The notes under the pieces: generated by a model
Database searches by the model: none
The model's input: only the letters and a program-made list of their open reading frames with translations
Told to the model about the DNA's origin: nothing
Translations under genes and position numbers: made by a program
Source of the DNA: Nakamurella multipartita DSM 44233
Lineage (GTDB): Bacteria > Actinomycetota > Actinomycetes > Mycobacteriales > Nakamurellaceae
Assembly: GCF_000024365.1 (NCBI RefSeq)
Contig: NC_013235.1
Span: 2,790,001 to 2,854,000, forward strand
Direction: 5' to 3'
Length of the DNA stretch: 64,000 bases
In this document: piece after piece, positions 1 to 64,000 of the stretch
Layout: the number at the start of each line of letters is the position of its first letter
Numbering within the stretch: the first letter of the stretch is position 1

Positions 1-1
1 G

Positions 2-1200
2 ATGGCGGCGCGGCTGGGAGTGGACCACCAGCGGTTGCAGCAGTTCATCACGAACTCGCCGTGGGACGTGGTTCCCGTGCGCAGGACGCTGGCCCGGCTG
101 GCGATCCAGGCCATCGAGCCGCAGGCGTGGGTGGTCGACGACACCGGTCAGGCCAAGGAGGGCACCGAGTCGGCGTGCGTGGCCCGGCAGTACTCGGGGA
201 CCCTGGGCAAGATCGGGAACTGCCAGGTCGCGGTCAGCGTGCACGCGGTCACCGACAAGGCGTCCGCGCCCCTGGACTGGCGCCTGTTCATGCCCGTGAG
301 CTGGGACGATAGGTCCGCATCGACCGAAGAGTCAGCCGCCGAGGTGCGGCGCCGGCGGCGTCGATGCCAGATCCCGGACACCCAGCACCACCGCCCGAAG
401 TGGCAGCTCGCGCTGGAGATGATCGACGACCTGCTGGCCCTGGGCCACCGCCCCCCGGTGGTGGTCGCGGACGCCGGCTACGGGGACACCACCGCGTTCC
501 GGCTTGCCCTGACCGAGCGGGACCTGGACTACGTCCTCGCGATCAAGGGCACCACCAGCGCCCATCCCGCCGACGCCGTACCGGTCACCCCTGCCCGCAC
601 GCCCGGGCGGGGCCGGCCACCCGGACCGTCCTACCCGGACCCGCCCAGCAACTGCAAGGACCTGATCATGGCTGCTGGCCGCAGCGCCCGCCGCAAAGTC
701 ACCTGGCGGCGCGGAACCAGGACCGGTCCGACCAACCGCACCGCCGCGATGCGGTCGGAGTTCACCGCTCTACGGATCCGACCGGCCAACCGAGACATCC
801 CCCGCGCAGACGACGGCACCCTGCCCGAACAGTGGCTCATCGCGGAATGGCCGGCGGGCGCGCCCGAGCCCACCGACTACTGGCTCGCCAGCCTGCCCGC
901 CGACACCCCGATCTCCACCATGGTCCGTCTGGCCAAGATCCGCTGGCGGATCGAGCACGACTACCGCGAACTGAAAACCGGTGTGGGCCTTGACCATTTC
1001 GAAGGCCGAAGCTGGACCGGCTGGCACCACCACGCCACCCTGGTCACCGCCGCGCACGTGTTCCTGACCCGGCTCCGAATGACCAACCCAAAAGCATCTG
1101 GGCAGGCCTGACCCTCTACGCCCTGCTGGACAGACTCCAGCGGTTCCTCGCGTACTGGATCGGAGTCTGCCCCACATGCCACGCTCAGTACCCAACTTAA
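2..1200 (+). pseudogene. IS701-family transposase, 5' cut by window edge, frameshifted near the 3' end
   Basis: The frame open from base 2 encodes a DDE transposase with the IS701-type motifs VVDDTGQAKEG, VVADAGYGD and a distal RWRIEHDYRELK that would supply the three acidic residues. That frame stops at 1111, but the expected C-terminal tail (LTLYALLDRLQRFLAYWIGVCPTC) continues in another frame to a TAA at 1198-1200, so a small indel lies close to position 1090. The N-terminus may begin outside the window. The element ends somewhere between 1200 and about 1285, where the remnant of the next gene starts. The frameshift probably makes this copy inactive. Confidence 0.85.
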
Positions 1201-1284
1201 CAAAGTACTACTAGTTCTCCATGACCTCGCGACGAGACTACCGTCCGAGCGGTTTGGCTGTCGGTATGGCAGGGATTGAAAGTG

Positions 1285-2258
1285 ATGGTGACACTTCCGG
1301 AGGAAGTCCGGGATGCGGATCGGGGAGATCGCCAACGGGGTCAGGCCATTGTCCGCATACCGGCGCAGGGCGCGCTCCAGGGCCAGGTTGTAGGCGGTGT
1401 GGTCGACCGCACCCTTCGCCGCGCCCTCGGCGGTCAGCTCGGGCCAGCGACGCAGAGCGTCCGGGTACTCGTCGACCGGGAACCAGGCCAGCGCGAGTGT
1501 CCGCACGGGCCGCCGGGCGTGGCTTCGTCCGGCGTCGTCGATCCGGGCGGTTCCCTGTCCGGCCGTTCGGTCGGGATGCGGGGCCGTCGGAACGGGGACG
1601 CCGCGGGCGGCCCGGGCATCGTTGAGTCCCGCGCCGCGGATCGGCGGGGTGGGGGAGCGCTCGATCGGTGGCGGGCCGGGGTGGGCTGGTCCAGGAACTG
1701 CCGGGCTCGGGTCTGCATCCGGTCGGCGGACCGGCCGAGACGGGACAGCACGCCGCCACGCAAGTCCAGCAGCTGGTCGACCAGGCGTTCCGGATCGCCG
1801 GTGGCCAGGGCAAGCTCGAGGCCGTCGGTCAGCCACATCAGCGCAGCGGCGTCATCGCCGAGGGCGGCGTATTCCAGGCCGGCGTTGTTGTACAGCCACA
1901 CATCGTCGGGGGTTTCCGCCTTCACCTGATTCCACAGCGGTGTCGCCTCGGCGACGCGGCCGGCGCGCATCAGCAGCTCGGCGATCCGGCAACGGCCGTC
2001 CGGGCGTCCCCGACAGCCCGCGGCGATCGCCGACCGCATCGCCGCGTGCGCGTCGTCGGTGCGACCCAGCTGCTCGTAGACGTCGACGAGCTCATCCAAC
2101 AGCTCCGGCTCGTGCCACCGGTCCGCGGCCGCCGGATCCGAGCGGCAGGCGGCGACCGCACGTTCCAAAACCGCGGCCGCGGCCACCGGATCCACCGGCC
2201 GCTCGGCCAGGACGCGGTCCAGCTCGCCGGCCAGGACGTCCAGGCTCTCCCCGGTCAC
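1285..2258 (-). pseudogene. TPR protein of the SEC-C-associated type, frameshifted and 3' truncated
   Basis: The first ~195 residues from the start at 2258 are a clean tetratricopeptide-type protein (ELVDVYEQLGRTDDAHAAM, then TPDDVWLYNNAGLEYAALGD). The conserved C-terminal block (LALAWFPVDEYPDALRRWPE, then ISPIRIPDFLRKC) is read only in another frame, so an indel lies in the linker at about 1510-1670. The match stops abruptly near 1285, before the cysteine-rich SEC-C tail I would expect from memory of such proteins. Truncation next to the IS701 copy suggests the IS removed the 3' end. Function unknown; the family is assumed to be a cytosolic protein-interaction module. Confidence 0.7.
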
Positions 2259-2501
2259 TCGGCTCCTCTCGGGTCGACGACCAACCCCGGCTCATCGGTG
2301 GCCGACCTGCGCTCGGCCGCGGTGTGGGACTGGCCCGAGCATGACGAATGTATGGGTGATGGTCTGCGCCCGGCGTCGCCGGCCGAACGCGCCGAGGCAC
2401 GCGCTGGGGAGGCAGGCCTAGTGGCGGCAGCCGGGATCCTGGCAGGTAGCCGCACGATCATGCCTGCCGGTTCATGTCCGACGACGACCGGCGGGTGCTA
2501 G

Positions 2502-2743
2502 GCCGCTGGCGGTTGGGCGGGTTGGGGCACCCGTGTCACCGGCCGGGAGGAACCGTTCGAGCCGACGGTGCGCGGGCTACGGTATCCGGTCGAAAGCCTG
2601 CTGGAGTTGCTGTCGTCGGGCATGTCGATTGATGACGTACTGCAGGATTATCCCGACCTCGAGCGAGATGATCTGCTGGCCCCCCTGGAGTTCGGGGCAC
2701 TCACGGCCGGCGGCGGCCGGGTGGTTCCGCGCGGCGCTGCGCG
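2502..2743 (+). pseudogene. DUF433 antitoxin remnant (no start codon, stop codon lost)
   Basis: In the frame following a TAG at 2499, the protein reads PTVRGLRYPVESLLELLSSG, MSIDDVLQDYPDLERDDLL, LEFGAL and RVVPRGAA, which is the DUF433 antitoxin fold normally paired with a DUF5615 toxin. The usual N-terminal residues and a convincing ATG are missing; the only in-frame initiator is GTG at 2568, inside the domain. The expected stop at the antitoxin-toxin junction is CGA at 2742-2744, so the frame runs on into nonsense. See the toxin entry for the linked lesion. Confidence 0.65.
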
Positions 2744-3136
2744 AAGTTCCTCGTCGACGCCCAGCTTCCTGCTCGACGCGCCGGGTTCCTGCAGCAGGCC
2801 GGCCATGACGCCGTGCACACCTCCGCACTGCCGACGGGCAACCGCACGACCGACACGCGGATCACCCGGATCGCCGACGGTGAGTCCCGGGTCGTGGTGA
2901 CCAAGGACCGAGACTTCCGGGACGGTCACCTGCTGTCGGGATCACCGCGCCGGCTGCTGGTCGTCGCGACCGGCAACATCACCGACACCGAACTGCTGGC
3001 ACTGTTCCAGGACAACCTCCACACAATCGTCGATTCCTTCGGTGAAGCCGACTTCGTTGAGCTGGGACCGCACACGTTGGTGATCCATCAGCGGCGTGAC
3101 CCCGGCCCGCCGGGCAGCGAGCCACCCTCCACCTGA
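2741..3136 (+). pseudogene. DUF5615 (PIN-like) toxin remnant, start codon lost
   Basis: The frame reads AKFLVDAQLPARRAGFLQQA, GHDAVHTSALPTGNR, DGESRVVVTKDRDFRDGHLL and ends at TGA 3134-3136; this is the Mut7-C/DUF5615 PIN-like toxin, with the N-terminal FLVDAQLP strand and the TKDRDF acidic motif that belong to the predicted nuclease site. The codon where the start should be (2741-2743) is GCG. A T at 2742 would give GTG, overlapping the antitoxin stop TGA. An internal GTG at 2813 would lack the first catalytic strand. I infer a dead toxin. Confidence 0.65.
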
Positions 3137-3642
3137 GGCGGGCGCGCACATCGGCCGTCGCCGGTCGCCCGGACAAATGGCGGCATCACCCCCGCGATTG
3201 TCACGGCGGTCGGTTGGCGCAACAGACGCCACAACTTTCGAGGGGGGCTGACCCGGACTCAGGCCGACGACCATCAGACATGGCCGGTGCGACGCGCCGG
3301 ATCGAGAGCGCCGGGCCGGAATCAACAGGGATGAGAGCGACCGAGCCCTGGCAGATCCGCGTCGGGACATCCCCACCGGCATCGTGAGCCCGGCAACGGA
3401 CCCTGGCCCGGGCCTGATGCACCGACCGCGACAGTCTTTCCGGCGGGCCCGGCCACCCGCGCCGGCACGTCGGCGATGTGGCCCGACGGGACGCCGCGGT
3501 CATCCCGTGGCCGCCGACCCGCAACCAGCACTCTGGTGCGGCTCGGGCCGCACGTCGAGCTGTGCTGCGGCCCCCGCCGGGTCACGGTGAGCCGGCCGGT
3601 TCGCGAGCAGGTTCGGCACCGTCCGACCCAGTACGACCAGAG
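3137..3642. other. No supported gene
   Basis: Several overlapping open frames exist here but none shows a recognisable family, sensible start with ribosome site, or consistent codon use. I see no repeats or RNA structure. Confidence 0.4.
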
Positions 3643-4041
3643 TCAGGTCAGTTGATCGAGCAGGTGCTGCACGTTCGTCTCCAGCCAACCCTCCACCGCC
3701 TTGCCGTCCTGGATGCGGAAGATCTCAATCCAGGTGGTCGTCACCATCCGACCGCTGGGCGGTCGTCCCATGAACTCCCCGCGATGGGTGGCTTGGTCGA
3801 TGCCGCGCACGGCCAACCGATCTCCGGCTGCGAAGACGTCGGCCAGCGTGGTGACCAGGTCCGGGAACGCTTCCCGCTACTGCAGGACGGCCCGGCCGTA
3901 GTCCAGGGGGCCGACGATGCTAACCTCGAACGAGTTGTGGCTGATGAACTCGGGGGCCAGGAAGTCGGCGGCCGCCTCGATGTCCGCCTCATTCCAGACC
4001 CGCTGAAAGACCCGGCGGACAGCCGTTTCCAGTTCCGACAT
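3643..4041 (-). pseudogene. SnoaL-like / ester cyclase protein with in-frame amber stop
   Basis: From ATG at 4041 the protein begins MSELETAVRRVFQRVWNEAD and is a SnoaL-like (NTF2-fold) polyketide-cyclase relative. Codon 55 is TAG (3877-3879). In the same frame the family continues as REAFPDLVTTLADVF, GDRLAVRGIDQATHRGEFMG and ends LETNVQHLLDQLT at TGA 3643-3645, giving the usual ~132 residues. There is no frameshift, only the nonsense codon, so this is either a recent pseudogene or a single-base sequence error. Confidence 0.75.
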
Positions 4042-4275
4042 GACAGCACCACCCTTTCGGCCACGGACCCGTCCGGCGCGTCGATCGGTTCGTCGCCGGA
4101 CCACGGGTCTGAGCCTGCCGCTGATCCAGCGGAAAGGGAAGCCGTCCGACGACTCCGCGCCGCCCTGCCGTGATATGTGTCCAGTCCGTGCGACTCGCGT
4201 TCGGTGGATCGCCCCCGGGGGCGGGCTGGTGAATCGCGCCAGCAGGGCTCTGGCCGTCGACAGGCTCGGGCGCCC

Positions 4276-4298
4276 GATTCGGTCATCCCGGTGCGTGA
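4276..4298 (+). repeat. Direct repeat, left copy (right copy 5016-5037)
   Basis: GATTCGGTCATCC(C)GGTGCGTGA occurs here and again at 5016-5037, differing by one C; similarity extends a few bases on either side. The two copies bracket the two small overlapping genes at 4393-4766. Origin unknown; it could be a target or end sequence of a lost element. Confidence 0.5.
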
Positions 4299-4392
4299 GC
4301 CCGGTCCCAGCGACGGCGGTCACCAGCGATACTCGACCTGGTGGTGTCCGGTCGGGAAGGCGGGTTAAGCAGCGGGGGAGGAGGCCGGCCGA

Positions 4393-4527
4393 GTGTCCGA
4401 GGTGACGACTGCAGCGGTGCCGGTCCTGGGCCCGACCCAGCGGATCGAGGGCGGATGGCGGGTGCACTCGACCAGGCGGTTCCACGTCGACATCCTGCGG
4501 ATGCTGGGTGCCAACCTCCGCTGGTGA
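4393..4527 (+). CDS. Small hypothetical protein (44 aa)
   Basis: GTG at 4393 opens a 44-codon frame (MSEVTTAAVPVLGPTQ... RFHVDILRMLGANLRW). Its TGA overlaps the GTG start of the next frame in a GTGA junction, the arrangement of a translationally coupled pair, which is the main reason to believe it. No family recognised. Basic residues cluster in the middle (RVHSTRRFH). Confidence 0.4.
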   Translation: MSEVTTAAVPVLGPTQRIEGGWRVHSTRRFHVDILRMLGANLRW

Positions 4528-4766
4528 CCACTCCGGAGGATCAGCCGTTCACCTACACCCGGGCCTGGTGCTATCAACGCCCCCTGGTCGAGGTGGTGCT
4601 CGCCGCCGTTGCGCTGGACCCCGACGGTGACGGCGAGCCCGTGGGATGGATCAAACAGGTCGGGACCGAGCGCCGCGCCTGCGGCTGGCTTCGCCGGTCC
4701 CGGTTGCACAAGCATGCCGGCTTCGACCCGCAGTGCCCGGACTGCGGCAACGCCGCACTCGCGTAA
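4524..4766 (+). CDS. Small cysteine-containing hypothetical protein (80 aa)
   Basis: GTG at 4524 overlaps the stop of the upstream 44-codon gene by four bases. The product (MTTPEDQPFTYTRAWCYQR, VEVVLAAVALDPDGDGEPVG, ...HKHAGFDPQCPDCGNAALA) has a C-terminal CPDC pair like half a zinc ribbon. I do not recognise the family; the pair could be cargo of a lost mobile element because direct repeats flank it. Confidence 0.45.
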   Translation: MTTPEDQPFTYTRAWCYQRPLVEVVLAAVALDPDGDGEPVGWIKQVGTERRACGWLRRSRLHKHAGFDPQCPDCGNAALA

Positions 4767-5164
4767 CCCGACGCCGGGGAGTGCTCGGGTTGCGCGATCC
4801 GATCGCCCGAGGCCAGCGGAGTAGCGCTCGTCGGGCGCAGAGTGATGGCCGCTTTCGGGTCACCACGGCGCTGTCGCTCTGGTCGAGCCACCGTCGGCGG
4901 GCACGCCGCCGACGTCACTGACCGCTCGGCGGACGAGGACGCCCAGCCTGAATCAATCACCGCGGTGGTGACCCTCTGCCGCAGCCATCAGGGTGTCTGG
5001 CAGTCCTGGGCGCGTGATTCGGTCATCCGGTGCGTGATCACCCGCCACGGGCTGCCTCGGATAATGAGCGATTATCAGTGGTAGCCGAACACCGGGTGAA
5101 GGTGACTACCCCCTAATCAGGGCGATCCTCCGCAAGATTCCGCCCACCGCCCGATACCTGTCCC
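4767..5164. other. No supported gene; right copy of a direct repeat
   Basis: No credible coding region. It contains the 5016-5037 copy of the repeat described at 4276-4298 and the probable approach to the left end of the Tn7-like element. Confidence 0.4.
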
Positions 5165-5236
5165 GTGCCAGGGAAAATGGCACCTGTGCCAGGTTCTTGG
5201 CACCAACATGGCACCGGCGCCGGCTGCGATGGCACC
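5165..5236 (+). promoter_or_regulatory. Phased array of TGGCACC / GTGCCA motifs upstream of tnsA
   Basis: TGGCACC occurs at 5178, 5198, 5209 and 5230 (intervals 20, 11 and 21), and its inverse GTGCCA at 5165 and 5186 (interval 21). The first four sites form two inverted repeats, GTGCCA-N7-TGGCAC and GTGCCA-N6-TGGCAC. Spacing near multiples of 10-11 bp places sites on one helix face. In Tn7-like elements TnsB binds repeated ~20 bp sites at the ends, so this is either the left-end TnsB array or an autoregulatory operator. Confidence 0.55.
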
Positions 5237-6051
5237 GCTCTGCGGGCCACTGTCGGTGTCGTGGTGCAGGGTGCGGCTCGTGATCATCACCCGACCAGGG
5301 TCGCCGCGGCCCGCCGACCATCTCGAGCCATCGCCGTCGGCTTTGCCGTCGGATGTCGCGCTCGCCCACGTACCACCGGGCGGGCGCCGGACCGCGGTGA
5401 CGCTGGCCGACGCCGGAAACGTCGCCTTCGAGTTGTCCGCGCCGGCCCGGCGAATTCCCGGCTTCCGGGGCCAGCGGAACCTGCCAGGCTGGTGGTGGTC
5501 GGCGACGACGCGAGGCCATGTCGTGTACGAGTCGTGGCTGGAGCGGCACCATCTGATGGTCTTCGACCGGTCGCCGCGGGTGGTCGGGATCAGCGCAGCC
5601 GTTCGTGCTGTCGTGGGCCGACGGGTTGCGCCGCGAGCGGCACGTCCCGGACCTGTTCGTGCGGTTCACCGACGGCAGGGGCCTGGTGGTCGACTGCCGA
5701 CCGGTCGAGCGGGCCGACGAGAAGTTCCTCCGGGTCGCGGCCCTGACCAGCGCCGTCTGCGACGAGGTGGGCTGGGAGTACCGGTTGGCGGCGGAGCCGG
5801 ACCCGGTGCTGGCGGCGAATCTGACCTGGTTGGCCGGGTACCGCCGGCCCTACGTGGCGGACGAGCGCACCCTCGGGTTGCTACTCGAGGCCACCGCGGA
5901 CCCGGCGCCGCTGCTGCCGACCGCCGCGGCGGTCGGCGACCCGATGAGGGTGCTGCCGACCCTGTTCCACCTGCTGTGGACGGGCCGCCTGGTCTGCGAC
6001 CTGGACCGTCCATTGACCGATCACACGACGATCTGGCAGGACTGTGGCTGA
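5208..6051 (+). pseudogene. tnsA: TnsA-like transposon endonuclease, frameshifted
   Basis: The N-terminal frame gives IPGFRGQRNLPGWWWSATT, then HVVYESWLERHHLMVFDRSP, typical of TnsA-like endonucleases (the E in YESWLE is a catalytic candidate). The continuation QPFVLSWADGLRRERHVPDL, VVDCRPVERADEKF lies one frame away, with PD of HVPDL the next catalytic aspartate. The junction at 5592-5598 reads AGCGCAG where AGCGCGCAG would keep the frame, so a GC dinucleotide appears lost from a GC repeat. The start is uncertain: ATG 5208 lies inside the motif array, and GTG codons at 5256, 5271 or 5280 would leave the array upstream. The stop overlaps the tniA start. Confidence 0.75.
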
Positions 6052-8154
6052 CCGCGGGCCGACGATCGCCCTCGGACAGCGGCTCGTCTTCCAGGAGCGG
6101 ACCTGGACGGTGGTCGCGGTGACCGGCTCCGGGGTGACGTTGCAGGGCCAGTCCGGGCAGGTGACCGCGGTACTGGTGACGCATCTGGTGGCGTCCGACG
6201 GGTTCGAGGTGCTGGACGAGCCCGCGCCGGTTCCGGTCCCACCGGATTCGCTGTTGGACGGTCTCGATCAGGGTGAGCGTGACCGGGTCCGGCGGCTGGA
6301 GCGCCACATCGGGCAGGTCGACACCGGGGTGCTGCCCGGCGACGAGGATCCGATCCGCGACGACCGCTACGACCTGCGCACCACGACGGTGAACGAGCGG
6401 GTCCACGCGAAGGTCGCCGAGTTGAAGGGGACGGATCTGGCCGTGAGCGTCCGGCAGTTGCACCGGCTGCGCGTCGCGTACCGCGCCGACGGCGCGATCG
6501 GACTGGTGGAGCGGCGGGTGCGGGATCGGTTGGCCGGTCGTGACCCGCTGGCCGCCGCGGACGGACGGGTGCTGACCGCGTTGGCGGAGGCGATGACCGG
6601 GCAGGCGGCGCAGTCGACGGTCTCCCGCAAGACGACGTTCACCCGGGTGCGGGCCGCGCTGACCGCCGAACACGGCGACGGGCTGATGATTCCGAGCGAT
6701 CGGGAGTTGTACCGGTTGGCGGCAGCGCTGGACCGAGGCCGGCACACCTTCGGTGCGGCGACGACCCGACGCACCCGCGACAACCGGCCGGACCGGCCGT
6801 TCACCGCGTCGGTGCTGGTGCGGCCGGGGGAGCAGGTGCAGATCGACACGAACACGATCGACATCCTGTGCCGGTACCCCGACGGCGTCGCCCGACGAGC
6901 GGAGCTGACCATGGCGGTCGACGTCGCCACCCGCAGCATCCTGACCGGGGTGATCGCACCGTCCACGAAGGCGGTCGACGCGGTCGCCGTGCTGGCCCGC
7001 CTGCTGGTCCCGCAACCGCTGCGGCCGGGATGGCCAGAGACGCTGCTGCTGGCGCAGTCGGTGCTGCCGTTCGACCGGCTGGTGGGCATCGACGCCCGGT
7101 TCGAACTGGCCCAGGCGCTGCCGGTGATCCTGCCCGACACCCTGGTCTGCGACCGCGGCTCGGTGTACATGGCGGAGACATTCCGGCGGGCCTGCCGCCA
7201 TCTGGGGATCTCGGTGCAGCCGGCCCGCCCCTACACGCCCACCGACAAGGCCACGGTGGAAAGAACATTCGGATCGATCAACACCCTGTTCTGCCGGCAC
7301 ATCCACGGGTATGTGGGGTCCAGCGTAGCCATGCGTGGGAAGGACCCGGCAGCCGAGGCGGTGTTCACCTTGGCGCAGCTGCAGGACCTGTTCGACGAGT
7401 GGGTAGTCGCGGTCTGGCAGAACCGCCCGCACGAATCACTCACGACGGTGTGGGGTGAGAACCGGCCGGTGTCCCCGAACGAGGCCTACGCAGCGATGGT
7501 CGCCCGCAGCGGCTACGTCCCGATCCCACGGTCTACCGCGGACTATGTCGAGCTGCTGCCGGGCGAGTGGCGGCGGATCAACGAGGAGGGCGTCACCCTG
7601 CACAACCGGGTCTACGACAGCGCCGAGCTGAACCCCTACCGGCGGGCCGATTCCGGGGTCACCGCGCAGAACGGCCGGTGGGAACTGCACCACGACCCGT
7701 ACGACATCACCCAGATCTGGATCCGGAACCACCACAGCGCCGGGTGGATCACGCTACCTGGGTGCACCGGGACCTGGTCCGGCAACCGTTCAGCGCGACG
7801 ATCTACGAAAACGTCCGGGCGCGCAGCGTCGCCGCCGGCGAACCTGTCCGGGACGACTACATCGCCCGCCGGGTCGCCGAGTTGCTCAGGAACCCGGACC
7901 GGACCGGCCAATCACCGGCGGACCGGCGGATCGTGGCGCAGGAGACGAACACGTCCCCGCGGTCGTCAATATCCACATCGTCGGAGGGCGCCGAGATTGC
8001 AGACGACGACCGGCCCGACCAGAGGATGGCCGGCGAGCACCCGGACACTGACGCGGCGGCCACCCTCAGCGAGGAAAGCGACAACGGCGGGGACCGTGTG
8101 CTGGCCGGGTTCGGAATGTTCGACCCGGCCGCCGGCGACTGGGGTCTGCGGTGA
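6044..8154 (+). pseudogene. tniA: TniA/TnsB-type Mu transposase, frameshifted
   Basis: GTG at 6044 overlaps the end of tnsA. The protein carries the rve/Mu transposase core: D268 in VQIDTNTID, D370 in LVCDRGSVYM and E406 in DKATVERTFGSIN, a D-x35-E spacing that fits strand-transfer transposases. Residues 1-~568 are in one frame; at about 7750 the sequence ATCACGCTACC needs one more C to continue as HATWVHRDLVRQPFSATIYE in the next frame, which then runs to the TGA at 8152-8154. The native protein would be about 700 residues. The stop overlaps tniB by GTGA. Confidence 0.8.
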
Positions 8155-9192
8155 CGGCGCCGCCGGTCGGCCCGCTGACCAGCCTGACCGGGTGGCGAGC
8201 GTTCGTGCACCGCACCATCAGCACTCCCACGCCGCTGCCCGCGGACCGGGCCAGCCTGGACCCCGGCGACCGAACCGCCGATGCAGAGGAACGGATCGGC
8301 TATCACGCCGAACTGCTGGCATTGCAGACACCGGACCTGCACAAGATCGTCTCCACCGGACGAAGCCTGCTGCTGCTGAACCACCGCCAGCCCGGTGCCC
8401 GCCGCGGGCTACTGGTCAGCGGGGCTCCCACCACCGGCAAGTCCACCGCGATCACCCAGCTGGGCCGGGCCGTCGAGCTGGCCCCGGCGCACCCGCCCCA
8501 ACCCGGACGACGGCGCACCGGTCGTGTATCTGACGATGCCGCCGCGGGCCACCCCGAAGTCGTTGAGCATCGAGATCCTCAAGTTCCTCGGCGCCCCCTG
8601 GCTGGCCCGGGCCTCGCAGATCGAACTGACCCGGCAGGCCTGCCACCTGCTGGCCGATCTGGGCACCCGGCTGATCCTGGTCGACGAGATCCACAACCTG
8701 AACCACCATACCCGGGCAGGCGCGGACGCCAGCGACCACCTCAAGTACCTGGCCGAGAACGTCGCCGCCACCTTCGTCCATGCCGGTGTCGACGCCGCCC
8801 GCACCGGCCTGTTCAGCAACGTCCGCGGCCGGCAGCTCGCCGGCCGGTTCGTGCCGATCCACACCCAACCCTTCGCGTACACCAGCAAGGCGGATCGGGA
8901 GCAGTGGACCCGGCTAGTCGACGGGTTCGACAAGCTGCTGCGCCTGCACCGGCACCGTCCCGGTGCGGTCACCCGACTCGCCGGGCACTTGTACGGGCGG
9001 ACCGCCGGGTCGATCTCGTCGCTGTCGATGGTGGTCCGGTCCGCGGCGATCACCGCGATTCTGGACGGCACTGAACACATTACCAAGACCGGCCTGGACG
9101 CCGTCCCCCTCGACCACGCGGCAGCCACCACCGCCGCCCAGAGCCGAAAAGACCGACCCGCCAAGGCACCCGCCGCCGGCGGCGCCGCATGA
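8151..9192 (+). pseudogene. tniB: TniB/TnsC-type AAA ATPase, frameshifted
   Basis: GTG at 8151 sits in a GTGA overlap with tniA. The first frame has the Walker A loop SGAPTTGKST; the second has VVYLTMPPRATPKSLSIEIL and the Walker B LILVDEIHNL. The switch falls at about 8482-8485, where an extra C in a CCCC run would explain the shift. The restored protein is about 346 residues, a normal TniB length. In the Tn7/Tn5053 families this ATPase links target choice (TniQ) to the transposase. The stop overlaps tniQ by ATGA. Confidence 0.78.
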
Positions 9193-10031
9193 GTGGGGAC
9201 CGGCGGGTCCGCCCGCACAATGTCGTGCCGCAGCTGCTTCCGTTCCGGGTGAGACCAAGGCACCGGGAACGAACCGGTTCGTTCCTGATCCGCCTCGCCG
9301 AGGCGAACCGCTGCCCACCCTGGTCGTTCCTGTGGCTACTCGGCACCGTCCGCGGCGGCCAACGAGCGGAACTCATCCCGCAGGCCCGCGTCACGCTCAA
9401 CGGGGCGGCGCTGACCAGGCTGGTCGCCTACCTCGGCCGGCCGGTCGACCAGATCATCCGGGCCCTGCCCACCCTCCCGGCTACCGACCAAACCGGGGAA
9501 CCCGCAGTGCGGATCCAACGACCCGGACGGAACTTCCTGCGCAGCTGCCCCGGGTGTGAGCTACGCGCCGGCGGCCTGTCCCTATTGCCCGGCTCGAACC
9601 CGCTGGACCTGACCTGCCGACGGCACCACGAGTGGCTGGTCGCCGGCGAGGACATCGCCCTAGACCAGGCGTCCGAGGTCCAGGCCGCGGTCAACCGTCT
9701 GCACCGTCTTCGTCGCCGCCACGGCGACCGGATCGTCAGCGGCGACTATCGAGGGATCCACCACTACCTGACCGACGACTGGCGGGGCACCCGCTGGCAT
9801 CGGCTTCTCGCGCAACGCTGGTTGTTCCGCCAACGCATGATGTTCACGGCGGCACATCCGAACGATGAGTTCGTTCGCACGCACACCCACCACTGGTCCA
9901 TGCTGCCCGAAGTCACCGCTCTGGTCTGGTCTCTTGCCAACTCGTCCTGCGCGGTGAGCTCGGCGGAGGGCATCAGCCGGGCACTTCGCCTCGAGGAGTA
10001 CGGGTCGACCATCCGACTGGGCTCGGCGTGA
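9189..10031 (+). CDS. tniQ: TniQ family target-selection protein
   Basis: An intact 280-residue protein starting ATG 9189 in an ATGA overlap with tniB. The N-terminal TniQ block RTGSFLIRLAEANRCPPWSF is clear, followed by a zinc-binding pattern CPGCELRAGG ... LTCRRHHEWL around residues 118-150. TniQ/TnsD proteins recognise the target DNA and recruit TniB. It is the only one of the four transposon genes with an unbroken frame, which could mean later decay of the others or selective retention; expression would depend on upstream translation that is now interrupted. Confidence 0.85.
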   Translation: MSGDRRVRPHNVVPQLLPFRVRPRHRERTGSFLIRLAEANRCPPWSFLWLLGTVRGGQRAELIPQARVTLNGAALTRLVAYLGRPVDQIIRALPTLPATDQTGEPAVRIQRPGRNFLRSCPGCELRAGGLSLLPGSNPLDLTCRRHHEWLVAGEDIALDQASEVQAAVNRLHRLRRRHGDRIVSGDYRGIHHYLTDDWRGTRWHRLLAQRWLFRQRMMFTAAHPNDEFVRTHTHHWSMLPEVTALVWSLANSSCAVSSAEGISRALRLEEYGSTIRLGSA

Positions 10032-10385
10032 TTCGGCTGAACCGGTCGCCTTCTTCACGTCAGGGGTGGCCGTTGTCGACAGCCGTCTCGTGCCGGGCGG
10101 CTGCACGGGCCAGCGGTGGGGATGTCGTAGCCTTCGTGGGTTCCGGTCGCTCGCGGCGCCAGTAGTTTTCTGCGAGTGGGCACTGTAGGCAGCGCGGCAA
10201 GTCCGCCATCGTGGACGACACGTCAATCAGCGCCGAGTGCCGGTACCGGTTCAAGAAGCGTGAGTTGACCAAAAGGCTGCAGCGTCTACTACTTGAAGGT
10301 CGTTCCTCAAGTCGGCCGCCAAGGAGACACACGAGTGGACCTTGCCGGGGTTAACCTCCGTTTAGTCAACGCCTCGATCTTCAGG
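10032..10385. other. Right flank of the Tn7-like element, no supported gene
   Basis: No convincing coding region and no copy of the TGGCACC motif. A TTGACC (about 10267) followed by TACTACT is a possible promoter for the MarR gene downstream. Confidence 0.35.
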
Positions 10386-10838
10386 ATGACCGTGAACGCA
10401 CTGCCCCCCCGACGGGCGGCCACCGGCCGGCTTCTCATGTTGCTGGCCTCGTTCGGGCGGATCGTCTCCGACGCCCTCGCGGAGGTCGCCCCGGACGGTG
10501 AGTTCGCCTCGAACCTGCCCGTCCTGGTCCTGTGCCACCTCGAACTCGACGGGCCGGCCAGGCCCGCTGAACTGGCCGAACTGACCGGATTGTCCAGTGG
10601 CGGCATCAGCAAACTCATCGACCGGCTGGAGCTGGCCGAACTGATCAGTCGGCGCCGCCATGGCGTCGACAGCGACCACCGTGCGGTGATCGTCTCCCTG
10701 ACCGCGCGGGGACGGCGCACTATCCGGCAGTTCATCGAGATCTTCGACCGGCACCTCGACGACGCGTCCGATCTGTTCGACCGGATGACTGACACGGTGC
10801 GCACCCGCCGGGAAACGTCCGGTTCACCAGGGGAGTGA
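10386..10838 (+). CDS. MarR family transcriptional regulator
   Basis: About 150 residues from ATG 10386. The winged-helix core is visible as ARPAELAELTGLSSGGISKL followed by the wing LISRRRHGVDSDHRAVIVSL and LTARGRRTIRQF, the MarR signature. MarR proteins are cytosolic dimers that repress nearby efflux, stress or catabolic genes. The neighbour downstream on the opposite strand (10824-11192) overlaps its 3' end and is not an obvious target. The upstream start at 10293 would add 31 atypical residues, so I prefer 10386. Confidence 0.8.
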   Translation: MTVNALPPRRAATGRLLMLLASFGRIVSDALAEVAPDGEFASNLPVLVLCHLELDGPARPAELAELTGLSSGGISKLIDRLELAELISRRRHGVDSDHRAVIVSLTARGRRTIRQFIEIFDRHLDDASDLFDRMTDTVRTRRETSGSPGE

Positions 10839-11192
10839 GTGACGACCGGTGGTGGCCGATCCGTCGGACGCCGCCGCGCGAATGGTCGCCGCCATCCCCA
10901 GCAGCAACGTCCGCAGCATGCGTTCGGCCAACCGCTGTCCGGCCGCCGGGTCGGCAGCGGGGGGCGGCGGTCGGTAACTGGCCACCACCATCAACTCGAC
11001 CGTGCCATGACCGGTGCTCACGACTTCCACGTTCGCGTCCAACAGCGGCTTCTCATCGGGTGGGGCGGTGCGGCGCAGCCACCGCACCGGCATCATCGTG
11101 GCTCCGGCGTGGTGCCGGACCGGAGCGCTCAACACCTCGATCGGCATGACAGACCCGGGCCTGCCGCCGACCGAGTCCAGAACAGTGTGCAA
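10824..11192 (-). CDS. Hypothetical protein fragment
   Basis: A frame reading VGGRPGSVMPIEVLSAPVRH, ANVEVVSTGHGTVELMVVAS and ending in an alanine-rich helix has amino acid composition like a real protein. Its only starts are non-ATG, and a plausible upstream continuation (VGLGATPLVVARRGLAAYAA) lies in a different frame, so it is probably the 3' part of a frameshifted gene. No family recognised. It overlaps the MarR gene tail-to-tail by 15 bases. Confidence 0.35.
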   Translation of the reverse strand: MHTVLDSVGGRPGSVMPIEVLSAPVRHHAGATMMPVRWLRRTAPPDEKPLLDANVEVVSTGHGTVELMVVASYRPPPPAADPAAGQRLAERMLRTLLLGMAATIRAAASDGSATTGRHSLPW

Positions 11193-12584
11193 CGCGACTT
11201 CGAGTCATGACGCAGCGCGGCCAGGTCCGCCGCGTAGGCGGCCAGGCCCCGCCGGGCCACCACCAACGGCGTCGCTCCCAACCCGACCTGTGCAGCCACG
11301 AACATCCGTCGATTAACCCGCCGCCCCCCGTCCGAGGACGGGGTCGAAGGTCACCGGCCTTCTGGGCCGGACCGCCTGGTCACCACCGGCACCGCATGAG
11401 GGGCGGCCGGCGGTCATGACCGCGTCGAGAATTGTCGTAGTTCGCGGTATTGACCGTGATCCGTCTGAAGCTGGGCCAGGAGTCGAGGATCTGCCAACCC
11501 GACCACCTGTCTACGACACGCTGACCCGTCCGCAGGGTCCGATCCGCGACGGGAGGCCAACAAGAGGAGCGGGTAGTGATCCGGCCGGTGCGGGGCGGTC
11601 GACCCGGCGGCACACGGGGGTAAGCCGACCCGTTCGGGCGGGTCGGGGCGCTCCGACCGCGGGTGTCACACCGACCACGCCGTCCGGATGAAACCGCGCC
11701 GGCACCGGACGGAAAACAGCCCGTCAGGCACGGTTACAAGGCGACGAGTATGGTCACCGCCAGGGATGAATCACTGATCCAGGAAGTCAGATCTCTCGTG
11801 CTGGCTCATTCAACGCTTCGAATTGACATGGGATGGTGGCCATGGTTCAGGCGAGGGGCAGCAGCGGACGACGGCGTGGACGGGATCCATTTCCGCGACG
11901 CTTGTCGACAACGCGTGAAAACTCGTGGCCATCAGCGGGCACTTTCGTGGCCGCCCATGGGCAGCTTCCCATGGCCGCCGTCACGCGTCCGCGGCTCCGA
12001 GGAGCATCGTGCGGATCGTGGGGATGCGCTGGTGCATGAGGGACCTCTTTCCTGGATGGATCCAGACTGACCTCGGTGGCTTGCCACGGCTTCGTTCCAC
12101 CCCCGCTGTGTGCGTCGGCCTGAGGTCGACGACGACCACGGGGCCGCAGCGGCCGACGGGCTGCCAGTCGGGGTATGCGCGGCGCAGTCCGTCGCCCGCC
12201 TCGACGACCGTGGTCGAGCGGGCGGTGAGCAAGTCGAGGATCGCCACAGCGCTGCTCGCAGGATCTCGAAGGTGAACTGCCACGTAGACCGCCCGCCTGG
12301 GAGAGGGCCGGGCTCATGCATCTCCGGCTGTGCCTTGCTGCGCCTCGGATGACTCTCATGTGATGCCCCTCCAACACGACACGAGCGATCGAGCGACAAA
12401 GCCAGTTGAACATGAGCGCCGGCGTCGGCCTGCGCCGTGGAAGCGGAGTCGCCGCCCTGGGAACGGCGAAGGCGACGGTCAGCGTAAGAGCCGCGACGAC
12501 CGCGGCGTGGCGCTCAGTCGCCGCCACAAAGGGCAGGGCTCATGCTTCTCCGGCTTAGCCGACATCGCGAACCTTGCCATTCAC
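11193..12584. other. Long stretch with no supported gene
   Basis: Many overlapping frames, none with a recognisable domain. The frame at 11981-12283 on the minus strand (ILDLLTARSTTVVEAGDGLR then RCGPVVVVDLRPT) has protein-like composition and may be a decayed gene, but I cannot name it. I see no RNA gene or repeat array. Confidence 0.35.
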
Positions 12585-12788
12585 TCAGGCCAACTTGACG
12601 TCGTACTCGGTCAAGTGCGGCACTGTGATCGTGGCGCCGTTCAAATTCCGCAGTTCGAACTGCATGGTGTAACAAGCCGGCCCGTGGTCATCAACCTCGA
12701 CGATGCGGCCCAGCGTTCCTGCTTCGATGATTCGCGTCCGGAAGCGCACAATGTCATGTACCGTGCGCGCCCTGCTTCCCGGGGTCAT
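12585..12788 (-). CDS. Small hypothetical protein (67 aa)
   Basis: ATG 12788 is preceded by GAGAAGGACGGA, a good ribosome site, which favours it over the upstream ATG at 12857. The product (MTPGSRARTVHDIVRFR..., AGTLGRIVEVDDHGPACYTM, LNGATITVPHLTEYDVKLA) looks like a short SH3-like barrel of the kind that senses or stabilises: alternating beta strands with a GTLGRIVEVD turn. It is co-directional with and 117 bases downstream of the LysR gene. Function unknown. Confidence 0.5.
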   Translation of the reverse strand: MTPGSRARTVHDIVRFRTRIIEAGTLGRIVEVDDHGPACYTMQFELRNLNGATITVPHLTEYDVKLA

Positions 12789-12905
12789 TCCGTCCTTCTC
12801 TCCGTCGACCGCAGAATTGCCCGTGCCCATGCTCGCGGGGCCTCGCGATGTCGGCAATGATCGGGCTGATCGAAGACTGCTATCAGCGTCTGCCTGGCGC
12901 CGGCC

Positions 12906-13829
12906 TCATTCCGGGCGGTACGACGACGGGTCGAAATCCGGCCAGCACGCGGCAAAGGCAAGGGCGTGGTCGCTGCGGCGGTTGATCACTATCTCGCGCG
13001 GTGAGTGAAAGGGGCGGTCCAAGGGTAGTTCGACACAACGCACTCCCGACGGCACCGGCAGGCCGGCCGGCCACAGCGCCACCCCACCGATCTGCATGAA
13101 CCGGTTGACCAGGCTGTAGAGGTCGGAGTCGCTCGGGCCGTCACGCAGGACGGACAGCGACCTCGACGGAGCGGCGTCACGCATCTTTCGAAGCGTCCAA
13201 TGCCTGCTGTATCGATCACCCAGTTCGATCGGCGTTTGAAACGTCATCCGCCGGGCCACTACTTCGAGTTCGACGGTTTCCTCCCGCGTCAGCGGGCTGT
13301 TCGCCGGGACGATCGCAGACATCTGGTCATCGCGAATCGGAATGACCTGCTGAAGCTCGGTATCGTTCGACGGCCCCATTTTCAGGACGACGTTCACCGT
13401 TCCGCGATCGATGGCCACGCTTCCCTCGATAAAACTCAGTGATCGAATGTCGAGGCGGACCTCCGGCCGCAACTGGTGAAACGCCTGGAGCAGCGGCCAT
13501 GTGCCATCGCCGATTCCGTCGACCACCATGCCGACCCGCAGCACGGGTGACGACCGCTGAAGACCTGACGGCCTCATGGCGTGCGCGGCACTGATCAGGT
13601 CCTCAACCGATCCGACGGCATCGGAGGCCATCGGCAACAACCGGCGACCGGCCGGAGACAGCCGGGTCCCCGAACGGTCGCGACGGAACAGGGCGACCCT
13701 GAGCTCCCGTTCCAGTTGTCGTATCTGATCCGATAGCCCGGGTTGGGTCAGGGCCAACCTTTCTGCCGCCCGTCGAAAATTCAATTCCTGGGCGAGAACG
13801 AGGAACGCCTTTAAGTGATGCAGCTGCAC
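12906..13829 (-). CDS. LysR family transcriptional regulator
   Basis: About 307 residues from GTG 13829 (the frame stays open to 13856). The N-terminal winged HTH is canonical: LHHLKAFLVLAQELNFRRAA then ALTQPGLSDQIRQLERELRV and LFRRDRSGTRLSPAGRRLL. The effector domain follows (RVGMVVDGIGDGTWPLLQAF). LysR regulators usually control a divergent gene, but upstream there is only transposase debris, so the original target may have been lost or be elsewhere. The frame is intact, in contrast to most of its neighbours. Confidence 0.88.
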   Translation of the reverse strand: MQLHHLKAFLVLAQELNFRRAAERLALTQPGLSDQIRQLERELRVALFRRDRSGTRLSPAGRRLLPMASDAVGSVEDLISAAHAMRPSGLQRSSPVLRVGMVVDGIGDGTWPLLQAFHQLRPEVRLDIRSLSFIEGSVAIDRGTVNVVLKMGPSNDTELQQVIPIRDDQMSAIVPANSPLTREETVELEVVARRMTFQTPIELGDRYSRHWTLRKMRDAAPSRSLSVLRDGPSDSDLYSLVNRFMQIGGVALWPAGLPVPSGVRCVELPLDRPFHSPREIVINRRSDHALAFAACWPDFDPSSYRPE

Positions 13830-13986
13830 GGTGCCCCCATCGTCCACGCCGGTCAAGCCAGTGGATCGGACGTTCGGCTCAGTTTACCCAAAACGGTCAA
13901 TGTGGATGCCTGGGCATCAGAACTTTTCGGAGTGCCAGGAGTCGTGAGCGTCGGGTGTCACCACCGCCTTCCCCGCCGGGGTCGGT

Positions 13987-14142
13987 TCAGGTCGATGCCC
14001 CGACCCGGGTCGTCCCGATCTGCGGGGCGGTCGGGAGTTGGTCGAGGATCCCGTCGGGCAGGAAACCGACGTCGACGCAGTCGAGCATGCTGGTGAACCG
14101 GTCCACCATGCCGGCCAGTCGCTGTCGTTGTTCGCGATGGAA
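13987..14142 (-). pseudogene. Fragment of a mobile-element-type protein
   Basis: In one frame ending at TGA 13987-13989 the minus strand reads QRQRLAGMVDRFTSMLDCVD, VGFLPDGILDQLPTAPQIGT. This resembles, from memory, a protein commonly found with actinobacterial IS elements, but it begins inside the IS21 end repeats and has no start. Treat as a scrap of uncertain origin. Confidence 0.3.
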
Positions 14143-14144
14143 AA

Positions 14145-14187
14145 GTCCCCGCTGGTGGCCAGGTGAGGTCCCCGTTGGTGGCCAGGT
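14145..14187 (+). repeat. Tandem terminal repeats of an IS21-type element
   Basis: GTCCCCG(C/T)TGGTGGCCAGGT occurs twice, at 14145-14164 and 14168-14187, a 23 bp period, followed by a partial GATCCCCAC at about 14192. IS21 elements carry several such repeats at each end as IstA binding sites, and an IstA remnant begins 105 bases downstream. Confidence 0.6.
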
Positions 14188-14291
14188 AGAAGATCCCCAC
14201 TGTGTCGCTCGTCGTGTCGGACGGGAGCTTTAGGCCCTGGGCGGTGACGGTGGCGGTGCCAACCAGTCACCGCACCGCCCAGGGGATTCCC

Positions 14292-15020
14292 ATGCTGTCA
14301 GCGAGGGACCGAATGAATCATTGCCGCCTACCAGATGGTGGGCACGTATCGAGCCGCGGCCGAGATGTGCGGGGTGACGCACAAGACGGTGCGCCGGGTG
14401 ATCGAACGCGCTCAGGCCGGTGGACCGGTCGCGGCGCCGCCGGTCAGGGCCCGGCCCCGGAACTTCGACGAGGTGACGGATCTGGTCTTCCAGCGGGTCG
14501 ACAAGTCGCACGGGCGGGTTTCGGCGAAGCGGCTGCTGCCGGTGGCCGGGCGGCCGGCTACCAGGGGTCGGCGCGTAACTTTCGCCGGCTGGTCGCTGAG
14601 CAGAAGCAGCTGTGGCGGCGGGATCATCACCGGGGTCGGCGACCGGCGGTGTGGACACCGGGCGAGTACCTGGTGATCGACTGGACCCCCTTGGATCACG
14701 AGCTGCACCTGTTCTGCGCGGTGCTGGCTGGTCACGGTGGCGGTACGTGGCTTTCGCCACCGACGAACGGGCCACGACCACGATGGCCCTGGTCGCGGAC
14801 ACGCTCGCGGTGATCGGCGGGGTGCCGGGCAAGTTGTTGGCCGACCGGATGGCCTGCTTGAAGGGCGGGGTCGTCGCGAACGTGGTCGTGCCGACCGCCG
14901 CGTACGTCAGATTCGCATCCCACTATGGGTTCTCACCTGACTTCTGCCACGCCTCGGATCCCGAGTCGAAGGGAGTCGTGGAGAACCTGGTGTCGGGGAT
15001 CATGGGGTGTGCCGGCTCTC
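14292..15020 (+). pseudogene. istA: IS21-family IstA transposase remnant
   Basis: Starting from ATG 14292 the expected protein jumps frames several times: MVGTYRAAAEMCGVTHKTVR and NFDEVTDLVFQRVDKSHGRV in one, NFRRLVAEQKQLWRRDHH and YLVIDWTPLDHELHLFCAV in another, then YVAFATDERATTTMALVADT, PGKLLADRMACLKGGVVANV and PDFCHASDPESKGVVENL. It is a helix-turn-helix plus rve-domain IstA. The 3' third and the partner ATPase IstB are missing after about 15020. At least three indels are needed to restore the frame, so it is long dead. Confidence 0.75.
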
Positions 15021-15608
15021 CGGATGCGACGCGACGCAGGCTGTCGGTCAAGCGCGAGCCCCGGCGTCAACGGCCTCGATCGCGACGGCGGGGCCTGCGC
15101 ACAGCGCGGTCAACACCGGGTGTGACCACCGGTCACACCTCAAACCGTACCCCGGCGCGACGCCGTAGGTCGCCGCCCTGCCTGTCCCTTTTGTCCGGTT
15201 CGGGGCGGACGTCGGGGATCCTTCGAGGTGGGGACTGAACGCAGCGTCCGAGCGGGTGAGTCCGACGGCGGTGGATATTTCGTCGTGCGCCGATCCGGTG
15301 ATGTTCCGAATCGGCCGGCCGGTCCGGCGCCGACCGCCGGTATTGTCCAATTTGCCCCGCTTGTCGGGGGACGAGGCGGGAGCCGGTGTGGGCCACTCCG
15401 GGAGTGCACCGGCTCTGCCCGGGTAGCCCTCAAGCCGGCGAATGGTTCGACTCGCTCGTCGTGCCCGAAGCTTGATCGCGAGATCGGCCGCGACAACGCC
15501 ATCAGGCTTCCTCACGCTGGGAAGGGCGACTGGGATGACCCGCGGCGCACCCGCGCGGACCACCCTTCCGCTCGTGCGCTAACGGCCGAGTCCCCGTCCG
15601 CGGGGTGA
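15021..15608. other. No supported gene
   Basis: Compositionally noisy stretch between the IS21 remnant and the ArsR operon. No recognisable coding region or repeat. Confidence 0.4.
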
Positions 15609-15851
15609 TCAGACGGCCAGCGGGGTAAGGAGTTCGCGGACCTGGGCGGCCGTGGGGACGCGGCCGGACAGCACGAGTTTCTCGTCGACCACGAGGGCGG
15701 GGGTGGCCATCACGCCGTACCCGACAATGGTGGGGTAGTCGGTGACCTTCTCGATGGTGGCGTCCACGCCGAGCGCGTCGACGGCCTGCCGAGTGACGCG
15801 TTCGAGGTTGACGCAGTTGGTGCAGCCGGGGCCGAGCACCTTGATGATCAT
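15609..15851 (-). CDS. Thioredoxin-family small redox protein (glutaredoxin-like)
   Basis: An 80-residue protein (MIIKVLGPGCTNCVNLERVT) with the active-site CTNC at C10-C13 and the cis-proline region VMATPALVVDEKLVLSG, as in the MTH895/TM0996 group of miniature thioredoxins. These are usually found next to YraQ/ArsP-type permeases, as here: the permease gene ends 52 bases upstream on the same strand. It probably supplies reducing equivalents or handles a thiol-reactive substrate for that transporter in the cytosol. A clear AGGAGAGTCCTTTCGGGAGG stretch (reverse sense of 15850-15872) precedes it. Confidence 0.88.
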   Translation of the reverse strand: MIIKVLGPGCTNCVNLERVTRQAVDALGVDATIEKVTDYPTIVGYGVMATPALVVDEKLVLSGRVPTAAQVRELLTPLAV

Positions 15852-15903
15852 CAGGAGAGTCCTTTCGGGAGGTGGGTTTTGCGGGGTCAGGTAAGGATCG
15901 GGG

Positions 15904-16953
15904 TCAGGTAAGGATGAGGTTGAACAGGTAGCCGATGATCACGATGCCGGTGGCGGTGACGCCGATGAACGCGGCGAGCAGCGGCGGCTTGAGCACCCGG
16001 CGCAGCAGGATCAGTTCGGGCAGGCTGAGCGCGACTACGGCCATCATGAACGCGAGCAAGGTTCCCATCGGCAGGCCCTTGTCGTACAGGGCCTCCACCA
16101 GCGGCATGATCCCGGCGGCGTTCGAATACAACGGCACCCCGATGGCGACGGCGACCAGGACGCCGAAGGGGTTCCCGGGCCCGGCGTAGGTAGTGAAGAA
16201 GTCGGTGGGCACCCACCCGTGGATGACCGCGCCGAGCCCGATCCCGACCAGCAGGTAGGGCCAGATCTTGCGCAGGATGGTCACGACTTCCTCCATGCCC
16301 ATCTGGATGCGCTGATCGAAAGTCAACCCGGCGGAGGAGTCGATGACCTGCCCGTTCAGCTTGGTTTCGAACACAAATGGTTCGACCCATTTCTGCACGC
16401 CGAGGCGACCCAGGACCCAGCCGGCGACGATCGCGACGATGAGTCCGGCGCCGATGTAGATGGCGGTGACCTGCCAGCCGAAAAGGCTGAACAGCATACC
16501 GATGGCGATCTCGTTGACCATCGGGCTGGCGATCAGGAAGCTCAACGTGACCCCGATCGGCACGCCCGCGGCGACGAACCCGATGAACGCCGGGACGGCG
16601 CTGCAGGAGCAGAACGGGGTGACCACCCCGAGCCCGGCGGCCATCACGTTGCCGACGCCTTGGCGTTTGCCGCCGAGCAGGGCGCGGGTGCGTTCGATGC
16701 TCATGTAGGACCGCAGCACGGTGACGATGAAGATGATCGCGACCAGCAGCAGCGCTATCTTGACCGTGTCGTACAGGAAGAAGTGCACGGTGCCGGTCAA
16801 CCGGGCGTCCGGGTCCATGCCGAACCCGTTGTACAACAACGCATCCCATAGCCAGCCGTTCACCCAGTACGCCGTGACCCAGGCCGCCGCCGCGGCCGTC
16901 AGGGTGAGGACCTGACCGCGGTGGGTGGTGGGGACCCGTTCGGCCAGGCTCAT
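15904..16953 (-). CDS. YraQ/ArsP-type permease (DUF318)
   Basis: A 349-residue polytopic membrane protein. It has the family hallmark TPFCSCSAVPAFIGF at about residues 113-127 and the second repeat signature GVPLYSNAAGIMPLVEAL near residue 275. About eight hydrophobic segments are visible. Members export organoarsenicals (ArsP) or other thiol-reactive compounds. ATG 16953 is chosen because it overlaps the ArsR stop in an ATGA junction; the longer frame upstream is antisense-like. It forms an operon arsR-permease-thioredoxin. Confidence 0.88.
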   Translation of the reverse strand: MSLAERVPTTHRGQVLTLTAAAAAWVTAYWVNGWLWDALLYNGFGMDPDARLTGTVHFFLYDTVKIALLLVAIIFIVTVLRSYMSIERTRALLGGKRQGVGNVMAAGLGVVTPFCSCSAVPAFIGFVAAGVPIGVTLSFLIASPMVNEIAIGMLFSLFGWQVTAIYIGAGLIVAIVAGWVLGRLGVQKWVEPFVFETKLNGQVIDSSAGLTFDQRIQMGMEEVVTILRKIWPYLLVGIGLGAVIHGWVPTDFFTTYAGPGNPFGVLVAVAIGVPLYSNAAGIMPLVEALYDKGLPMGTLLAFMMAVVALSLPELILLRRVLKPPLLAAFIGVTATGIVIIGYLFNLILT

Positions 16954-17276
16954 CACGGCACCGGGCCCGGTGTGATGGCGCCGGGCAGCGCGGCGTGCAA
17001 CCGGTCGAGGGCGTCCGGGGCCAGGGCGTAGTCGATCCACCGACCACGGCGGCTCGCGGTGACCAGGCCGGCCTCCCGCAGCACCTTCAGGTGGTAGCTG
17101 AGCAGGTTCGCCGCGATCGGCAGGCGTGTGTGCAGGTTGCACACACACGACGCGCTGACAGCCAGCTGGGTCAGCAGGGTCCACCGGATCGGGTCCGCCG
17201 CCACCGCCAACAGCTCGGCGCCCGTGAGATTCTTGGCGCGGGTGGGTGTCGTTTCAACCGCTATTGCACCAGTCAT
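16953..17276 (-). CDS. ArsR/SmtB family metalloregulator
   Basis: 107 residues from ATG 17276. The winged HTH reads ELLAVAADPIRWTLLTQLAV, then NLLSYHLKVLREAGLVTASR and RGRWIDYAL. The metal-site motif of the ArsR alpha3 type is present as CVCNLHTRLPI, consistent with As(III)/Sb(III) or thiophile sensing, although the residue context differs from classical ELCVCDL. The gene overlaps the permease by ATGA, and a perfect palindrome covers its start codon, so autoregulation is likely. Confidence 0.88.
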   Translation of the reverse strand: MTGAIAVETTPTRAKNLTGAELLAVAADPIRWTLLTQLAVSASCVCNLHTRLPIAANLLSYHLKVLREAGLVTASRRGRWIDYALAPDALDRLHAALPGAITPGPVP

Positions 17277-17287
17277 GATTGAATCAT
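17275..17287. promoter_or_regulatory. Palindrome over the arsR start (candidate ArsR operator)
   Basis: ATGATT-G-AATCAT is a perfect 6+1+6 palindrome that overlaps the arsR initiation codon. ArsR repressors bind AT-rich dyads at their own promoter, and this is the only AT-rich dyad in a GC-rich neighbourhood. Confidence 0.55.
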
Positions 17288-17777
17288 CGGCCCGATGCGA
17301 TCCGTGCCACATGGCCGAAGGTCCTGTTCTGACTGAGCTGTGGATCACTGCCGGTTTGGCTGTGGTGGGCTTCGCGTTCATGGGCGGTAAAGCCCACGCA
17401 GGGGCTTGCCGGGCTCGCTTTGGCGGCGGCGCTGGTAGGTACCCGGCTCCCATCCCCGTCCCGTTACCCATCCCACGGGTGTCGCCGCTGGGTACCCGGG
17501 CGCTGGTGCCGAGCTGAGCGACGTCAACTGCCGTGGAGCACGCCGCCACAGCTCTCGGGGCGTATCGGGCGGATGGTGCTGCGCTTCGGCGAACCGGCCG
17601 GGCGCGGCCGCCCCCGACCTGAGATTCAGAAGTCTCCTACGAACCGGGTTCGGAGCAAGGCGGCCCGGGCTCGGGTAGCTCTGCCTGGATGAATGGCATA
17701 GGCGCGCGGGGCACGGTGAGCGTCACGGGAAAGGGCGGGACTCGGGCCTTTAGTCCATGGTGCGGCAGGCGTGGGCA
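17288..17777. other. Divergent intergenic region, no firm gene
   Basis: A short plus-strand frame from ATG 17311 (MAEGPVLTELWITAGLAVVG...) has one hydrophobic stretch but drifts into low-complexity sequence; I do not count it as a gene. The remainder shows nothing beyond the operator that begins at 17778. Confidence 0.35.
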
Positions 17778-17797
17778 GAATACCGTTGGGGGTATTC
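17778..17797. promoter_or_regulatory. CstR-type operator 1 (osmC-sqr operon)
   Basis: GAATACC-N6-GGTATTC, a perfect dyad with the invariant ATACC-N6-GGTAT core shared by six sites in this window. It lies 58 bases upstream of the OsmC start. CsoR/CstR-family repressors bind such pseudo-palindromes with a central G/C-rich stretch. Confidence 0.75.
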
Positions 17798-17855
17798 GTT
17801 GAGGGCGTGGCTGAGGCAGCGCAGGCCCGACGCGGCTGTCGAGAGGACCTCGGTC

Positions 17856-18272
17856 ATGAGGGAAGAGTTGGCTGTCCGCCATCTGGATGGTGACCGCTTC
17901 GCGGTCGATGTGCGGGGCCACACCCTGCTGGTCGACCAGCCGGCGGAGGCCGGTGGGACGGACACGGCTCCGACGCCCACCGAATTGTTCGTCGCGGGAC
18001 TGGCCAGCTGCGTCGCTTTCTATGCGCGCCGCTACCTGGCGCGGCATCAGATCGATGCTGCGGGCCTGACGGTGTCGGCGAGCTACGAGATCGGCGGGAG
18101 GCCGACCCGGGTCCTCCGCATCATCATCGTGGTGACTCCGCCCGCTGATCTGCCGGCCGAACGGCGCGACGCGTTCCTGGCGGTGGCGTCGCACTGCACG
18201 GTGCACAACACGCTGACCGAGCCGGCAGACATCGAGATCGCTCTCGCCGCTACGGCGGCGGCACTGAATTGA
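17856..18272 (+). CDS. OsmC family protein
   Basis: 138 residues from ATG 17856 (MREELAVRHLDGDRFAVDVR). Both OsmC redox cysteines are present: C in FVAGLASCVAFYARRY at about residue 53 and C in FLAVASHCTVHNTL near residue 114. OsmC/Ohr proteins reduce organic peroxides or persulfidated thiols in the cytosol. Its position 74 bases before the SQR-like gene and directly after a CstR-type operator suggests a role in sulfane sulfur handling here. A damaged paralogue is at 38932-39346. Confidence 0.88.
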   Translation: MREELAVRHLDGDRFAVDVRGHTLLVDQPAEAGGTDTAPTPTELFVAGLASCVAFYARRYLARHQIDAAGLTVSASYEIGGRPTRVLRIIIVVTPPADLPAERRDAFLAVASHCTVHNTLTEPADIEIALAATAAALN

Positions 18273-18695
18273 CAGGCGCGCGGCCAATGCAGTCGATGCT
18301 GCCGACGGCCGGAAACGGGCCACCGACGGCCCACTGAGGAGATGTTGTGGTGAAGCGACTGTTGGTATTGGGCGGAGGTACCGCCGGAACGATGATCGTG
18401 AACAAGCTGCGGCGGGCGTTAGCCGCCGCGCAGTGCGAGATCACGATCGTCGACCAGGACGATGCGCACCATTACCAGCCCGGGTACCTGTTCCTGCCGT
18501 TCGGTACCTACACGCCTGATCAGGTCACCCGGTCGCGGCATGCCTTTCTGCCCGACGGGGTCGACTTCGTCGTCGGCGAGGTCGACGTCATCGATGCCGC
18601 CGCTGGAACTGTCTCATTGACCAACGGCCGATCGTTGCCGTACGACTATCTGGTCATCGCCACGGGCGTGGCGCCCCGCCCCGACCAGACACCGG

Positions 18696-20255
18696 TGTTT
18701 TGCTTCTGACTTCGTGTCAGAGATCGGCGTGTTGATCAGCCAACATCCGACGACTCCTTCGACCCGTCTCGGAGGATCCGAAGATGACCCAACCCGATCG
18801 TGGCAAGGACCGTGCCGGCCGGCGCACCAAGCGGTTCCTGACGCCCTCGGAGAAGTACGAGATCTGGCTGCAACTGGTCCGGCAGGAGGTGACGATCGCC
18901 GAGGCCGCCGAGCAGCAGCAGGTCGACCGATCAACGATCATGCGGATACGCACCGTCGCCAAGGAGGGTGCGTTGGCCGCGCTCGCTGCGTCCAAGCCCG
19001 GCGTCGCGGCGGCGCAGCGGGACTACGAGATGGAGGCCGCGAAAGCCGAGATCGCCCGGCTGTCCGAGGCGGTCAAGCAGATGGCGGTCAAGCTCACCCT
19101 GGTCGAGGGAAAAGGCGGCTGGGCCTAGATGGCCGGGTCCCGCGCCGCGTCGAGGCGGCCATCAAGGATCAGCTGCTCACGCTGCTGGACCAGGCGCTGG
19201 ACGCCGGCTGGTCCCTACGCGACGCGTGCGGCGTACTGGAGCTGCCCGAGCGACGCGCGTACCGCTGGTTGGACCGCCGAGCCGAGGGACGGTTGGCCGA
19301 CTCGCCGCCGGGCGGGTCGCCGATGCACGGCCTGCTCGACGATGAGGTGGCCGCGGTCCTGGCCTTGTTCGACGAGTGGGGCGAGACCGACCGCAGTCAT
19401 CGCAAGCTGGCCCACCGGGGCTCCTACCTGGGCCGGGTATGGGTGTCACCATCAACGGTGCGGCGAGTGTTGTTCCTGGCGGACAAGCACTTCCGGCCGC
19501 TGCCCAAGCCCGGCCGCAGCTCCAAGCGGCCGTTCCCGGAATGGGCCGAGTACAAGCCGAACAGTCTGTGGATCTACGACACAACGCACTTCACCAGGGC
19601 CGGGATGGCGGTGCTGATCGTGGAGGACCTGGTCTCCCGCAAGTGGCTGAGCACGGTCGTGTCGGCCGAGGAGACCTCGACGCAGGTGCAGGTCGGCTTC
19701 ACCCGCGCCCTGCACGCCGAGGGGCTGCTACAGCTGGTCGACGCCCGGCACGACGACGGCCGCGTCGACCTGGGCGTCGACGACGAGCACCGGCCGATCC
19801 TGCTGGCGATCTCGGACAACGGCCCGCAGATGACCTCCGGGTCGACCCGCGAGTTCATGGCGTTGTGCGCGATCGCCCAGCACTTCGGCCGGCCCGGCAC
19901 ACCGACCGACCAGGCGTGGATCGAGAGCCTCAACGGGCACCTCAAGGCCGAGTACCCGCACCTCCTGGCCATCCGCGACCCGGCTACGCTGCGTGCCGAA
20001 CTGGACCAGGTGCGGGCGCACTATAACGGGGTCCGGCTGCACCAGGGCATCGGCTACGTCTGTCCCAACGACGAACACCAAGGACGAGGAGCCCAGATCC
20101 GCAAGGCCCGCCAGGCCGGCCTGGAAACCGCCCGCCAACGACGGCTAACCTGGCACCGCGAGCACCGGAACGACCAACACCAACCACCCGCCCCGGAGCC
20201 CGACGATGTTGGCTAATCAAACGCCGAAATGCGTCATTAAGTCAGACACACGTCA
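18696..20255 (+). mobile_element. IS3-type insertion sequence, copy A (1560 bp, TSD CCGG)
   Basis: Bounds follow from comparison with copy B (40375-41934): the shared sequence starts TGTTTTGC and ends CACGTCA. Terminal inverted repeats are imperfect but end in TG...CA, with a shared CTGACTT at bases 11-17. CCGG flanks both sides (18692-18695 and 20256-20259), a 4 bp target duplication. Both copies have the same length, the same reading frames and identical predicted proteins. It interrupts the SQR-like gene. Confidence 0.92.
18784..20216 (+). CDS. IS3-type transposase OrfA/OrfB (fused by -1 frameshift), copy A
   Basis: OrfA (18784-19128, 114 aa) has an HTH (TIAEAAEQQQVDRSTIMRI) followed by a leucine-zipper-like helix. 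OrfB is in the -1 frame and carries the rve domain: D in WIYDTTHFTRAG, D in AISDNGPQMTSG, E in DQAWIESLNGHLKAEYPH, ending YNGVRLHQGIGYVCPNDEH. The overlap contains GGGAAAAGG at 19107-19115, where slipping on A-AAA-G joins the two frames; such programmed -1 frameshifting is standard for IS3 elements. OrfB has no good start of its own. Appears intact and potentially active. Confidence 0.85.
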
Positions 20256-21161
20256 CCGGGAATGCTCGGTGAACAATGGCGAAAGAGCATCTTCGACTTC
20301 TACAGCCTCGACGGTGCGCTGGCGCTCGCGAAGGCATTGGAAGGTTTCGACGGTGGCCGGTTCGTTGTGCACATCACCGATATGCCGATCAAATGCCCGG
20401 TCGCGCCGCTGGAGTTCACCTTCCTCGCCGACGATTACTTCCGCCGCCGGGGCATCCGGGATCGGGTCGAGATGGTGTATGTGACACCGCTGTCCGGCGC
20501 CTTCACCAAACCCATCTCCTCGGCGAGACTGGGCACGATGCTGGACGAGCGAAAGGTCACGGTCGAGACTGACTTCCTGGTCGAACGCATCGACTCGGAC
20601 ACGAAAAAGCTGGTTTCCTATGACGAACGGGAAATCCCGTTCGACCTGCTGGTCACGATTCCGCTGAACATGGGCGCCGATTTCATCGCTCGCTCCGGGC
20701 TGGGTGACGAACTGAACTATGTTCCGGTGAACAAGAAGACGCTGCGATCCACGGTCTATCCGAACATCTTCGCCGTCGGCGATGCCTCCGACATCCCGGC
20801 CTCGAAGGCCGGCTCCGTGGCGCACTTCTCGGTCGAGATCTTCTGCAACAACTTCCTGCAACTGGTTGCCGGTAAGCCGATGACCGGCGCGTTCGACGGG
20901 CACGCGAACTGCTTCATCGAATCGGGCAATGGCAAGGGCCTGCTGATCGACTTCAACTACGACACCGAACCGATGACCGGCAAGTACCCCGTGCCGGTCG
21001 TCGGCCCGTTCAGCCTGCTCGAGGAGACCAGGGCGAACCACCTTGGCAAGCTTGCGTTCCGGTGGATGTACTGGAATGTCCTGCTCCCGGGCCGGCCCAT
21101 TCCGTTGCCGTCACACATGTCGATGGCCGGCAAGAACACCGAACACTAAGGAGCGAACACC

Positions 21162-21476
21162 ATGCCTGTCACCACCCTGGACGGACGCCAGATCCACGTC
21201 AACGACGAGGGATTCCTCACCGACCCCACCGAATGGAACGAGCAGCTGGGCGACACGCTCGCCGCCCAGATCGGAATCACCCTCACCGAACCGCACTGGA
21301 AGGCAATTCACTTCCTGCGCGACGACTACGCGGTCAAGGGCGAAACACCGACCATCCGCCGAGTCTCGACCTCGGGCGGAATACCGGTGAAGGACCTGTT
21401 CAAGCTCTTCCCCGGCAAACCCGCCAAGAAGATGGCCTACATCGCGGGACTGCCCAAGCCACACGGCTGCGTCTGA
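21162..21476 (+). CDS. tusE: TusE/DsrC/DsvC family sulfur relay protein
   Basis: 104 residues, ATG 21162 after AAGGAGCGAACACC. The DsrC fold is clear: GRQIHVNDEGFLTDPTEWNE and HWKAIHFLRDDYAVKGETPT, with the flexible C-terminal arm IAGLPKPHGCV. The penultimate cysteine that accepts persulfide is present, but the second cysteine of true DsrC, 10 residues upstream, is alanine (KKMAYIAG), so this is the one-cysteine TusE-like type. It follows sqr by 12 bases and precedes dsrE by 41, giving the operon osmC-sqr-tusE-dsrE. Confidence 0.88.
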   Translation: MPVTTLDGRQIHVNDEGFLTDPTEWNEQLGDTLAAQIGITLTEPHWKAIHFLRDDYAVKGETPTIRRVSTSGGIPVKDLFKLFPGKPAKKMAYIAGLPKPHGCV

Positions 21477-21517
21477 CGAACAGTGACGTCGACCCCTACA
21501 AGCCCGGAGAGATCCCC

Positions 21518-22030
21518 ATGACTACCACCGAAACCGCACCCGCGATCGTTCCGCAATTCGACACCGAAAACAACGGCCGCAAGCTCGCCATCATCTGCTC
21601 CAAAGGCACCCTGGACATGGCCTACCCGGGACTGGTGCTCGCCAACGCCGCCCTCGGCGAGGGGATCGAAACCCATCTGTTCTTCACCTTCTGGGGCTTC
21701 GAGATGATCAACAAGAAGACGATGAACGATCTGCAGTTCACCCTGCTCGGTAACCCGGCAACGCACATGCCCCAGGGGCTCGGCGGCCTGCCATGGATGA
21801 CCGCGATGGCCACCTCGAAGCTGAAGAAGTCCATCGCCGAGGTCGGCGTCCCGGAGATCCCCGAGTTCCTCGAACAGATCGTCGCCTCGGGCGGTCATCT
21901 CTGGGCCTGCCGGATGTCGGCCGACATGAACCACCTCACCGAGGACGACCTTTACGACCAGGTCGAGGGCATCATCAGCGCCTCCGACTTCATCGAGAAG
22001 ACCGAAGGGGCCCAACTCCTGTTCATCTGA
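21518..22030 (+). CDS. DsrE/DsrF family sulfur carrier
   Basis: 170 residues from ATG 21518 with GGAGAG upstream. The DsrE2-like fold reads KLAIICSKGTLDMAYPGLVL, then EGIETHLFFTFWGFEMINKK, and the catalytic-loop cysteine is in GGHLWACRMSADMNHL (about residue 131). Such proteins relay sulfane sulfur to TusA/TusE partners in the cytosol. It closely parallels the C-terminal domain of the four-domain fusion at 31241-33745 (both have LFFTFWG / MFFTFWG and an AC-x-M-x-M-D motif). Confidence 0.88.
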   Translation: MTTTETAPAIVPQFDTENNGRKLAIICSKGTLDMAYPGLVLANAALGEGIETHLFFTFWGFEMINKKTMNDLQFTLLGNPATHMPQGLGGLPWMTAMATSKLKKSIAEVGVPEIPEFLEQIVASGGHLWACRMSADMNHLTEDDLYDQVEGIISASDFIEKTEGAQLLFI

Positions 22031-22391
22031 CAGCCGGCCGTTGCGTCCGGTGCCCGGGGTTGGCCGAGCGTCGGGCCCCGCGGGCCCTGGAATGCCAGCG
22101 CCAGGTCAGCGGCCGCGGAGTCTGTCCATCAACGACTTGGTCGGTGCAGACCCCCACGCGTACACCGCTGCGCGGATCGAACCCGGCCGTAGCGTCTTGC
22201 ACATGTTGTCCGCACCTGCGATCCGTTTGTGCACGTAAGGGAAGCTGGCGGCAGAACACGTCCACAACCCCCGATGAGAATCGGGGTTGATGACGAGTTG
22301 CTGCCGCGGCCAGTCACCAAGACGCGCACCCGCTCCGGTCCAGCGGTGCTCCGACCCTTGTCCTTGGCCGCGGCTCCTCGCTGCCTATTGA
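22031..22391. other. Intergenic; hairpins, no gene
   Basis: After dsrE there is a GGGCCC-CGC-GGGCCC dyad (22073-22087) and, at 22266-22288, a strong stem AACCCC(C)GAT / ATCGGGGTT with a GAGA loop. Neither has a U-tract, so they are only possible terminators. No coding region recognised. Confidence 0.35.
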
Positions 22392-23781
22392 GGCTCTTCA
22401 GAGTTAGCAGGGCTTCGCGTGGCTGGTTGACGCCCGGGATTTCCGGGTGCAGGCGTAGCGTACCCGGCGCTTCTGGTTGTCCTGGTTGCGGAAGCCGAAG
22501 GCGATCCGGCCGATGTGTTTGACGATCCGGTTGTAGCCCTCGGTGCGGCCGTTGCTGATGCCGGTGTGCAGGCCGGCGATGATCGAGTTCTGCCAGGCAT
22601 GCACCGTCCACGCGAGCCTGCGCAGCTGGGAGATCTCGGAGTCGGCGCAGTGCAGGTAGAACGCGGTCAGCGCGTTGAAGATCTGTCCGCGGTCGGGGTT
22701 GGTGCCGGCGAGCTTGAGCAGCTTGCGGAGCAGTTCCTTGCCCTGCCAGCATTTCTCGAGGCCGCCGGAGGGGTCGGCCCGGCGCATCGCTTCCCGCACC
22801 TTGGCCAGCTCGTCCGGAGTGAGAGTCTCCACGGCGCGCAGCAGCCGGTTCCGTTGCGCCCATTCCGGGTCGCTCTTGCGGCCCCGCCGGCCACGCAGCG
22901 CCCAGGCCAACTCCCGCCGGTAGTCGGTGACCGCCTTGTTGGCCAGGGCGACCAGGTGGAACCGGTCCACGACCACGACAGCGTTCGGCAGGGCCAGCCG
23001 GGCGGCCCGGGCGTACGTCGCGGACGTGTCCATCGAGATGTGGGTGATGTTGGCGAGCCAGTCCGGGTCCTGCGCCTGCAGCCACTCGATGAGGACCTTG
23101 CTGGTGCGGCCGTTGACCTGCGCGAACAGCCCGCCGTTGCCGCTCAGATCGACCAGGCCGGTGTCGAAGCGGTCCACCCAGGTCTTCGCCCCGGTGGTCG
23201 GGTCGGTCTCGTAGTGGGCCTTGCCGCGGCGGGTCTCGTCGACGCCCAGCACGGTGACCGGCGGCGGCGCGTCGGGGAGCACCGCGGCAGAGTGGGCGAC
23301 GAACGCGTCGTGCGCGATGCGCCAGTCCATGCCGAACTCGGCCGCGACGCCGGACACCGGCCGGGTGTGGTCGCCGATCGCCTCGGCCGCCAGCCGGCGG
23401 GCGCGGGGTGGTGATCCGGGCCCGGGCGGGGATCTGCTCGGGTAGGCATTCGGTGAACACCTTCCGCTCGCAGCTGTCGACCTGGCAGCGCCATTTCCGT
23501 TTGCGCCACAACAGGATCGGCCGATCCTCGCCCAGCCGGACGTCCCGCGGGCGGGTCGTCACCCACGCCTTCGGCGACCTCGACTGCTCACCGCACTCCG
23601 GGCACCAGCCGGCCAGCTGCGGGTCGGTCGAGCAGTGCACGACCCGTCGGCCGACGTCGTCGCGGACGACCTGGTCGACGACCAGCCCGTCGATGTCCAA
23701 CAGCAGCGAACTACTCTGGTCCATGCTCGTGGTCCTTCGGCAGGTTGCGTAGAGAACAACCAGTTTCGAAGGCCACGAGCC
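22392..23781 (-). mobile_element. ISL3-family element (approximate bounds)
   Basis: An ISL3 transposase fills the segment. The left end carries GGCTCTTCAGAGTTAGCAGG at 22392, of the GGCTCTTC type common at ISL3 termini, and overlaps the transposase stop. The right end near 23781 reads GGCTCG in inverse sense, so the repeats are only weakly matched and the bounds are approximate. No target duplication found. Confidence 0.6.
22404..23724 (-). pseudogene. ISL3-family transposase, frameshifted
   Basis: From ATG 23724: MDQSSSLLLDIDGLVVDQVV, a zinc-finger region CSTDPQLAGWCPECGEQ, then CQVDSCERKVFTECLPEQI. At about 23405-23408 an extra base in a CCCC run shifts the frame, and the protein continues as SGVAAEFGMDWRIAHDAFVA, VTVLGVDETRRGKAHYETD (first catalytic D), VVVVDRFHLVALANKAVTDY (second D) and GRTEGYNRIVKHIGRIAFGF (E). 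Restored length is about 440 residues, normal for ISL3. Single-base lesion only. Confidence 0.82.
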
Positions 23782-23873
23782 CTCATCTCACCCGACACGC
23801 CGCCGCAGGTCGGAGGCCCGGAGCCCTATCAAGTCCGAAGACCCCCTATTGAGGGACGGGGCGGCCGCTGGTG

Positions 23874-24374
23874 TTAGGGCTTGCCGCCCTGTCGAAGTCT
23901 TGGAAGGAACCGCGGAGTGTGAGCTGCGTACTCTGCGTAGCCGGGGAATCGTGCGGTGAGATGCCGCTCCTCGAACTGGGCCTTCCCGGTCAGCAACCCG
24001 GCCAATGCCATGAATGACACCAGCGCCCACCTGTTTCCCGAGATGGCCGCACGGGCGGCCGCGCCGATCAGCAGCCCGCTGTAGATCGGGTGCCGCACCC
24101 AACGGTAGAGACCCCCGGTGCGCAACTGTGCTCGATCGTTCGGTAGGGGCAACGCGGTCAGCCCCCGATCCAACGACGCCGCCCCGACCGCGGCGAGACA
24201 ACCACCGGCGGCAATGCCCAGGTATCCGGCCCGGCGGAGGGCCGGAGGGACCGGCCAGTGGGTGCGCCCAGGCAGCGCGCTGATCACCGCCAACAGGATG
24301 ACTTGCGCGAGAACCAGCAATAAGGCGAATCGGCGGTCGGCCATGCTGGGCTGCTTGAACGTCAACTCTTCCAT
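23874..24374 (-). CDS. Isoprenylcysteine carboxylmethyltransferase-like membrane methyltransferase
   Basis: 166 residues from ATG 24374 with four or five hydrophobic segments. The C-terminal ICMT/PEMT signature is LYRWVRHPIYSGLLIGAAA followed by EERHLTARFPGYAEYAAHTP. These are S-adenosylmethionine-dependent membrane methyltransferases whose bacterial substrates are mostly unknown. An upstream start at 24446 is possible but adds a basic stretch unlike the family. It stands alone between the ISL3 copy and the zinc-ribbon gene. Confidence 0.82.
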   Translation of the reverse strand: MEELTFKQPSMADRRFALLLVLAQVILLAVISALPGRTHWPVPPALRRAGYLGIAAGGCLAAVGAASLDRGLTALPLPNDRAQLRTGGLYRWVRHPIYSGLLIGAAARAAISGNRWALVSFMALAGLLTGKAQFEERHLTARFPGYAEYAAHTPRFLPRLRQGGKP

Positions 24375-24712
24375 CGACAAAGCCTCGAGGCGTAGTGAGG
24401 TGGCGCCGAGGCGAAGGTTCCTTGATGATCGCCTGGGGATGGACATGCTTCGGCTCGACGGTGGTGGTCATCAGCGTTGTCGGGTCGGGGGTCTCGGTGG
24501 TGAGGTTGAGCCGGTTGGCGCGACGACCTCCAGATGGGTAGCTCGGTTCTGGTGGCCGAGCTGCTGGTCTGTCGGGCATGCACCTGTCGACCTGGCGCGG
24601 TGGATCGTTGCGACATTTCGATCGGCTTACCGTTTCCCAGAGCCCGGCGAGCACATCGACCGAAGACCGGGAACTTCGGTCGATCTGCTGCCCGAGTACA
24701 GCGGTCAGCGGA
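24375..24712. other. No firm gene
   Basis: Between two minus-strand genes. A minus-strand frame (MTTTVEPKHVHPQAIIKEP...) starts near 24470 but becomes low complexity and runs antisense to nothing recognisable. No repeats seen. Confidence 0.35.
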
Positions 24713-24883
24713 TCAGCGGCCGAACAGTCGTGACAGGAAAGAGCCGCCGCTGGTGGATCGCGCAGCGGGGGGACAGCTGCAGCGTTGGTGCGCGGGCACG
24801 CCGGCCAGCACCTGGTCGACATGCTGACCACATCCGGTGTAGCTGGCCTTGCCGCAGGAGGGGCAGGTGGCAGGACTGCACAT
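24713..24883 (-). CDS. Small zinc-ribbon protein (56 aa)
   Basis: Reading ATG 24883 to TGA 24713-24715 gives MCSPATCPSCGKASYTGCGQ, HVDQVLAGVPAHQRCSCPP and a C-terminal GGSFLSRLFGR. Two CxxC-type pairs plus CGQHVD suggest a zinc site. I recall very similar short proteins across actinomycetes (TC-x-x-CGK-x-x-W-x-GCGQHVD) with no known function. It is divergent from the two-component system with a CstR-type operator between them (24958-24977), 75 bases upstream of this start. Confidence 0.7.
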   Translation of the reverse strand: MCSPATCPSCGKASYTGCGQHVDQVLAGVPAHQRCSCPPAARSTSGGSFLSRLFGR

Positions 24884-24957
24884 CAGGTTTCGCCCTTTCG
24901 AGGTGGAGACTGTCGAATGCGGCTCTCGGAGGATGCGAGGGATGCCATCAGGTTACC

Positions 24958-24977
24958 TGATACCCAGGGGGGTATCA
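24958..24977. promoter_or_regulatory. CstR-type operator 2 (between zinc-ribbon gene and two-component system)
   Basis: TGATACC-N6-GGTATCA, a perfect 7+6+7 dyad. It lies 69 bases upstream of the response regulator and 75 bases upstream of the divergent zinc-ribbon gene, so it could control either or both. Confidence 0.75.
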
Positions 24978-25045
24978 AGGGAGGGTGTGGTCCCGCGGAT
25001 GGGTGGCCGGCTGACCACGCTGGCGGATCGGGCCGAAGGAGGGTC

Positions 25046-25735
25046 ATGCGAAAGGTTCTGGTCGTCGACGACGAGCCGCACATCCGGACCGTGTTACGCG
25101 GGTATCTGGAGGCCGACGGGTTCGAGGTGGTCGACGCCGCGGACGGGGAGACCGCAGTGGATCTGGTCCGGCGTGATCCGCCGGACTTGGTGCTGCTGGA
25201 CGTGATGCTGCCGGGGATCGACGGTCTGGAGGTTCTGCGTCGGTTGCGGGCCGTGAGCGATGCGTACGTCATTCTGGTCACCGCGCGGGCCGAGGAGGTC
25301 GACAAGCTCGTCGGGCTCGCGGTGGGGGCGGATGACTACGTGACCAAGCCGTTCAGCCCGCGGGAGGTCACTGCCCGGGTGAAGGCGGTGCTCCGGCGGG
25401 ATCGCGGCGGGCGAACCGGAGAGGATGTGGTGCTGCGGTTCCGGGGCCTATCGATCGATCTGGCGGGTCGGGAGGTTCACGCCGACGGAGCGCCGGTGGC
25501 GTTGTCGAGTCTGGAGTTCGACCTGCTGGCCGCACTGGCCGGGGCGCCCGGACGGGTCTTCTCCCGCGCCCAACTGCTCGAGCGGGTGTGGGGGTACGAC
25601 TTCTATGGCGACGAGCGGGTCGTCGATGTGCACATCCGGAGCCTGCGGTCGCGGTTGGGTGACCCGGCCGCCGACCCGCGTCTGATCGCCACCGTTCGGG
25701 GTGTGGGTTACAAGTTCGTGGGCAGCCCTCGATGA
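25046..25735 (+). CDS. OmpR/PhoB-family response regulator
   Basis: 229 residues from ATG 25046, preceded by GAAGGAGGG. Receiver domain at residues 1-115 with acidic pocket DDE at 8-10, phospho-acceptor D52 in LVLLDVMLPG, T in LVTARAEE and K in YVTKPFSPRE. The winged-helix DNA-binding domain follows (LSSLEFDLLAALAGAPGRVF, VVDVHIRSLRSRLGD, TVRGVGYKFV). It overlaps the kinase by ATGA, so they form one unit. The upstream CstR-type operator suggests that the pair responds to sulfane sulfur stress. Confidence 0.92.
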   Translation: MRKVLVVDDEPHIRTVLRGYLEADGFEVVDAADGETAVDLVRRDPPDLVLLDVMLPGIDGLEVLRRLRAVSDAYVILVTARAEEVDKLVGLAVGADDYVTKPFSPREVTARVKAVLRRDRGGRTGEDVVLRFRGLSIDLAGREVHADGAPVALSSLEFDLLAALAGAPGRVFSRAQLLERVWGYDFYGDERVVDVHIRSLRSRLGDPAADPRLIATVRGVGYKFVGSPR

Positions 25736-26868
25736 CGATTCGGATGCCCCTGCGGTTGTTCTTGTCCTACGCCCTCGTGGCTTCCGTCGGAGCCGTCGTG
25801 GCGTACCTGACGGTGTGGCTGCTTGCGCCGGCCCTGTTCGATCGCCAGGTCGGCATGATGAACAACGGCGGCATGGGCTCGGGGTCGGGGGGCGGAGCGC
25901 AGGCCGGTTTGCGTGACGCGTTCCGGTTCGCCCTCACCACGGCCCTGGCCGTCGGGCTCACCGCCAGCGTGGTGGCCGCCGTCGTCGTGGCCTGGTTCGT
26001 CACGCGCCGGCTGATGCGCCCGCTGCACGCGGTGCGGGCGGCCACCCGGCGGATCGCGGCGGGTGACTACCGAGTCAGCGTGCCGGTGCCGAGGGAGCCG
26101 GAACTGGCCGCGCTGGCCACCGATGTGAACACCCTGGGCTCCGCGCTGGCCGACACCGAGGCCCGCCGCACTCGGCTGCTCGGCGATGTCGCGCACGAAC
26201 TGCGCACGCCGTTGACCGCCCTGGACGGATATGTCGAGGGCCTGATCGATGGAGTGTTCGCGCCGACTCCGGACATCCTTGGGTCGCTCAGTGACGAGCT
26301 GCGCCGGCTGCACCGGTTGGCCGAGGACCTTTCCAGTCTGTCCCGGGCCCAGGAGCAGGGCCTGGATCTGCATCCGGTCGACGCGGACCTCGCCGACCTT
26401 GCTCGTCGTGCGGCCGCCCGGCTGGCCCCGCAGTTCCGGGACGCGCAGGTCACGTTGACCGTCCAGGCCGACCAGATGGTGCCGGTCACCGCCGATCCCG
26501 ACCGGATCATCCAGGTGCTGACGAACCTGCTCGGCAACGCGCTGCTCGCCACCGCGGCGGGCGGGGCCGTGACGATTGCCGCCCGCGCCGGCGCCCGGAG
26601 CGGCGAGGTCTCGGTGACCGACACCGGGGTGGGTCTGGCCGAGGCGGACCTCGAACGGGTCTTCGAGCGCTTCTACCGGGCGCCGGGCCAGCCTCGCCGG
26701 TCGGCCGGGTCGGGCATCGGGCTGACCATCGCCCGGGACATCGCCCGCGGACACGGGGGAAACGTGACCGCCTCCTCACCCGGCCCCGGTCAGGGCGCCC
26801 GCTTCACGGTGACCATTCCGCTGCGTGCGCATCGGCGCTCCGAAATCGCCGAGCACCTTCAGAGCTGA
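25732..26868 (+). CDS. Membrane sensor histidine kinase
   Basis: 378 residues. One transmembrane segment at about 8-35, a short 30-residue extracytoplasmic loop rich in Gly and Met (GMMNNGGMGSGSGGG), a second segment at about 67-90, HAMP at 91-143, HisKA with H155 in DVAHELRTPLTALDG, and the ATPase domain with N box TNLLGNALLATA, G1 SVTDTGVGLAEADLERVFER and G2 SAGSGIGLTIARDIA. The loop is too short for a folded ligand domain, so it probably senses envelope state or uses its Met residues. Partner of the preceding regulator. Confidence 0.9.
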   Translation: MTIRMPLRLFLSYALVASVGAVVAYLTVWLLAPALFDRQVGMMNNGGMGSGSGGGAQAGLRDAFRFALTTALAVGLTASVVAAVVVAWFVTRRLMRPLHAVRAATRRIAAGDYRVSVPVPREPELAALATDVNTLGSALADTEARRTRLLGDVAHELRTPLTALDGYVEGLIDGVFAPTPDILGSLSDELRRLHRLAEDLSSLSRAQEQGLDLHPVDADLADLARRAAARLAPQFRDAQVTLTVQADQMVPVTADPDRIIQVLTNLLGNALLATAAGGAVTIAARAGARSGEVSVTDTGVGLAEADLERVFERFYRAPGQPRRSAGSGIGLTIARDIARGHGGNVTASSPGPGQGARFTVTIPLRAHRRSEIAEHLQS

Positions 26869-26955
26869 GTGCCGTCAGATTTATTCCCCGTCGGGCGACA
26901 GGCGATCACCAGCATCGACGTCGAAGAAAGGACCTCGGGGGAGGGCCGGGTGCGG

Positions 26956-28436
26956 TCAGCGTGTCCGGATATTCCCGGGCGAGGGGAGGGCGGTGATGAC
27001 GGCGGCGGTCAGGGTCAATCCGGCGAGGACGGCGGCGGTCACAGCCCCGCCCCGGGCGGCGTCCACAGCGGTGACCGTGGTGGGGTCACCCGATCCGGCG
27101 GCGGCCGTGAACGCAAGGGTTCCGGCCGCGACGCCGAGTGCGGTGCCTATCCCGCGGGTCATGTTCAGGATGCCCGCGGCGGTCCCGGCGCGGTCGGTCG
27201 GTGCCGAACTCATGATCGTGGCGTTGTTGGCCGGAGTGAACAGCGCCATACCGACACCGACCAGCGCGAAGGCCGCCATCAGTTCCGGTAGCGCCGGTTG
27301 GCGGGTGATCAGCAGCAGTCCGCCGGTGGCCAGCACCATGCCCGCGGTGGTGACCCATCGCGTTCCGATCCGGTCGGCCAGTCCGCCGGCCAGCGGCGCC
27401 GTGAGGGCCAGGGCCGCGGGTAGGCAGGTCAGCGTGAGTCCCGCTTGGCCATGCGAGAGGTCGTATGCCGTTTCCAACAGGCCGGGGGCGCTGAACAGCA
27501 GCCCGAACGTGGCGGTGTAGGACAGCAGACCGGTGGCCAGGCCCACGGTGAAGGGGACGCTGCGGAACAGGGTGATGTCCAGGGCTGGGCTGGGGTGGCG
27601 ACCGGCGTGCCACACGAATCCCCCACCCAGCAGCAGCGCGGCCACGGCCAGGGCACCGAGCATCCAAGGTGCCGCGCCCTCGGCTGCCAGGGACAGGCCG
27701 AGCATGACGGCGGAGACGGCGGGCACGAACAGGGCAAGCCCGGTCCAGTCCATGCCGCGGTGAGGTGCCAGGAAGCGGCTGCGGGGCAGGAAGAACCATA
27801 CGGTGATCAGGCCGAGGACCGAGGCGGGCAGGTTCACGACAAACAGCAGCCGCCAGCTGCCGAACTCGAGCAGCAGTCCGCCGACCGCCGGTCCAAGCGC
27901 GAGACCGACGGCCTGGGCGGCGCCCTGCACCCCGACGGCCCGGCCCAGCCGGGCCCGGGGGACGGCGAGACTGATCAAGGCGACGCTGTTGGCCTGCAGC
28001 ATCGCTGCGCCGACCGCCTGCAGGACCCGGAAGGTGTCCAGCACGATCAGGTTGCCGGCCAGCGCGCAGCCAACGGAGGCGACGCCGAACACGGCGAACC
28101 CGTAGGTGTAGAGCAGTTTTCGGCCGACCGAGTCGGCCAGCTGGCCGATCGGGGCAACCAGCGCGACCAGGGTCAGCAGATAGGAAGGGCGACCCATTCG
28201 ATCTGTCCGATAGTGCCGCCGAGGTCGCGGCCGATGGCGGGCAGTGCGATGGAGACGATGCTGGCGTCGAGCTGCCCGATGAATGCCCCGATACAGACGG
28301 TTGCGACGACCAGCGACGGCGCCCGCGGCGACGAGGCGACCCGCCGGGGCCGGGCCGGCTCGCGCAGCAGCCAGGGAGCCGATCCGCCGCCGAAACGGCG
28401 GCCGTCGGCCGGTCCGGGCTGAGCGGCCTCCGTCAT
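26956..28436 (-). pseudogene. MFS drug-efflux transporter (DHA2-type), frameshifted
   Basis: From ATG 28436 the N-terminus reads VVATVCIGAFIGQLDASIVS and IEWVA, then breaks; the rest continues in another frame as SYLLTLVALVAPIGQLADSV, RVLQAVGAAMLQANSVALIS and TPANNATIMSSAPTDRAGTA, to a stop at 26956. At about 28186 CGCCCTTCC would need one more T to stay in frame. DASIV and the D-x-x-GR loop mark the EmrB/QacA group with about 14 membrane helices. ATG overlaps the lgt stop (ATGA), so lgt and this gene are coupled. A sequence error is a real possibility. Confidence 0.8.
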
Positions 28437-29320
28437 CGGACCGGGGGGTCTTTCGGGGGCTTCGGTCCCGCGGCGGGGGCCGGCGGAGAGGGCGCGACGC
28501 CGGTGGCTGATGTCAGGTCAGTCTCTGCGGTCGGCCGGGGACGCCTCAGTATCAGGTAGGCCACTGCGCCGACGAACACGAGCAACGAGGTCCAGTCGTT
28601 GAGCCGCAGCCCGAGGAAGTGGTTCGCGTGGTCGACGCGGAGTGCCTCCACCCAGGCCCGGCCGACTGTGTATGAGGCGACGTACAGGGCGAACAATCGG
28701 CCGTCGCGCAGTGCGAACCGTTTGCTGGCCCAGACCAGCAGCACCGCCACCCCGACGTCCCAGAGCGACTCATACAAGAATGTCGGGTGGTACAGCGCGA
28801 TGTCCGGGGTTTCCGGTGGTCGGTTGGCCGGGTCAATCCACAGCGCCCACGGCACGGTGGTGGGTGCGCCGTACAGCTCCTGGTTGAAGTAGTTGCCCCA
28901 TCGCCCGATCGCCTGGGCGACGGCCAGCCCGGGCGCGAGGGCATCGGCGAAGTCCCGCAGCCGAATTCCGCGGCGGCGGCAACCGATCCACGCGCCGACG
29001 CCGCCGAGCGCCACCGCACCCCAGATGCCCAGCCCGCCGTCCCATATGTACAGCGCCCGGATGGGCTGCGCTCCGGCCGCGAAGTACAACTCGGGGTCGG
29101 TGACCACGTGATACAAGCGGCCGCCGACGATGCCGAACGGCACCGCCCACATCGCGACATCAACGATGTCCTCGGGATCGTGCCCGGCGGCCTGCCACCG
29201 GCGCCTGGTCCAGAACACCGCGACCAGAATCCCCGCGATGATGCACAGAGCATAGGCGCGGATCGGTACTGGTCCCACGTACCAGACGCCCTGCGACGGG
29301 CTCGGAATGAAGGACAGCAA
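28433..29320 (-). CDS. lgt: Prolipoprotein diacylglyceryl transferase
   Basis: About 295 residues; TTG 29320 is my best start because the frame upstream reads into unrelated sequence, but it is not certain. Lgt landmarks: SFIPSPSQGVWYVGPVPIRA, GGRLYHVVTD, the signature AIGRWGNYFNQELYGAPTTV and HPTFLYESLWD. Seven hydrophobic segments are visible. Lgt adds diacylglycerol to the lipobox cysteine of lipoproteins in the membrane. Being placed in the sulfur island, it is probably a second copy besides a housekeeping one, but that cannot be seen here. Confidence 0.88.
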   Translation of the reverse strand: MLSFIPSPSQGVWYVGPVPIRAYALCIIAGILVAVFWTRRRWQAAGHDPEDIVDVAMWAVPFGIVGGRLYHVVTDPELYFAAGAQPIRALYIWDGGLGIWGAVALGGVGAWIGCRRRGIRLRDFADALAPGLAVAQAIGRWGNYFNQELYGAPTTVPWALWIDPANRPPETPDIALYHPTFLYESLWDVGVAVLLVWASKRFALRDGRLFALYVASYTVGRAWVEALRVDHANHFLGLRLNDWTSLLVFVGAVAYLILRRPRPTAETDLTSATGVAPSPPAPAAGPKPPKDPPVR

Positions 29321-29404
29321 ACTCAGATCACCACCGCTTCCACGCTCCCCGCACCAATACCTCTGCAACAGAGCTACTCGATCGCCGATGAAGCGCCGGT
29401 TAAG

Positions 29405-29884
29405 ATGACCCGCATGCCGGGCAGCGACGTCGATCGAGTCGACCCGGCGACCACCCGGGTGCTGACAGACGTCGTCAACCGTCTGCGGCGGACACTGCGG
29501 ACCAGCATCCGTGCCGACTACCCATGGGAAATGCTGCCGATGGCGCAGGTCGAGCTCCTGATGGCCCTGCAGGACCAGCCCAGCAGGGTCGGAGACCTCG
29601 CCGCGAGGCTTCGATTGGCCGGCAACACCGTGAGCACCCTGGTGCAGCAGCTGGTCCATGCCGGCTTCGTCCACCGCAGTCCGGACGCCGCGGACCGGCG
29701 GGCCGCCGTGATCGCCCTGACCGACGCGGGCCGCAGTCAACTCGCCGGCTGGGATGCCGCCCACCAGCAGCGCATCGGTGATGCGCTCAGCGAGCTGTCC
29801 CCGGCGGACCGCACCGCCATCCAGGCGGCGTTGCCGGCGCTGGACCATCTCGTCGAGGAACTCGCCGGCCAAAAACGCCCATGA
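29405..29884 (+). CDS. MarR family transcriptional regulator
   Basis: 159 residues from ATG 29405 (ATG 29414 also possible). The winged helix is typical: QPSRVGDLAARLRLAGNTVS, TLVQQLVHAGFVHRSPDAAD and RRAAVIALTDAGRSQLAGW. It is divergent from lgt-MFS with about 84 bases between starts, the usual arrangement for a repressor of an efflux pump, so the lgt-MFS unit is its likely target. Confidence 0.87.
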   Translation: MTRMPGSDVDRVDPATTRVLTDVVNRLRRTLRTSIRADYPWEMLPMAQVELLMALQDQPSRVGDLAARLRLAGNTVSTLVQQLVHAGFVHRSPDAADRRAAVIALTDAGRSQLAGWDAAHQQRIGDALSELSPADRTAIQAALPALDHLVEELAGQKRP

Positions 29885-29958
29885 CCACTGCTTGAGACCG
29901 CTCGGGAAGCGCCGCCGGCCGCGATGATCTGGCTGATTGAGTAGGCCGTCGCAGGCAG

Positions 29959-30029
29959 AGGCGGGTACCGGATTCGAACCGGTGTTCACGGCTTTGCAGG
30001 CCGCTGCCTCGCCTCTCGGCCAACCCGCC
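29959..30029 (-). tRNA. tRNA-Cys (anticodon GCA)
   Basis: The minus strand folds as a cloverleaf: acceptor GGCGGGT pairs with ACCCGCC, the anticodon loop is CTGCAAA (GCA), the T arm is CCGGTTCGAATCCGG, and the discriminator base is U, as required for Cys. CCA is not encoded. It is a normal-looking gene located in the middle of the sulfur island. Confidence 0.93.
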
Positions 30030-30281
30030 ACCCGGGCACACACTAAGGCTGTGCCTCATCGTGCCGTGCCTGGTCGCACACTACTCGAACCTCGTCGCGC
30101 GTTTCGGCACAGGTTCACACCCGCCCCCGGGCGGGACATGCGAATCAGGTCGGCACAACGGGCCGATCGCTGCCGGGTCACTGCCGCGCCCGCCAAGGAA
30201 CGTCACCCCGGCCTCAACCGGTGCCAAAGCCGATCGGCCCCGCTGGCCAGGGTGGGGCCGATCGACGATCTGCCACATCGG

Positions 30282-30950
30282 TCACCTATCGGTCACGCCC
30301 ATCCCGTGGCCCGTTCCCATGCCCGACCCGCGAACGTCGGTGCCCGTCCGGTTCACGACACCCATGGCATCTCCAGTTCCGGAGCAGCGGGCACCGCTGG
30401 CGTTGCTGGTGAACGCGGCCAGGTGGTGCCGCGAGGCGGTGAGCAGATGAGTGAACACCTGCTGCACGTCCGTGTCCGTGTTCCGCGCGAGAAGCTTCTC
30501 CAGGTCAGCGATATCGGCCTGCTCGAGCGCGACGCCAACGGCGAATGCGGCGTCCTGGGATTCCAGGCCCTGCGCCTTCCACTGGTCGTACAGTGCCTGC
30601 ACCTCCGCGTTGGCGTAGGTTCCCGCCGGTAGTCCGGCGGCCGGATCGGCCACGCCATAGGTGGTCAACAGAGCCCCGACCTCGTCGAAGTGCTGTTGTT
30701 CGCTGGCCGCGATCCGATCGAAGACCGGCGCGTCATACGTCTGCCCGAACAGCGTGTACAGATCCCTGGCCATCCGCTCCTCGTCCCGGCTGTAGGCGAG
30801 GTCGGCGTCCCGGCTCTCGTCCGACGCCACTGCCACGGTGGCCGTGGCCACGCTCGGTGCCGATGGCCCCGCGACCGCCGTCCCCACCAATCCGAAACCC
30901 ACCAACAACGCCATGCCGCCGGCCACCGCAGCCTTCCCGAAGCTCCTCAT
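30282..30950 (-). CDS. Exported DUF2202 (ferritin-like) protein
   Basis: About 222 residues from ATG 30950. An N-terminal signal sequence is clear (MRSFGKAAVAGGMALLVGFG, cleavage near AVAGP). The DUF2202 four-helix core follows: LAYSRDEERMARDLYTLFGQ, FDRIAASEQQHFDEVGALLT, EVQALYDQWKAQGLESQDAA and LEQADIADLEKLL, with E/H pairs that resemble diiron ligands (EERM, EQQHFDE, EQADI). A single cysteine and a Gly/Met/His-rich tail end the protein. Secreted or membrane-anchored; function unknown, possibly metal or redox related. Confidence 0.85.
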   Translation of the reverse strand: MRSFGKAAVAGGMALLVGFGLVGTAVAGPSAPSVATATVAVASDESRDADLAYSRDEERMARDLYTLFGQTYDAPVFDRIAASEQQHFDEVGALLTTYGVADPAAGLPAGTYANAEVQALYDQWKAQGLESQDAAFAVGVALEQADIADLEKLLARNTDTDVQQVFTHLLTASRHHLAAFTSNASGARCSGTGDAMGVVNRTGTDVRGSGMGTGHGMGVTDR

Positions 30951-31179
30951 CGTCCGCCACCTTTCGTTCGATCCGCCTCTGCGCGGACATCCCCAGTCAA
31001 CGTCGGGGCGGTGAAGCCCCGACCGCGGCAACCATGAAGCTTGGGTGAAAGCTGCGGCCTACCGTGCCGCCCCGCCTCCGTCCTCCGGGCACTGGCCCGG
31101 CCTGGCCCGCCCCGTGGGCCGAAGGTCCCGAAATTCGCCGCGACCGGGGCGGAACCGGGTCCCGTCCCGTAGGGTGAGC

Positions 31180-31199
31180 TGATACCCCCTAAGGTATAT
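31180..31199. promoter_or_regulatory. CstR-type operator 3 (four-domain sulfur fusion gene)
   Basis: TGATACC-N6-GGTATAT, with the invariant ATACC-N6-GGTAT core, centred about 50 bases upstream of the fusion gene start at 31241. The spacer CCCTAA gives the run ACCCCCTAAGGT, very like operators reported for CstR/CsoR proteins. Confidence 0.75.
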
Positions 31200-31240
31200 T
31201 CGCCCTGCTTCGACGGCGGCCGGCACCGATGAGGAGTCCC

Positions 31241-33745
31241 ATGAAGATCGTTGTTGTCGGCGGCGTGGCGGCGGGCATGTCATGCGCGGCGCGGGCCCGG
31301 CGGCTGGATGAGTCCGCCGAGATCGTGGTGTTCGAGCGGGCGAATCATGTGTCGTTCGCCAACTGCGGTTTGCCGTATCACATCGGCGAGGTGATCAAGG
31401 ACCGCAGCCGGCTGCTGCTGCAGACCCCGCAGAGCTTGCACGAGTCGTTGGCGATCGACGTGCGCATCGCCACCGAGGTTCTCGCCATCCGCCCCGACCG
31501 CAAGTCCGTGACCGTCCGGGACCTCGACAGCGGGCGCGAGTACGAGGAGCCGTACGAACAGCTCGCGTTGTGCCCCGGGGCGTCGCCGATCACGCCGCCA
31601 CTGCCCGGGGTCGACCATCCCGACATCCACGTGTTGCGCCGGATCGGCGACATGGACGTGATCAAGGCCGCGGTCGACGGGCGGAGCGCGTCGGGCCGGC
31701 CACCCATCACGCACGGGGTGGTGATCGGCGCGGGGTACATCGGCCTGGAAATGGCGGAGAACCTGCACGAGCGCGGCGTGCAGGTCGTGGTCGTCGAGAT
31801 GGCCGACCAGATCATGCCGCCGCTGGACCGTGAACTGACCACCACCATGGAGAGCTACATCCGGGCCCACGGCGTCGAGCTGCGGCTGGGCACCCAGGCG
31901 GCCGCATTCAGCCGGTCTCCCGGCGGCTGGCTACGGGTCGAACTGACGAACGGCGAATTCGTCCAGACCGACCTGGTCCTGCTCGCCGCCGGGGTGCGGC
32001 CCAGCACCGAACTCGCGGTCGCGGCCGGCATCGACCTCGGACCGCGGGGCGGCATCAAGGTCGACGCGCACATGCGGACCAGTGTCCCCGGCATCTACGC
32101 CGCCGGCGATGCGATCGAGGTCGAACATCTGGTGCTGCCCGGGACCTGGCTGATCCCGCTGGCCGGGCCGGCGAACCGGCAGGGCCGGGTGGCCGCGGAG
32201 AACATGTGCGGCCGGGACACGGTGTTCGACCCGGTGCAGGGCACCTCGATCGTGAAGGTGTTCGACATGGTCGCCGGCGGCACCGGTGCGAACCAGCGGC
32301 AGCTGGATGCGGCCGGAGTGCCGTACGAGCGGGTGCAGATCCATCCGTCCGGGCACGCCGGCTATTACCCGGGCACCGCGAAGATGCAGCTCAAGGTGCT
32401 GTTCGAACCGGTGACCGGCAAGCTGCTGGGCGCCGGCATCGTGGGCTTCGACGGGGTCGACAAGCGGCTCGACGTGCTGGCCACGGCGCTGCGTGGCGGG
32501 ATGACGGTGCACGACCTGGAGGGTCTCGAGCTGGCCTACGCGCCGCCGTTCGGGTCGGCCAAGGACCCGATCAACATGGCCGGGTTCGTGGCCGCCAACC
32601 TGCTGAAGAAGGACCTGCGGTTGTGGTACCCCAGTGAATACCCGGGGGCCACCGATGGTGCTCGGATCATCGACGTTCGGGGTCCTCAGGAGTACGCGAT
32701 CTGGCATCTGCCCGGCGCGGAGAACGTCCCGCTGCCGACCCTGCGGGAGGCCCAGCAGGACTGGGACCGGAGCCGGCCGATCCGGCTCTATTGCGCGGTC
32801 GGGTTCCGCAGCTACCTGGCCTACCGGGCACTGGTGCAACGCGGCTTCACCGATGTGCGGACCCTGTCCGGCGGGATGACGACCTTCCGCTCCTACCATG
32901 ATGTCCCGTCCGCGGAGAGCGTCGACACCATCGAGCCGGTGGTCAACTACGGCGAGGACCGCACCGGCATCAACGCCGTGCGGGTGACCGCCGCCGGGCC
33001 GGTCGCGGCCACCGGAGTATTGGTGGACCTGGACTGCACCGGCCTGGCCTGCCCCGGACCGATCATGGCGTTGCAGGCCAGGATGGCCGAGCTCGCCCCG
33101 GGCGACGAGGTGCTGGCCCACGTCTCCGACCCCGGGTTCCGGCTCGACGCCCCGGCGTGGGCGGCCAAGAACGGTCACTCGATGCTGGAGCTGGTGCCCG
33201 AGGGACCCGGCTACGCCGCCCGGTTCCGCAAGGGCGGTATCGGGATCGTCCCCGGCGGCCCGGCCGCCCGGCTGAAGGACAAGAAGTCGTTCGTGGTGTT
33301 CTCCGGCGAGTTCGACCGGGTGCTGGCCTCGTTCATCCTGGCCAACGCCGCCGCGTCGATGGGCGACGAGGTGTCGATGTTCTTCACCTTCTGGGGTCTC
33401 AACGCGCTGCGTCGGCTGGACCCGCCGACCCGCGAGAAGAATGCGCTGGACCGGGCGTTCTCGGCCGTCCTGCCGTCGGGGCCGGACAGCCTGCCGCTGT
33501 CCACGATGAACATGTTCGGGGGTGGACCGGCGCTGATCAAGAAGATCATGAAGGATCACCACGTGCCGAGCCTGCCCGAGCTGATCGCTTCCGCGCAGCA
33601 GACCGGGGTGCGGTTGATCGCCTGCACGATGACCATGGATCTGTTGGGCATCGCCCATGAGGACCTGATCGACGGCGTCGAACTGGGCGGGGCGGCGATG
33701 TTCTTCGGTGAGGCGAACGAGTCCAACGGGGCGTTCTTCATCTGA
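31241..33745 (+). CDS. CoA-disulfide-reductase / rhodanese / TusA / DsrE four-domain fusion
   Basis: 834 residues from ATG 31241 behind GAGGAG. Residues 1-445: pyridine-nucleotide disulfide oxidoreductase with GGVAAGMSCAARARR and the CoADR cysteine in SFANCGLPYHIGEVI (about C44). About 460-550: rhodanese with C in LYCAVGFRSY. About 585-655: TusA with CTGLACPGPIMAL. About 675-834: DsrE with MFFTFWGLNAL and the cysteine in LIACTMTMDLLGI. All four domains keep their reactive cysteine, so one polypeptide could reduce (per)sulfides and pass sulfane sulfur between domains. Cytosolic. Preceded by a CstR-type operator; mshC follows closely. Confidence 0.93.
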   Translation: MKIVVVGGVAAGMSCAARARRLDESAEIVVFERANHVSFANCGLPYHIGEVIKDRSRLLLQTPQSLHESLAIDVRIATEVLAIRPDRKSVTVRDLDSGREYEEPYEQLALCPGASPITPPLPGVDHPDIHVLRRIGDMDVIKAAVDGRSASGRPPITHGVVIGAGYIGLEMAENLHERGVQVVVVEMADQIMPPLDRELTTTMESYIRAHGVELRLGTQAAAFSRSPGGWLRVELTNGEFVQTDLVLLAAGVRPSTELAVAAGIDLGPRGGIKVDAHMRTSVPGIYAAGDAIEVEHLVLPGTWLIPLAGPANRQGRVAAENMCGRDTVFDPVQGTSIVKVFDMVAGGTGANQRQLDAAGVPYERVQIHPSGHAGYYPGTAKMQLKVLFEPVTGKLLGAGIVGFDGVDKRLDVLATALRGGMTVHDLEGLELAYAPPFGSAKDPINMAGFVAANLLKKDLRLWYPSEYPGATDGARIIDVRGPQEYAIWHLPGAENVPLPTLREAQQDWDRSRPIRLYCAVGFRSYLAYRALVQRGFTDVRTLSGGMTTFRSYHDVPSAESVDTIEPVVNYGEDRTGINAVRVTAAGPVAATGVLVDLDCTGLACPGPIMALQARMAELAPGDEVLAHVSDPGFRLDAPAWAAKNGHSMLELVPEGPGYAARFRKGGIGIVPGGPAARLKDKKSFVVFSGEFDRVLASFILANAAASMGDEVSMFFTFWGLNALRRLDPPTREKNALDRAFSAVLPSGPDSLPLSTMNMFGGGPALIKKIMKDHHVPSLPELIASAQQTGVRLIACTMTMDLLGIAHEDLIDGVELGGAAMFFGEANESNGAFFI

Positions 33746-33780
33746 GCGACCCGGGACGCGATGGTAGGGAGATGCGTCTG

Positions 33781-34959
33781 ATGACGGTTGGCACTGAGTA
33801 CTCGTCGGGAGTAATCGGCCGGGCCGGCCGGGTGGAGCGCCCGGAACCGCGCCTGCGCAGCGCCGAGTTCCGGCTCGCCGGCGCGGCGTTGCCGGTGGTC
33901 AGCCCGGCCAGGATGTACGTGTGCGGGATCACCCCGTACGACGTGACGCACCTGGGGCACGCGGCGACGTTCGTCTGGGCCGATGCCGCGCAGGCGGTGC
34001 TGAGGTCGATCGGCGTGCACACGGTGTCGTGCCGCAACGTCACCGACGTGGACGACGTGCTGACCGCGGCCGCGGACGCGCATGGCCGGCACTACGACGA
34101 GCACGCGGTCTACCAGGAGTTCCTGTTCGAGCAGGACATGGCTGCCCTGCGGGTGGCGCGGCCGACGCATACGCCGCGGGCCCGGCACTTCGTCCCGCAG
34201 GTGCGGCAGCTGGCTGCCGCGCTGCTCGCCACCGGCCATGCCTATCAGCGGGACGGGTCGGTGTACTTCCGGGGCCGCGGCGCCGTGGCTGCCGCCGGGC
34301 TGTCCGGCGACCTGGCCGTGGAGTTGTCCGCGGAGTTCGGCGACGCCCCCGAGGATCCGGCGCGCGAGGACCCGTTCGATGTGCCGGTGTGGCGACCATC
34401 CACGGACCGGGACCCGGCGTGGCCCAGCCCGTGGGGGTGGGGCCGGCCGGGGTGGCACGCCGAGTGTGCGGCCATGTCGATGGCGACGCTCGGGGCCGGT
34501 GTGGACGTGCTGATCGGTGGTCAGGATCTGGTGTTCCCGCACCATGCCTATCAGGCCGCCCTGGTACAGGCGGCGTCAGGAGTGGCGCCGTTCGCCCGCC
34601 GCGCCATGCACGTCGGCGCGGTGCATTACCAGGGCCGGAAGATGGCGAAGTCGACCGGCAACCTCGTGCTGATCAGTGACTTGTTGCGTAGTTGCCCGCC
34701 GGCCGCGGTCCGGATGCTGTTGCTGAATCGGCCATGGGGGTCCGGGTGGGAGTACCACGAGGCGGATCTCGAGGCGGCGTCCGCCGACCTGGAGGCTCTG
34801 TACGTCGCGGCCGGGCGACCGAACCGGTCCGCGGGGGCCGCCGAGGCGGTCACCGCGGCCTTGTTGAATGACCTGGATGTCCCCGCCGCCGTGGCGGTCG
34901 CCCGGCAGGAGGGGGGCGACGCCGCTCGTGGACTGGTCAGCGTGCTGGCGCTGTCTTGA
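33781..34959 (+). CDS. mshC: MshC-like cysteine:GlcN-Ins ligase (mycothiol biosynthesis)
   Basis: About 392 residues from ATG 33781, which has GGGAG 9 bases upstream (ATG 33772 is too close). The class-I tRNA-synthetase fold shows the MshC form of the HIGH region, MYVCGITPYDVTHLGHAATF (CysS would have CGPTVYD), zinc ligands including C in WHAECAAMS, and KMAKSTGN as the KMSKS loop. MshC joins cysteine to glucosaminyl-inositol with ATP. It starts 35 bases after the fusion gene and is probably co-transcribed, linking mycothiol supply to persulfide handling. It may be a second copy. Confidence 0.85.
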   Translation: MTVGTEYSSGVIGRAGRVERPEPRLRSAEFRLAGAALPVVSPARMYVCGITPYDVTHLGHAATFVWADAAQAVLRSIGVHTVSCRNVTDVDDVLTAAADAHGRHYDEHAVYQEFLFEQDMAALRVARPTHTPRARHFVPQVRQLAAALLATGHAYQRDGSVYFRGRGAVAAAGLSGDLAVELSAEFGDAPEDPAREDPFDVPVWRPSTDRDPAWPSPWGWGRPGWHAECAAMSMATLGAGVDVLIGGQDLVFPHHAYQAALVQAASGVAPFARRAMHVGAVHYQGRKMAKSTGNLVLISDLLRSCPPAAVRMLLLNRPWGSGWEYHEADLEAASADLEALYVAAGRPNRSAGAAEAVTAALLNDLDVPAAVAVARQEGGDAARGLVSVLALS

Positions 34960-34992
34960 CCCCGCCGGCGCCGGGGTCGGGGCCGGGGCCGG

Positions 34993-35259
34993 TCAGGCCA
35001 GCGACAGGAACAGCTTCTCCATGGTTTTGGTGTCCAGCGTGTCCTGTCCGTCGGACTCGACGAGGCATTGTTTGAGGCCGGCGGCGATGACGGCGAATCC
35101 GGCGCGGTCGACGGCCCGGCTGACTGCGGCGAGTTGGGTGACGATGTCCTGGCAGTCGCGCCCTTCCTCGATCATCCGTAGCACACCGCCGATCTGGCCC
35201 TGGGCGCGGCGCAGCCGGTTGATCACGGCGGTCATCGATTCCGGGGCGATCTCGACCAT
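34993..35259 (-). CDS. cstR: CsoR/RcnR-family repressor of the persulfide-sensing CstR type
   Basis: 88 residues, all-helical DUF156 protein: SMTAVINRLRRAQGQIGGVL, EEGRDCQDIVTQLAAVSRAV, GFAVIAAGLKQCLVES. Cysteines fall at 36 and 65, matching Cu-CsoR positions, but the copper-ligand histidine at 61 is glycine (AAGLKQC). CstR proteins keep two cysteines, form di- or trisulfide links with sulfane sulfur and release DNA. It is the last gene of trx-DUF302-cstR and an operator (36136-36155) lies in front of that operon, so it probably regulates itself. Confidence 0.88.
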   Translation of the reverse strand: MVEIAPESMTAVINRLRRAQGQIGGVLRMIEEGRDCQDIVTQLAAVSRAVDRAGFAVIAAGLKQCLVESDGQDTLDTKTMEKLFLSLA

Positions 35260-35305
35260 GGTGGCTCCTTCGGTGGTGGGGGCGGCGTGATGGTGTGCTC
35301 GGTGG

Positions 35306-35740
35306 TCAGGGCGTCGGAGGGGACTGGGTGAGCGAGCCCAGTGCGCTGGTGAGTCGGGCCCGCGCTTCGGTGGCCACCGCCTGCAGGTCGGGGTTGTCGG
35401 TGACGCTCACCATGATCGCCGGATCGATGGTCTCCACCCGGGTCCGGTCGCCGGCCACGCTGCGGACCACGACGTTGCAGGGCAGCAGGAGTCCGATGGA
35501 CGGTTCGGCCAGCAGCGCGGCATGAGCCAGTGGTGGTCGGCATGCACCAAGGATCACCTGGGGTGCGATGTCGGCACCGATTTTCGCCTTCAGGGTGGCC
35601 TGCATGTCGATCTCGGTGAGCACGCCGAAACCCTCTGCGGCCAGCGCGTCCCGGGTGGCGCTGAGCACCTGGGCGAACGGCCGGTCGACGGTGACCGCGA
35701 TCGCGTAGCCGGGCTGGGCCCCGGCGTCGGGGCCGGTCAT
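35306..35740 (-). CDS. DUF302 domain protein
   Basis: 144 residues. The DUF302 core reads AIAVTVDRPFAQVLSATRDA, EGFGVLTEIDMQATLKAKI, VILGACRPPLAHAALLAEPS, IGLLLPCNVVVRS. The two conserved cysteines in GACRPP and LPCNV are present. DUF302 proteins are common beside CsoR/CstR genes and thioredoxins; their biochemical role is unknown, and the cysteines suggest thiol or metal chemistry. Its start overlaps the thioredoxin stop (ATGA). Confidence 0.85.
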   Translation of the reverse strand: MTGPDAGAQPGYAIAVTVDRPFAQVLSATRDALAAEGFGVLTEIDMQATLKAKIGADIAPQVILGACRPPLAHAALLAEPSIGLLLPCNVVVRSVAGDRTRVETIDPAIMVSVTDNPDLQAVATEARARLTSALGSLTQSPPTP

Positions 35741-36108
35741 GCCGACTTCGCCTTGGCTGCGGCGACCTGCGCCCGGACCTGGTCCATGTCCAGGTCACGC
35801 ACGGCCGCGATGAGGTGGTCGAGGGACTTCGCCGGCAGGGCGCCGGGCTGGGAGAAGACCAGGATGCCGTCCCTGAAGGCCATGAGGGTGGGAATGGACC
35901 GGATACCGGCCGCGGCGGCCAGGTTCCGTTCGGTTTCGGTGTCGACCTTGCCGAACACGATGTCCGGGTGGGCCGTCGCGGCCTTCTCGAAGACGGGTGC
36001 GAACATCCGGCACGGCCCGCACCAGGAGGCCCAGAAGTCGACCAGGACGATGCCGCCGCCGCTCACCACACCTTCGAACGTGCGGTCGGTCAGCGTTGTC
36101 GTTGCCAT
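35737..36108 (-). CDS. trxA: Thioredoxin
   Basis: 123 residues with the standard fold, VLVDFWASWCGPCRMFAPVF (WCGPC) and cis-Pro in IRSIPTLMAFRDG. Thioredoxin reduces protein persulfides as well as disulfides, fitting its position as the first gene of the trx-DUF302-cstR operon. The tail after residue 105 is alanine/lysine-rich. A CstR-type operator ends 28 bases before its start. Confidence 0.93.
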   Translation of the reverse strand: MATTTLTDRTFEGVVSGGGIVLVDFWASWCGPCRMFAPVFEKAATAHPDIVFGKVDTETERNLAAAAGIRSIPTLMAFRDGILVFSQPGALPAKSLDHLIAAVRDLDMDQVRAQVAAAKAKSA

Positions 36109-36135
36109 GTCAGAACGATCCTCTCACGAGTGGAA

Positions 36136-36155
36136 GTATACCCACAGGGGTATCA
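36136..36155. promoter_or_regulatory. CstR-type operator 4 (trx-DUF302-cstR operon)
   Basis: GTATACC-N6-GGTATCA with the invariant core, located 28 bases from the thioredoxin start on the minus strand, overlapping the expected promoter. Confidence 0.75.
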
Positions 36156-36258
36156 ACGGGCGTGTCATCCAGATTGTTCCCGGCGCCGAGCACGTGCCGG
36201 GTGGGGTATCTGTGGCGGGCCCGGGATACCCCCGGGCGGCGTAGGGTTGGTCGTAGCA

Positions 36259-36278
36259 ACATACCCCGCCGGGTATCA
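36259..36278. promoter_or_regulatory. CstR-type operator 5 (rhodanese-PDO-TauE operon)
   Basis: ACATACC-N6-GGTATCA with the invariant core, ending 17 bases before the GTG of the rhodanese gene. Together with operator 4 it gives each arm of this divergent promoter region its own site, 103 bases apart. Confidence 0.75.
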
Positions 36279-36295
36279 GGTGAGAGGAACGTTGG

Positions 36296-36637
36296 GTGCT
36301 CGAGATGCGTGAGGTGTCGATGACAGAGGTCGAGAAGGCCCGCACAGCAGGGGCCGTGGTGATCGACGTGGGTGACGTCGAGGAGTACGACCGTGGTCAT
36401 ATCCCCGGTGCCGCGTCCCTTCCGTTGGGGGATCTGTCGCGGGACCTGAGCGTGGCCAGTTGCCAGATCCGTCGCGACGCGCCCGTCTTTGTGGTGTGCG
36501 CGGCCGGCAACCGCAGTCTGATCGCCGCCGGGATGCTCATGCACGCCGGCTATGACGCCTTCTCGGTGCGCGGCGGCACTCGTGCCTGGGTCAAGGCGGG
36601 CAACGCCGTGGTGGGTGGTGACCATGTCCGTTACTGA
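36296..36637 (+). CDS. Single-domain rhodanese
   Basis: 113 residues from GTG 36296, chosen for the GAGAGGAAC 7 bases upstream; ATG 36305 is the alternative. Motifs: AVVIDVGDVEEYDRGHIPGA, the active loop VVCAAGNRSLIAAGML with the catalytic cysteine, and GYDAFSVRGGTRAWVKAG. Transfers sulfane sulfur between thiols in the cytosol. It overlaps the dioxygenase gene by 14 bases, so they are translated together. Confidence 0.9.
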   Translation: MLEMREVSMTEVEKARTAGAVVIDVGDVEEYDRGHIPGAASLPLGDLSRDLSVASCQIRRDAPVFVVCAAGNRSLIAAGMLMHAGYDAFSVRGGTRAWVKAGNAVVGGDHVRY

Positions 36638-38039
36638 TGTCCCTCGCGTCGGGATCACCGATCAGGACGGCGGCACCGGGGTGACTGTCGTGCCGATCGA
36701 GACCCCCACGTTGGGGGACCGCAGCTACCTGGTCCATGACGGGCGGGTCGCCGTGGTGATCGATCCGCAGCGTGACATCGACCGGGTGTTGGACGCCGCC
36801 GCCGCTGCCGCCGGCGTGCGGATCACCCACATCTTCGAGACCCATATCCACAACGACTATGTCACCGGCGGGTTGGCCCTGGCCCGGGCCACCGGCGCGG
36901 CCTATCACGTGAACGCCGCCGATCCCGTGACCTACGAACGGGTGGCAGTGCGCGACGGCGACGTCATCGGGATCGGGTCGGCCTGGCGGCTGCGGGTGCT
37001 GGCCACCCCGGGCCACACCTACACCCACCTGTCCTACGTGCTCGAGGACCACGGCACCGCCACCGCGGTCTTTTCCGGCGGGTCGCTGCTGTTCGGGTCG
37101 ACCGGCCGGCCGGACCTGCTCGGCCCGGACCACACTCACGACCTGGTGCATCACCAGTACGCCTCGGCCCAACGGCTGGCCACGGAGCTGCCCGAGCAGG
37201 CGCAGGTGCTGCCGACCCACGGGTTCGGCAGCTTCTGCTCGTCCACCCAGACCGAGGCCACCGCCTCCACGATCGGGGCCGAGAAGGCCAGCAACCCGGT
37301 GCTCACCCTGGACGAAGATCGTTACGTCAGTGAGCTCCTCGCCGGTTTGGATGCCTTCCCGGCCTATTACGCGAAGATGGGTCCGGCGAACACGGCCGGT
37401 CCGGCCGCGCCGGATCTGTCCCCGCCGGAGCTTGCCGACGCCCGCCAGTTGCGCCGGCGGTTGGAGCGGGGCGAGTGGCTGGTCGATCTGCGGACCCGCA
37501 CCGCGTTCGCCGCCGGCCACGCCCCCGGCACCCTGAACTTCGGGCTCGACGGATCCTTCGCGACCTACCTGGGGTGGCTCATCCCGTGGGGGACGCCGGT
37601 CACGCTGCTCGGCGAGACCGCCGATCAGGTCGCCCAGGCGCAACGGGAGATGGTCCGGATCGGCATCGACCGGCCCGCGGCCGCGGCCACCGGCGGACCA
37701 CGGCGGTGGACCGACGGGCCGCTCGGCACCGTCGAGCGGGCGACGTTCGCCGACCTGGCTCAGGTCCGGCATCACCGCCGCGTCACCGTCCTGGACGTGC
37801 GGCGCAATCTGGAGCGGTCCGAATCGCACATCGACGGCGCCCTGCACATCCCTCTGCACGATTTGCTACGTCGGGTCGACGAGATCCCCGCCGGTGAGCT
37901 GTGGGTGCACTGCGCAGCCGGCTACCGGGCCTCGATCGCCGCCTCGATCCTGCTGGCCCGAGGACACCAGGTGGTCGCCGTCGACGACGACTACACCAAC
38001 GCGGCGGGCGCCGGCCTGCCCGTCATTGTCGGTACGTGA
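36624..38039 (+). CDS. Persulfide-dioxygenase-like MBL hydrolase fused to two rhodanese domains (CstB-like)
   Basis: 471 residues from ATG 36624. Residues 20-250: metallo-beta-lactamase fold with HIFETHIHNDYVTGGLALA and TPGHTYTHLSYV. About 300-365: first rhodanese domain without a cysteine in the loop (LVDLRTRTAFAAGHAPGTLN). About 375-470: second rhodanese with C in LWVHCAAGYRASIAAS. This order matches CstB of the cst operons, which oxidise persulfide to sulfite/thiosulfate. Where ETHE1 has the iron-ligand aspartate (TGDALL), this protein reads FSGGSLLFG, so the metal site may differ. Confidence 0.88.
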   Translation: MSVTDVPRVGITDQDGGTGVTVVPIETPTLGDRSYLVHDGRVAVVIDPQRDIDRVLDAAAAAAGVRITHIFETHIHNDYVTGGLALARATGAAYHVNAADPVTYERVAVRDGDVIGIGSAWRLRVLATPGHTYTHLSYVLEDHGTATAVFSGGSLLFGSTGRPDLLGPDHTHDLVHHQYASAQRLATELPEQAQVLPTHGFGSFCSSTQTEATASTIGAEKASNPVLTLDEDRYVSELLAGLDAFPAYYAKMGPANTAGPAAPDLSPPELADARQLRRRLERGEWLVDLRTRTAFAAGHAPGTLNFGLDGSFATYLGWLIPWGTPVTLLGETADQVAQAQREMVRIGIDRPAAAATGGPRRWTDGPLGTVERATFADLAQVRHHRRVTVLDVRRNLERSESHIDGALHIPLHDLLRRVDEIPAGELWVHCAAGYRASIAASILLARGHQVVAVDDDYTNAAGAGLPVIVGT

Positions 38040-38051
38040 GCGAGGCGTCCG

Positions 38052-38879
38052 ATGGTGGTGCTCGTCGCGATCCTGGCCGGGGCGCTGATCGGCCTGAGCC
38101 TGGGCGCGCTCGGCGGCGGCGGATCGATTCTCACGGTCCCGGCCCTGGTGTACCTGGTCGGGATGGACACCCGCGCGGCGACGACGGGGTCGCTGGTCAT
38201 CGTCGGGGTCACCGCGGTGGTCGGGATGCTCGCCCACCGCCGGGACGGGCACGTCCGCATGCTGCAGGGCGTGGTCTTCGGGCTGGTGGGTGCCGCGGGG
38301 GCGGTCGCCGGCACCCGACTGTCGCTGGCCGTGGCCCCGGAAGTGCTGCTTGCCGGGTTCTCCGTGCTGATGCTGGCCGTGGCGGGCATCATGCTCACCC
38401 GCCGTCGGGTGCCGGCCGGCAGCGGCGGCCCGAGTATGGCCGAGCGCATCCCGCTCGACGTGCCGATCATCACCTTCAAGCCCCGCTTCATCTGCGCCTG
38501 CCCCCGCGCCGCGAAGGTGGTCGTCGCCGCGCTGGCGGTCGGACTGATGACCGGGTTCTTCGGCGTGGGCGGCGGTTTCCTGGTGGTGCCGGCGCTCGTG
38601 CTGGCCCTGGACTTCCCGATGCCGGTGGCCGTGGGCACGTCGCTGCTGGTCATCGCGATGAACAGCGCCACGTCCCTGGTGGCCCGGGCGGGCTCCGGCC
38701 TCGAGATCGACTGGACCGTCATCGCCCTGTTCACCGGGGCCGCCGTCATCGGCAGCCTGCTCGGGGCCCGGATCGTGACGAAAGTCCGCCCGCAGACCCT
38801 GCAGATCGCGTTCGCCGGGCTGATCATCGCCGTCGGCCTCTACACCGCCGCCCGCAGCTTCCCCGCGCTGCTGGGCTGA
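38052..38879 (+). CDS. TauE/SafE family sulfite exporter
   Basis: 275 residues, 12 bases after the dioxygenase gene. Two homologous halves with repeated motifs: IGLSLGALGGGGSILTVPAL at about 11-30 and LMTGFFGVGGGFLVVPALVL at about 168-187; eight or so membrane helices. Family members export sulfite, sulfonates or related anions. As the last gene after rhodanese and persulfide dioxygenase, it would remove the sulfite produced, as TauE does in cst operons. Confidence 0.9.
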   Translation: MVVLVAILAGALIGLSLGALGGGGSILTVPALVYLVGMDTRAATTGSLVIVGVTAVVGMLAHRRDGHVRMLQGVVFGLVGAAGAVAGTRLSLAVAPEVLLAGFSVLMLAVAGIMLTRRRVPAGSGGPSMAERIPLDVPIITFKPRFICACPRAAKVVVAALAVGLMTGFFGVGGGFLVVPALVLALDFPMPVAVGTSLLVIAMNSATSLVARAGSGLEIDWTVIALFTGAAVIGSLLGARIVTKVRPQTLQIAFAGLIIAVGLYTAARSFPALLG

Positions 38880-38931
38880 CGCCTCCGGACCCGCGGCCCT
38901 GAGCGGGGTCGGCTGGGGTCGAGCCGGGTCG

Positions 38932-39346
38932 TCAGTCTCCGACGGCTACGACGGTGTCCGGGGTCAGGGTGACGTCAATGGTCGGCGGTTGCACGAGGGT
39001 GTTGCACGGTGCAGTGCGAGGCCACCGCCAGAAACGCATCCCGGCGTTCGGCGGGCAGCGCCGCCGGGGGCGGCGTCACGACGATGGCGATCCGGCTGAC
39101 GCGGGCGGGTCGGCCGCCCTGGTGGACCAGCCGGTCGGGGCGGGTGGTACCGACACCGACCGAGCTGTTCTTCGCCGGCCCGGCCAGTTGCGTCGCGTTC
39201 TACGCTCGCCGGTACGCCTCCCGGCACCAGTCCCCGGCCGACGGCCTGCAGGTCGCGGTGACGTACGAGCTCGGCACGGTGTGCTCCCTGATACCGACGG
39301 TGAACCGGTCACCGCCCACGTGGCGGACCCTGACCTCGTCAGTCAT
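38932..39346 (-). pseudogene. Second OsmC-family gene with an internally inverted segment
   Basis: Minus strand from ATG 39346: MTDEVRVRHVGGDRFTVGIR then EHTV; and at the other end GRPARVSRIAIVVTPPPAAL, AERRDAFLAVASHCTV and, after a two-base loss, NTLVQPPTIDVTLTPDTVVA to TGA 38932-38934. The middle of the protein (LVDQPVGAGGTDT, PTELFFAGPASCVAFYARRY, ADGLQVAVTYELG) is encoded on the plus strand at 39119-39274. Flipping that segment restores the expected OsmC order, as judged against the intact copy at 17856. Two small indels also exist. Operator 6 precedes it. Confidence 0.75.
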
Positions 39347-39416
39347 CGCATTCGTCCCTTTTAGATCGGCGTCGGTCGACGCGGCCCTCCCCAACGCGAT
39401 GGACCGCGCGGACCAC

Positions 39417-39436
39417 CGATACCCGGCACGGTATCG
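39417..39436. promoter_or_regulatory. CstR-type operator 6 (damaged osmC paralogue)
   Basis: CGATACC-N6-GGTATCG, a perfect 7+6+7 dyad with the invariant core, 70 bases upstream of the minus-strand OsmC remnant, the same relation as operator 1 to the intact osmC. Confidence 0.72.
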
Positions 39437-40374
39437 ACGCCGCAACGGCCGCACCTCAGGCCGAAGTCCTGAACGAGCCCTCGCGTTGGATGAGCACCAG
39501 CCGGGAGGAAGGGGCGATGGCATCAATTACGGTTCCCCGGGTTCGTGCGGAGGTTCCATCGGGTCCGTCGGCGGCGGGATGTCCCGTACCCTCGGCGGGA
39601 GCGAACCGTGACGAAGTTGATGCCAGTGCAGGTACGCGGCAACGGCTGTCGGGAGTGTGGGAAAGATCATGTCGGTACCGATTCGGTTCACCAGGCCGGC
39701 CCGGACGAGGTCACCACGCAGATCCTGTTTGACTCGGGCCATCGCGAAGGTCACCCCCCGTTGTTGGAGTTCGTCTCTCAGCTGGTCGAGGGCATCGGCT
39801 GAAGTGAGATCGATCTCCACGTTCGCCTCGGCGTTGAGCACGAACCACTCGACGCGGTGCGGCCGCTCGCCGTTCTCAGCGGTGATTCGAGCGGCCGCCT
39901 CATCAACGGTGATCGCGTTCAGGGCCCGCTGACGAAAGTCCTCCGCGTTCGCGAAGCACAGCGGCGCGTCGTACCGGTACACGACCAGGCCGGGAATCTG
40001 GCGACCCAACGGATAATCGTCGACATCATGCCTCCCGGCGATGCCGGGGACGTATCCCAGGATGCCGTCGTGCGGGTGAGCGAGTCGACGCAACAGATCG
40101 ACCACCGACAGGGCAACGGCCACCAGCACGCCGAGGAGAATGCCGACCCCCAGCACCGCAATGGTCGTCGCCACGGCCAGCATCAGCTCGCTACGACGGA
40201 AACGACCGATCCGCCGCAACTCGCCGACATCGATCAGGCGCACCGCCGCGAAGATCACCAGGGCGCCGAGTGCCGCCTTCGGAAACGTCGCCAACAAAGG
40301 CCCGGCGACCAACAAAGTCAACAGCACCATCAGCAACGCGACCAGTGAGAACAGCTGAGTCCGACTACCGAGTG

Positions 40375-41934
40375 TGTTTTGCTTCTGACTTCGTGTCAGA
40401 GATCGGCGTGTTGATCAGCCAACATCCGACGACTCCTTCGACCCGTCTCGGAGGATCCGAAGATGACCCAACCCGATCGTGGCAAGGACCGTGCCGGCCG
40501 GCGCACCAAGCGGTTCCTGACGCCCTCGGAGAAGTACGAGATCTGGCTGCAACTGGTCCGGCAGGAGGTGACGATCGCCGAGGCCGCCGAGCAGCAGCAG
40601 GTCGACCGATCAACGATCATGCGGATACGCACCGTCGCCAAGGAGGGTGCGTTGGCCGCGCTCGCTGCGTCCAAGCCCGGCGTCGCGGCGGCGCAGCGGG
40701 ACTACGAGATGGAGGCCGCGAAAGCCGAGATCGCCCGGCTGTCCGAGGCGGTCAAGCAGATGGCGGTCAAGCTCACCCTGGTCGAGGGAAAAGGCGGCTG
40801 GGCCTAGATGGCCGGGTCCCGCGCCGCGTCGAGGCGGCCATCAAGGATCAGCTGCTCACGCTGCTGGACCAGGCGCTGGACGCCGGCTGGTCCCTACGCG
40901 ACGCGTGCGGCGTACTGGAGCTGCCCGAGCGACGCGCGTACCGCTGGTTGGACCGCCGAGCCGAGGGACGGTTGGCCGACTCGCCGCCGGGCGGGTCGCC
41001 GATGCACGGCCTGCTCGACGATGAGGTGGCCGCGGTCCTGGCCTTGTTCGACGAGTGGGGCGAGACCGACCGCAGTCATCGCAAGCTGGCCCACCGGGGC
41101 TCCTACCTGGGCCGGGTATGGGTGTCACCATCAACGGTGCGGCGAGTGTTGTTCCTGGCGGACAAGCACTTCCGGCCGCTGCCCAAGCCCGGCCGCAGCT
41201 CCAAGCGGCCGTTCCCGGAATGGGCCGAGTACAAGCCGAACAGTCTGTGGATCTACGACACAACGCACTTCACCAGGGCCGGGATGGCGGTGCTGATCGT
41301 GGAGGACCTGGTCTCCCGCAAGTGGCTGAGCACGGTCGTGTCGGCCGAGGAGACCTCGACGCAGGTGCAGGTCGGCTTCACCCGCGCCCTGCACGCCGAG
41401 GGGCTGCTACAGCTGGTCGACGCCCGGCACGACGACGGCCGCGTCGACCTGGGCGTCGACGACGAGCACCGGCCGATCCTGCTGGCGATCTCGGACAACG
41501 GCCCGCAGATGACCTCCGGGTCGACCCGCGAGTTCATGGCGTTGTGCGCGATCGCCCAGCACTTCGGCCGGCCCGGCACACCGACCGACCAGGCGTGGAT
41601 CGAGAGCCTCAACGGGCACCTCAAGGCCGAGTACCCGCACCTCCTGGCCATCCGCGACCCGGCTACGCTGCGTGCCGAACTGGACCAGGTGCGGGCGCAC
41701 TATAACGGGGTCCGGCTGCACCAGGGCATCGGCTACGTCTGTCCCAACGACGAACACCAAGGACGAGGAGCCCAGATCCGCAAGGCCCGCCAGGCCGGCC
41801 TGGAAACCGCCCGCCAACGACGGCTAACCTGGCACCGCGAGCACCGGAACGACCAACACCAACCACCCGCCCCGGAGCCCGACGATGTTGGCTAATCAAA
41901 CGCCGAAATGCGTCATTAAGTCAGACACACGTCA
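40375..41934 (+). mobile_element. IS3-type insertion sequence, copy B (1560 bp, TSD AGTG)
   Basis: Same length, same internal coordinates (offset 21679) and same predicted proteins as copy A. AGTG flanks both ends (40371-40374 and 41935-41938). It sits in the SulP gene in the same orientation as copy A. The perfect match indicates recent transposition or gene conversion. Confidence 0.92.
40463..41895 (+). CDS. IS3-type transposase OrfA/OrfB, copy B
   Basis: OrfA 40463-40807 and OrfB in the -1 frame to 41895, with the same GGGAAAAGG slip site at 40786-40794 and the same DDE residues as copy A. No difference in the translated sequences was seen. Confidence 0.85.
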
Positions 41935-42237
41935 AGTGCCGCGCCGAGCGCCGTTCGGCTACCGCTGGAGCTGACCGGGAAGCCGTGGAAAAGCGACGCG
42001 GAAATGTTTGCTCCCGCCAGCGCCGTCCACTCCTGGTTGGCATCCACCCGCTGCCCGGCCTTCAGTGCAAAGGCCCGACCGGTGAGGACATTGTCGGTGT
42101 AGCCGACGAACGAGATGCCGAGTGCCGGAATCATCAACACCGCCAGATCGGCGAAGTTCAGGGTCGGGAGCGACGGCGTGGGAAGGCCGGTCGGGACGGC
42201 TCCGACCACCAGGATTCCGTAGTCCTGTAACGAGAAC

Positions 42238-42780
42238 TTGGCCTATGCCGAGGTGGCCGGCCTGCCGCCGGTCACCGGGCTGTGGGCCATCATCGGGCCT
42301 CTCGCGGTCTATGCCGTCCTCGGGACATCCCGGCAACTTTCGATCGGGCCGGAGTCGACGACCGCGCTGATGACCGCCTCGTTCTGATGCCCATCGCGGC
42401 CGGTGATCCGGCCCGGTACGCTTCACTGGCCTCGACTGCGGCCCTGCTGGTGGGTGGCCTCTGCCTGTTGGGACGGTTGGCCCGACTGGGCTTCCTGGCG
42501 GAACTGCTGTCCAAACCCGTCCTGGTTGGTTACATGGCCGGGGTCGCCGTCATCATGATCTCCGGGCAGTTGGGGAAGATCACCGGGGTGGCAGTGGAAG
42601 GTGACGAGTTCATCCCACAGATTTCGTCGTTCCTCGGCCGGCTCAACCAGTTGCATTGGCCGACGGTCACAATGGCGACAGTGCTGGTGGTGATGCTGTT
42701 CATCCTGCAGCACCTGCTACCGCGCGCGCCCGGACCACTGATGGTCGTTGCTTTCGCGGCCACCGTGGTCGCACTTGTCC
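42238..42780 (+). pseudogene. SulP transporter, N-terminal half on the opposite strand, frameshifted
   Basis: The plus strand reads NLAYAEVAGLPPVTGLWAII and LGTSRQLSIGPESTTALMTA, then after a one-base loss at about 42385 (TTCTGATGCCC) continues MPIAAGDPARYASLASTAAL, VLVGYMAGVAVIMISGQLGK and LLPRAPGPLMVVAFAATVVA. This is the SulP transporter from helix 2 to just before FSLQDYG, complementary to, and not overlapping with, the minus-strand C-terminal half. The first ~45 residues of the protein are not found nearby. Confidence 0.75.
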
Positions 42781-42924
42781 TCCGGCGGCGGCACCCGGGT
42801 CGACGACACCGGGGTGGAACTCGCCCCCAGCGCGGCCGCCCGCGTCGCCGGGTACGCGTGCCTGGCCGTGTCCGGGACACTGGTGCTCTACGGGCTTTAC
42901 CTGATCATCCCCCAGTTCCATTAA
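42781..42924 (+). pseudogene. C-terminal scrap of an unidentified membrane protein
   Basis: Frame GGGTRVDDTGVELAPSAAAR then VAGYACLAVSGTLVLYGLYL and IIPQFH before TAA 42922-42924. One strong transmembrane helix near a C-terminus. No start; joined directly to the SulP fragment. I cannot name the family. Confidence 0.4.
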
Positions 42925-43118
42925 CCAACCCCGCACCTGACAGACCCCACCCTCCCGGCACCCGATGCGGGTCTCTTTTCGTTCACGCGGCTCAGACACC
43001 CCTGGACGTTCCGGGCTGCCGGGCCTCCCGCGGTCGATATCCGGCCACCTCCGGGAGTCATGGGCAATCCCAAGGTGATGCTGGTCGCCGCGATCACCGG
43101 GTGGTACGCCGTTAGACC

Positions 43119-43550
43119 ATGAACACCGATAGGAACAAGGCCGTCATCGCCCGGATCGACGCCCTCGGCAACGGTGACGCCGATCTCGCGGAACTGGATG
43201 AACTCTGCCAGCCCAACCTGGTCAATCATGCTCTTGCCCCGAACATGCCTGTGGGCCTTGAAGGCACCCGGCGGTTCCTGGAGCGGGCACGGCGCGAACA
43301 GAATCCAGCTCGCTGGACGTGGTCAGCGCTGGTCGCGGAGAACGACTACGTCGTCCAGTTCGGCGAGCGGGAGCAACATTGGCCCGGCGGCTCCTTCCGT
43401 GGCTTCGACACATCACCCGGGATGTTGCGGCGGGACTGCGCGTTCGCCTATCGGCTGGTCGACGGACGTCTGGCCGAACGATGGGCAATTCGAGACGACC
43501 TGGCCATGCTCATACAACTCGGCGCGATCACTCCGACCGGTGACAGGTAG
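43119..43550 (+). CDS. SnoaL-like / ester cyclase family protein
   Basis: 143 residues from ATG 43119: AVIARIDALGNGDADLAELD, NHALAPNMPVGLEGTRRFLE, YVVQFGEREQHWPGGSFRGF, FAYRLVDGRLAERWAIRDDL. This is the SnoaL-like NTF2 fold with the conserved H in NHAL and the W/D near the C-terminus, used by polyketide cyclases and many uncharacterised cytosolic enzymes. Intact, although surrounded by debris. No linked pathway genes. Confidence 0.78.
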   Translation: MNTDRNKAVIARIDALGNGDADLAELDELCQPNLVNHALAPNMPVGLEGTRRFLERARREQNPARWTWSALVAENDYVVQFGEREQHWPGGSFRGFDTSPGMLRRDCAFAYRLVDGRLAERWAIRDDLAMLIQLGAITPTGDR

Positions 43551-43650
43551 CGCCGATGACGCGGACGTCGTCGGCGTCGGCGTCGATGATGGCCCGGCCC
43601 GGTCGGGTCGGCCGGGTCGGGTGAGTTCGAGGGCTCCGTCGGTTGGACGG

Positions 43651-43800
43651 CGGTTGCCGTACTCCGTTGCCCCGGCGGTCGCCCCGGCCATCCTCGCCGT
43701 GAGCGGCGGCCAGTACCCGGCGCTCTTCGCGTTCGCGGGTGCGTGCGCGCTGGCGTCGGCGCTGATGGTGAGCCGGGCGCGTTCGGTTCGCTCACTCACC
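43651..43800 (+). pseudogene. C-terminal fragment of an MFS transporter
   Basis: The frame reads LPYSVAPAVAPAILAVSGGQ, YPALFAFAGACALASALMVS, RARSVR, which is the last two helices and cytoplasmic end of a typical MFS permease. It has no start and passes into unrelated sequence at both ends. Confidence 0.55.
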
Positions 43801-44357
43801 CCGCACTGCACTGAGGCGGCGGGAAGCAGACGAGCGAACGCACCGCCCGGCGAGCGAAGGCGCGATTGTGTGCGACGAGGGCGACCCGGGGCACCGCGAG
43901 GAGTCAGTGGCCCGGGCGCTCCCGCCGCCGGCCCCAACCAAGCGTTCAGTGGCTGTCGGTCCGGGCACGCGGGTATGTGTCCTCGAGCCCGTGGTCATGA
44001 ATCGCAGCGCCGAAAACCGGGCAGCGGCCGCGATCGGAATGGACATCTGGTCCCTCCTCGATGGTGGGCGTGCGGTGCGAGTCATATTCGGTCTCCTTCG
44101 GACGGCATCGGCGTCGCCGAGGTGACCTACGTCGGTGAGCGTCGTGGGTGCGCTCCTCCGGCCACAACGAACGTTGCCGTTTCCGGGACTGGAGGCGACT
44201 GATCATGGCCGGTGTCGGTCGCGGCGGGGGCCCGGTGCGTATACCGATCCGCGGCCGCGCACACCCACCGCGCCGGATCTGCCGCACGAGCGGCGAACGC
44301 TCGGGACCACCGACGACGCCGGGAGGCGGCGTGGGCGCGGCTGGGTGGCGGCTCCGG
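43801..44357. other. No supported gene
   Basis: Overlapping frames without recognisable domains lie between the MFS scrap and the cupin remnant. Confidence 0.4.
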
Positions 44358-44735
44358 TCAGTGTGGAGTGCTGTCACCGATCGCTCGGGTGTGCGTTTCC
44401 TCTCCGTGCCGGCCGAACAGGCTGAGCACCTCGGCCGGCTCGTGCCCGGTGCTGCCGAACCAGTGCGGGATGCGGGTGTCAAACTCGACAACCTCACCCG
44501 GTTGCAGGGTGAGGTCACGGTCGCCCAAGACCAGCCGCATCCGGCCGGACAGCACGTACAGCCACTCGTGGCCCTCGTGGCTGCGCGGTTCCGGGTTCGA
44601 CTTCGTCGTGGGGATGACGATCTTCCAGGCCTGGGTGGTGCCCGGCTGTTGGGTCAGTGGAATGACGGTGCGGCCCTTCACCCGTCGGGGCTTGAGCCGG
44701 ACCCCGGGGTTCAGCTGCAGCCACACCCTTCCGGG
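44358..44735 (-). pseudogene. Cupin domain of an XRE-type regulator, 5' end replaced by IS3 debris
   Basis: The minus strand reads RVWLQLNPGVRLKPRRVKGR, SNPEPRSHEGHEWLYVLSGR, MRLVLGDRDLTLQPGEVVEF, PHWFGSTGHEPAEVLSLFGR. This is the small-molecule-binding cupin half of HTH-cupin regulators, with metal-ligand-like H and E in HEGHEW. The N-terminal HTH and start are missing because the sequence switches to IS3 transposase at about 44735. Confidence 0.7.
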
Positions 44736-45347
44736 CACCGTAGGTGCCCTGGTTGTTCTCGGTGTGAACCCGCCGAATCGCTTCGAGCAGGGACGCATCC
44801 CGCACCGCGGCCGGCCGCTGCTGGACCGGCGGGCGGCGTGCTCGTAGTAGGTGGACGGGGCGATCCGCAGACCAGGTGCTCGGACAGGACTTTGCAGATC
44901 GGCTCGACTCCCCACCGCAGACCGCCGGCCTCCCGATGGTCCGCGTGGCGGCGGATGAACTCCGCGATCAGTGGGACGGCCGGTCGAGCTCGGCCGCGAA
45001 GAAAGGCCGACGCCGCCTTCAGGATCGCATTGGCGCGCTTGAGTTCTGCGTTCTTCCGCCGCACACCGGGCGCAGCTCGGCCGACTCCTCGGAGGAGGTG
45101 CCGACCCGGGTCCCGGTGTCGACCTCGGCCTGCCGCACCCACTTACGGACCGTTTCCGCGGTGCCGACCCCGAGTAGCTCGGCCACCCGGCTCATCGCCG
45201 CCCACTCCGACTCGTGCTCACCCGCGATCTCCGCGACCATCCGCACCGCCCGCTGCTTGAGCTCCTGCGGGTACCGCCTCGTTGAAACTCCCGGCATGAC
45301 TCCAACCTTCCCAAGCTCTGGAGTCTCCGGACATGCCGGGGGATTCA
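44736..45347 (-). pseudogene. IS3-family element remnant (OrfA complete, OrfB truncated)
   Basis: The outer end at 45347 reads TGAATCCCCCGGCATG inward, an IS3-like terminal repeat. OrfA starts at ATG 45297 (MPGVSTRRYPQELKQRAVRM, LGVGTAETVRKWVRQAEVDT, leucine-zipper ELKRANAILKAASAFLRG). OrfB begins FIRRHADHREAGGLRWGVEP, then shifts frame, and stops after RRVHTENNQGTYGARK, before any DDE residue. Different subgroup from the 1560 bp copies. Confidence 0.72.
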
Positions 45348-45550
45348 CGCCGCGCCTTGAAGAGCTTATGGGTCTAGGTTGTCGACGCGCTGCATCGGTC
45401 GGCGTGCATGTACCGGTCCAGACCGGATGTTGTTGACTGTCAATGTCTCTCGCGCCGGGGTTGTCGCGCGGAGGTTCCGACGATCGGCGGAGGCATATCA
45501 TTGGAGGTCGGGTCCTGGCCTGGGTTGTGCCCGTGGGGAAGGGGTGCGTC

Positions 45551-45685
45551 ATGCCGTGGTGGGCGTGGGTGATCGTTGTGTTGGTGGTCGTCGTCGTGGC
45601 GGTGGGTGGCTTTCTGGTGGTTCAGGCCCGGCGTCGGGCGGGTGGGGTGATCATTAGTGATCCCGGACCCCGGGATACCCGATGA
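45551..45685 (+). CDS. Small membrane protein (44 aa)
   Basis: ATG 45551, MPWWAWVIVVLVVVVVAVGG then FLVVQARRRAGG: one N-terminal membrane helix followed by a basic stop-transfer and a short tail. The TGA overlaps the start of the PRC-barrel gene (ATGA), giving an operon of four genes to 47047. No family name known. Confidence 0.6.
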   Translation: MPWWAWVIVVLVVVVVAVGGFLVVQARRRAGGVIISDPGPRDTR

Positions 45686-46269
45686 GTGTCCTGTTGCGAT
45701 CCAGTGAGATCACCACGCTGCCGGTCGTCACCGTCGGCGGTGAGGACGTCGCGCAGATCAAGGACGTCGTGTACGCCGCGCACGGCGGCCGGGTGGGCGG
45801 GTTCACCCTCAACGGCCGCGGCGTGTTCGCCGGCCCGCTGAGGACGGCTCTGCCGTGGTCGAATGTGGTGGGGTTGGGCCCGGATGCGGTGATCATCCAG
45901 GACGAGGACGCGCTGGAGCCGATCGAGCGGGTGCTGTCGGCCCAGGGGTCGGGCGGATCGCCCGGTGACATCCTGGGTTCGCAGGTGCTGACCGAAGACG
46001 GGACCGCGTTGGGGGTGGTGGTCGACGTGGTTGTTCAGATCACCGGTGGCGGGACCAGTCAGGCCGATGTGGTGGGTTATGAGATCGACCCGTCGGAGGT
46101 GTCCGGCCCGGGCAGTAACCGGATGTTGATTCCGTTGCCGGACGCCCTGTCCGCGTCCGGTGAGCATCTGATGGTGCCGTCCGCGGCGCGGGCGTTCGTG
46201 ACCGATGACCTGGCCGGGTTCGGTGCTGCGGTCGACGATTTCCGGGCGCAACTGAGAGGCCGACGGTGA
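45682..46269 (+). CDS. PRC-barrel domain protein (two barrels)
   Basis: 195 residues: SSEITTLPVVTVGGEDVAQI, GGFTLNGRGVFAGPLRTALP as the first barrel; DILGSQVLTEDGTALGVVVD as the second. PRC barrels are small beta-folds found in RimM and photosynthetic reaction centre H subunit, often binding membranes or RNA. Joined by GTGA overlap to a second PRC protein. Role unknown, but the pairing with membrane proteins suggests an envelope stress or storage function. Confidence 0.8.
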   Translation: MSVLLRSSEITTLPVVTVGGEDVAQIKDVVYAAHGGRVGGFTLNGRGVFAGPLRTALPWSNVVGLGPDAVIIQDEDALEPIERVLSAQGSGGSPGDILGSQVLTEDGTALGVVVDVVVQITGGGTSQADVVGYEIDPSEVSGPGSNRMLIPLPDALSASGEHLMVPSAARAFVTDDLAGFGAAVDDFRAQLRGRR

Positions 46270-46700
46270 TGCTGTTCTCCGAGGCCACCGGCCGCAAGGT
46301 GGTCAGCACCGAAACCGCGACCAGCGTCGGGGTAGTCGCCGACTATGTGGTCGATCCGACCCTGCCGGGGGTGGTCGCGTTGACCCTGGCCAAGACGGCC
46401 GGCCAGGGCAGCACCCTGCCCTGGCCCGGTATCACCGCGTTCGGGGCGGACGCGGTCACGGTGAGCACCGCGGCGGCCGTCGTCGCGCCGGACGCCCGCT
46501 TGGTCGAACTCGCCGGTAAGTCCCATGCCCTGGTGGGTAAGCGGGTGCTGTCGACGGCGGGGGTTGCCCTGGGGTCGGTGCTGGACGTCGATTTCGATCC
46601 CGGTTCCGGCCGGCTGGCTGCTTTGCTTTTGGCGGGCGGTCCGATCGACGCGACCCGGCTCCTGGGCGTCGGCTCCTACGCGGCGATCGTCCGGGCCTAG
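46266..46700 (+). CDS. PRC-barrel domain protein
   Basis: 144 residues from GTG 46266 (ATG 46269 immediately follows). Two weak barrel repeats: FSEATGRKVVSTETATSVGV, VADYVVDPTLPGVVALTLAK and LVGKRVLSTAGVALGSVLDV. Overlaps the previous gene; presumably acts in a complex with it. Confidence 0.78.
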   Translation: MMLFSEATGRKVVSTETATSVGVVADYVVDPTLPGVVALTLAKTAGQGSTLPWPGITAFGADAVTVSTAAAVVAPDARLVELAGKSHALVGKRVLSTAGVALGSVLDVDFDPGSGRLAALLLAGGPIDATRLLGVGSYAAIVRA

Positions 46701-46753
46701 TCATGTCCTTTGTCCTCGAGTGTTGCCAACGGTAAGGGGTGGCTGGAGGGGTC

Positions 46754-47047
46754 ATGCCATTGTCCGAGGACGACCAACGCCGACTCGAACAGATCGAGCG
46801 TGCCTTGACCCGGGACGATCCCGGGTTCGCCGACCGGATCGGTGCGGTGACCTGGCGCCGGCGTCGACGGTTGATCACCTCGATCGTCGTGTTCGCTTTG
46901 GGTATGGTCGTGTTGATCACCGGGTTGGTGACCACTCATGCGTGGCTGGTCATCGGCGTGCTCGTCAGCGTCATCGGGGCGGCCGCGATGGCGGTTTCCG
47001 CGGTGCTACTGCTGCGTCGACCTTCCCGTGGTGGCCCGCCGCCCTGA
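46754..47047 (+). CDS. DUF3040 membrane protein
   Basis: About 97 residues from ATG 46754: MPLSEDDQRRLEQIERALTR, DDPGFADRI, then two membrane helices SIVVFALGMVVLITGLVTTH and WLVIGVLVSVIGAAAMAVSA. The N-terminal LSEDEQRRLEQIE motif defines DUF3040, a family found in actinomycetes. Function unknown. 53 bases after the PRC gene, last of the operon. Confidence 0.87.
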   Translation: MPLSEDDQRRLEQIERALTRDDPGFADRIGAVTWRRRRRLITSIVVFALGMVVLITGLVTTHAWLVIGVLVSVIGAAAMAVSAVLLLRRPSRGGPPP

Positions 47048-47496
47048 CCGGACCGGTCACGACCACATCGGGGGCAGCGCCGCCGACGCCGGCCCAGCCC
47101 CGCGCTCAACCAAACAGGGTCCGGGGGTACGGTCAGGGGGGTTGAGGAGCAGCCACGAGAAGAGTCACGCTAAGGCCGACCTCGCGCCGAAATGAGCTGC
47201 TCTGTCGGTGATTCCATAGCGGCGTAAGCGGGCGCGGCTGGTCGAGGCCTCGGTTCAGGTTGGTCGTGGGCGGAGTTGGAACGGTGCGGTCTTGGGGAGG
47301 CCGGCGGATCCCCGATGGTCGTGTGTCAAGTCCAGCGGATCGGCAGCGGGAGCGCACTGAAGGTGCCGATCAGTACGGCCACCCAGATCAGTTCCCGCAG
47401 GATTCCGGAGCGGGAACCCGACCGCCTCGACCAGCCACGATTTCCATTGTCGGGTCATGGGCACCGTGGCGACGACCACCGCCGCAGGCGAGTCCA
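47048..47496. other. No firm gene
   Basis: A minus-strand frame ending RELIWVAVLIGTFSALPLPI may be the end of a lost membrane protein. GGTGATTCCAT near 47208 resembles sequence in front of the Tn3 remnant at 52066. Otherwise nothing recognised. Confidence 0.3.
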
Positions 47497-47535
47497 TTGA
47501 CCAGCACTAGACCACCGGTCTAGACTGACGGTCTA
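47497..47535 (+). promoter_or_regulatory. Promoter with tandem TetR-type operators (flavin monooxygenase)
   Basis: TTGACC (47497-47502), 18 bases, TAGACT (47521-47526) form a good sigma-70-type promoter. Across it lie two dyads, TAGACC-ACC-GGTCTA (47508-47522, perfect) and TAGACT-GAC-GGTCTA (47521-47535, one mismatch), sharing TA. This suits repression by the TetR protein encoded two genes down (48744). Confidence 0.65.
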
Positions 47536-47557
47536 ACCACCAGTTTAAGGAGGCGGG

Positions 47558-48727
47558 ATGCAAACTCTCATCGTCGGGGCCGGCATCGCCGGGCCGACGC
47601 TGGCGTACTGGCGGTCCGGGCATGAGGTCACGCTGGTCGAACGCGCGCCGGAGTTGCGCCGCGGTGGGTACATGGTCGATTTCTGGGGCGCCGGGTTCGA
47701 CGTGGCCGAGCGGATGGGCATCGTTGCGGAGCTGCGTCGGCGTGGCTACGTGTTGAAGGAGGCGCGAGTCGTTGACGACGCCGGGCACCGCATCGCGTCG
47801 CTGCGGCCGGCAGCGATGCTGGGCAACACTGGGCGGTATGTGAGTATCGCGCGTTCGGACCTGGCCGCGGCGATCTACGACGCCCTCGACGGCGGCGCCG
47901 AGTTGATCCTGGACGACACCGTGCGGACGCTCACGGACGAGGGGGACCGGGTTCGGGTGACGTTCGAGAAGGGGGAGCCTCGGGTTTTCGATCTGGTTGT
48001 GGGGGCCGACGGCCTGCACTCCCGGGTGCGCAGGCTCGCCTTCGGGCCGGACGGACAGTTCGAGCGGTATCTGGGCATCGTCGTCGCGGCGTTCGAGGTG
48101 AAGGGATACCGGCCGCGCGAGGAACTGATCGGGATGATGCACGCCGAGGTCGGTTTCCAGGTGGTCCGAGTGCCCCTCCGCGACGACGTGACGTTGTTCC
48201 TGCTCAGTGTGCGCCATGACGGCCCGGCCCCGGTGGAGGATCGGGCTGCTGCGGAGGCCCTGCTGCGCCGGGCGCTGGCCGGCGGCGGCTGGGAGACACC
48301 GGCGATCCTGGATGTGATGCCACGGGCGGAGACCTTCTACTTCGACACGGTCAGCCAGATCCGCATGCCGTCGTGGTCCCGCGGGCGGGTGGCCCTGGTC
48401 GGCGACGCCGCGGCCTGCCCGTCGTTCCTGGCGGGTCAAGGATCCGCGCTGGCGATGGTGGAGTCCTACACCCTGGCCGCCGAGCTGTCCCGATGCGGCG
48501 ATCACGTCGAGGCGTTCGCCCGCTACGAGCGGCGGCTCGCGCCGTTGCTGCGGTCCAAGCAGGACGCCGCGACAAACCTGGGCCTGGCCTTCGCGCCAAA
48601 GAACCGGTTCCAGTTGGTCACCCGGAACAGTGTGATGAAGCTGATGGGACTGCCTAAGGTGGCGGACATGGTGATGGGCCGGAGTTTCCGCGACAAGGTC
48701 GAGCTCCCCCCCGTCGCGGCCGCCTGA
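47558..48727 (+). CDS. FAD-dependent monooxygenase (UbiH/tetracycline-destructase type)
   Basis: 389 residues. GxGxxG as IVGAGIAGPTLAYW at residues 5-18, then DFWGAGFDVAERMG, the DG motif LVVGADGLHSRVRRLAFG, and GD motif RVALVGDAAACPSFLAGQGS. Class A flavoprotein hydroxylases use NAD(P)H and O2 on small aromatic or polyketide molecules. The first helix seems about two residues short (AYWRSGHEV). The TetR operators upstream and the TetR gene 16 bases downstream suggest substrate-inducible expression. Confidence 0.88.
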   Translation: MQTLIVGAGIAGPTLAYWRSGHEVTLVERAPELRRGGYMVDFWGAGFDVAERMGIVAELRRRGYVLKEARVVDDAGHRIASLRPAAMLGNTGRYVSIARSDLAAAIYDALDGGAELILDDTVRTLTDEGDRVRVTFEKGEPRVFDLVVGADGLHSRVRRLAFGPDGQFERYLGIVVAAFEVKGYRPREELIGMMHAEVGFQVVRVPLRDDVTLFLLSVRHDGPAPVEDRAAAEALLRRALAGGGWETPAILDVMPRAETFYFDTVSQIRMPSWSRGRVALVGDAAACPSFLAGQGSALAMVESYTLAAELSRCGDHVEAFARYERRLAPLLRSKQDAATNLGLAFAPKNRFQLVTRNSVMKLMGLPKVADMVMGRSFRDKVELPPVAAA

Positions 48728-48743
48728 ACACCCCGCCCAGCCC

Positions 48744-49361
48744 GTGGTTCGACCCCGATTCGCCAAACTGCCGGCCGAGCAGCAGCAGGCCATCGTGCGG
48801 GCCGCCCGCGACGAATTCGCCGGCCGAGGGTTCCACGACGCCTCGCTCAACCGGGTCATCGAGGCTGCGGGCATCTCCAAGGGCTCGATGTACTACTACT
48901 TCGACGGCAAGGAGGACCTGTATGCCTACATCGTCCGGACCGAACTGGAACAACTCTTCGTCCACCTGGGTCCATTCCATGTTCCGGACGACAAAACGGC
49001 GGACGGGTACTGGTCCACGCTGGAGGACTACTACCTGCGGCTGATGGCGGCATTGACCGCGACGCCGGAGCTGGCCGCGATGATCCGCGGCCTGCTCGCC
49101 GCGTCCACGACGCCGGTCCTTGCGCAGGCGCAGGCGGACCTGACCCAGGCGGTGCTGCCCTGGTTGGAGCAGGCGGTGGCGAACGGTCAGCGAGCGGGCG
49201 CCATCCGCACGGACGTGCCATCGGACCTGCTGATCTCCGTGGTCATGGGGATGGGTCAGGCCATGGACGTCTGGCTGATGACCAGCAAGCCCGCGGAGGA
49301 TGAGCTGCCGCGCCTGGTGAGCGTCCTGATCGGGATGATGCGCGGCGCGGCCCAGCCGTAG
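48744..49361 (+). CDS. TetR family regulator
   Basis: 205 residues from GTG 48744. HTH: QQQAIVRAARDEFAGRGFHD, ASLNRVIEAAGISKGSMYYY, FDGKEDLYAYIV; the rest is an all-helical ligand domain. It is co-transcribed with the monooxygenase and probably binds the twin dyads at 47508-47535. Confidence 0.9.
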   Translation: MVRPRFAKLPAEQQQAIVRAARDEFAGRGFHDASLNRVIEAAGISKGSMYYYFDGKEDLYAYIVRTELEQLFVHLGPFHVPDDKTADGYWSTLEDYYLRLMAALTATPELAAMIRGLLAASTTPVLAQAQADLTQAVLPWLEQAVANGQRAGAIRTDVPSDLLISVVMGMGQAMDVWLMTSKPAEDELPRLVSVLIGMMRGAAQP

Positions 49362-49453
49362 CCCCGCCCACCCCGGGTGGGTCGAGCATCGGAGTTCGGA
49401 GCGGCCGCGCTGACGGCGTGCCGACATGCTGTCCCGACGAAAGGAACGAGCCC

Positions 49454-49948
49454 ATGGACATGCCCGCCAGGCCGCGATCGGTTCGCCTTGCGGTGTCCCT
49501 GCTGCGCACGAGATGGCTAGTGCGGGCCCCGATCTGGATTTTCCGGTGCCGGCTGGGGTTCGTCTTCGGCGGGCGGTTCCTGCTCCTGGAACACACCGGT
49601 CGGCGCACCGGCCGCCCTCGCTACGTGGTGCTGGAAGTGGTGGACCGGCGGCCGCCCGGAGAGCTGTTCGTGGTGTCCGGGCTCGGGCGGCGGTCGGCCT
49701 GGTTCCGCAACATCCTGGCCGAACCCCGGGTGCGGGTGCAGACCGGCGTCGGTCCACCGCGGATCGCTGAGGCGCACGAGCTCGAACCCGCGGCGGCCCG
49801 GCATGCCCTGGCCAGGTATGCGGCGGCCCATCCGAGTGCGTGGCAGCAGTTCCAGCCGGTTCTCGAGGCGGCCAGCGGCGCAAGGGTCTCCGACGCCGGG
49901 TCAGCGCTGCCCGTCGTGGAGCTCTGCTTGGAACGCCCGGCTCGGTAG
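49454..49948 (+). CDS. DDN-type deazaflavin (F420)-dependent nitroreductase family protein
   Basis: 164 residues from ATG 49454: FLLLEHTGRRTGRPRYVVLE, GELFVVSGLGRRSAWFRNIL, AEPRVRVQTGVGP. The H-TGR(R/K)TGR and W-x-x-N-x(L/I)-x-A-x-P motifs define the split beta-barrel DDN family that binds F420. It reduces unknown substrates. Its last 48 bases overlap the convergent glycosyltransferase gene. Confidence 0.88.
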   Translation: MDMPARPRSVRLAVSLLRTRWLVRAPIWIFRCRLGFVFGGRFLLLEHTGRRTGRPRYVVLEVVDRRPPGELFVVSGLGRRSAWFRNILAEPRVRVQTGVGPPRIAEAHELEPAAARHALARYAAAHPSAWQQFQPVLEAASGARVSDAGSALPVVELCLERPAR

Positions 49949-51268
49949 GCTGTCCCGACGCCTCACTGGATCGCGGGGGCCCGCGGCGGGAGTCAGGTCC
50001 CGCAACGCGGACTCGATGGCCACCATCGGATGGTAGGACTCGAATTCCGCGCTGATGCCGGCGACGCCGGCGTCGATCTCGGGGTCGTGCAACACCCGGT
50101 GGACGGCGGCCCGGATCCGGGCCGGCCGGGGTCGTTCGGTGCGCAGATCGATGCCGAGCTTGTTGTATCCGATGCGGGCGTTGATGTCGTTCTTGCCTTC
50201 CCGCTTGCCCGCTCCCACCACGCGGACGCCGTGCCGCAATGCGGCGACGGTGCTGCCGTAGCCGCCGCTGGTCACGAAGACGTCGGCGTGCGGGAACAGG
50301 TCCGTGTAGTTCACGAAGTCCTCGATCACGACATTTGGTGCCGGGAAACGCTTCCGCAGTCGTTCGGTGCCCACTCCGCCGGTGGTCGCGACGACGACGT
50401 ACGGCTGATCGCTCAGTGCCGTCAAGGTCGGCACCAGCAGTTTGTCCTGGTCGGCGTTGTCGACGGTGCCCTGGGAGACGACCACGACGGGCGCACCGGG
50501 TTCGAGGACCTGGGGTGGCAATGTGGCTTCCGGTCCGGGTCCCAACGCCGCCCGGGCCGGGACCAGCGGTCCGACGAACTCGGCGTTGGCGGGCGACCGG
50601 TAGCCGGGGAATTCCAGGCCGGGTGTTCCGTCGAGCAACAGGCGCCGGGCACTGGCCATCGGCAGGTGCGGGAAACCGTCGGGAGGCAGGGGGGCGATGC
50701 CGTACCCGGCGAGAATCTCGTTGTAGGTCGTCACGCCCGGCCGCATGGTGCTGGTGAGCATGCGCCGGACGACCGCATGCGTCGTTCGACCGATCACGGT
50801 GCGCGCCGGCCGGAGACCGAAGAACGGCGGTGGACCGCCGTCGCCGGGCAGGACGGCGCTGATGCCCGTGGCCAGCACCGGGATCTGGAGCACCTCGGCG
50901 ATCAACTTCTCGACATACATGGCACCGTCGCAGAAGAAGACGTCGAACGCGAACTCGGAGCGGATCTCGACGATGTCCTGGAAATGCTGGTCCACGTTGG
51001 TGACGAAGTACTTCTCCAGATCGAAGGCGATCAGCTTGGGACCCTTGAGCGCCGCGCGCTCCGGATAGAGGCGGTGGATGTTTCCGCCAGTGACTTCGGT
51101 CGCCCGCCGATAGGGGAAGTGGCGCATGCCCAGCCGGTCGAGCTTGGCGCCGTAGGCCGGACCGGCGTACCAGCGCACGTCGTGACCGGCCCGCGCGAGG
51201 TGTTCCGCGACACCGGTGAGGGGATTGAAGTGCCCGTCGGCGGGCATCGAGGCGAAGAGGATCTTCAT
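49901..51268 (-). CDS. GT1-family glycosyltransferase (UGT/macrolide type)
   Basis: 455 residues from ATG 51268, which has AGGAGG five bases upstream. N-terminal acceptor domain begins MKILFASMPADGHFNPLTGV, AEHLARAGHDVRWYAGPAYG; the C-terminal donor domain has VVVVSQGTVDNADQDKLLVP, ADVFVTSGGYGSTVAALRHG (the HGG-like loop reads TSGGYGS, lacking the usual His). GT1 enzymes glycosylate small acceptors from nucleotide sugars. Divergent from a TetR gene with a 21 bp palindrome between, so likely drug- or metabolite-inducible. Confidence 0.87.
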   Translation of the reverse strand: MKILFASMPADGHFNPLTGVAEHLARAGHDVRWYAGPAYGAKLDRLGMRHFPYRRATEVTGGNIHRLYPERAALKGPKLIAFDLEKYFVTNVDQHFQDIVEIRSEFAFDVFFCDGAMYVEKLIAEVLQIPVLATGISAVLPGDGGPPPFFGLRPARTVIGRTTHAVVRRMLTSTMRPGVTTYNEILAGYGIAPLPPDGFPHLPMASARRLLLDGTPGLEFPGYRSPANAEFVGPLVPARAALGPGPEATLPPQVLEPGAPVVVVSQGTVDNADQDKLLVPTLTALSDQPYVVVATTGGVGTERLRKRFPAPNVVIEDFVNYTDLFPHADVFVTSGGYGSTVAALRHGVRVVGAGKREGKNDINARIGYNKLGIDLRTERPRPARIRAAVHRVLHDPEIDAGVAGISAEFESYHPMVAIESALRDLTPAAGPRDPVRRRDSLPSRAFQAELHDGQR

Positions 51269-51297
51269 CGCCACCTCCTGAGGTGTCGACCCGATCT

Positions 51298-51318
51298 CAC
51301 TATAGTAGAACTATAGTG
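51298..51318. promoter_or_regulatory. 21 bp palindrome between glycosyltransferase and tetR
   Basis: CACTATAG-N5-CTATAGTG is a perfect 8+5+8 dyad, 30 bases from the glycosyltransferase start and 24 bases from tetR. AT-rich within a GC-rich region, it almost surely is the operator of the adjacent TetR and overlaps both promoters. Confidence 0.7.
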
Positions 51319-51341
51319 ATTGACCGGCTACCATCGATCGG

Positions 51342-51998
51342 GTGCCGAGCACGGTCACCCGCGCCGAACGCACGCTCGCCACCCGGCGACGGATGGTGCA
51401 AGCGGCGTACGACCTGTTCTGCCGCGACGGGTACCTGGGAGCGACGATCTCCGCGATCGCCGATCGCGCGGGCGTCGCGGTGCCGACGATCTACTACACC
51501 TTCCACACCAAGTCCGCGCTGCTCGGTGATGTGCTCGGTGCTGCCATCATCGGTTTCGACCGCTGGCGGGAGCCCCCGCCCGAGCCGATCGTGATGGCCG
51601 AGGTGATGGGGTGGCACCGATGGTGGAGCGAGTTCCAGGCCGCGCCCACGTCGGAGATGGCGCTGTGGGTCTTCGTCCGCCACGGCGCCGCCATACTGCA
51701 GCGGGTCGCCCCGCTGGTGCCCGCACTCCACGTGGCGACCGGGGATCCGGAGGCCGGCCAGATCGTCCGTACCAGCGAGGAGAGGCGGGTCGAGTCCTAC
51801 CGCGAGGTGGTGAACGTGCTCGCCGACAAGCCCGCCGGGCTACGCGAGGGCCTCACTAGGGCCAGCGCGACCGATGTCTTGGTCGCCCTGTTCAGCGCAG
51901 AGGCCTACCAATGCCTGGTGCTTCGCGGGTGGTCGCATCGCCGGTGTACAGCGTTCTTCGCCGAGTTGCTGTCCACGCAGCTGCTCGCCCCAGGCTGA
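51342..51998 (+). CDS. TetR family regulator
   Basis: 218 residues from GTG 51342. HTH: TRRRMVQAAYDLFCRDGYLG, ATISAIADRAGVAVPTIYYT, FHTKSALLGDVL. The ligand domain is not related to that of the other TetR here. Divergent from the glycosyltransferase, with the palindrome 51298-51318 between; a local repressor. Confidence 0.9.
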   Translation: MPSTVTRAERTLATRRRMVQAAYDLFCRDGYLGATISAIADRAGVAVPTIYYTFHTKSALLGDVLGAAIIGFDRWREPPPEPIVMAEVMGWHRWWSEFQAAPTSEMALWVFVRHGAAILQRVAPLVPALHVATGDPEAGQIVRTSEERRVESYREVVNVLADKPAGLREGLTRASATDVLVALFSAEAYQCLVLRGWSHRRCTAFFAELLSTQLLAPG

Positions 51999-52082
51999 CG
52001 GGATGAAAAACGCCCGCGGGACGACTCCTGCTGCCCAGCCGACCGCCGGAAACGTGTTGCCTGCTGGTGATTCCATGTCGGC

Positions 52083-52247
52083 GTGAGTGATGAGGGTGTG
52101 GCCGGTTACGGCCGGTTCGGGTCGCTGTCGCGGGTGGAGCTGGAACGGTTCTTCCACCTCGACGACGAGGACCGCAGGATGATCGCCGCGCGGCGGCGCG
52201 ACTACAACCGGCTGGGCTTCATTGTCTGCGGTAACACCTTAGCGTGA
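52083..52247 (+). pseudogene. Tn3-family transposase N-terminal remnant (DUF4158)
   Basis: GTG 52083 opens a 54-codon frame VAGYGRFGSLSRVELERFFH, LDDEDRRMIAARRRDYNRLG, FIVC, the first DUF4158 block of Tn3 transposases (R-LGF-A follows in full-length members). It stops at TGA 52245-52247 after leaving homology at GNTLA. About 950 residues are missing. Confidence 0.7.
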
Positions 52248-52785
52248 CTTCTCTCGCGGATGTTCCCGGACCCCCTACTACGCCCCGGTGGCGCTGGGTA
52301 TCTGGTTGGCGAACTGGGAGCCCGGATGCGCCGCCGAAGGCGTTCGTGGGCGCACCACCGTACGTCCCGATTCCACGCTCACCGGCTACGGCGCGACCTG
52401 GCAGCGGGCAGGCTGATTCAGGACGGCGGGAATCGGCTCCGGGTTTCCGGGGGGATCCGGAGGCACCCCGAACCTGACGATTTCCCGACAATTTGTCGGC
52501 ACTGGATCCGGCGGGAACCGGATCGATGCCGGCCATCACCTCCCCGCATTCCGGCACCGACCTGTGGCGCCCCGATGTGCCGGTTCGTCACGGGCCGGTC
52601 GGGGGCCGGATCAACCGGGTTGAATCGAACTGAAGACCGATCGCCATCGAGTCGATCGCGGTCGGCTTCGAGCGACCGAGCCCTCTTGGACAGGTCCGAA
52701 TGGGGGCGATCCCCACGAATGCGGGATCAAGGGGGCCAGCGGTCCGCGGATTGTCGAGTCGTCGGATACTTCCTATTCTCGGCGG
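52248..52785. other. No supported gene
   Basis: Mixed frames, one of which (YYAPVALGIWLANWEPGCAA, plus strand at about 52273) may be the tail of a lost gene. No structure seen. Confidence 0.35.
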
Positions 52786-53661
52786 ATGGGGCGAATCGGG
52801 CGTGGGTGGCAGCTGACGAAGAAGAGCTGGTCGGTCGTTCGGGCCGATGGTTCCTTGCTCGGGTTCGCGGTCATCGCCGCGGTCTCCGGAGTGCTGTGTG
52901 CGGCGGTCTTCTTCGGCGCGGGCGCCGGACTGGTGCTGGCCACGACTGCCGATTGGCTCGCCGTCCCGGTCGCGCTCGTCGGGCTCTATGTGCTGGTGAC
53001 CATCGGGATCTTCTGCAACGTCGCGCTCGCCTGTTGCGCCACCAGGGCACTGGACGGTGAGAGGACCACCGTCGGCCAGGGCCTGGCGGCGGCCGGATCG
53101 CGGCTGGGCCTGATCCTGAAATGGGCCGCGGTGCAACTGGTGGTTGGCACCGTCATCTCGCTGATCCAGTCGGCGCTGCGCCAAGGCGCTGGCCAGGTGA
53201 TGGGTCTGATCGTCGGTGGGCTGGCCAACTTCGCCTGGATGGTGGCGACGTTCTTCGTCGTTCCCGGCATCGCGTTCGAGGGGCTGGGACCCAAGCAGGC
53301 GCTCAAACGCTCCACCGAACTGATCTGGGCCCGGTGGGGCGAGGGGTTGACGGGGACCACCGCGATCGGGCTGGTCGCCTTCCTGGTCGGATTCCTGCCG
53401 GGGGCGCTGCTCATCGGCATCGGCATCGGCATGGCGCAGCAGTCGGCCGGCGCCGGGGCGGTCACGATCTCGATCGGTGTCCTGCTGATGGCCCTGACGA
53501 TGCTGCTGCAGACGACGATCACGACGGTGTTCAAGGTCGCGCTGTTCCGGTTCGCCACCCAGGGCGCGGTCCTGGGCCCGTTCGACCGGGCGGAGCTCGA
53601 GCATGCCTTCAGCAGTGCGCCGGGCGGCCTGCGGAACCCGCCCGGGCGGAAGCGATCCTGA
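52786..53661 (+). CDS. DUF6159 multi-pass membrane protein
   Basis: 291 residues. N-terminal amphipathic segment MGRIGRGWQLTKKSWSVVRA, D, then about six membrane helices (GFAVIAAVSGVLCAAVFFGA, VTIGIFCNVALACCATRALD, FVVPGIAFEGLGPKQALKRS). The G(K/R)I-RSW-x(3)-SW-x-V start and the VVPGI...P-x-A-x-KRS motif are typical of DUF6159 from memory. Function unknown. The MFS gene follows after 28 bases. Confidence 0.75.
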   Translation: MGRIGRGWQLTKKSWSVVRADGSLLGFAVIAAVSGVLCAAVFFGAGAGLVLATTADWLAVPVALVGLYVLVTIGIFCNVALACCATRALDGERTTVGQGLAAAGSRLGLILKWAAVQLVVGTVISLIQSALRQGAGQVMGLIVGGLANFAWMVATFFVVPGIAFEGLGPKQALKRSTELIWARWGEGLTGTTAIGLVAFLVGFLPGALLIGIGIGMAQQSAGAGAVTISIGVLLMALTMLLQTTITTVFKVALFRFATQGAVLGPFDRAELEHAFSSAPGGLRNPPGRKRS

Positions 53662-53912
53662 CCGGCGCCCGGCCGCTGCGGATCCGGCCATGACCGACCG
53701 ATTGACCGCCGGCGAACGCCGCGCGTCGCTGGCGCTGGCGCTGGCCCGAATCCTCGCAGCGGTCGACGTCGGCGCCCTGTCGGTCGCCGTGCCGACCATC
53801 CAGGACGACCTCGGCGTCCCGCTGTCCGACCTGCAATGGGCGGCCGCGGTGTTTCCCATCTGACGTTCCGCACTTCTCGGAGCTGATATGGCCCCCCAAC
53901 CGGCGGTGGAGG

Positions 53913-55631
53913 TCAGCTGGGGCGGTAGGCGGTGGCGGAGACGCCGAGCAGGTCGAGGATCTGCTGTTGTAGTGGGGTGAGTTCGGGTTCGAAGGCTTGC
54001 ACGAGTTCTCCGTCGCGGTGCAGTTCGTGGCGGGTCAGGTCGGCGAGGACGGCGAAGATCCTTTCAGCGGTGGGTGCTTCGCAGGCGCGTAGCTCGGGGT
54101 AGAGCGGGATGTTGGTGGTGGCAGCGGCTTTCATGGCGGTGCGGATCTGTCGTTCGATGAGTGCGCCGACGAGCAGGGCCAGGAACTGGCAGCAGAAGAT
54201 CGCCTCGATGCGGGCGGGGTCGCGCAGCCAGATCGGGTCGGCGTCCTGGACGCTCTTGAGCACGTGGTGGCGGCGTTCCAGGTTGGGTTGGTACCGGTAC
54301 GCGGCGAGGACCTCCTGGTCGGTGAGGTGCCGGTCGTTGGTGATCATCGGGAAGCAGCCGTCGCTTGCTGTGTCGTGGGCGATGGCGTCGTCCCGGGATC
54401 GCCAGCTGACCGTGTAGCGGGTGCGGGTGGTGCGCCGGTAGCGGGTGTCGGCGCCGGGCCGACCACGCTTTTCCTGCCGGAAGCCCTCTTCGATGCTTTC
54501 GGTGACGGTGACCTGCAGCCAGCGGGCGGAACCGGTGTCGGTCAACACGGTGGTGATGGCCTGCTCGACGGCGGCGCGGGTCTTGAGCCGGGTCTTCGGC
54601 CCGGCCAGCCTGCCGGCGAGTTCGTCGACGGCGGCGGCGCCGGCCTCGATGCGGCTACGGCGGGCGTGCTCGTCGCGGGCGGCCTTGACAGTGGAGTGGA
54701 CCCAGATGATCCGGTACCCCTCGGCCGAGGGCAGCGGCGCGGGGAAGGTGGACCAAACCCTGGGCAGGTCGCCGATCCGCTGCCCGGGCAGCCGGATCGC
54801 CTCGGTCCATGCCGGCTGGTTGGTCCCGATCCAGTCACGGAACCACTTGTCCTCGCCGCGGGTGCGGGGCAGCACGGTGACGAACCGGCCGCCCTGGCCG
54901 TCGATGTGCCGCATCGCCTGCCCGGAGCACAGCTTCGAATCGGCCACGTACAGGAAGTCCCGCCGGCCCACCACCTTGACCAGCCCGTCCCAGGTCGGGA
55001 TGTGCGTCGGGTCGTCGCTGGTGTTGCCGTCGGCGAGGCGGTAGGCCATCGGCACCGACCCGTCCGCCGAGACGGTCAGGATCCACACCAACTGCTTCAG
55101 GTCCGGCCGGTGGTCCTTGGAATGTCCGAAGGTCACCGCCGGCGTCGGCTTGCCCCGCCGCGGGGTGCCGTCCGCCTGCTTGTACTGGCCGTGCACCGAC
55201 ACCGAGGTGGAATCGTTGTGCATCTCGGCGGTGTCCACGCCGAACTCGTCGACCACACCGACGATCAGTTCGGTGAGCAGGCTGGCCCGGTCCGCGTCGA
55301 ACAGGGCGACCAACGCCCGCCCGATCCGGTCGTCGTTGAGCCAGGCGGTGTCCGGACCCGGCAGACCCAGCAGGGCCGGCGGGTACCCGGCGGCCCACTC
55401 ACCCAACCCGTACAAGGGTGCCCGGCCCACCAGCAGGTTGACCACCAGCAGCCGGATCGCCGCCGCGGGCGTGAGCTTGAACCGGCGGTCCGGCTCCGGC
55501 AGCCACCGATCCAGCGCTGCGTCCAGGCCGATGCGGTCCAGGAAGTGGTTGATCAGCGGCAGCGGCCCCAACCGCTGACTGACCAGCCCGAAGCCGGCCT
55601 CCGCGCCGGACCCGCCGCCCGCCTCGCCCAT
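53913..55631 (-). CDS. IS1634-family transposase
   Basis: 572 residues, intact. DDE domain with D in EMHNDSTSVSVHGQYKQADG, D in FLYVADSKLCSGQAMRHIDG and a late E in YRYQPNLERRHHVLKSVQDA, as in IS4-superfamily enzymes. N-terminal helix-rich region includes PLPLINHFLDRIGLDAALDR. Reads outward from the divergent promoter region at 55632-55722. Confidence 0.9.
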   Translation of the reverse strand: MGEAGGGSGAEAGFGLVSQRLGPLPLINHFLDRIGLDAALDRWLPEPDRRFKLTPAAAIRLLVVNLLVGRAPLYGLGEWAAGYPPALLGLPGPDTAWLNDDRIGRALVALFDADRASLLTELIVGVVDEFGVDTAEMHNDSTSVSVHGQYKQADGTPRRGKPTPAVTFGHSKDHRPDLKQLVWILTVSADGSVPMAYRLADGNTSDDPTHIPTWDGLVKVVGRRDFLYVADSKLCSGQAMRHIDGQGGRFVTVLPRTRGEDKWFRDWIGTNQPAWTEAIRLPGQRIGDLPRVWSTFPAPLPSAEGYRIIWVHSTVKAARDEHARRSRIEAGAAAVDELAGRLAGPKTRLKTRAAVEQAITTVLTDTGSARWLQVTVTESIEEGFRQEKRGRPGADTRYRRTTRTRYTVSWRSRDDAIAHDTASDGCFPMITNDRHLTDQEVLAAYRYQPNLERRHHVLKSVQDADPIWLRDPARIEAIFCCQFLALLVGALIERQIRTAMKAAATTNIPLYPELRACEAPTAERIFAVLADLTRHELHRDGELVQAFEPELTPLQQQILDLLGVSATAYRPS

Positions 55632-55664
55632 TCCGGCCTCCCGCGTGTCATCCTCGACATCAGC

Positions 55665-55690
55665 TGTCCGCAGTACATATACTGTGGACA
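55665..55690. promoter_or_regulatory. 26 bp palindrome at the divergent IS1634 promoter
   Basis: TGTCCGCAGTA-CATA-TACTGTGGACA is an 11+4+11 dyad with one mismatch. It includes TATACT (55678-55683), a likely -10 box, and lies between transposase and DUF6788 starts. Probably a binding site for one of the two proteins or a host factor controlling both genes. Confidence 0.55.
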
Positions 55691-55722
55691 GTGGAGGCAG
55701 CGATGGATCTCGGAGGCGTGTC

Positions 55723-56061
55723 GTGCAGATCGATCCCGAGCACCGGGCCGGGGCCGACCAGATCAGCGCGCAGCTGGCCGCCCTCGGGTTCGTCCTGCCC
55801 GGCAGCGTGACCCACCGTCAGGCCCGATGTGGCAAGCCCAGCTGCCGATGCCACGCCGACCCGCCCGTGCTCCACCCACCGTTTTGGAGCTGGACCCGAA
55901 AGCTCGCGGGCAGGACCGTCACCCGGCGCCTGACCGAGGACCAACTACGCGATTACCAGCCCTGGTTCGACAACTCCCGCCGGCTCCGCGCCTTGGTCAC
56001 CGAGCTTGAAGACCTGTCACTACGCGTGCTCGACCAGGACCCTCGGTGGGGGCACAAATAG
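55723..56061 (+). CDS. DUF6788 family protein, IS passenger
   Basis: About 112 residues from GTG 55723 (frame open to 55645). VQIDPEHRAGADQISAQLAA, GSVTHRQARCGKPSCRCHAD, PPVLHPPFWSWTRKLAG, LRDYQPWFDNSRRLRALVTE. The CGKP-x-CRCH motif looks like a metal site and is followed by a conserved W-rich loop. Proteins of this type recur next to IS1634 and IS110-like transposases in actinomycetes; whether they help transposition is not known. Confidence 0.72.
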   Translation: MQIDPEHRAGADQISAQLAALGFVLPGSVTHRQARCGKPSCRCHADPPVLHPPFWSWTRKLAGRTVTRRLTEDQLRDYQPWFDNSRRLRALVTELEDLSLRVLDQDPRWGHK

Positions 56062-57438
56062 CGGCCCAGATGTGCGGAAAGCGAGTCCCATTGGCTATGC
56101 CGCGACATCGATCCCCGGCGGTGCGCTGGCCGACCGGTTCGGACGACGGCGCATCTACCTCATCGGCATCGGCGTGTTCGCCGGCGGGGCGCTGCTCGGG
56201 TCGCTGGCGCAGGGTGCCGAGCTGCTGACCGCGGGCCGCGCCATCCAGGGCGTCGGATCCGGCCTGGCCCAGCCGTCGTCCCTCGCGCTGCTGGCCACGG
56301 TGGTGCATCGCGACCGGTTGTCCCGGGCGGTCGCCATGCGGTCCGGCGCCTCGGCCGCGGGCACGGCCGCGGGTCCGCTGGTCGGGGCCGTGCTGGTGGC
56401 CCTGCTCGGCTGGCGCAGCGTCCTCTGGACCTCGATCCCGGTGGCGGTGGTGGCCGCGGTGGCCGCGGTGCGGGTCGTCGGCGAATCACGGGCGAGGCAA
56501 CGTCGAGCGGTGGACTGGTTCGGTGCGGTGCTGGTGGCCGCCGCCGTCACCCTGTTCTGCAAGGGCGCCATCGACCTCGGCGAGGACGGCGGCTGGGCCG
56601 CGGGACTGCTGGTCGGGCTCGGGCTGCTGGCCGGCGCGGGATTCGTCCTCAGACTGGCCACCGCGAGGGTTCCCCTGGTGGATCCGCGCGCACTGCGCCG
56701 CCGACCGGTGCCGTTGGCGCTCGCCGTCGGGCTCACCGTCACGCTCGCGCTGACCGGTGCGCTGTTCCTGCAACAGGTCGTCGCCCAGTCGGTGATCGGG
56801 TTGTCCCCGCTGACCGCCGGGCTGCTGTCGATCCCGATCACCGTGCTGTTCATCGTCGGCACCGCGGCCGCGCCCCGGTCGACCAAGCGCTTCGGCCTGG
56901 CCAGGGTGACCGCGACCGGCCTGTTCCTCGGCGCCGTCGGGCTCGGTGTGCTGGCCACGATCAGCGAGACCGGCGTGGTGCAGCTCGCCGTCGGCGATGT
57001 GGTGCTCGGCCTCGGGCTGGGTCTGGCGTTGCCGGGGCTTTGGGCTGCCGCGCTGGCCGGCGCCCCCGAGGACGACCGCGGCGCCGTATCGGGCGGTCTC
57101 GGACTCGCCCAGCACCTCGGCCAGGCGATCGGGGTGGCCGCCTTCGCCGCGCTGACCGCCGCGGTCACCACGCTGGCCTGGCGGGCCAGCTCGGTGCCGG
57201 CGGGCCAGCAGGACGCCTTGTTGACCGAGGTGCTCGCCGGCGATGTGGACGCGGTGAGCGCGCAGGCCGGGCCCGGCGTCGCGCAGATCGCCGGGGAGTC
57301 CTTTCTGCGCGGCAACACCGTGGCCTGCCTCGTCGGTGCCGTGGTGCTGGTCGTCGTGGCCATCGTCGCGCTACGCCGGGCGTCGGCGGGCACCGCGGGA
57401 GGCCAGCCACCGATCGGACCGATGGAGGGTGAAAAGGT

Positions 57439-60400
57439 ATGACGGACAAGGCGATTCCGCACCCGAAGGCGTTGCCCATCATCGGCAACGCGCTGGTCTC
57501 GATCAACCCGGCGACGGCATTCACCGACCTGCAGCGCCTGGCCGACGAGCTCGGCCCGATCTACGCCCTGGACATGCCCGGCTACCACGACCAGGTCGTG
57601 CTGACCGGGCCCGACCTGTTCGGCGAGGCGTGCGACGACTCCCGATTCGACAAGTCGCCGGCGCAGCGGCTGCGTGCCGTGCTGGGCGACGGCCTGTTCA
57701 CCGCCTTCACCGACAGCCGGGCGTGGCAGCGCGGTCATCGGATCATCGCCCCGGCGTTCACCGGTGCCGCCATCTCCCGGCTGTACCCGAGCATCGTCGA
57801 CCCGATCCAGCAGCTGGCCGAACGGTTGGTCCGGATGGAGCCCGGGTCGGACGTGGACGTGCCCACGCTGACCAGCGCGATGACCCTGGACGTGGTCGGG
57901 CTGTGCCTGTTCTCGTACCGGTTCGGCAACGTGTACACCAACACCCCGACCCCGTTCCTGCAGGCCCTCGACCGCGCCCTCACGCTGCTCGCGGAGGGCG
58001 CGGGCAAGAAGGATCTCTACGCGGTCATGCATCCCAGGGCCACCCGTGACCTGCGGGAGTCCGCTGAGGTGCTCATCTCCTTCGTCGACGATTTCGTCAA
58101 ACGGCGCCGGTCGATGCCGGACGGGAACGCGCCGGACGACCTGCTGCAGCACATGCTCACCGCCGCCGACCCGGACACCGGCGAGCGGCTGAGCGACATC
58201 GAGGTTCGCCAGCAGACCCTCACCCTGCTGATCGCCGGTCACGAGACCACCAGCGGCACCCTGGCCTTCGCCCTGCACCATCTGGCCGCCCAGCCGCAGG
58301 TCCAGGACTGGGCCCGGGAACAGGTGGACGAGGTGCTGGGGTCGGATCGCTCCGTCCTGCCGACCATGGAGCAGGTCGGGCAGCTCGACCGGATCCACCA
58401 GATCGTCGACGAGACCCTGCGCCTGCATCCCACCGCCCCGGTGCTGCTGCGACATCCGCGCCGGGCCACCACCATCGGCGGCGGGTACCACCTCGACGCC
58501 GGTGCCACCATCCTGATCCCGCTGCCGAAGGTGCACATCGACCCGGCGATCTGGGGCCCGGACGCCGAGGTCTTCCGGCCGCGCCGATGGGAGTCGGTCG
58601 GTCAGCTGCCGGCCGGCGCCTACCAGCCGTTCGGCGTCGGGGTCCGCGGGTGCATCGGCCGGTTGTTCGCGCTGGCCGAGGCCCGGGCCACGCTCGCGGT
58701 GTTGTTGCACCGGTTCGAGATCCGGGACCCGCACCCTGCGCCGTTGACGATCGCCCTGCACATCACGCTCAAGCCGCAGAACGTGACCCTGCGGTTCCTG
58801 GCCCGCCCCGGGGTGTCGGCGGGCACCGCGGCGGCGACGGCGTCCCCGGCGGACGTACGCCCGGCGGACGGCCGGACCGGCACCGACATGCCGGGCGCCA
58901 CGGCTGCCGGCTCGGTCGCCGCCGGTTCGGTGCAGCCGCCCCCGAACTCCGACGGCCACCAGCAGCGGCTGGTCGTCGCCGCCTCCTCCGACGGTGGGAC
59001 GGCTCGGCATCTGGGCTACGACCTGGCCCACGAGGCCGTCGACGCCGGCGACGCGGCGGACGGGGTGGAACTCAACGCGCTGGTCGACCGGCTGCCCGTC
59101 GACCGGCCGCTGGTGGTCATCACCGCGTCCTACAACGGTCAGCCGGCGGCGGGCGCCCGCGATTTCGTGTCCTGGCTGTCCGCCGCCCCGGACGGCGCCG
59201 CCCACGGTGTGCGGTTCGCGGTGTTCGGTTGCGGAGACCACAACTGGCCCACCACCTATCAGGCGGTTCCCGCGCTGATCGACCGGGAACTGGTGCGGAT
59301 CGGCGGCGAGCGGCTGATCGACCGGGGCGAGGGCGACTCGTCCGGCGACCTGGACGGGGCGTTCACCCGGTGGAGCCGCTCCTTGTGGCAGGCGCTGGAC
59401 GCGGGCCGTCCCGGCCCGCCCCGGGAAACCCGCAATCCGGTCGGTCGCTACGTGGCCTCCGAGGTCGGCCGGGCTTCCGCGGACGGCCCGGCCGACGCCT
59501 TCGGGATGGGCGAGGCGTGGGTGCGGTCGGTCACCGAACTGACCCGCCGACCGCCCGACCTGGGCAGCGATCTTGCGGACATCCCGGACGCCGGACCCGG
59601 GGCGGACGGCGAGCGGGTCACCATGCACCTGGATGTGGAGCTGGACCCGGCCGTCTCCTACCGGCCCGGTGACCACCTGCTGGTTCTTCCGCAGAACCGT
59701 CAGACGATCATCTGGCGGGCCGCCCGGACGCTGAAGTTCGACCCGTCCCTGGTGGTCGAGCTGCATGCGACGACGACGGTGGAGACCGGCGTCCCGCTGG
59801 GTCAGCCGACCATGATGTACGACCTGCTCGCCGGGTATTGCGACCTGCGCGCCCCCGCGACCCGGCGCGGCATCGACATCCTCGCTGCGCACGTCGACCG
59901 GGACCCGGCCCGGGCCGCGCTGCTCGCGCTGACCGCGGACGACGACGCGTTCGCCGGCGGAGTGCTGGCGCGGCGGGTGTCGCTGCTCGACCTGGCCACC
60001 GAGTACCCGCCCGACCAGCCGATCCCGCCGGCCCTGGTGGTCGAGGCCTTCCCGATGCTCAAGCCCCGGCCGTACTCGATCTCCTCCGCCCCGATCGGCG
60101 AGCCGAACCGGGTCGGCATCACCGTGGGACTGGTCTCCGGGCAGGCGCTCTCGGGTCACGGACGGTACTACGGAGTGACCTCCAGCTATCTGGTCACCCT
60201 GGGCGCGGGCCTACGGATCCTGGCCAGGGTGGCCGATCCGGGCCCGCAGTTCCACCCGCCGGCCGATCCGCGGACCCCGCTGGTCATGGTCTGTGCCGGC
60301 ACCGGCGTCGCCCCGTTCCGCGGCTTCCTGCAGGAGCGGGCCGCCGAACGGGCCATCGGCCGGCCGGTCGGACCCACCCTGCTGTTCCGCGGATGCCGGC

Positions 60401-60729
60401 ACCCCGACCTGGATCGGATCTACGGCCGCGAGCTGGACACCTGGGCCGGGCAGGGCTGGCTGGACCTGTACGAGGCGTACTCCCGGCCGGACGGCGGGTC
60501 CGGCCGTTACGTGCAGCAGGCCGTCCGCGACCACGGCGCCGACGTGCTCGACCTGCTGGATCGCGACGCGGTCGTGTACGTGTGCGGGAACCGGCACACG
60601 ATGGCCCCGGAGGTCAGCTCGACGATCGCGGCCCTGCACGCGGATCGAACGGGTGAGGCCGGCGAGCCTTGGATCTCCGAACTCGCGGCCGCCGGCCGCT
60701 ACGTCGAGGACAACTGGGGTGCCGGATGA
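57439..60729 (+). CDS. Self-sufficient cytochrome P450 (CYP102-like P450-reductase fusion)
   Basis: 1096 residues. P450 domain 1-455: I-helix AGHETTS at 266-272, ExxR in ETLRLHPTAPVLL, heme loop FGVGVRGCIGR with C405. Linker about 455-510 rich in Ala/Gly. FMN flavodoxin-like domain about 510-660 (ASSDGGTARHLGYDLAHEAV, ITASYNGQPAAGARDFVSWL, VFGCGDHNWPTTYQ). FAD/NADPH domain 700-1096 with RPYSISSAP, GTGVAPFRGFLQ and C-terminal WISELAAAGRYVEDNWGAG. Such enzymes hydroxylate fatty acids using NADPH and O2 without partners. Overlaps both neighbours by ATGA. Confidence 0.95.
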   Translation: MTDKAIPHPKALPIIGNALVSINPATAFTDLQRLADELGPIYALDMPGYHDQVVLTGPDLFGEACDDSRFDKSPAQRLRAVLGDGLFTAFTDSRAWQRGHRIIAPAFTGAAISRLYPSIVDPIQQLAERLVRMEPGSDVDVPTLTSAMTLDVVGLCLFSYRFGNVYTNTPTPFLQALDRALTLLAEGAGKKDLYAVMHPRATRDLRESAEVLISFVDDFVKRRRSMPDGNAPDDLLQHMLTAADPDTGERLSDIEVRQQTLTLLIAGHETTSGTLAFALHHLAAQPQVQDWAREQVDEVLGSDRSVLPTMEQVGQLDRIHQIVDETLRLHPTAPVLLRHPRRATTIGGGYHLDAGATILIPLPKVHIDPAIWGPDAEVFRPRRWESVGQLPAGAYQPFGVGVRGCIGRLFALAEARATLAVLLHRFEIRDPHPAPLTIALHITLKPQNVTLRFLARPGVSAGTAAATASPADVRPADGRTGTDMPGATAAGSVAAGSVQPPPNSDGHQQRLVVAASSDGGTARHLGYDLAHEAVDAGDAADGVELNALVDRLPVDRPLVVITASYNGQPAAGARDFVSWLSAAPDGAAHGVRFAVFGCGDHNWPTTYQAVPALIDRELVRIGGERLIDRGEGDSSGDLDGAFTRWSRSLWQALDAGRPGPPRETRNPVGRYVASEVGRASADGPADAFGMGEAWVRSVTELTRRPPDLGSDLADIPDAGPGADGERVTMHLDVELDPAVSYRPGDHLLVLPQNRQTIIWRAARTLKFDPSLVVELHATTTVETGVPLGQPTMMYDLLAGYCDLRAPATRRGIDILAAHVDRDPARAALLALTADDDAFAGGVLARRVSLLDLATEYPPDQPIPPALVVEAFPMLKPRPYSISSAPIGEPNRVGITVGLVSGQALSGHGRYYGVTSSYLVTLGAGLRILARVADPGPQFHPPADPRTPLVMVCAGTGVAPFRGFLQERAAERAIGRPVGPTLLFRGCRHPDLDRIYGRELDTWAGQGWLDLYEAYSRPDGGSGRYVQQAVRDHGADVLDLLDRDAVVYVCGNRHTMAPEVSSTIAALHADRTGEAGEPWISELAAAGRYVEDNWGAG

Positions 60730-61829
60730 ACACCGACCGCAACGATCCGACCGGAGCCGACGACGGACCCGGACCGGCCGGCGCCGACCACCTACTGACC
60801 GCCACCGGCCTCGATGCCGTGCTGGCCAAGACGCTGCCCGCCGGCGCCCGGGTGGTCCGCGTCGACGTCCGGCCGCTGGGCGAGGCGCAGGGCCACGCCT
60901 CCCGGGTCGACCGGCTCGCGGTGAGCTACGAACCTCCCGGCGCGGGCCCGGCCTCGCTGATCATCAAGCGGTCACTGGGCGAGCCGGCCCTCGCGGCCGA
61001 CTACGGTCGGCCGTTCGCCCGCGCCGCTGCCGCGCACCGGATGTTCGCCGGCCACGAGCCGCCGATCCGGGTCGCCCGCTGTTACCACGCCGAGGTGACC
61101 GGCGACGGCGACACCGGCACCCTGATCCTGGAGGACCTGGGGGACTGGGCACCCGCCGACGGCCTCGCCGGACTGTCCGACGCTCAGCTGGAGAGCGCCC
61201 TCCGGGCGGCCGCCCGACTGCACGCCTGGCACTGGGGCGACCCGGAAACCCTGGCGGCCGGCCTGCGGGACGGCGACTACCCCACGGTCACCGCGTTCGC
61301 CGAGCACTGGTCGCAGCTGCGGCCCTACGTGCTGCGGGGCGCGGGATCGCCGGCAGCGGCCGCGGGGGACGCCTTCGTCGCCGCGCTGCCGACCGCGCTG
61401 GCCTGGGCCCGGCGCCGGCCGGTCACCCTCACCCACGGCGACTACTACGCCGACAACCTGCGACTGCGCGGTGAGCGGGTCGCGGTGCTCGACTGGGGGC
61501 TGGCCTTCGCCGGGCTCGGCGCCTACGACACGGCCCGCCTGGCCGCGACCAGCGCCGCCCGGACCCCGACCGCGGAGTCCCTGCGCTGGGCCTGCGGCGT
61601 CTGGGCCGCCGAGCTCCGCGCGTGCGGTGTGCCGGACTATCCGGACACCGTGGCGTACGCCGACTTCCGCCTCGGGGTGGCGCTGGCGTTCCCGACCGTG
61701 CTGGCCGCGCTCGTCGACGAGAACGATCCCCGGCGGGCGGCCACTGCCGCGGCCAGGTCCGCACGGGTCCGGTCGTCCCTGGCGGCACTGGGCATCGAAT
61801 CCCCGGCCTCGATCCTGCCCCCCGCATGA
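60726..61829 (+). CDS. APH-fold phosphotransferase family protein
   Basis: 367 residues from ATG 60726 (ATGA overlap with the P450). Ecdysteroid-kinase/APH-like: SLIIKRSLGEPALAADYGRP (Lys), ILEDLGDWAPADGLAGLSDA hinge, catalytic loop TLTHGDYYADNLRLRGERVA and VLDWGLAFAGLGAYDTARLA (DxD). These are small-molecule or lipid/carnitine kinases. Its coupling to a P450 suggests that it could phosphorylate the hydroxylated product, but the substrate is not visible. Confidence 0.85.
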   Translation: MNTDRNDPTGADDGPGPAGADHLLTATGLDAVLAKTLPAGARVVRVDVRPLGEAQGHASRVDRLAVSYEPPGAGPASLIIKRSLGEPALAADYGRPFARAAAAHRMFAGHEPPIRVARCYHAEVTGDGDTGTLILEDLGDWAPADGLAGLSDAQLESALRAAARLHAWHWGDPETLAAGLRDGDYPTVTAFAEHWSQLRPYVLRGAGSPAAAAGDAFVAALPTALAWARRRPVTLTHGDYYADNLRLRGERVAVLDWGLAFAGLGAYDTARLAATSAARTPTAESLRWACGVWAAELRACGVPDYPDTVAYADFRLGVALAFPTVLAALVDENDPRRAATAAARSARVRSSLAALGIESPASILPPA

Positions 61830-64000
61830 CGGTGCGGTGGGCGCCCCCGCTTGCCCCGGGCCGATCGGCGCCGCGGACGACCCCGCCGGGAACGCTGCGA
61901 CGATGTCGCGACGGGTCGCCGCCCGGTGCCGTCGTCGTCGGCGGGCATCGTCCGGGGCCCGGCCGCATCGTTGCGCGAACGCCGATCCGGCTGGCCGCGG
62001 TGCTGATGGTCGGCGCGTGGTGCTGCCTGCTGACGACGGTCGGGGCGCCGGTGGCGGCCGCAGAGGTCGATGCGCCCGGCTGCCGCACGGTGCCGGTCGA
62101 TGCGGACGCACCGCTGCGGTCCGATCAGGCGCGCGAGGTATTCGGGGTCGACGGGACGGGCGTCACGGTGGGCGTCCTCTCGACGTCGTTCGCCACGGAC
62201 CCGACGTCGCCGACGACACCGGATCAGGACATTGCGGCCGGATTGCTTCCCGGCCCCGGGAATCCGTGTGGGCGCACCCAGCCCGTCACCGTGCTGGTCG
62301 ACGCGACCGGTGCCGGTAACGACGAGGGCCGGGCCATGCTCGAACTCGTGCATGGGATCGCCCCGGGAGCGGACCTGCTGTTCGCGTCCGCGGGGGACGA
62401 TCAGTTCCAGATGGCCCAGCGCATCTTCGATCTGGCCGCGGCCGGCGCCGACATCATCGTCGATGACATCGGCCACCCGCAGGAACCGACCTATCAGCCC
62501 GGGCCGATCGAGGTGGCGATCCAGGACGTCCGCGCGCAGGGGGTGGTGTACCTGGCGGCGGTGGGCAACAACAACGTCATCGGAACCGATGACGGTCCCA
62601 GCGCGGGGCGGCCCATCGGGTCCTGGGAGACCCTGGAGTACCGGCCGACCCCGTGCCCGGACACGCTCGGCCTGGCACCCGGGTACGACTGCATGGACTT
62701 CGATCCCGGGCCCGATACGGATCCGACGATGGAATTCGGGGTCGGCGCCGGCATGTCGGCACAAGCCCGGCTGACCGGGGCGCTGAACTGGGGCGAACCC
62801 TGGTACGGGGTGCAGCAGCAGTTCCGGCTGTACGTCCTGCAGGACGATCAGGTCGTCGGCTGGAGTCCGGAACCGGACGGCGTCACCGCCTCCGTCGAAT
62901 GGTCGGCCCAGGAGCTGGTCGCGGGGGCGGCCGCCGAGCTGTCCATCGTCATCGTTCGGCAGACACCCGGCGCCGACCTCCCGCCGCCGCGGGTCAAGGT
63001 GGATTTCCGCGGGGACGGGCGGCCCTACCCGACCTTCCTGGAGTACGACCAGACCACCGGCACCGACATCGTCGGCCCGAACGCCACCGGTCACAACGCC
63101 GGCGTCGGGGTGATCAGCGTCGCCGCGGCCGACTACCGGACGCCGACGATCCCCGAGAAGTTCTCCAACCACGGCCCGCGCACGCTGCTCTTCGGCCCCG
63201 TCGACGGCACCCTGCCCGCCGCGCCGTTGAGCCCCGTGCAGCCGGTGGCCGCCCCGAGCGTGATGGCCGTCGACGGTCTGCGCACCGACTTCTACGGCGT
63301 CCTCGAGCCGGACGGCGATCGGTTCTTCTACGGCACCTCGGCGGCCGCGCCCACCGTGGCGGCCGTCGTCGCGCTGGGCCGCCAGCTGCGCACGGACGCC
63401 GACCCGGACGAACTCACCCGGGCCCTGCTGGACAGCGCGACGCCCGTCGACAGCCCCTGGCCCGGGGTGCCCGCCGAGGACGTCGTCGGGGCCGGGCTCG
63501 TCGACGCGACGGGATTCCTGGAGGGCCTGCTGCGGGTACCCACCGCACCGCTGGACGTCCGGGCCGTCGCCGGGCCGGAGCCGGGCACGGCGACCGTCAC
63601 CTTCGCCCCACCCGCGCTGCCCGGCACGTCACCGATCCTGAGCTACACGGTCCGCTGCGACGGCGGCGGGCGCGCCGGAACCCCGCTCTCCGTTCCCGAC
63701 TCACCCGCCAAGGTGACCGGTCTGGTCCAGGGGGCGGTGACCACCTGCTCGGTGGCGGCGGTCAACGCGCAGGGGCCGGGCGCATCCGCCACCTCCGATC
63801 CGTTCGAGGTGACCGCGGCGCCGCCCGTGGTGACACCGACGACGACCACGCCCGCCCCGACGGTCCCGGCCGGGTCGGCCGCGGCCGGGCCCACCGGGCC
63901 GGAACAGGCCGCGACCGGCACCGCAACGACCGCCGCGGCCGGCGGTGCCGGCGCGGCCTACCGTCAGCCGCCGTCCGCCACCTTGGCCGCCACCGGGACC
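61826..64000 (+). CDS. Exported S8/S53-like serine protease with FN3 domain and LAATG tail, cut by window edge
   Basis: ATG 61826 overlaps the kinase stop; the frame is open to the window end (725 codons). After a ~50-residue cytosolic lead comes a signal/anchor RLAAVLMVGAWCCLLTTVGA ending VAAAEVDAPGC. Protease domain: VDGTGVTVGVLSTSFATDP (the subtilisin Asp is replaced), GNDEGRAMLELVHGIAPGAD, GADIIVDDIGHP and the Ser loop FYGTSAAAPTVAAVVAL (about residue 508). An E/D/S triad of sedolisin type is possible (E in DEGRAM). Then FN3 at about 575-665, a Thr/Pro/Ala stalk, and SATLAATGT at the edge, matching the LAxTG motif of class E sortases. An internal start is possible at ATG 62006. Confidence 0.82.
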   Translation, partial: MTVRWAPPLAPGRSAPRTTPPGTLRRCRDGSPPGAVVVGGHRPGPGRIVARTPIRLAAVLMVGAWCCLLTTVGAPVAAAEVDAPGCRTVPVDADAPLRSDQAREVFGVDGTGVTVGVLSTSFATDPTSPTTPDQDIAAGLLPGPGNPCGRTQPVTVLVDATGAGNDEGRAMLELVHGIAPGADLLFASAGDDQFQMAQRIFDLAAAGADIIVDDIGHPQEPTYQPGPIEVAIQDVRAQGVVYLAAVGNNNVIGTDDGPSAGRPIGSWETLEYRPTPCPDTLGLAPGYDCMDFDPGPDTDPTMEFGVGAGMSAQARLTGALNWGEPWYGVQQQFRLYVLQDDQVVGWSPEPDGVTASVEWSAQELVAGAAAELSIVIVRQTPGADLPPPRVKVDFRGDGRPYPTFLEYDQTTGTDIVGPNATGHNAGVGVISVAAADYRTPTIPEKFSNHGPRTLLFGPVDGTLPAAPLSPVQPVAAPSVMAVDGLRTDFYGVLEPDGDRFFYGTSAAAPTVAAVVALGRQLRTDADPDELTRALLDSATPVDSPWPGVPAEDVVGAGLVDATGFLEGLLRVPTAPLDVRAVAGPEPGTATVTFAPPALPGTSPILSYTVRCDGGGRAGTPLSVPDSPAKVTGLVQGAVTTCSVAAVNAQGPGASATSDPFEVTAAPPVVTPTTTTPAPTVPAGSAAAGPTGPEQAATGTATTAAAGGAGAAYRQPPSATLAATGT

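Follow-up and report, generated by a model that had tools for sequence, protein, structure and literature searches.

The window analysed here (the whole stretch, 64,000 nucleotides of Nakamurella multipartita DSM 44233) contains an island in which one short dyad recurs, raising the question of whether these sites are the operators of one repressor and which genes it would govern. An earlier note had reported six ATACC-N6-GGTAT dyads, and all six are exact, at 17780, 24960, 31182, 36138, 36261, and 39419. The best explanation, which we regard as very probable, is that they are predicted operators of a CstR-type repressor governing sulfane-sulfur genes, including a ligase gene here called CysL. 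The features are as follows.

17780..17795, no strand: operator 1, ATACCGTTGGGGGTAT; exact dyad, before osmC
17856..18272, plus: osmC, OsmC-like protein (PF02566)
18347..18709, plus: sqr, first part, broken by IS; part of Pyr_redox_2; 77% DNA identity to the intact sqr of locus L010
18695..20255, plus: IS copy within sqr; integrase core domain
20256..21149, plus: sqr, last part
21162..21476, plus: tusE/dsrC (PF04358, E 1.3e-32; TIGR03342 above cut-off)
21518..22030, plus: dsrE-type gene (PF13686 in ORF 21062-22030); 91% identical in L010
24713..24883, minus: cysteine-rich zinc-ribbon-like peptide, 56 residues; no Pfam family matched
24960..24975, no strand: operator 2, ATACCCAGGGGGGTAT; between the peptide gene and the response regulator
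25049..25735, plus: OmpR-type response regulator (PF00072 and PF00486)
25732..26868, plus: sensor histidine kinase (PF00512, PF02518, PF00672); outer loop short and methionine-rich
31182..31197, no strand: operator 3, ATACCCCCTAAGGTAT; before the four-domain fusion
31241..33745, plus: four-domain fusion of CoA-(per)sulfide-reductase type, rhodanese, TusA, and DsrE2; ORF opens at 31229
33772..34959, plus: CysL, CysRS/MshC-type ligase (PF01406); 26 bp behind the fusion
34993..35259, minus: CstR-type repressor (PF02583 and key residues)
35306..35740, minus: DUF302 protein (PF03625)
35737..36108, minus: thioredoxin (PF00085; TIGR01068 above cut-off)
36138..36153, no strand: operator 4, ATACCCACAGGGGTAT; before trx-DUF302-cstR
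36261..36276, no strand: operator 5, ATACCCCGCCGGGTAT; before rhodanese
36296..36637, plus: rhodanese (PF00581)
36624..38039, plus: metallo-beta-lactamase-fold protein with rhodanese stretches (PF00753; PF00581 in two stretches), read as a putative persulfide dioxygenase (PDO)
38052..38879, plus: TauE/SafE sulfite exporter (PF01925)
38955..39346, minus: osmC remnant, rearranged middle part
39419..39434, no strand: operator 6, ATACCCGGCACGGTAT; before the osmC remnant

The six sites are present before the genes that had been named, but the gene list needed amending. An IS of 1561 bp (18695-20255) splits the sqr gene (18347-21149), and a second copy at 40374-41934 matches it with 100% identity. 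The supposed osmC paralogue beside the site at 39419 is a remnant, with its middle rearranged and stop codons in each of the three frames on its strand, and operator 6 faces this remnant rather than an intact gene. The CysL gene had gone unmentioned. At the five window sites facing an intact first gene, 19 to 73 bp separate the dyad end from the nearest start codon, with start codons of our own choosing. A DUF2202 gene (30282-31031), a candidate target of operator 3, has its likely start about 230 bp away. The L010 counterpart of the 56-residue cysteine-rich peptide is positioned after cstR2.

The earlier note had called for a genome-wide scan and had held that a motif frequent throughout the genome would speak against the regulon. 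The scan found nine exact sites in 6,060,298 bases, six in the window island and the other three at 384-390 kb in a second island, a paralogue of the first, while the reversed control pattern had no match in the same bases. A search of the whole genome with the 12-base core ATACCC-N4-GGGTAT, allowing at most one mismatch, returned the same nine sites and no others (control, 1). The exact sites are confined to the two sulfane-sulfur islands, and the objection therefore does not arise. Chance would supply 0.37 exact sites per genome if the window is modelled as a first-order Markov chain, or 1.13 from base composition alone; the earlier figure of one per megabase presumed equal base frequencies, and about 0.2 per Mb follows from the actual composition. 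When the window was shuffled 100 times with its dinucleotides preserved, no match occurred. In the second island, osmC lacks an exact operator site. Among 61 genomes (this one and its relatives), the motif occurred 101 times, versus 11 for the control. Within 20 chosen stretches around motif sites, cstR was found in 10, PDO in 6, and DUF302 in 6. In another 6 of the 20 (L139, L141, L144, L145, L147, and L154) no query gene lay near the motif site, and the motif by itself therefore does not prove a regulon.

A CstR-like repressor had also been claimed for the island, and this was borne out. Each of the two islands carries its own repressor gene, and the two are 93% identical. The window repressor (P0003, 34993-35259) has the CsoR-family fold (PF02583, 83.8 bits; cut-off 22.8), keeps Cys36 and Cys65, and has Gly61 at the position that histidine fills in the genome's own CsoR. 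We take this to be the position of the copper-ligand histidine of CsoR; the Cys-His-Cys ligand set of copper CsoR is thus incomplete in P0003, its histidine being missing. The operator form of CstR, ATACCn6GGTAT before sulfane-sulfur genes, was found.

Could the dyads instead be copper (CsoR) operators, with the sulfur genes under copper or under both repressors? The two kinds of site are alike: in the available text of PMC7533328, the operator motif published for S. coelicolor ScCsoR (SCO0620), ATACCn6GGTAT, resembles copper CsoR and RicR sites. In addition, a third CsoR-family protein of the genome (1900416) has the Cys-His-Cys set, and the kinase behind operator 2 has its methionine-rich outer loop. 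However, the genome scan found no exact N6 site at the csoR gene at 1900416, whose own promoter has a dyad with a 7-base spacer (N7) at 1900308 instead, and every one of the nine N6 sites falls in an island with a His-less repressor of its own. Two CsoR-type repressors in one Thermus cell use separate sites, according to the portion of PMC10318464 at hand. The N7 contrast rests on one promoter, and no recognised copper gene lies near the only other N7 site in the genome. Copper control is weakened by the N7 promoter of csoR and the His-less island repressors, and we consider it quite unlikely. The difference between a 6-base spacer for the sulfur repressors and a 7-base spacer for the copper one within a single genome offers a lead on how sister repressors are kept apart.

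What, then, is the ligase that follows the fusion? From its sequence, CysL is predicted to be a third type of cysteine-activating enzyme, neither CysRS nor MshC. It scores 264 bits against the NCBIfam MshC equivalog TIGR03447 (cut-off 485.1) and 241 bits against the CysRS equivalog TIGR00435 (cut-off 340), and the same genome also has a separate MshC and a separate CysRS. In a quick-method tree of 75 rows (input 35 of 53 CysL and 28 of 55 MshC-type sequences, classed by best BLAST score), CysL formed one clade outside MshC with an SH-aLRT of 100. The zinc ligands C51, C232, and H257 and both KM-KS lysines (K290 and K293) are invariant in 20 aligned members. CysL shares with MshC (8hfm, 3c8z) the catalytic core, the length, the zinc cysteines and histidine, and the lack of a tRNA-binding C-terminal part; unlike MshC, it forms a separate clade below the MshC cut-off and has HHAY[EQ]-type and KMAKS motifs.

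The match to E. coli CysRS (461 aa) stops near residue 365 and CysL ends at 395 aa, so that it lacks the C-terminal part. This bears on the idea that CysL charges the island's extra tRNA-Cys, as a spare cysteine-charging set for sulfur stress. A tRNA-Cys gene does lie at 29958-30029, 3.7 kb upstream of CysL, and differs from the genome's other tRNA-Cys at 8 of 72 positions. With the tRNA-binding part missing and both a CysRS and a second tRNA-Cys already present, such charging is not favoured, and we judge it very unlikely. Another role would be that of a CARS-like cysteine persulfide synthase, making CysSSH or loading it. CARS enzymes form CysSSH from cysteine, with four PLP lysines in E. coli (K73, K76, K266, and K269) as given in the part of PMC7563103 available. 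CysL retains two of the four, the KM-KS loop lysines K290 and K293, but E. coli K73 and K76 correspond to V96 and A99 in the window CysL, and neither column of alignment A1 has a lysine in any row. A persulfide maker within a persulfide-clearing regulon would also be hard to motivate, and this role seems unlikely.

The link between CysL and the operators recurs but is not general. The CysL of the congener G008 comes with an operator of its own, in a gene arrangement different from that of the window, and in families f32 and f49 operator-led runs of exporter-type genes end in CysL. The operator was found at 3 of 56 other CysL loci (G008, L195, and L204) versus 0.25 expected (P 0.0023, relatedness ignored), and PDO adjoins CysL in Nocardioides, in f31 (two genomes of one genus), and in f32. 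These observations speak against CysL being a bystander that drifted into the island and has no sulfane-sulfur role. On the other side, the exact operator is absent at 53 of the 56 loci, a PDO match near CysL is absent at 51 of 55, and within the genus CysL occurs in just 2 of 17 genomes. A comparison across 394 genomes showed no correlation between CysL and operators (14/36 vs 151/394, Fisher p 1.0), CysL being counted in at least 36 of the 394 with 4 candidates per genome scored. Neither an exact nor a one-mismatch operator occurred at the 15 named loci L019-L033, and no N6 dyad within two mismatches was present at the PDO neighbours L026, L199, and L200 or at the L204 relatives L201, L203, and L205. 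We therefore hold the bystander reading to be a serious possibility, though short of probable. A conserved two-component partner of CysL was dropped as a candidate: the nearby regulators and kinases, from several families, are only 44-48% and 31-38% identical, respectively, too little to establish orthology with the window pair. This comparison covered 51 of 55 loci (without L023, L028, L032, and L033), and the neighbourhood survey covered all 55.

Returning to CstR-type control, what we saw directly here is where the sites lie, that they are limited to two islands, which residues the repressor has, and which genes are present. Binding, persulfide sensing, de-repression, and the functions of PDO and SQR are ascribed by analogy with ScCsoR and other CstR proteins. 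When sulfane sulfur is absent, the repressor (34993-35259, along with its second-island copy) would occupy the dyads just 5' of the genes. A per- or polysulfide would join its two cysteines and take it off the DNA. The carriers of sulfane sulfur thus de-repressed would be OsmC, SQR, TusE, DsrE, rhodanese, thioredoxin, and the reductase-rhodanese-TusA-DsrE2 fusion; PDO, the presumed function of the 36624..38039 product, would oxidise the sulfane sulfur, and TauE would export sulfite. The repressor would limit itself through trx-DUF302-cstR, and the OmpR-type pair and CysL would also fall within the regulon in this genome. CysL may activate cysteine with ATP at its zinc site and join it to a non-tRNA amine acceptor, probably yielding a thiol that would serve as a sulfane-sulfur carrier for PDO. 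Tentatively, and aware that it may well prove otherwise, we propose that this third actinobacterial CysRS/MshC branch, with its zinc site and without the tRNA-binding part, acts as a dedicated cysteine ligase and is open to control by the sulfane-sulfur switch. Its cysteine-capped thiol, mycothiol or a new relative, would hand sulfane sulfur to PDO, so that the carrier thiol would be raised together with the oxidation machinery.

The CstR-type reading of the island stands on the motif confinement and the repressors; the second island, CysL, and the broken sqr and osmC had been missed. The regulon appears as a sharply bounded case of a known switch: its nine operators fall within two islands, no others are scattered over the 6 Mb, and the sequence therefore tells which genes belong to it. 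Should CysL prove a true member, an extra cysteine-activating enzyme would form part of persulfide defence in some actinobacteria, and the identity of the thiol that brings sulfane sulfur to PDO in mycothiol users would become a directly testable question.

As a kind, the regulon is known and not new as such, since the motif, the two-component partner, and DUF302 each have precedent. The genes described as unusual for cst operons are indeed present, but the two-component system and DUF302 have been published elsewhere. In Bacillus licheniformis, a CstR-like repressor, YrkD, likewise stands over sqr, pdo, and a two-component system, NreBC; as described in the accessible part of PMC9918477, NreBC senses sulfide, whereas the Nakamurella pair is OmpR-type with a HAMP kinase. 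The SUL module of Arthrobacter plasmids similarly clusters a CsoR-family regulator, a sulfur dioxygenase, rhodaneses, TauE, DUF302, and a small protein; it is plasmid-borne, and in the text available of PMC6305408 the fusion and CysL are not among the genes listed for it and its operators are not analysed. Residues 5-555 of the fusion resemble Coenzyme A-persulfide reductase and CoA-disulfide reductase-rhodanese (8a56, 3nta, 3icr), a flavin reductase plus rhodanese, to which the fusion, unlike these proteins, adds TusA and DsrE2 domains. A close likeness is found in ScCsoR, compared through its publication rather than by alignment: the motif is identical, two cysteines are needed, and the published targets are PDO, rhodanese, a sulfite transporter, and the repressor's own gene. 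In the portion of that account at hand (PMC7533328), the ScCsoR regulon comprises these four target genes, whereas Nakamurella has nine sites in two islands, and its regulon extends beyond that of ScCsoR to osmC, sqr-tusE-dsrE, trx, DUF302, the two-component pair, the fusion, and, as predicted here, CysL.

An exact motif search of the window recovered all six dyads of the form ATACC-N6-GGTAT, the predicted binding sites of a CstR-type repressor (operators hereafter), at the positions proposed in the earlier note. In a genome-wide scan, the exact motif occurred nine times on the 6,060,298-base contig and its backwards-read control pattern not once; the expected count per genome was 0.37 when modelled on the window by a first-order Markov chain and 1.13 from base composition. 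The three exact sites outside the window are located at genome positions 384358, 389762, and 389887. The 12-base core ATACCC-N4-GGGTAT, with up to one mismatch allowed, returned the identical nine sites. Because the exact sites number nine, the control gives zero, and the relaxed core adds none, the motif is not frequent throughout the genome; frequent occurrence was the outcome that the earlier note had named as speaking against a regulon. Half-operator-like stretches, GGGTGGGGTATC and GGATACCCCCGGG, were also seen at 36194–36240, between the operators at 36138 and 36261, and these are maybe weak or decayed sites.

The genome contains a second, paralogous sulfane-sulfur island:

Genome 377001–397000: second gene set (L010)

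In L010, one operator each precedes sqr-tusE-dsrE, trx-DUF302-cstR2, and a putative persulfide dioxygenase gene (PDO) followed by TauE; no exact operator was found for its osmC. The parts common to both islands share 77 to 87% DNA identity. Among the genes compared between the islands, three features are confined to the window: the two-component pair, the fusion gene (31241–33745, + strand; CoA-(per)sulfide-reductase type, rhodanese, TusA, and DsrE2), and the gene of a CysRS/MshC-type relative, CysL (33772–34959, + strand). The window sqr is split by a 1561-bp IS at 18695–20255, which has a 100% identical twin at 40374–41934. Since this sqr is interrupted, we infer that SQR function of this type would rest on the L010 island. 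The second osmC of the window is also damaged, with a rearranged middle part and stops in all three frames of its strand.

Several other features of the region were observed. Hits to the proteins P0016 and P0011, at 76 and 78% identity, carry the label Nakamurella, so the source is likely a Nakamurella-like actinomycete. The twin IS copy sits between sulfate-permease fragments, and a TniQ-domain gene near the island (9189–10031, + strand) points to a Tn7-type or similar transposon. The island also contains the second of the genome's tRNA-Cys genes (29958–30029, − strand); it equals the tRNA-Cys at genome position 3824510 at 64 of 72 positions, and both have the anticodon GCA. In the kinase under the second operator (25732–26868, + strand), the outer loop (MMNNGGMGSGSGGG) is short, rich in methionine, and perhaps metal-related. 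A DUF2202 protein with a tail rich in Met, His, and Gly (30282–31031, − strand) is encoded divergently from the fusion, with the third operator between them.

The window repressor (34993–35259, − strand) is a CsoR-family protein by profile match. Both this protein and its 93% identical copy keep two cysteines and have Gly where the copper-ligand His would stand; the third CsoR-family member of the genome, at 1900416, shows Cys-His-Cys. The csoR promoter bears the dyad ATACC-N7-GGTAT (genome 1900308; 1393–1409 of the stretch L016), with a spacer one base wider than that of the sulfur operators. At the one further N7 site in the genome, no copper gene was recognised by eye among the surrounding ORFs. 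A rule separating 6- from 7-base spacers is thus a lead from one promoter.

A set of 61 genomes totalling about 316.8 Mb (this genome and 60 relatives) yielded 101 motif sites versus 11 for the control, and the 17 genomes of the genus yielded 33 versus 2; 29 of the 61 had at least one site. Twenty hand-chosen stretches of relatives around motif sites were searched with 17 query genes (tblastn, E 1e-5), and cstR was detected in 10, PDO in six, and DUF302 in six of them. None of the 17 queries matched L139, L141, L144, L145, L147, or L154 at this threshold, and the motif there may represent chance sites or other regulons.

CysL, whose gene starts 26 bp behind the fusion, has 395 residues and a CysRS catalytic domain, and scores below the NCBIfam cut-offs of both MshC (264 vs 485.1) and CysRS (241 vs 340). 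The genome also encodes one MshC and one CysRS, each 38% identical to CysL. Homologs were assigned to the three types by their best BLAST score against these three proteins. In a 75-row tree built by a quick method (35 of 53 CysL, 28 of 55 MshC-type, and 12 of 12 CysRS-type sequences), the 35 CysL rows formed a single clade with a long stem (SH-aLRT 100). KMAKS is present in 50 of 52 CysL sequences, and the zinc loop in these 52 is mostly HHAYE (23) or HHAYQ (14); it is HHECE in 47 of 55 MshC-type rows and HHENE in 10 of 12 CysRS-type rows. C51, C232, and H257 are invariant across 20 aligned members. At the position of the fourth ligand, E238 in E. coli, the window CysL has Gln, and 34 of 52 CysL sequences have Glu. 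The match to E. coli CysRS stops near residue 365 of 461, and two of the four PLP lysines of CARS, as listed in an excerpt of PMC7563103, are missing from CysL.

At E 1e-90 or better, CysL was found in 2 of the 17 genus members; in a sample of 394 genomes from the class it was present in 36, spread over 24 of 138 genera. In the second CysL-bearing genome of the genus (G008), an operator lies about 220 bp upstream of CysL, which is convergent with an operator-led sqr-tusE-dsrE (L135). Another stretch (L195, family f32) has two operators between PDO and a same-strand run ending in TauE-CysL, and in L204 (family f49) an operator stands where a SLAC1-family channel gene probably begins; the sequence of this gene is partly N, and CysL comes directly after it. 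Exact operators thus occur in three of the 56 CysL loci besides the window, versus 0.25 expected (P 0.0023, uncorrected for kinship and choice of stretches), and are absent from the remaining 53. Per genome, CysL and operator presence showed no association (14/36 vs 151/394 with a stricter motif; Fisher p 1.0). Our reading of this pattern is that CysL was recruited into the regulon repeatedly, in a partnership that is not obligatory. PDO lies within 1.7 kb of CysL in 4 of 55 loci (L026, L195, L199, and L200). In three Pseudonocardia stretches (L025, L028, and L029), the nearby flavin reductases cluster together; the one in L025 (7153–8535), about 1.5 kb from CysL, exceeds the NCBIfam cut-off for mycothione reductase and therefore points to mycothiol.

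Open-access literature gave no match for CstR together with DUF302, or for CoA disulfide reductase, rhodanese, TusA, and DsrE combined; among the matches listed, no title or abstract start described a CysRS relative in a regulon of this kind, and phrases for an MshC or CysRS paralogue were absent, all of which is weak evidence of absence. Excerpts of published reports describe related systems. Arthrobacter plasmids carry a cluster of CsoR, a dioxygenase, two rhodaneses, TauE, MFS, and DUF302 (PMC6305408), and work on Thermus TTHA1953 shows that CsoR-type repressors present as a pair in one cell can each bind sites of their own (PMC10318464). CstR acts through di- and trisulfide bridges joining cysteines of neighbouring subunits (summarised in PMC9918477), and a CstR-like repressor controls a two-component system in Bacillus licheniformis (PMC9918477). 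In Streptomyces coelicolor, ATACCn6GGTAT is bound by ScCsoR, which controls four genes of sulfane-sulfur sensing and removal (PMC7533328).
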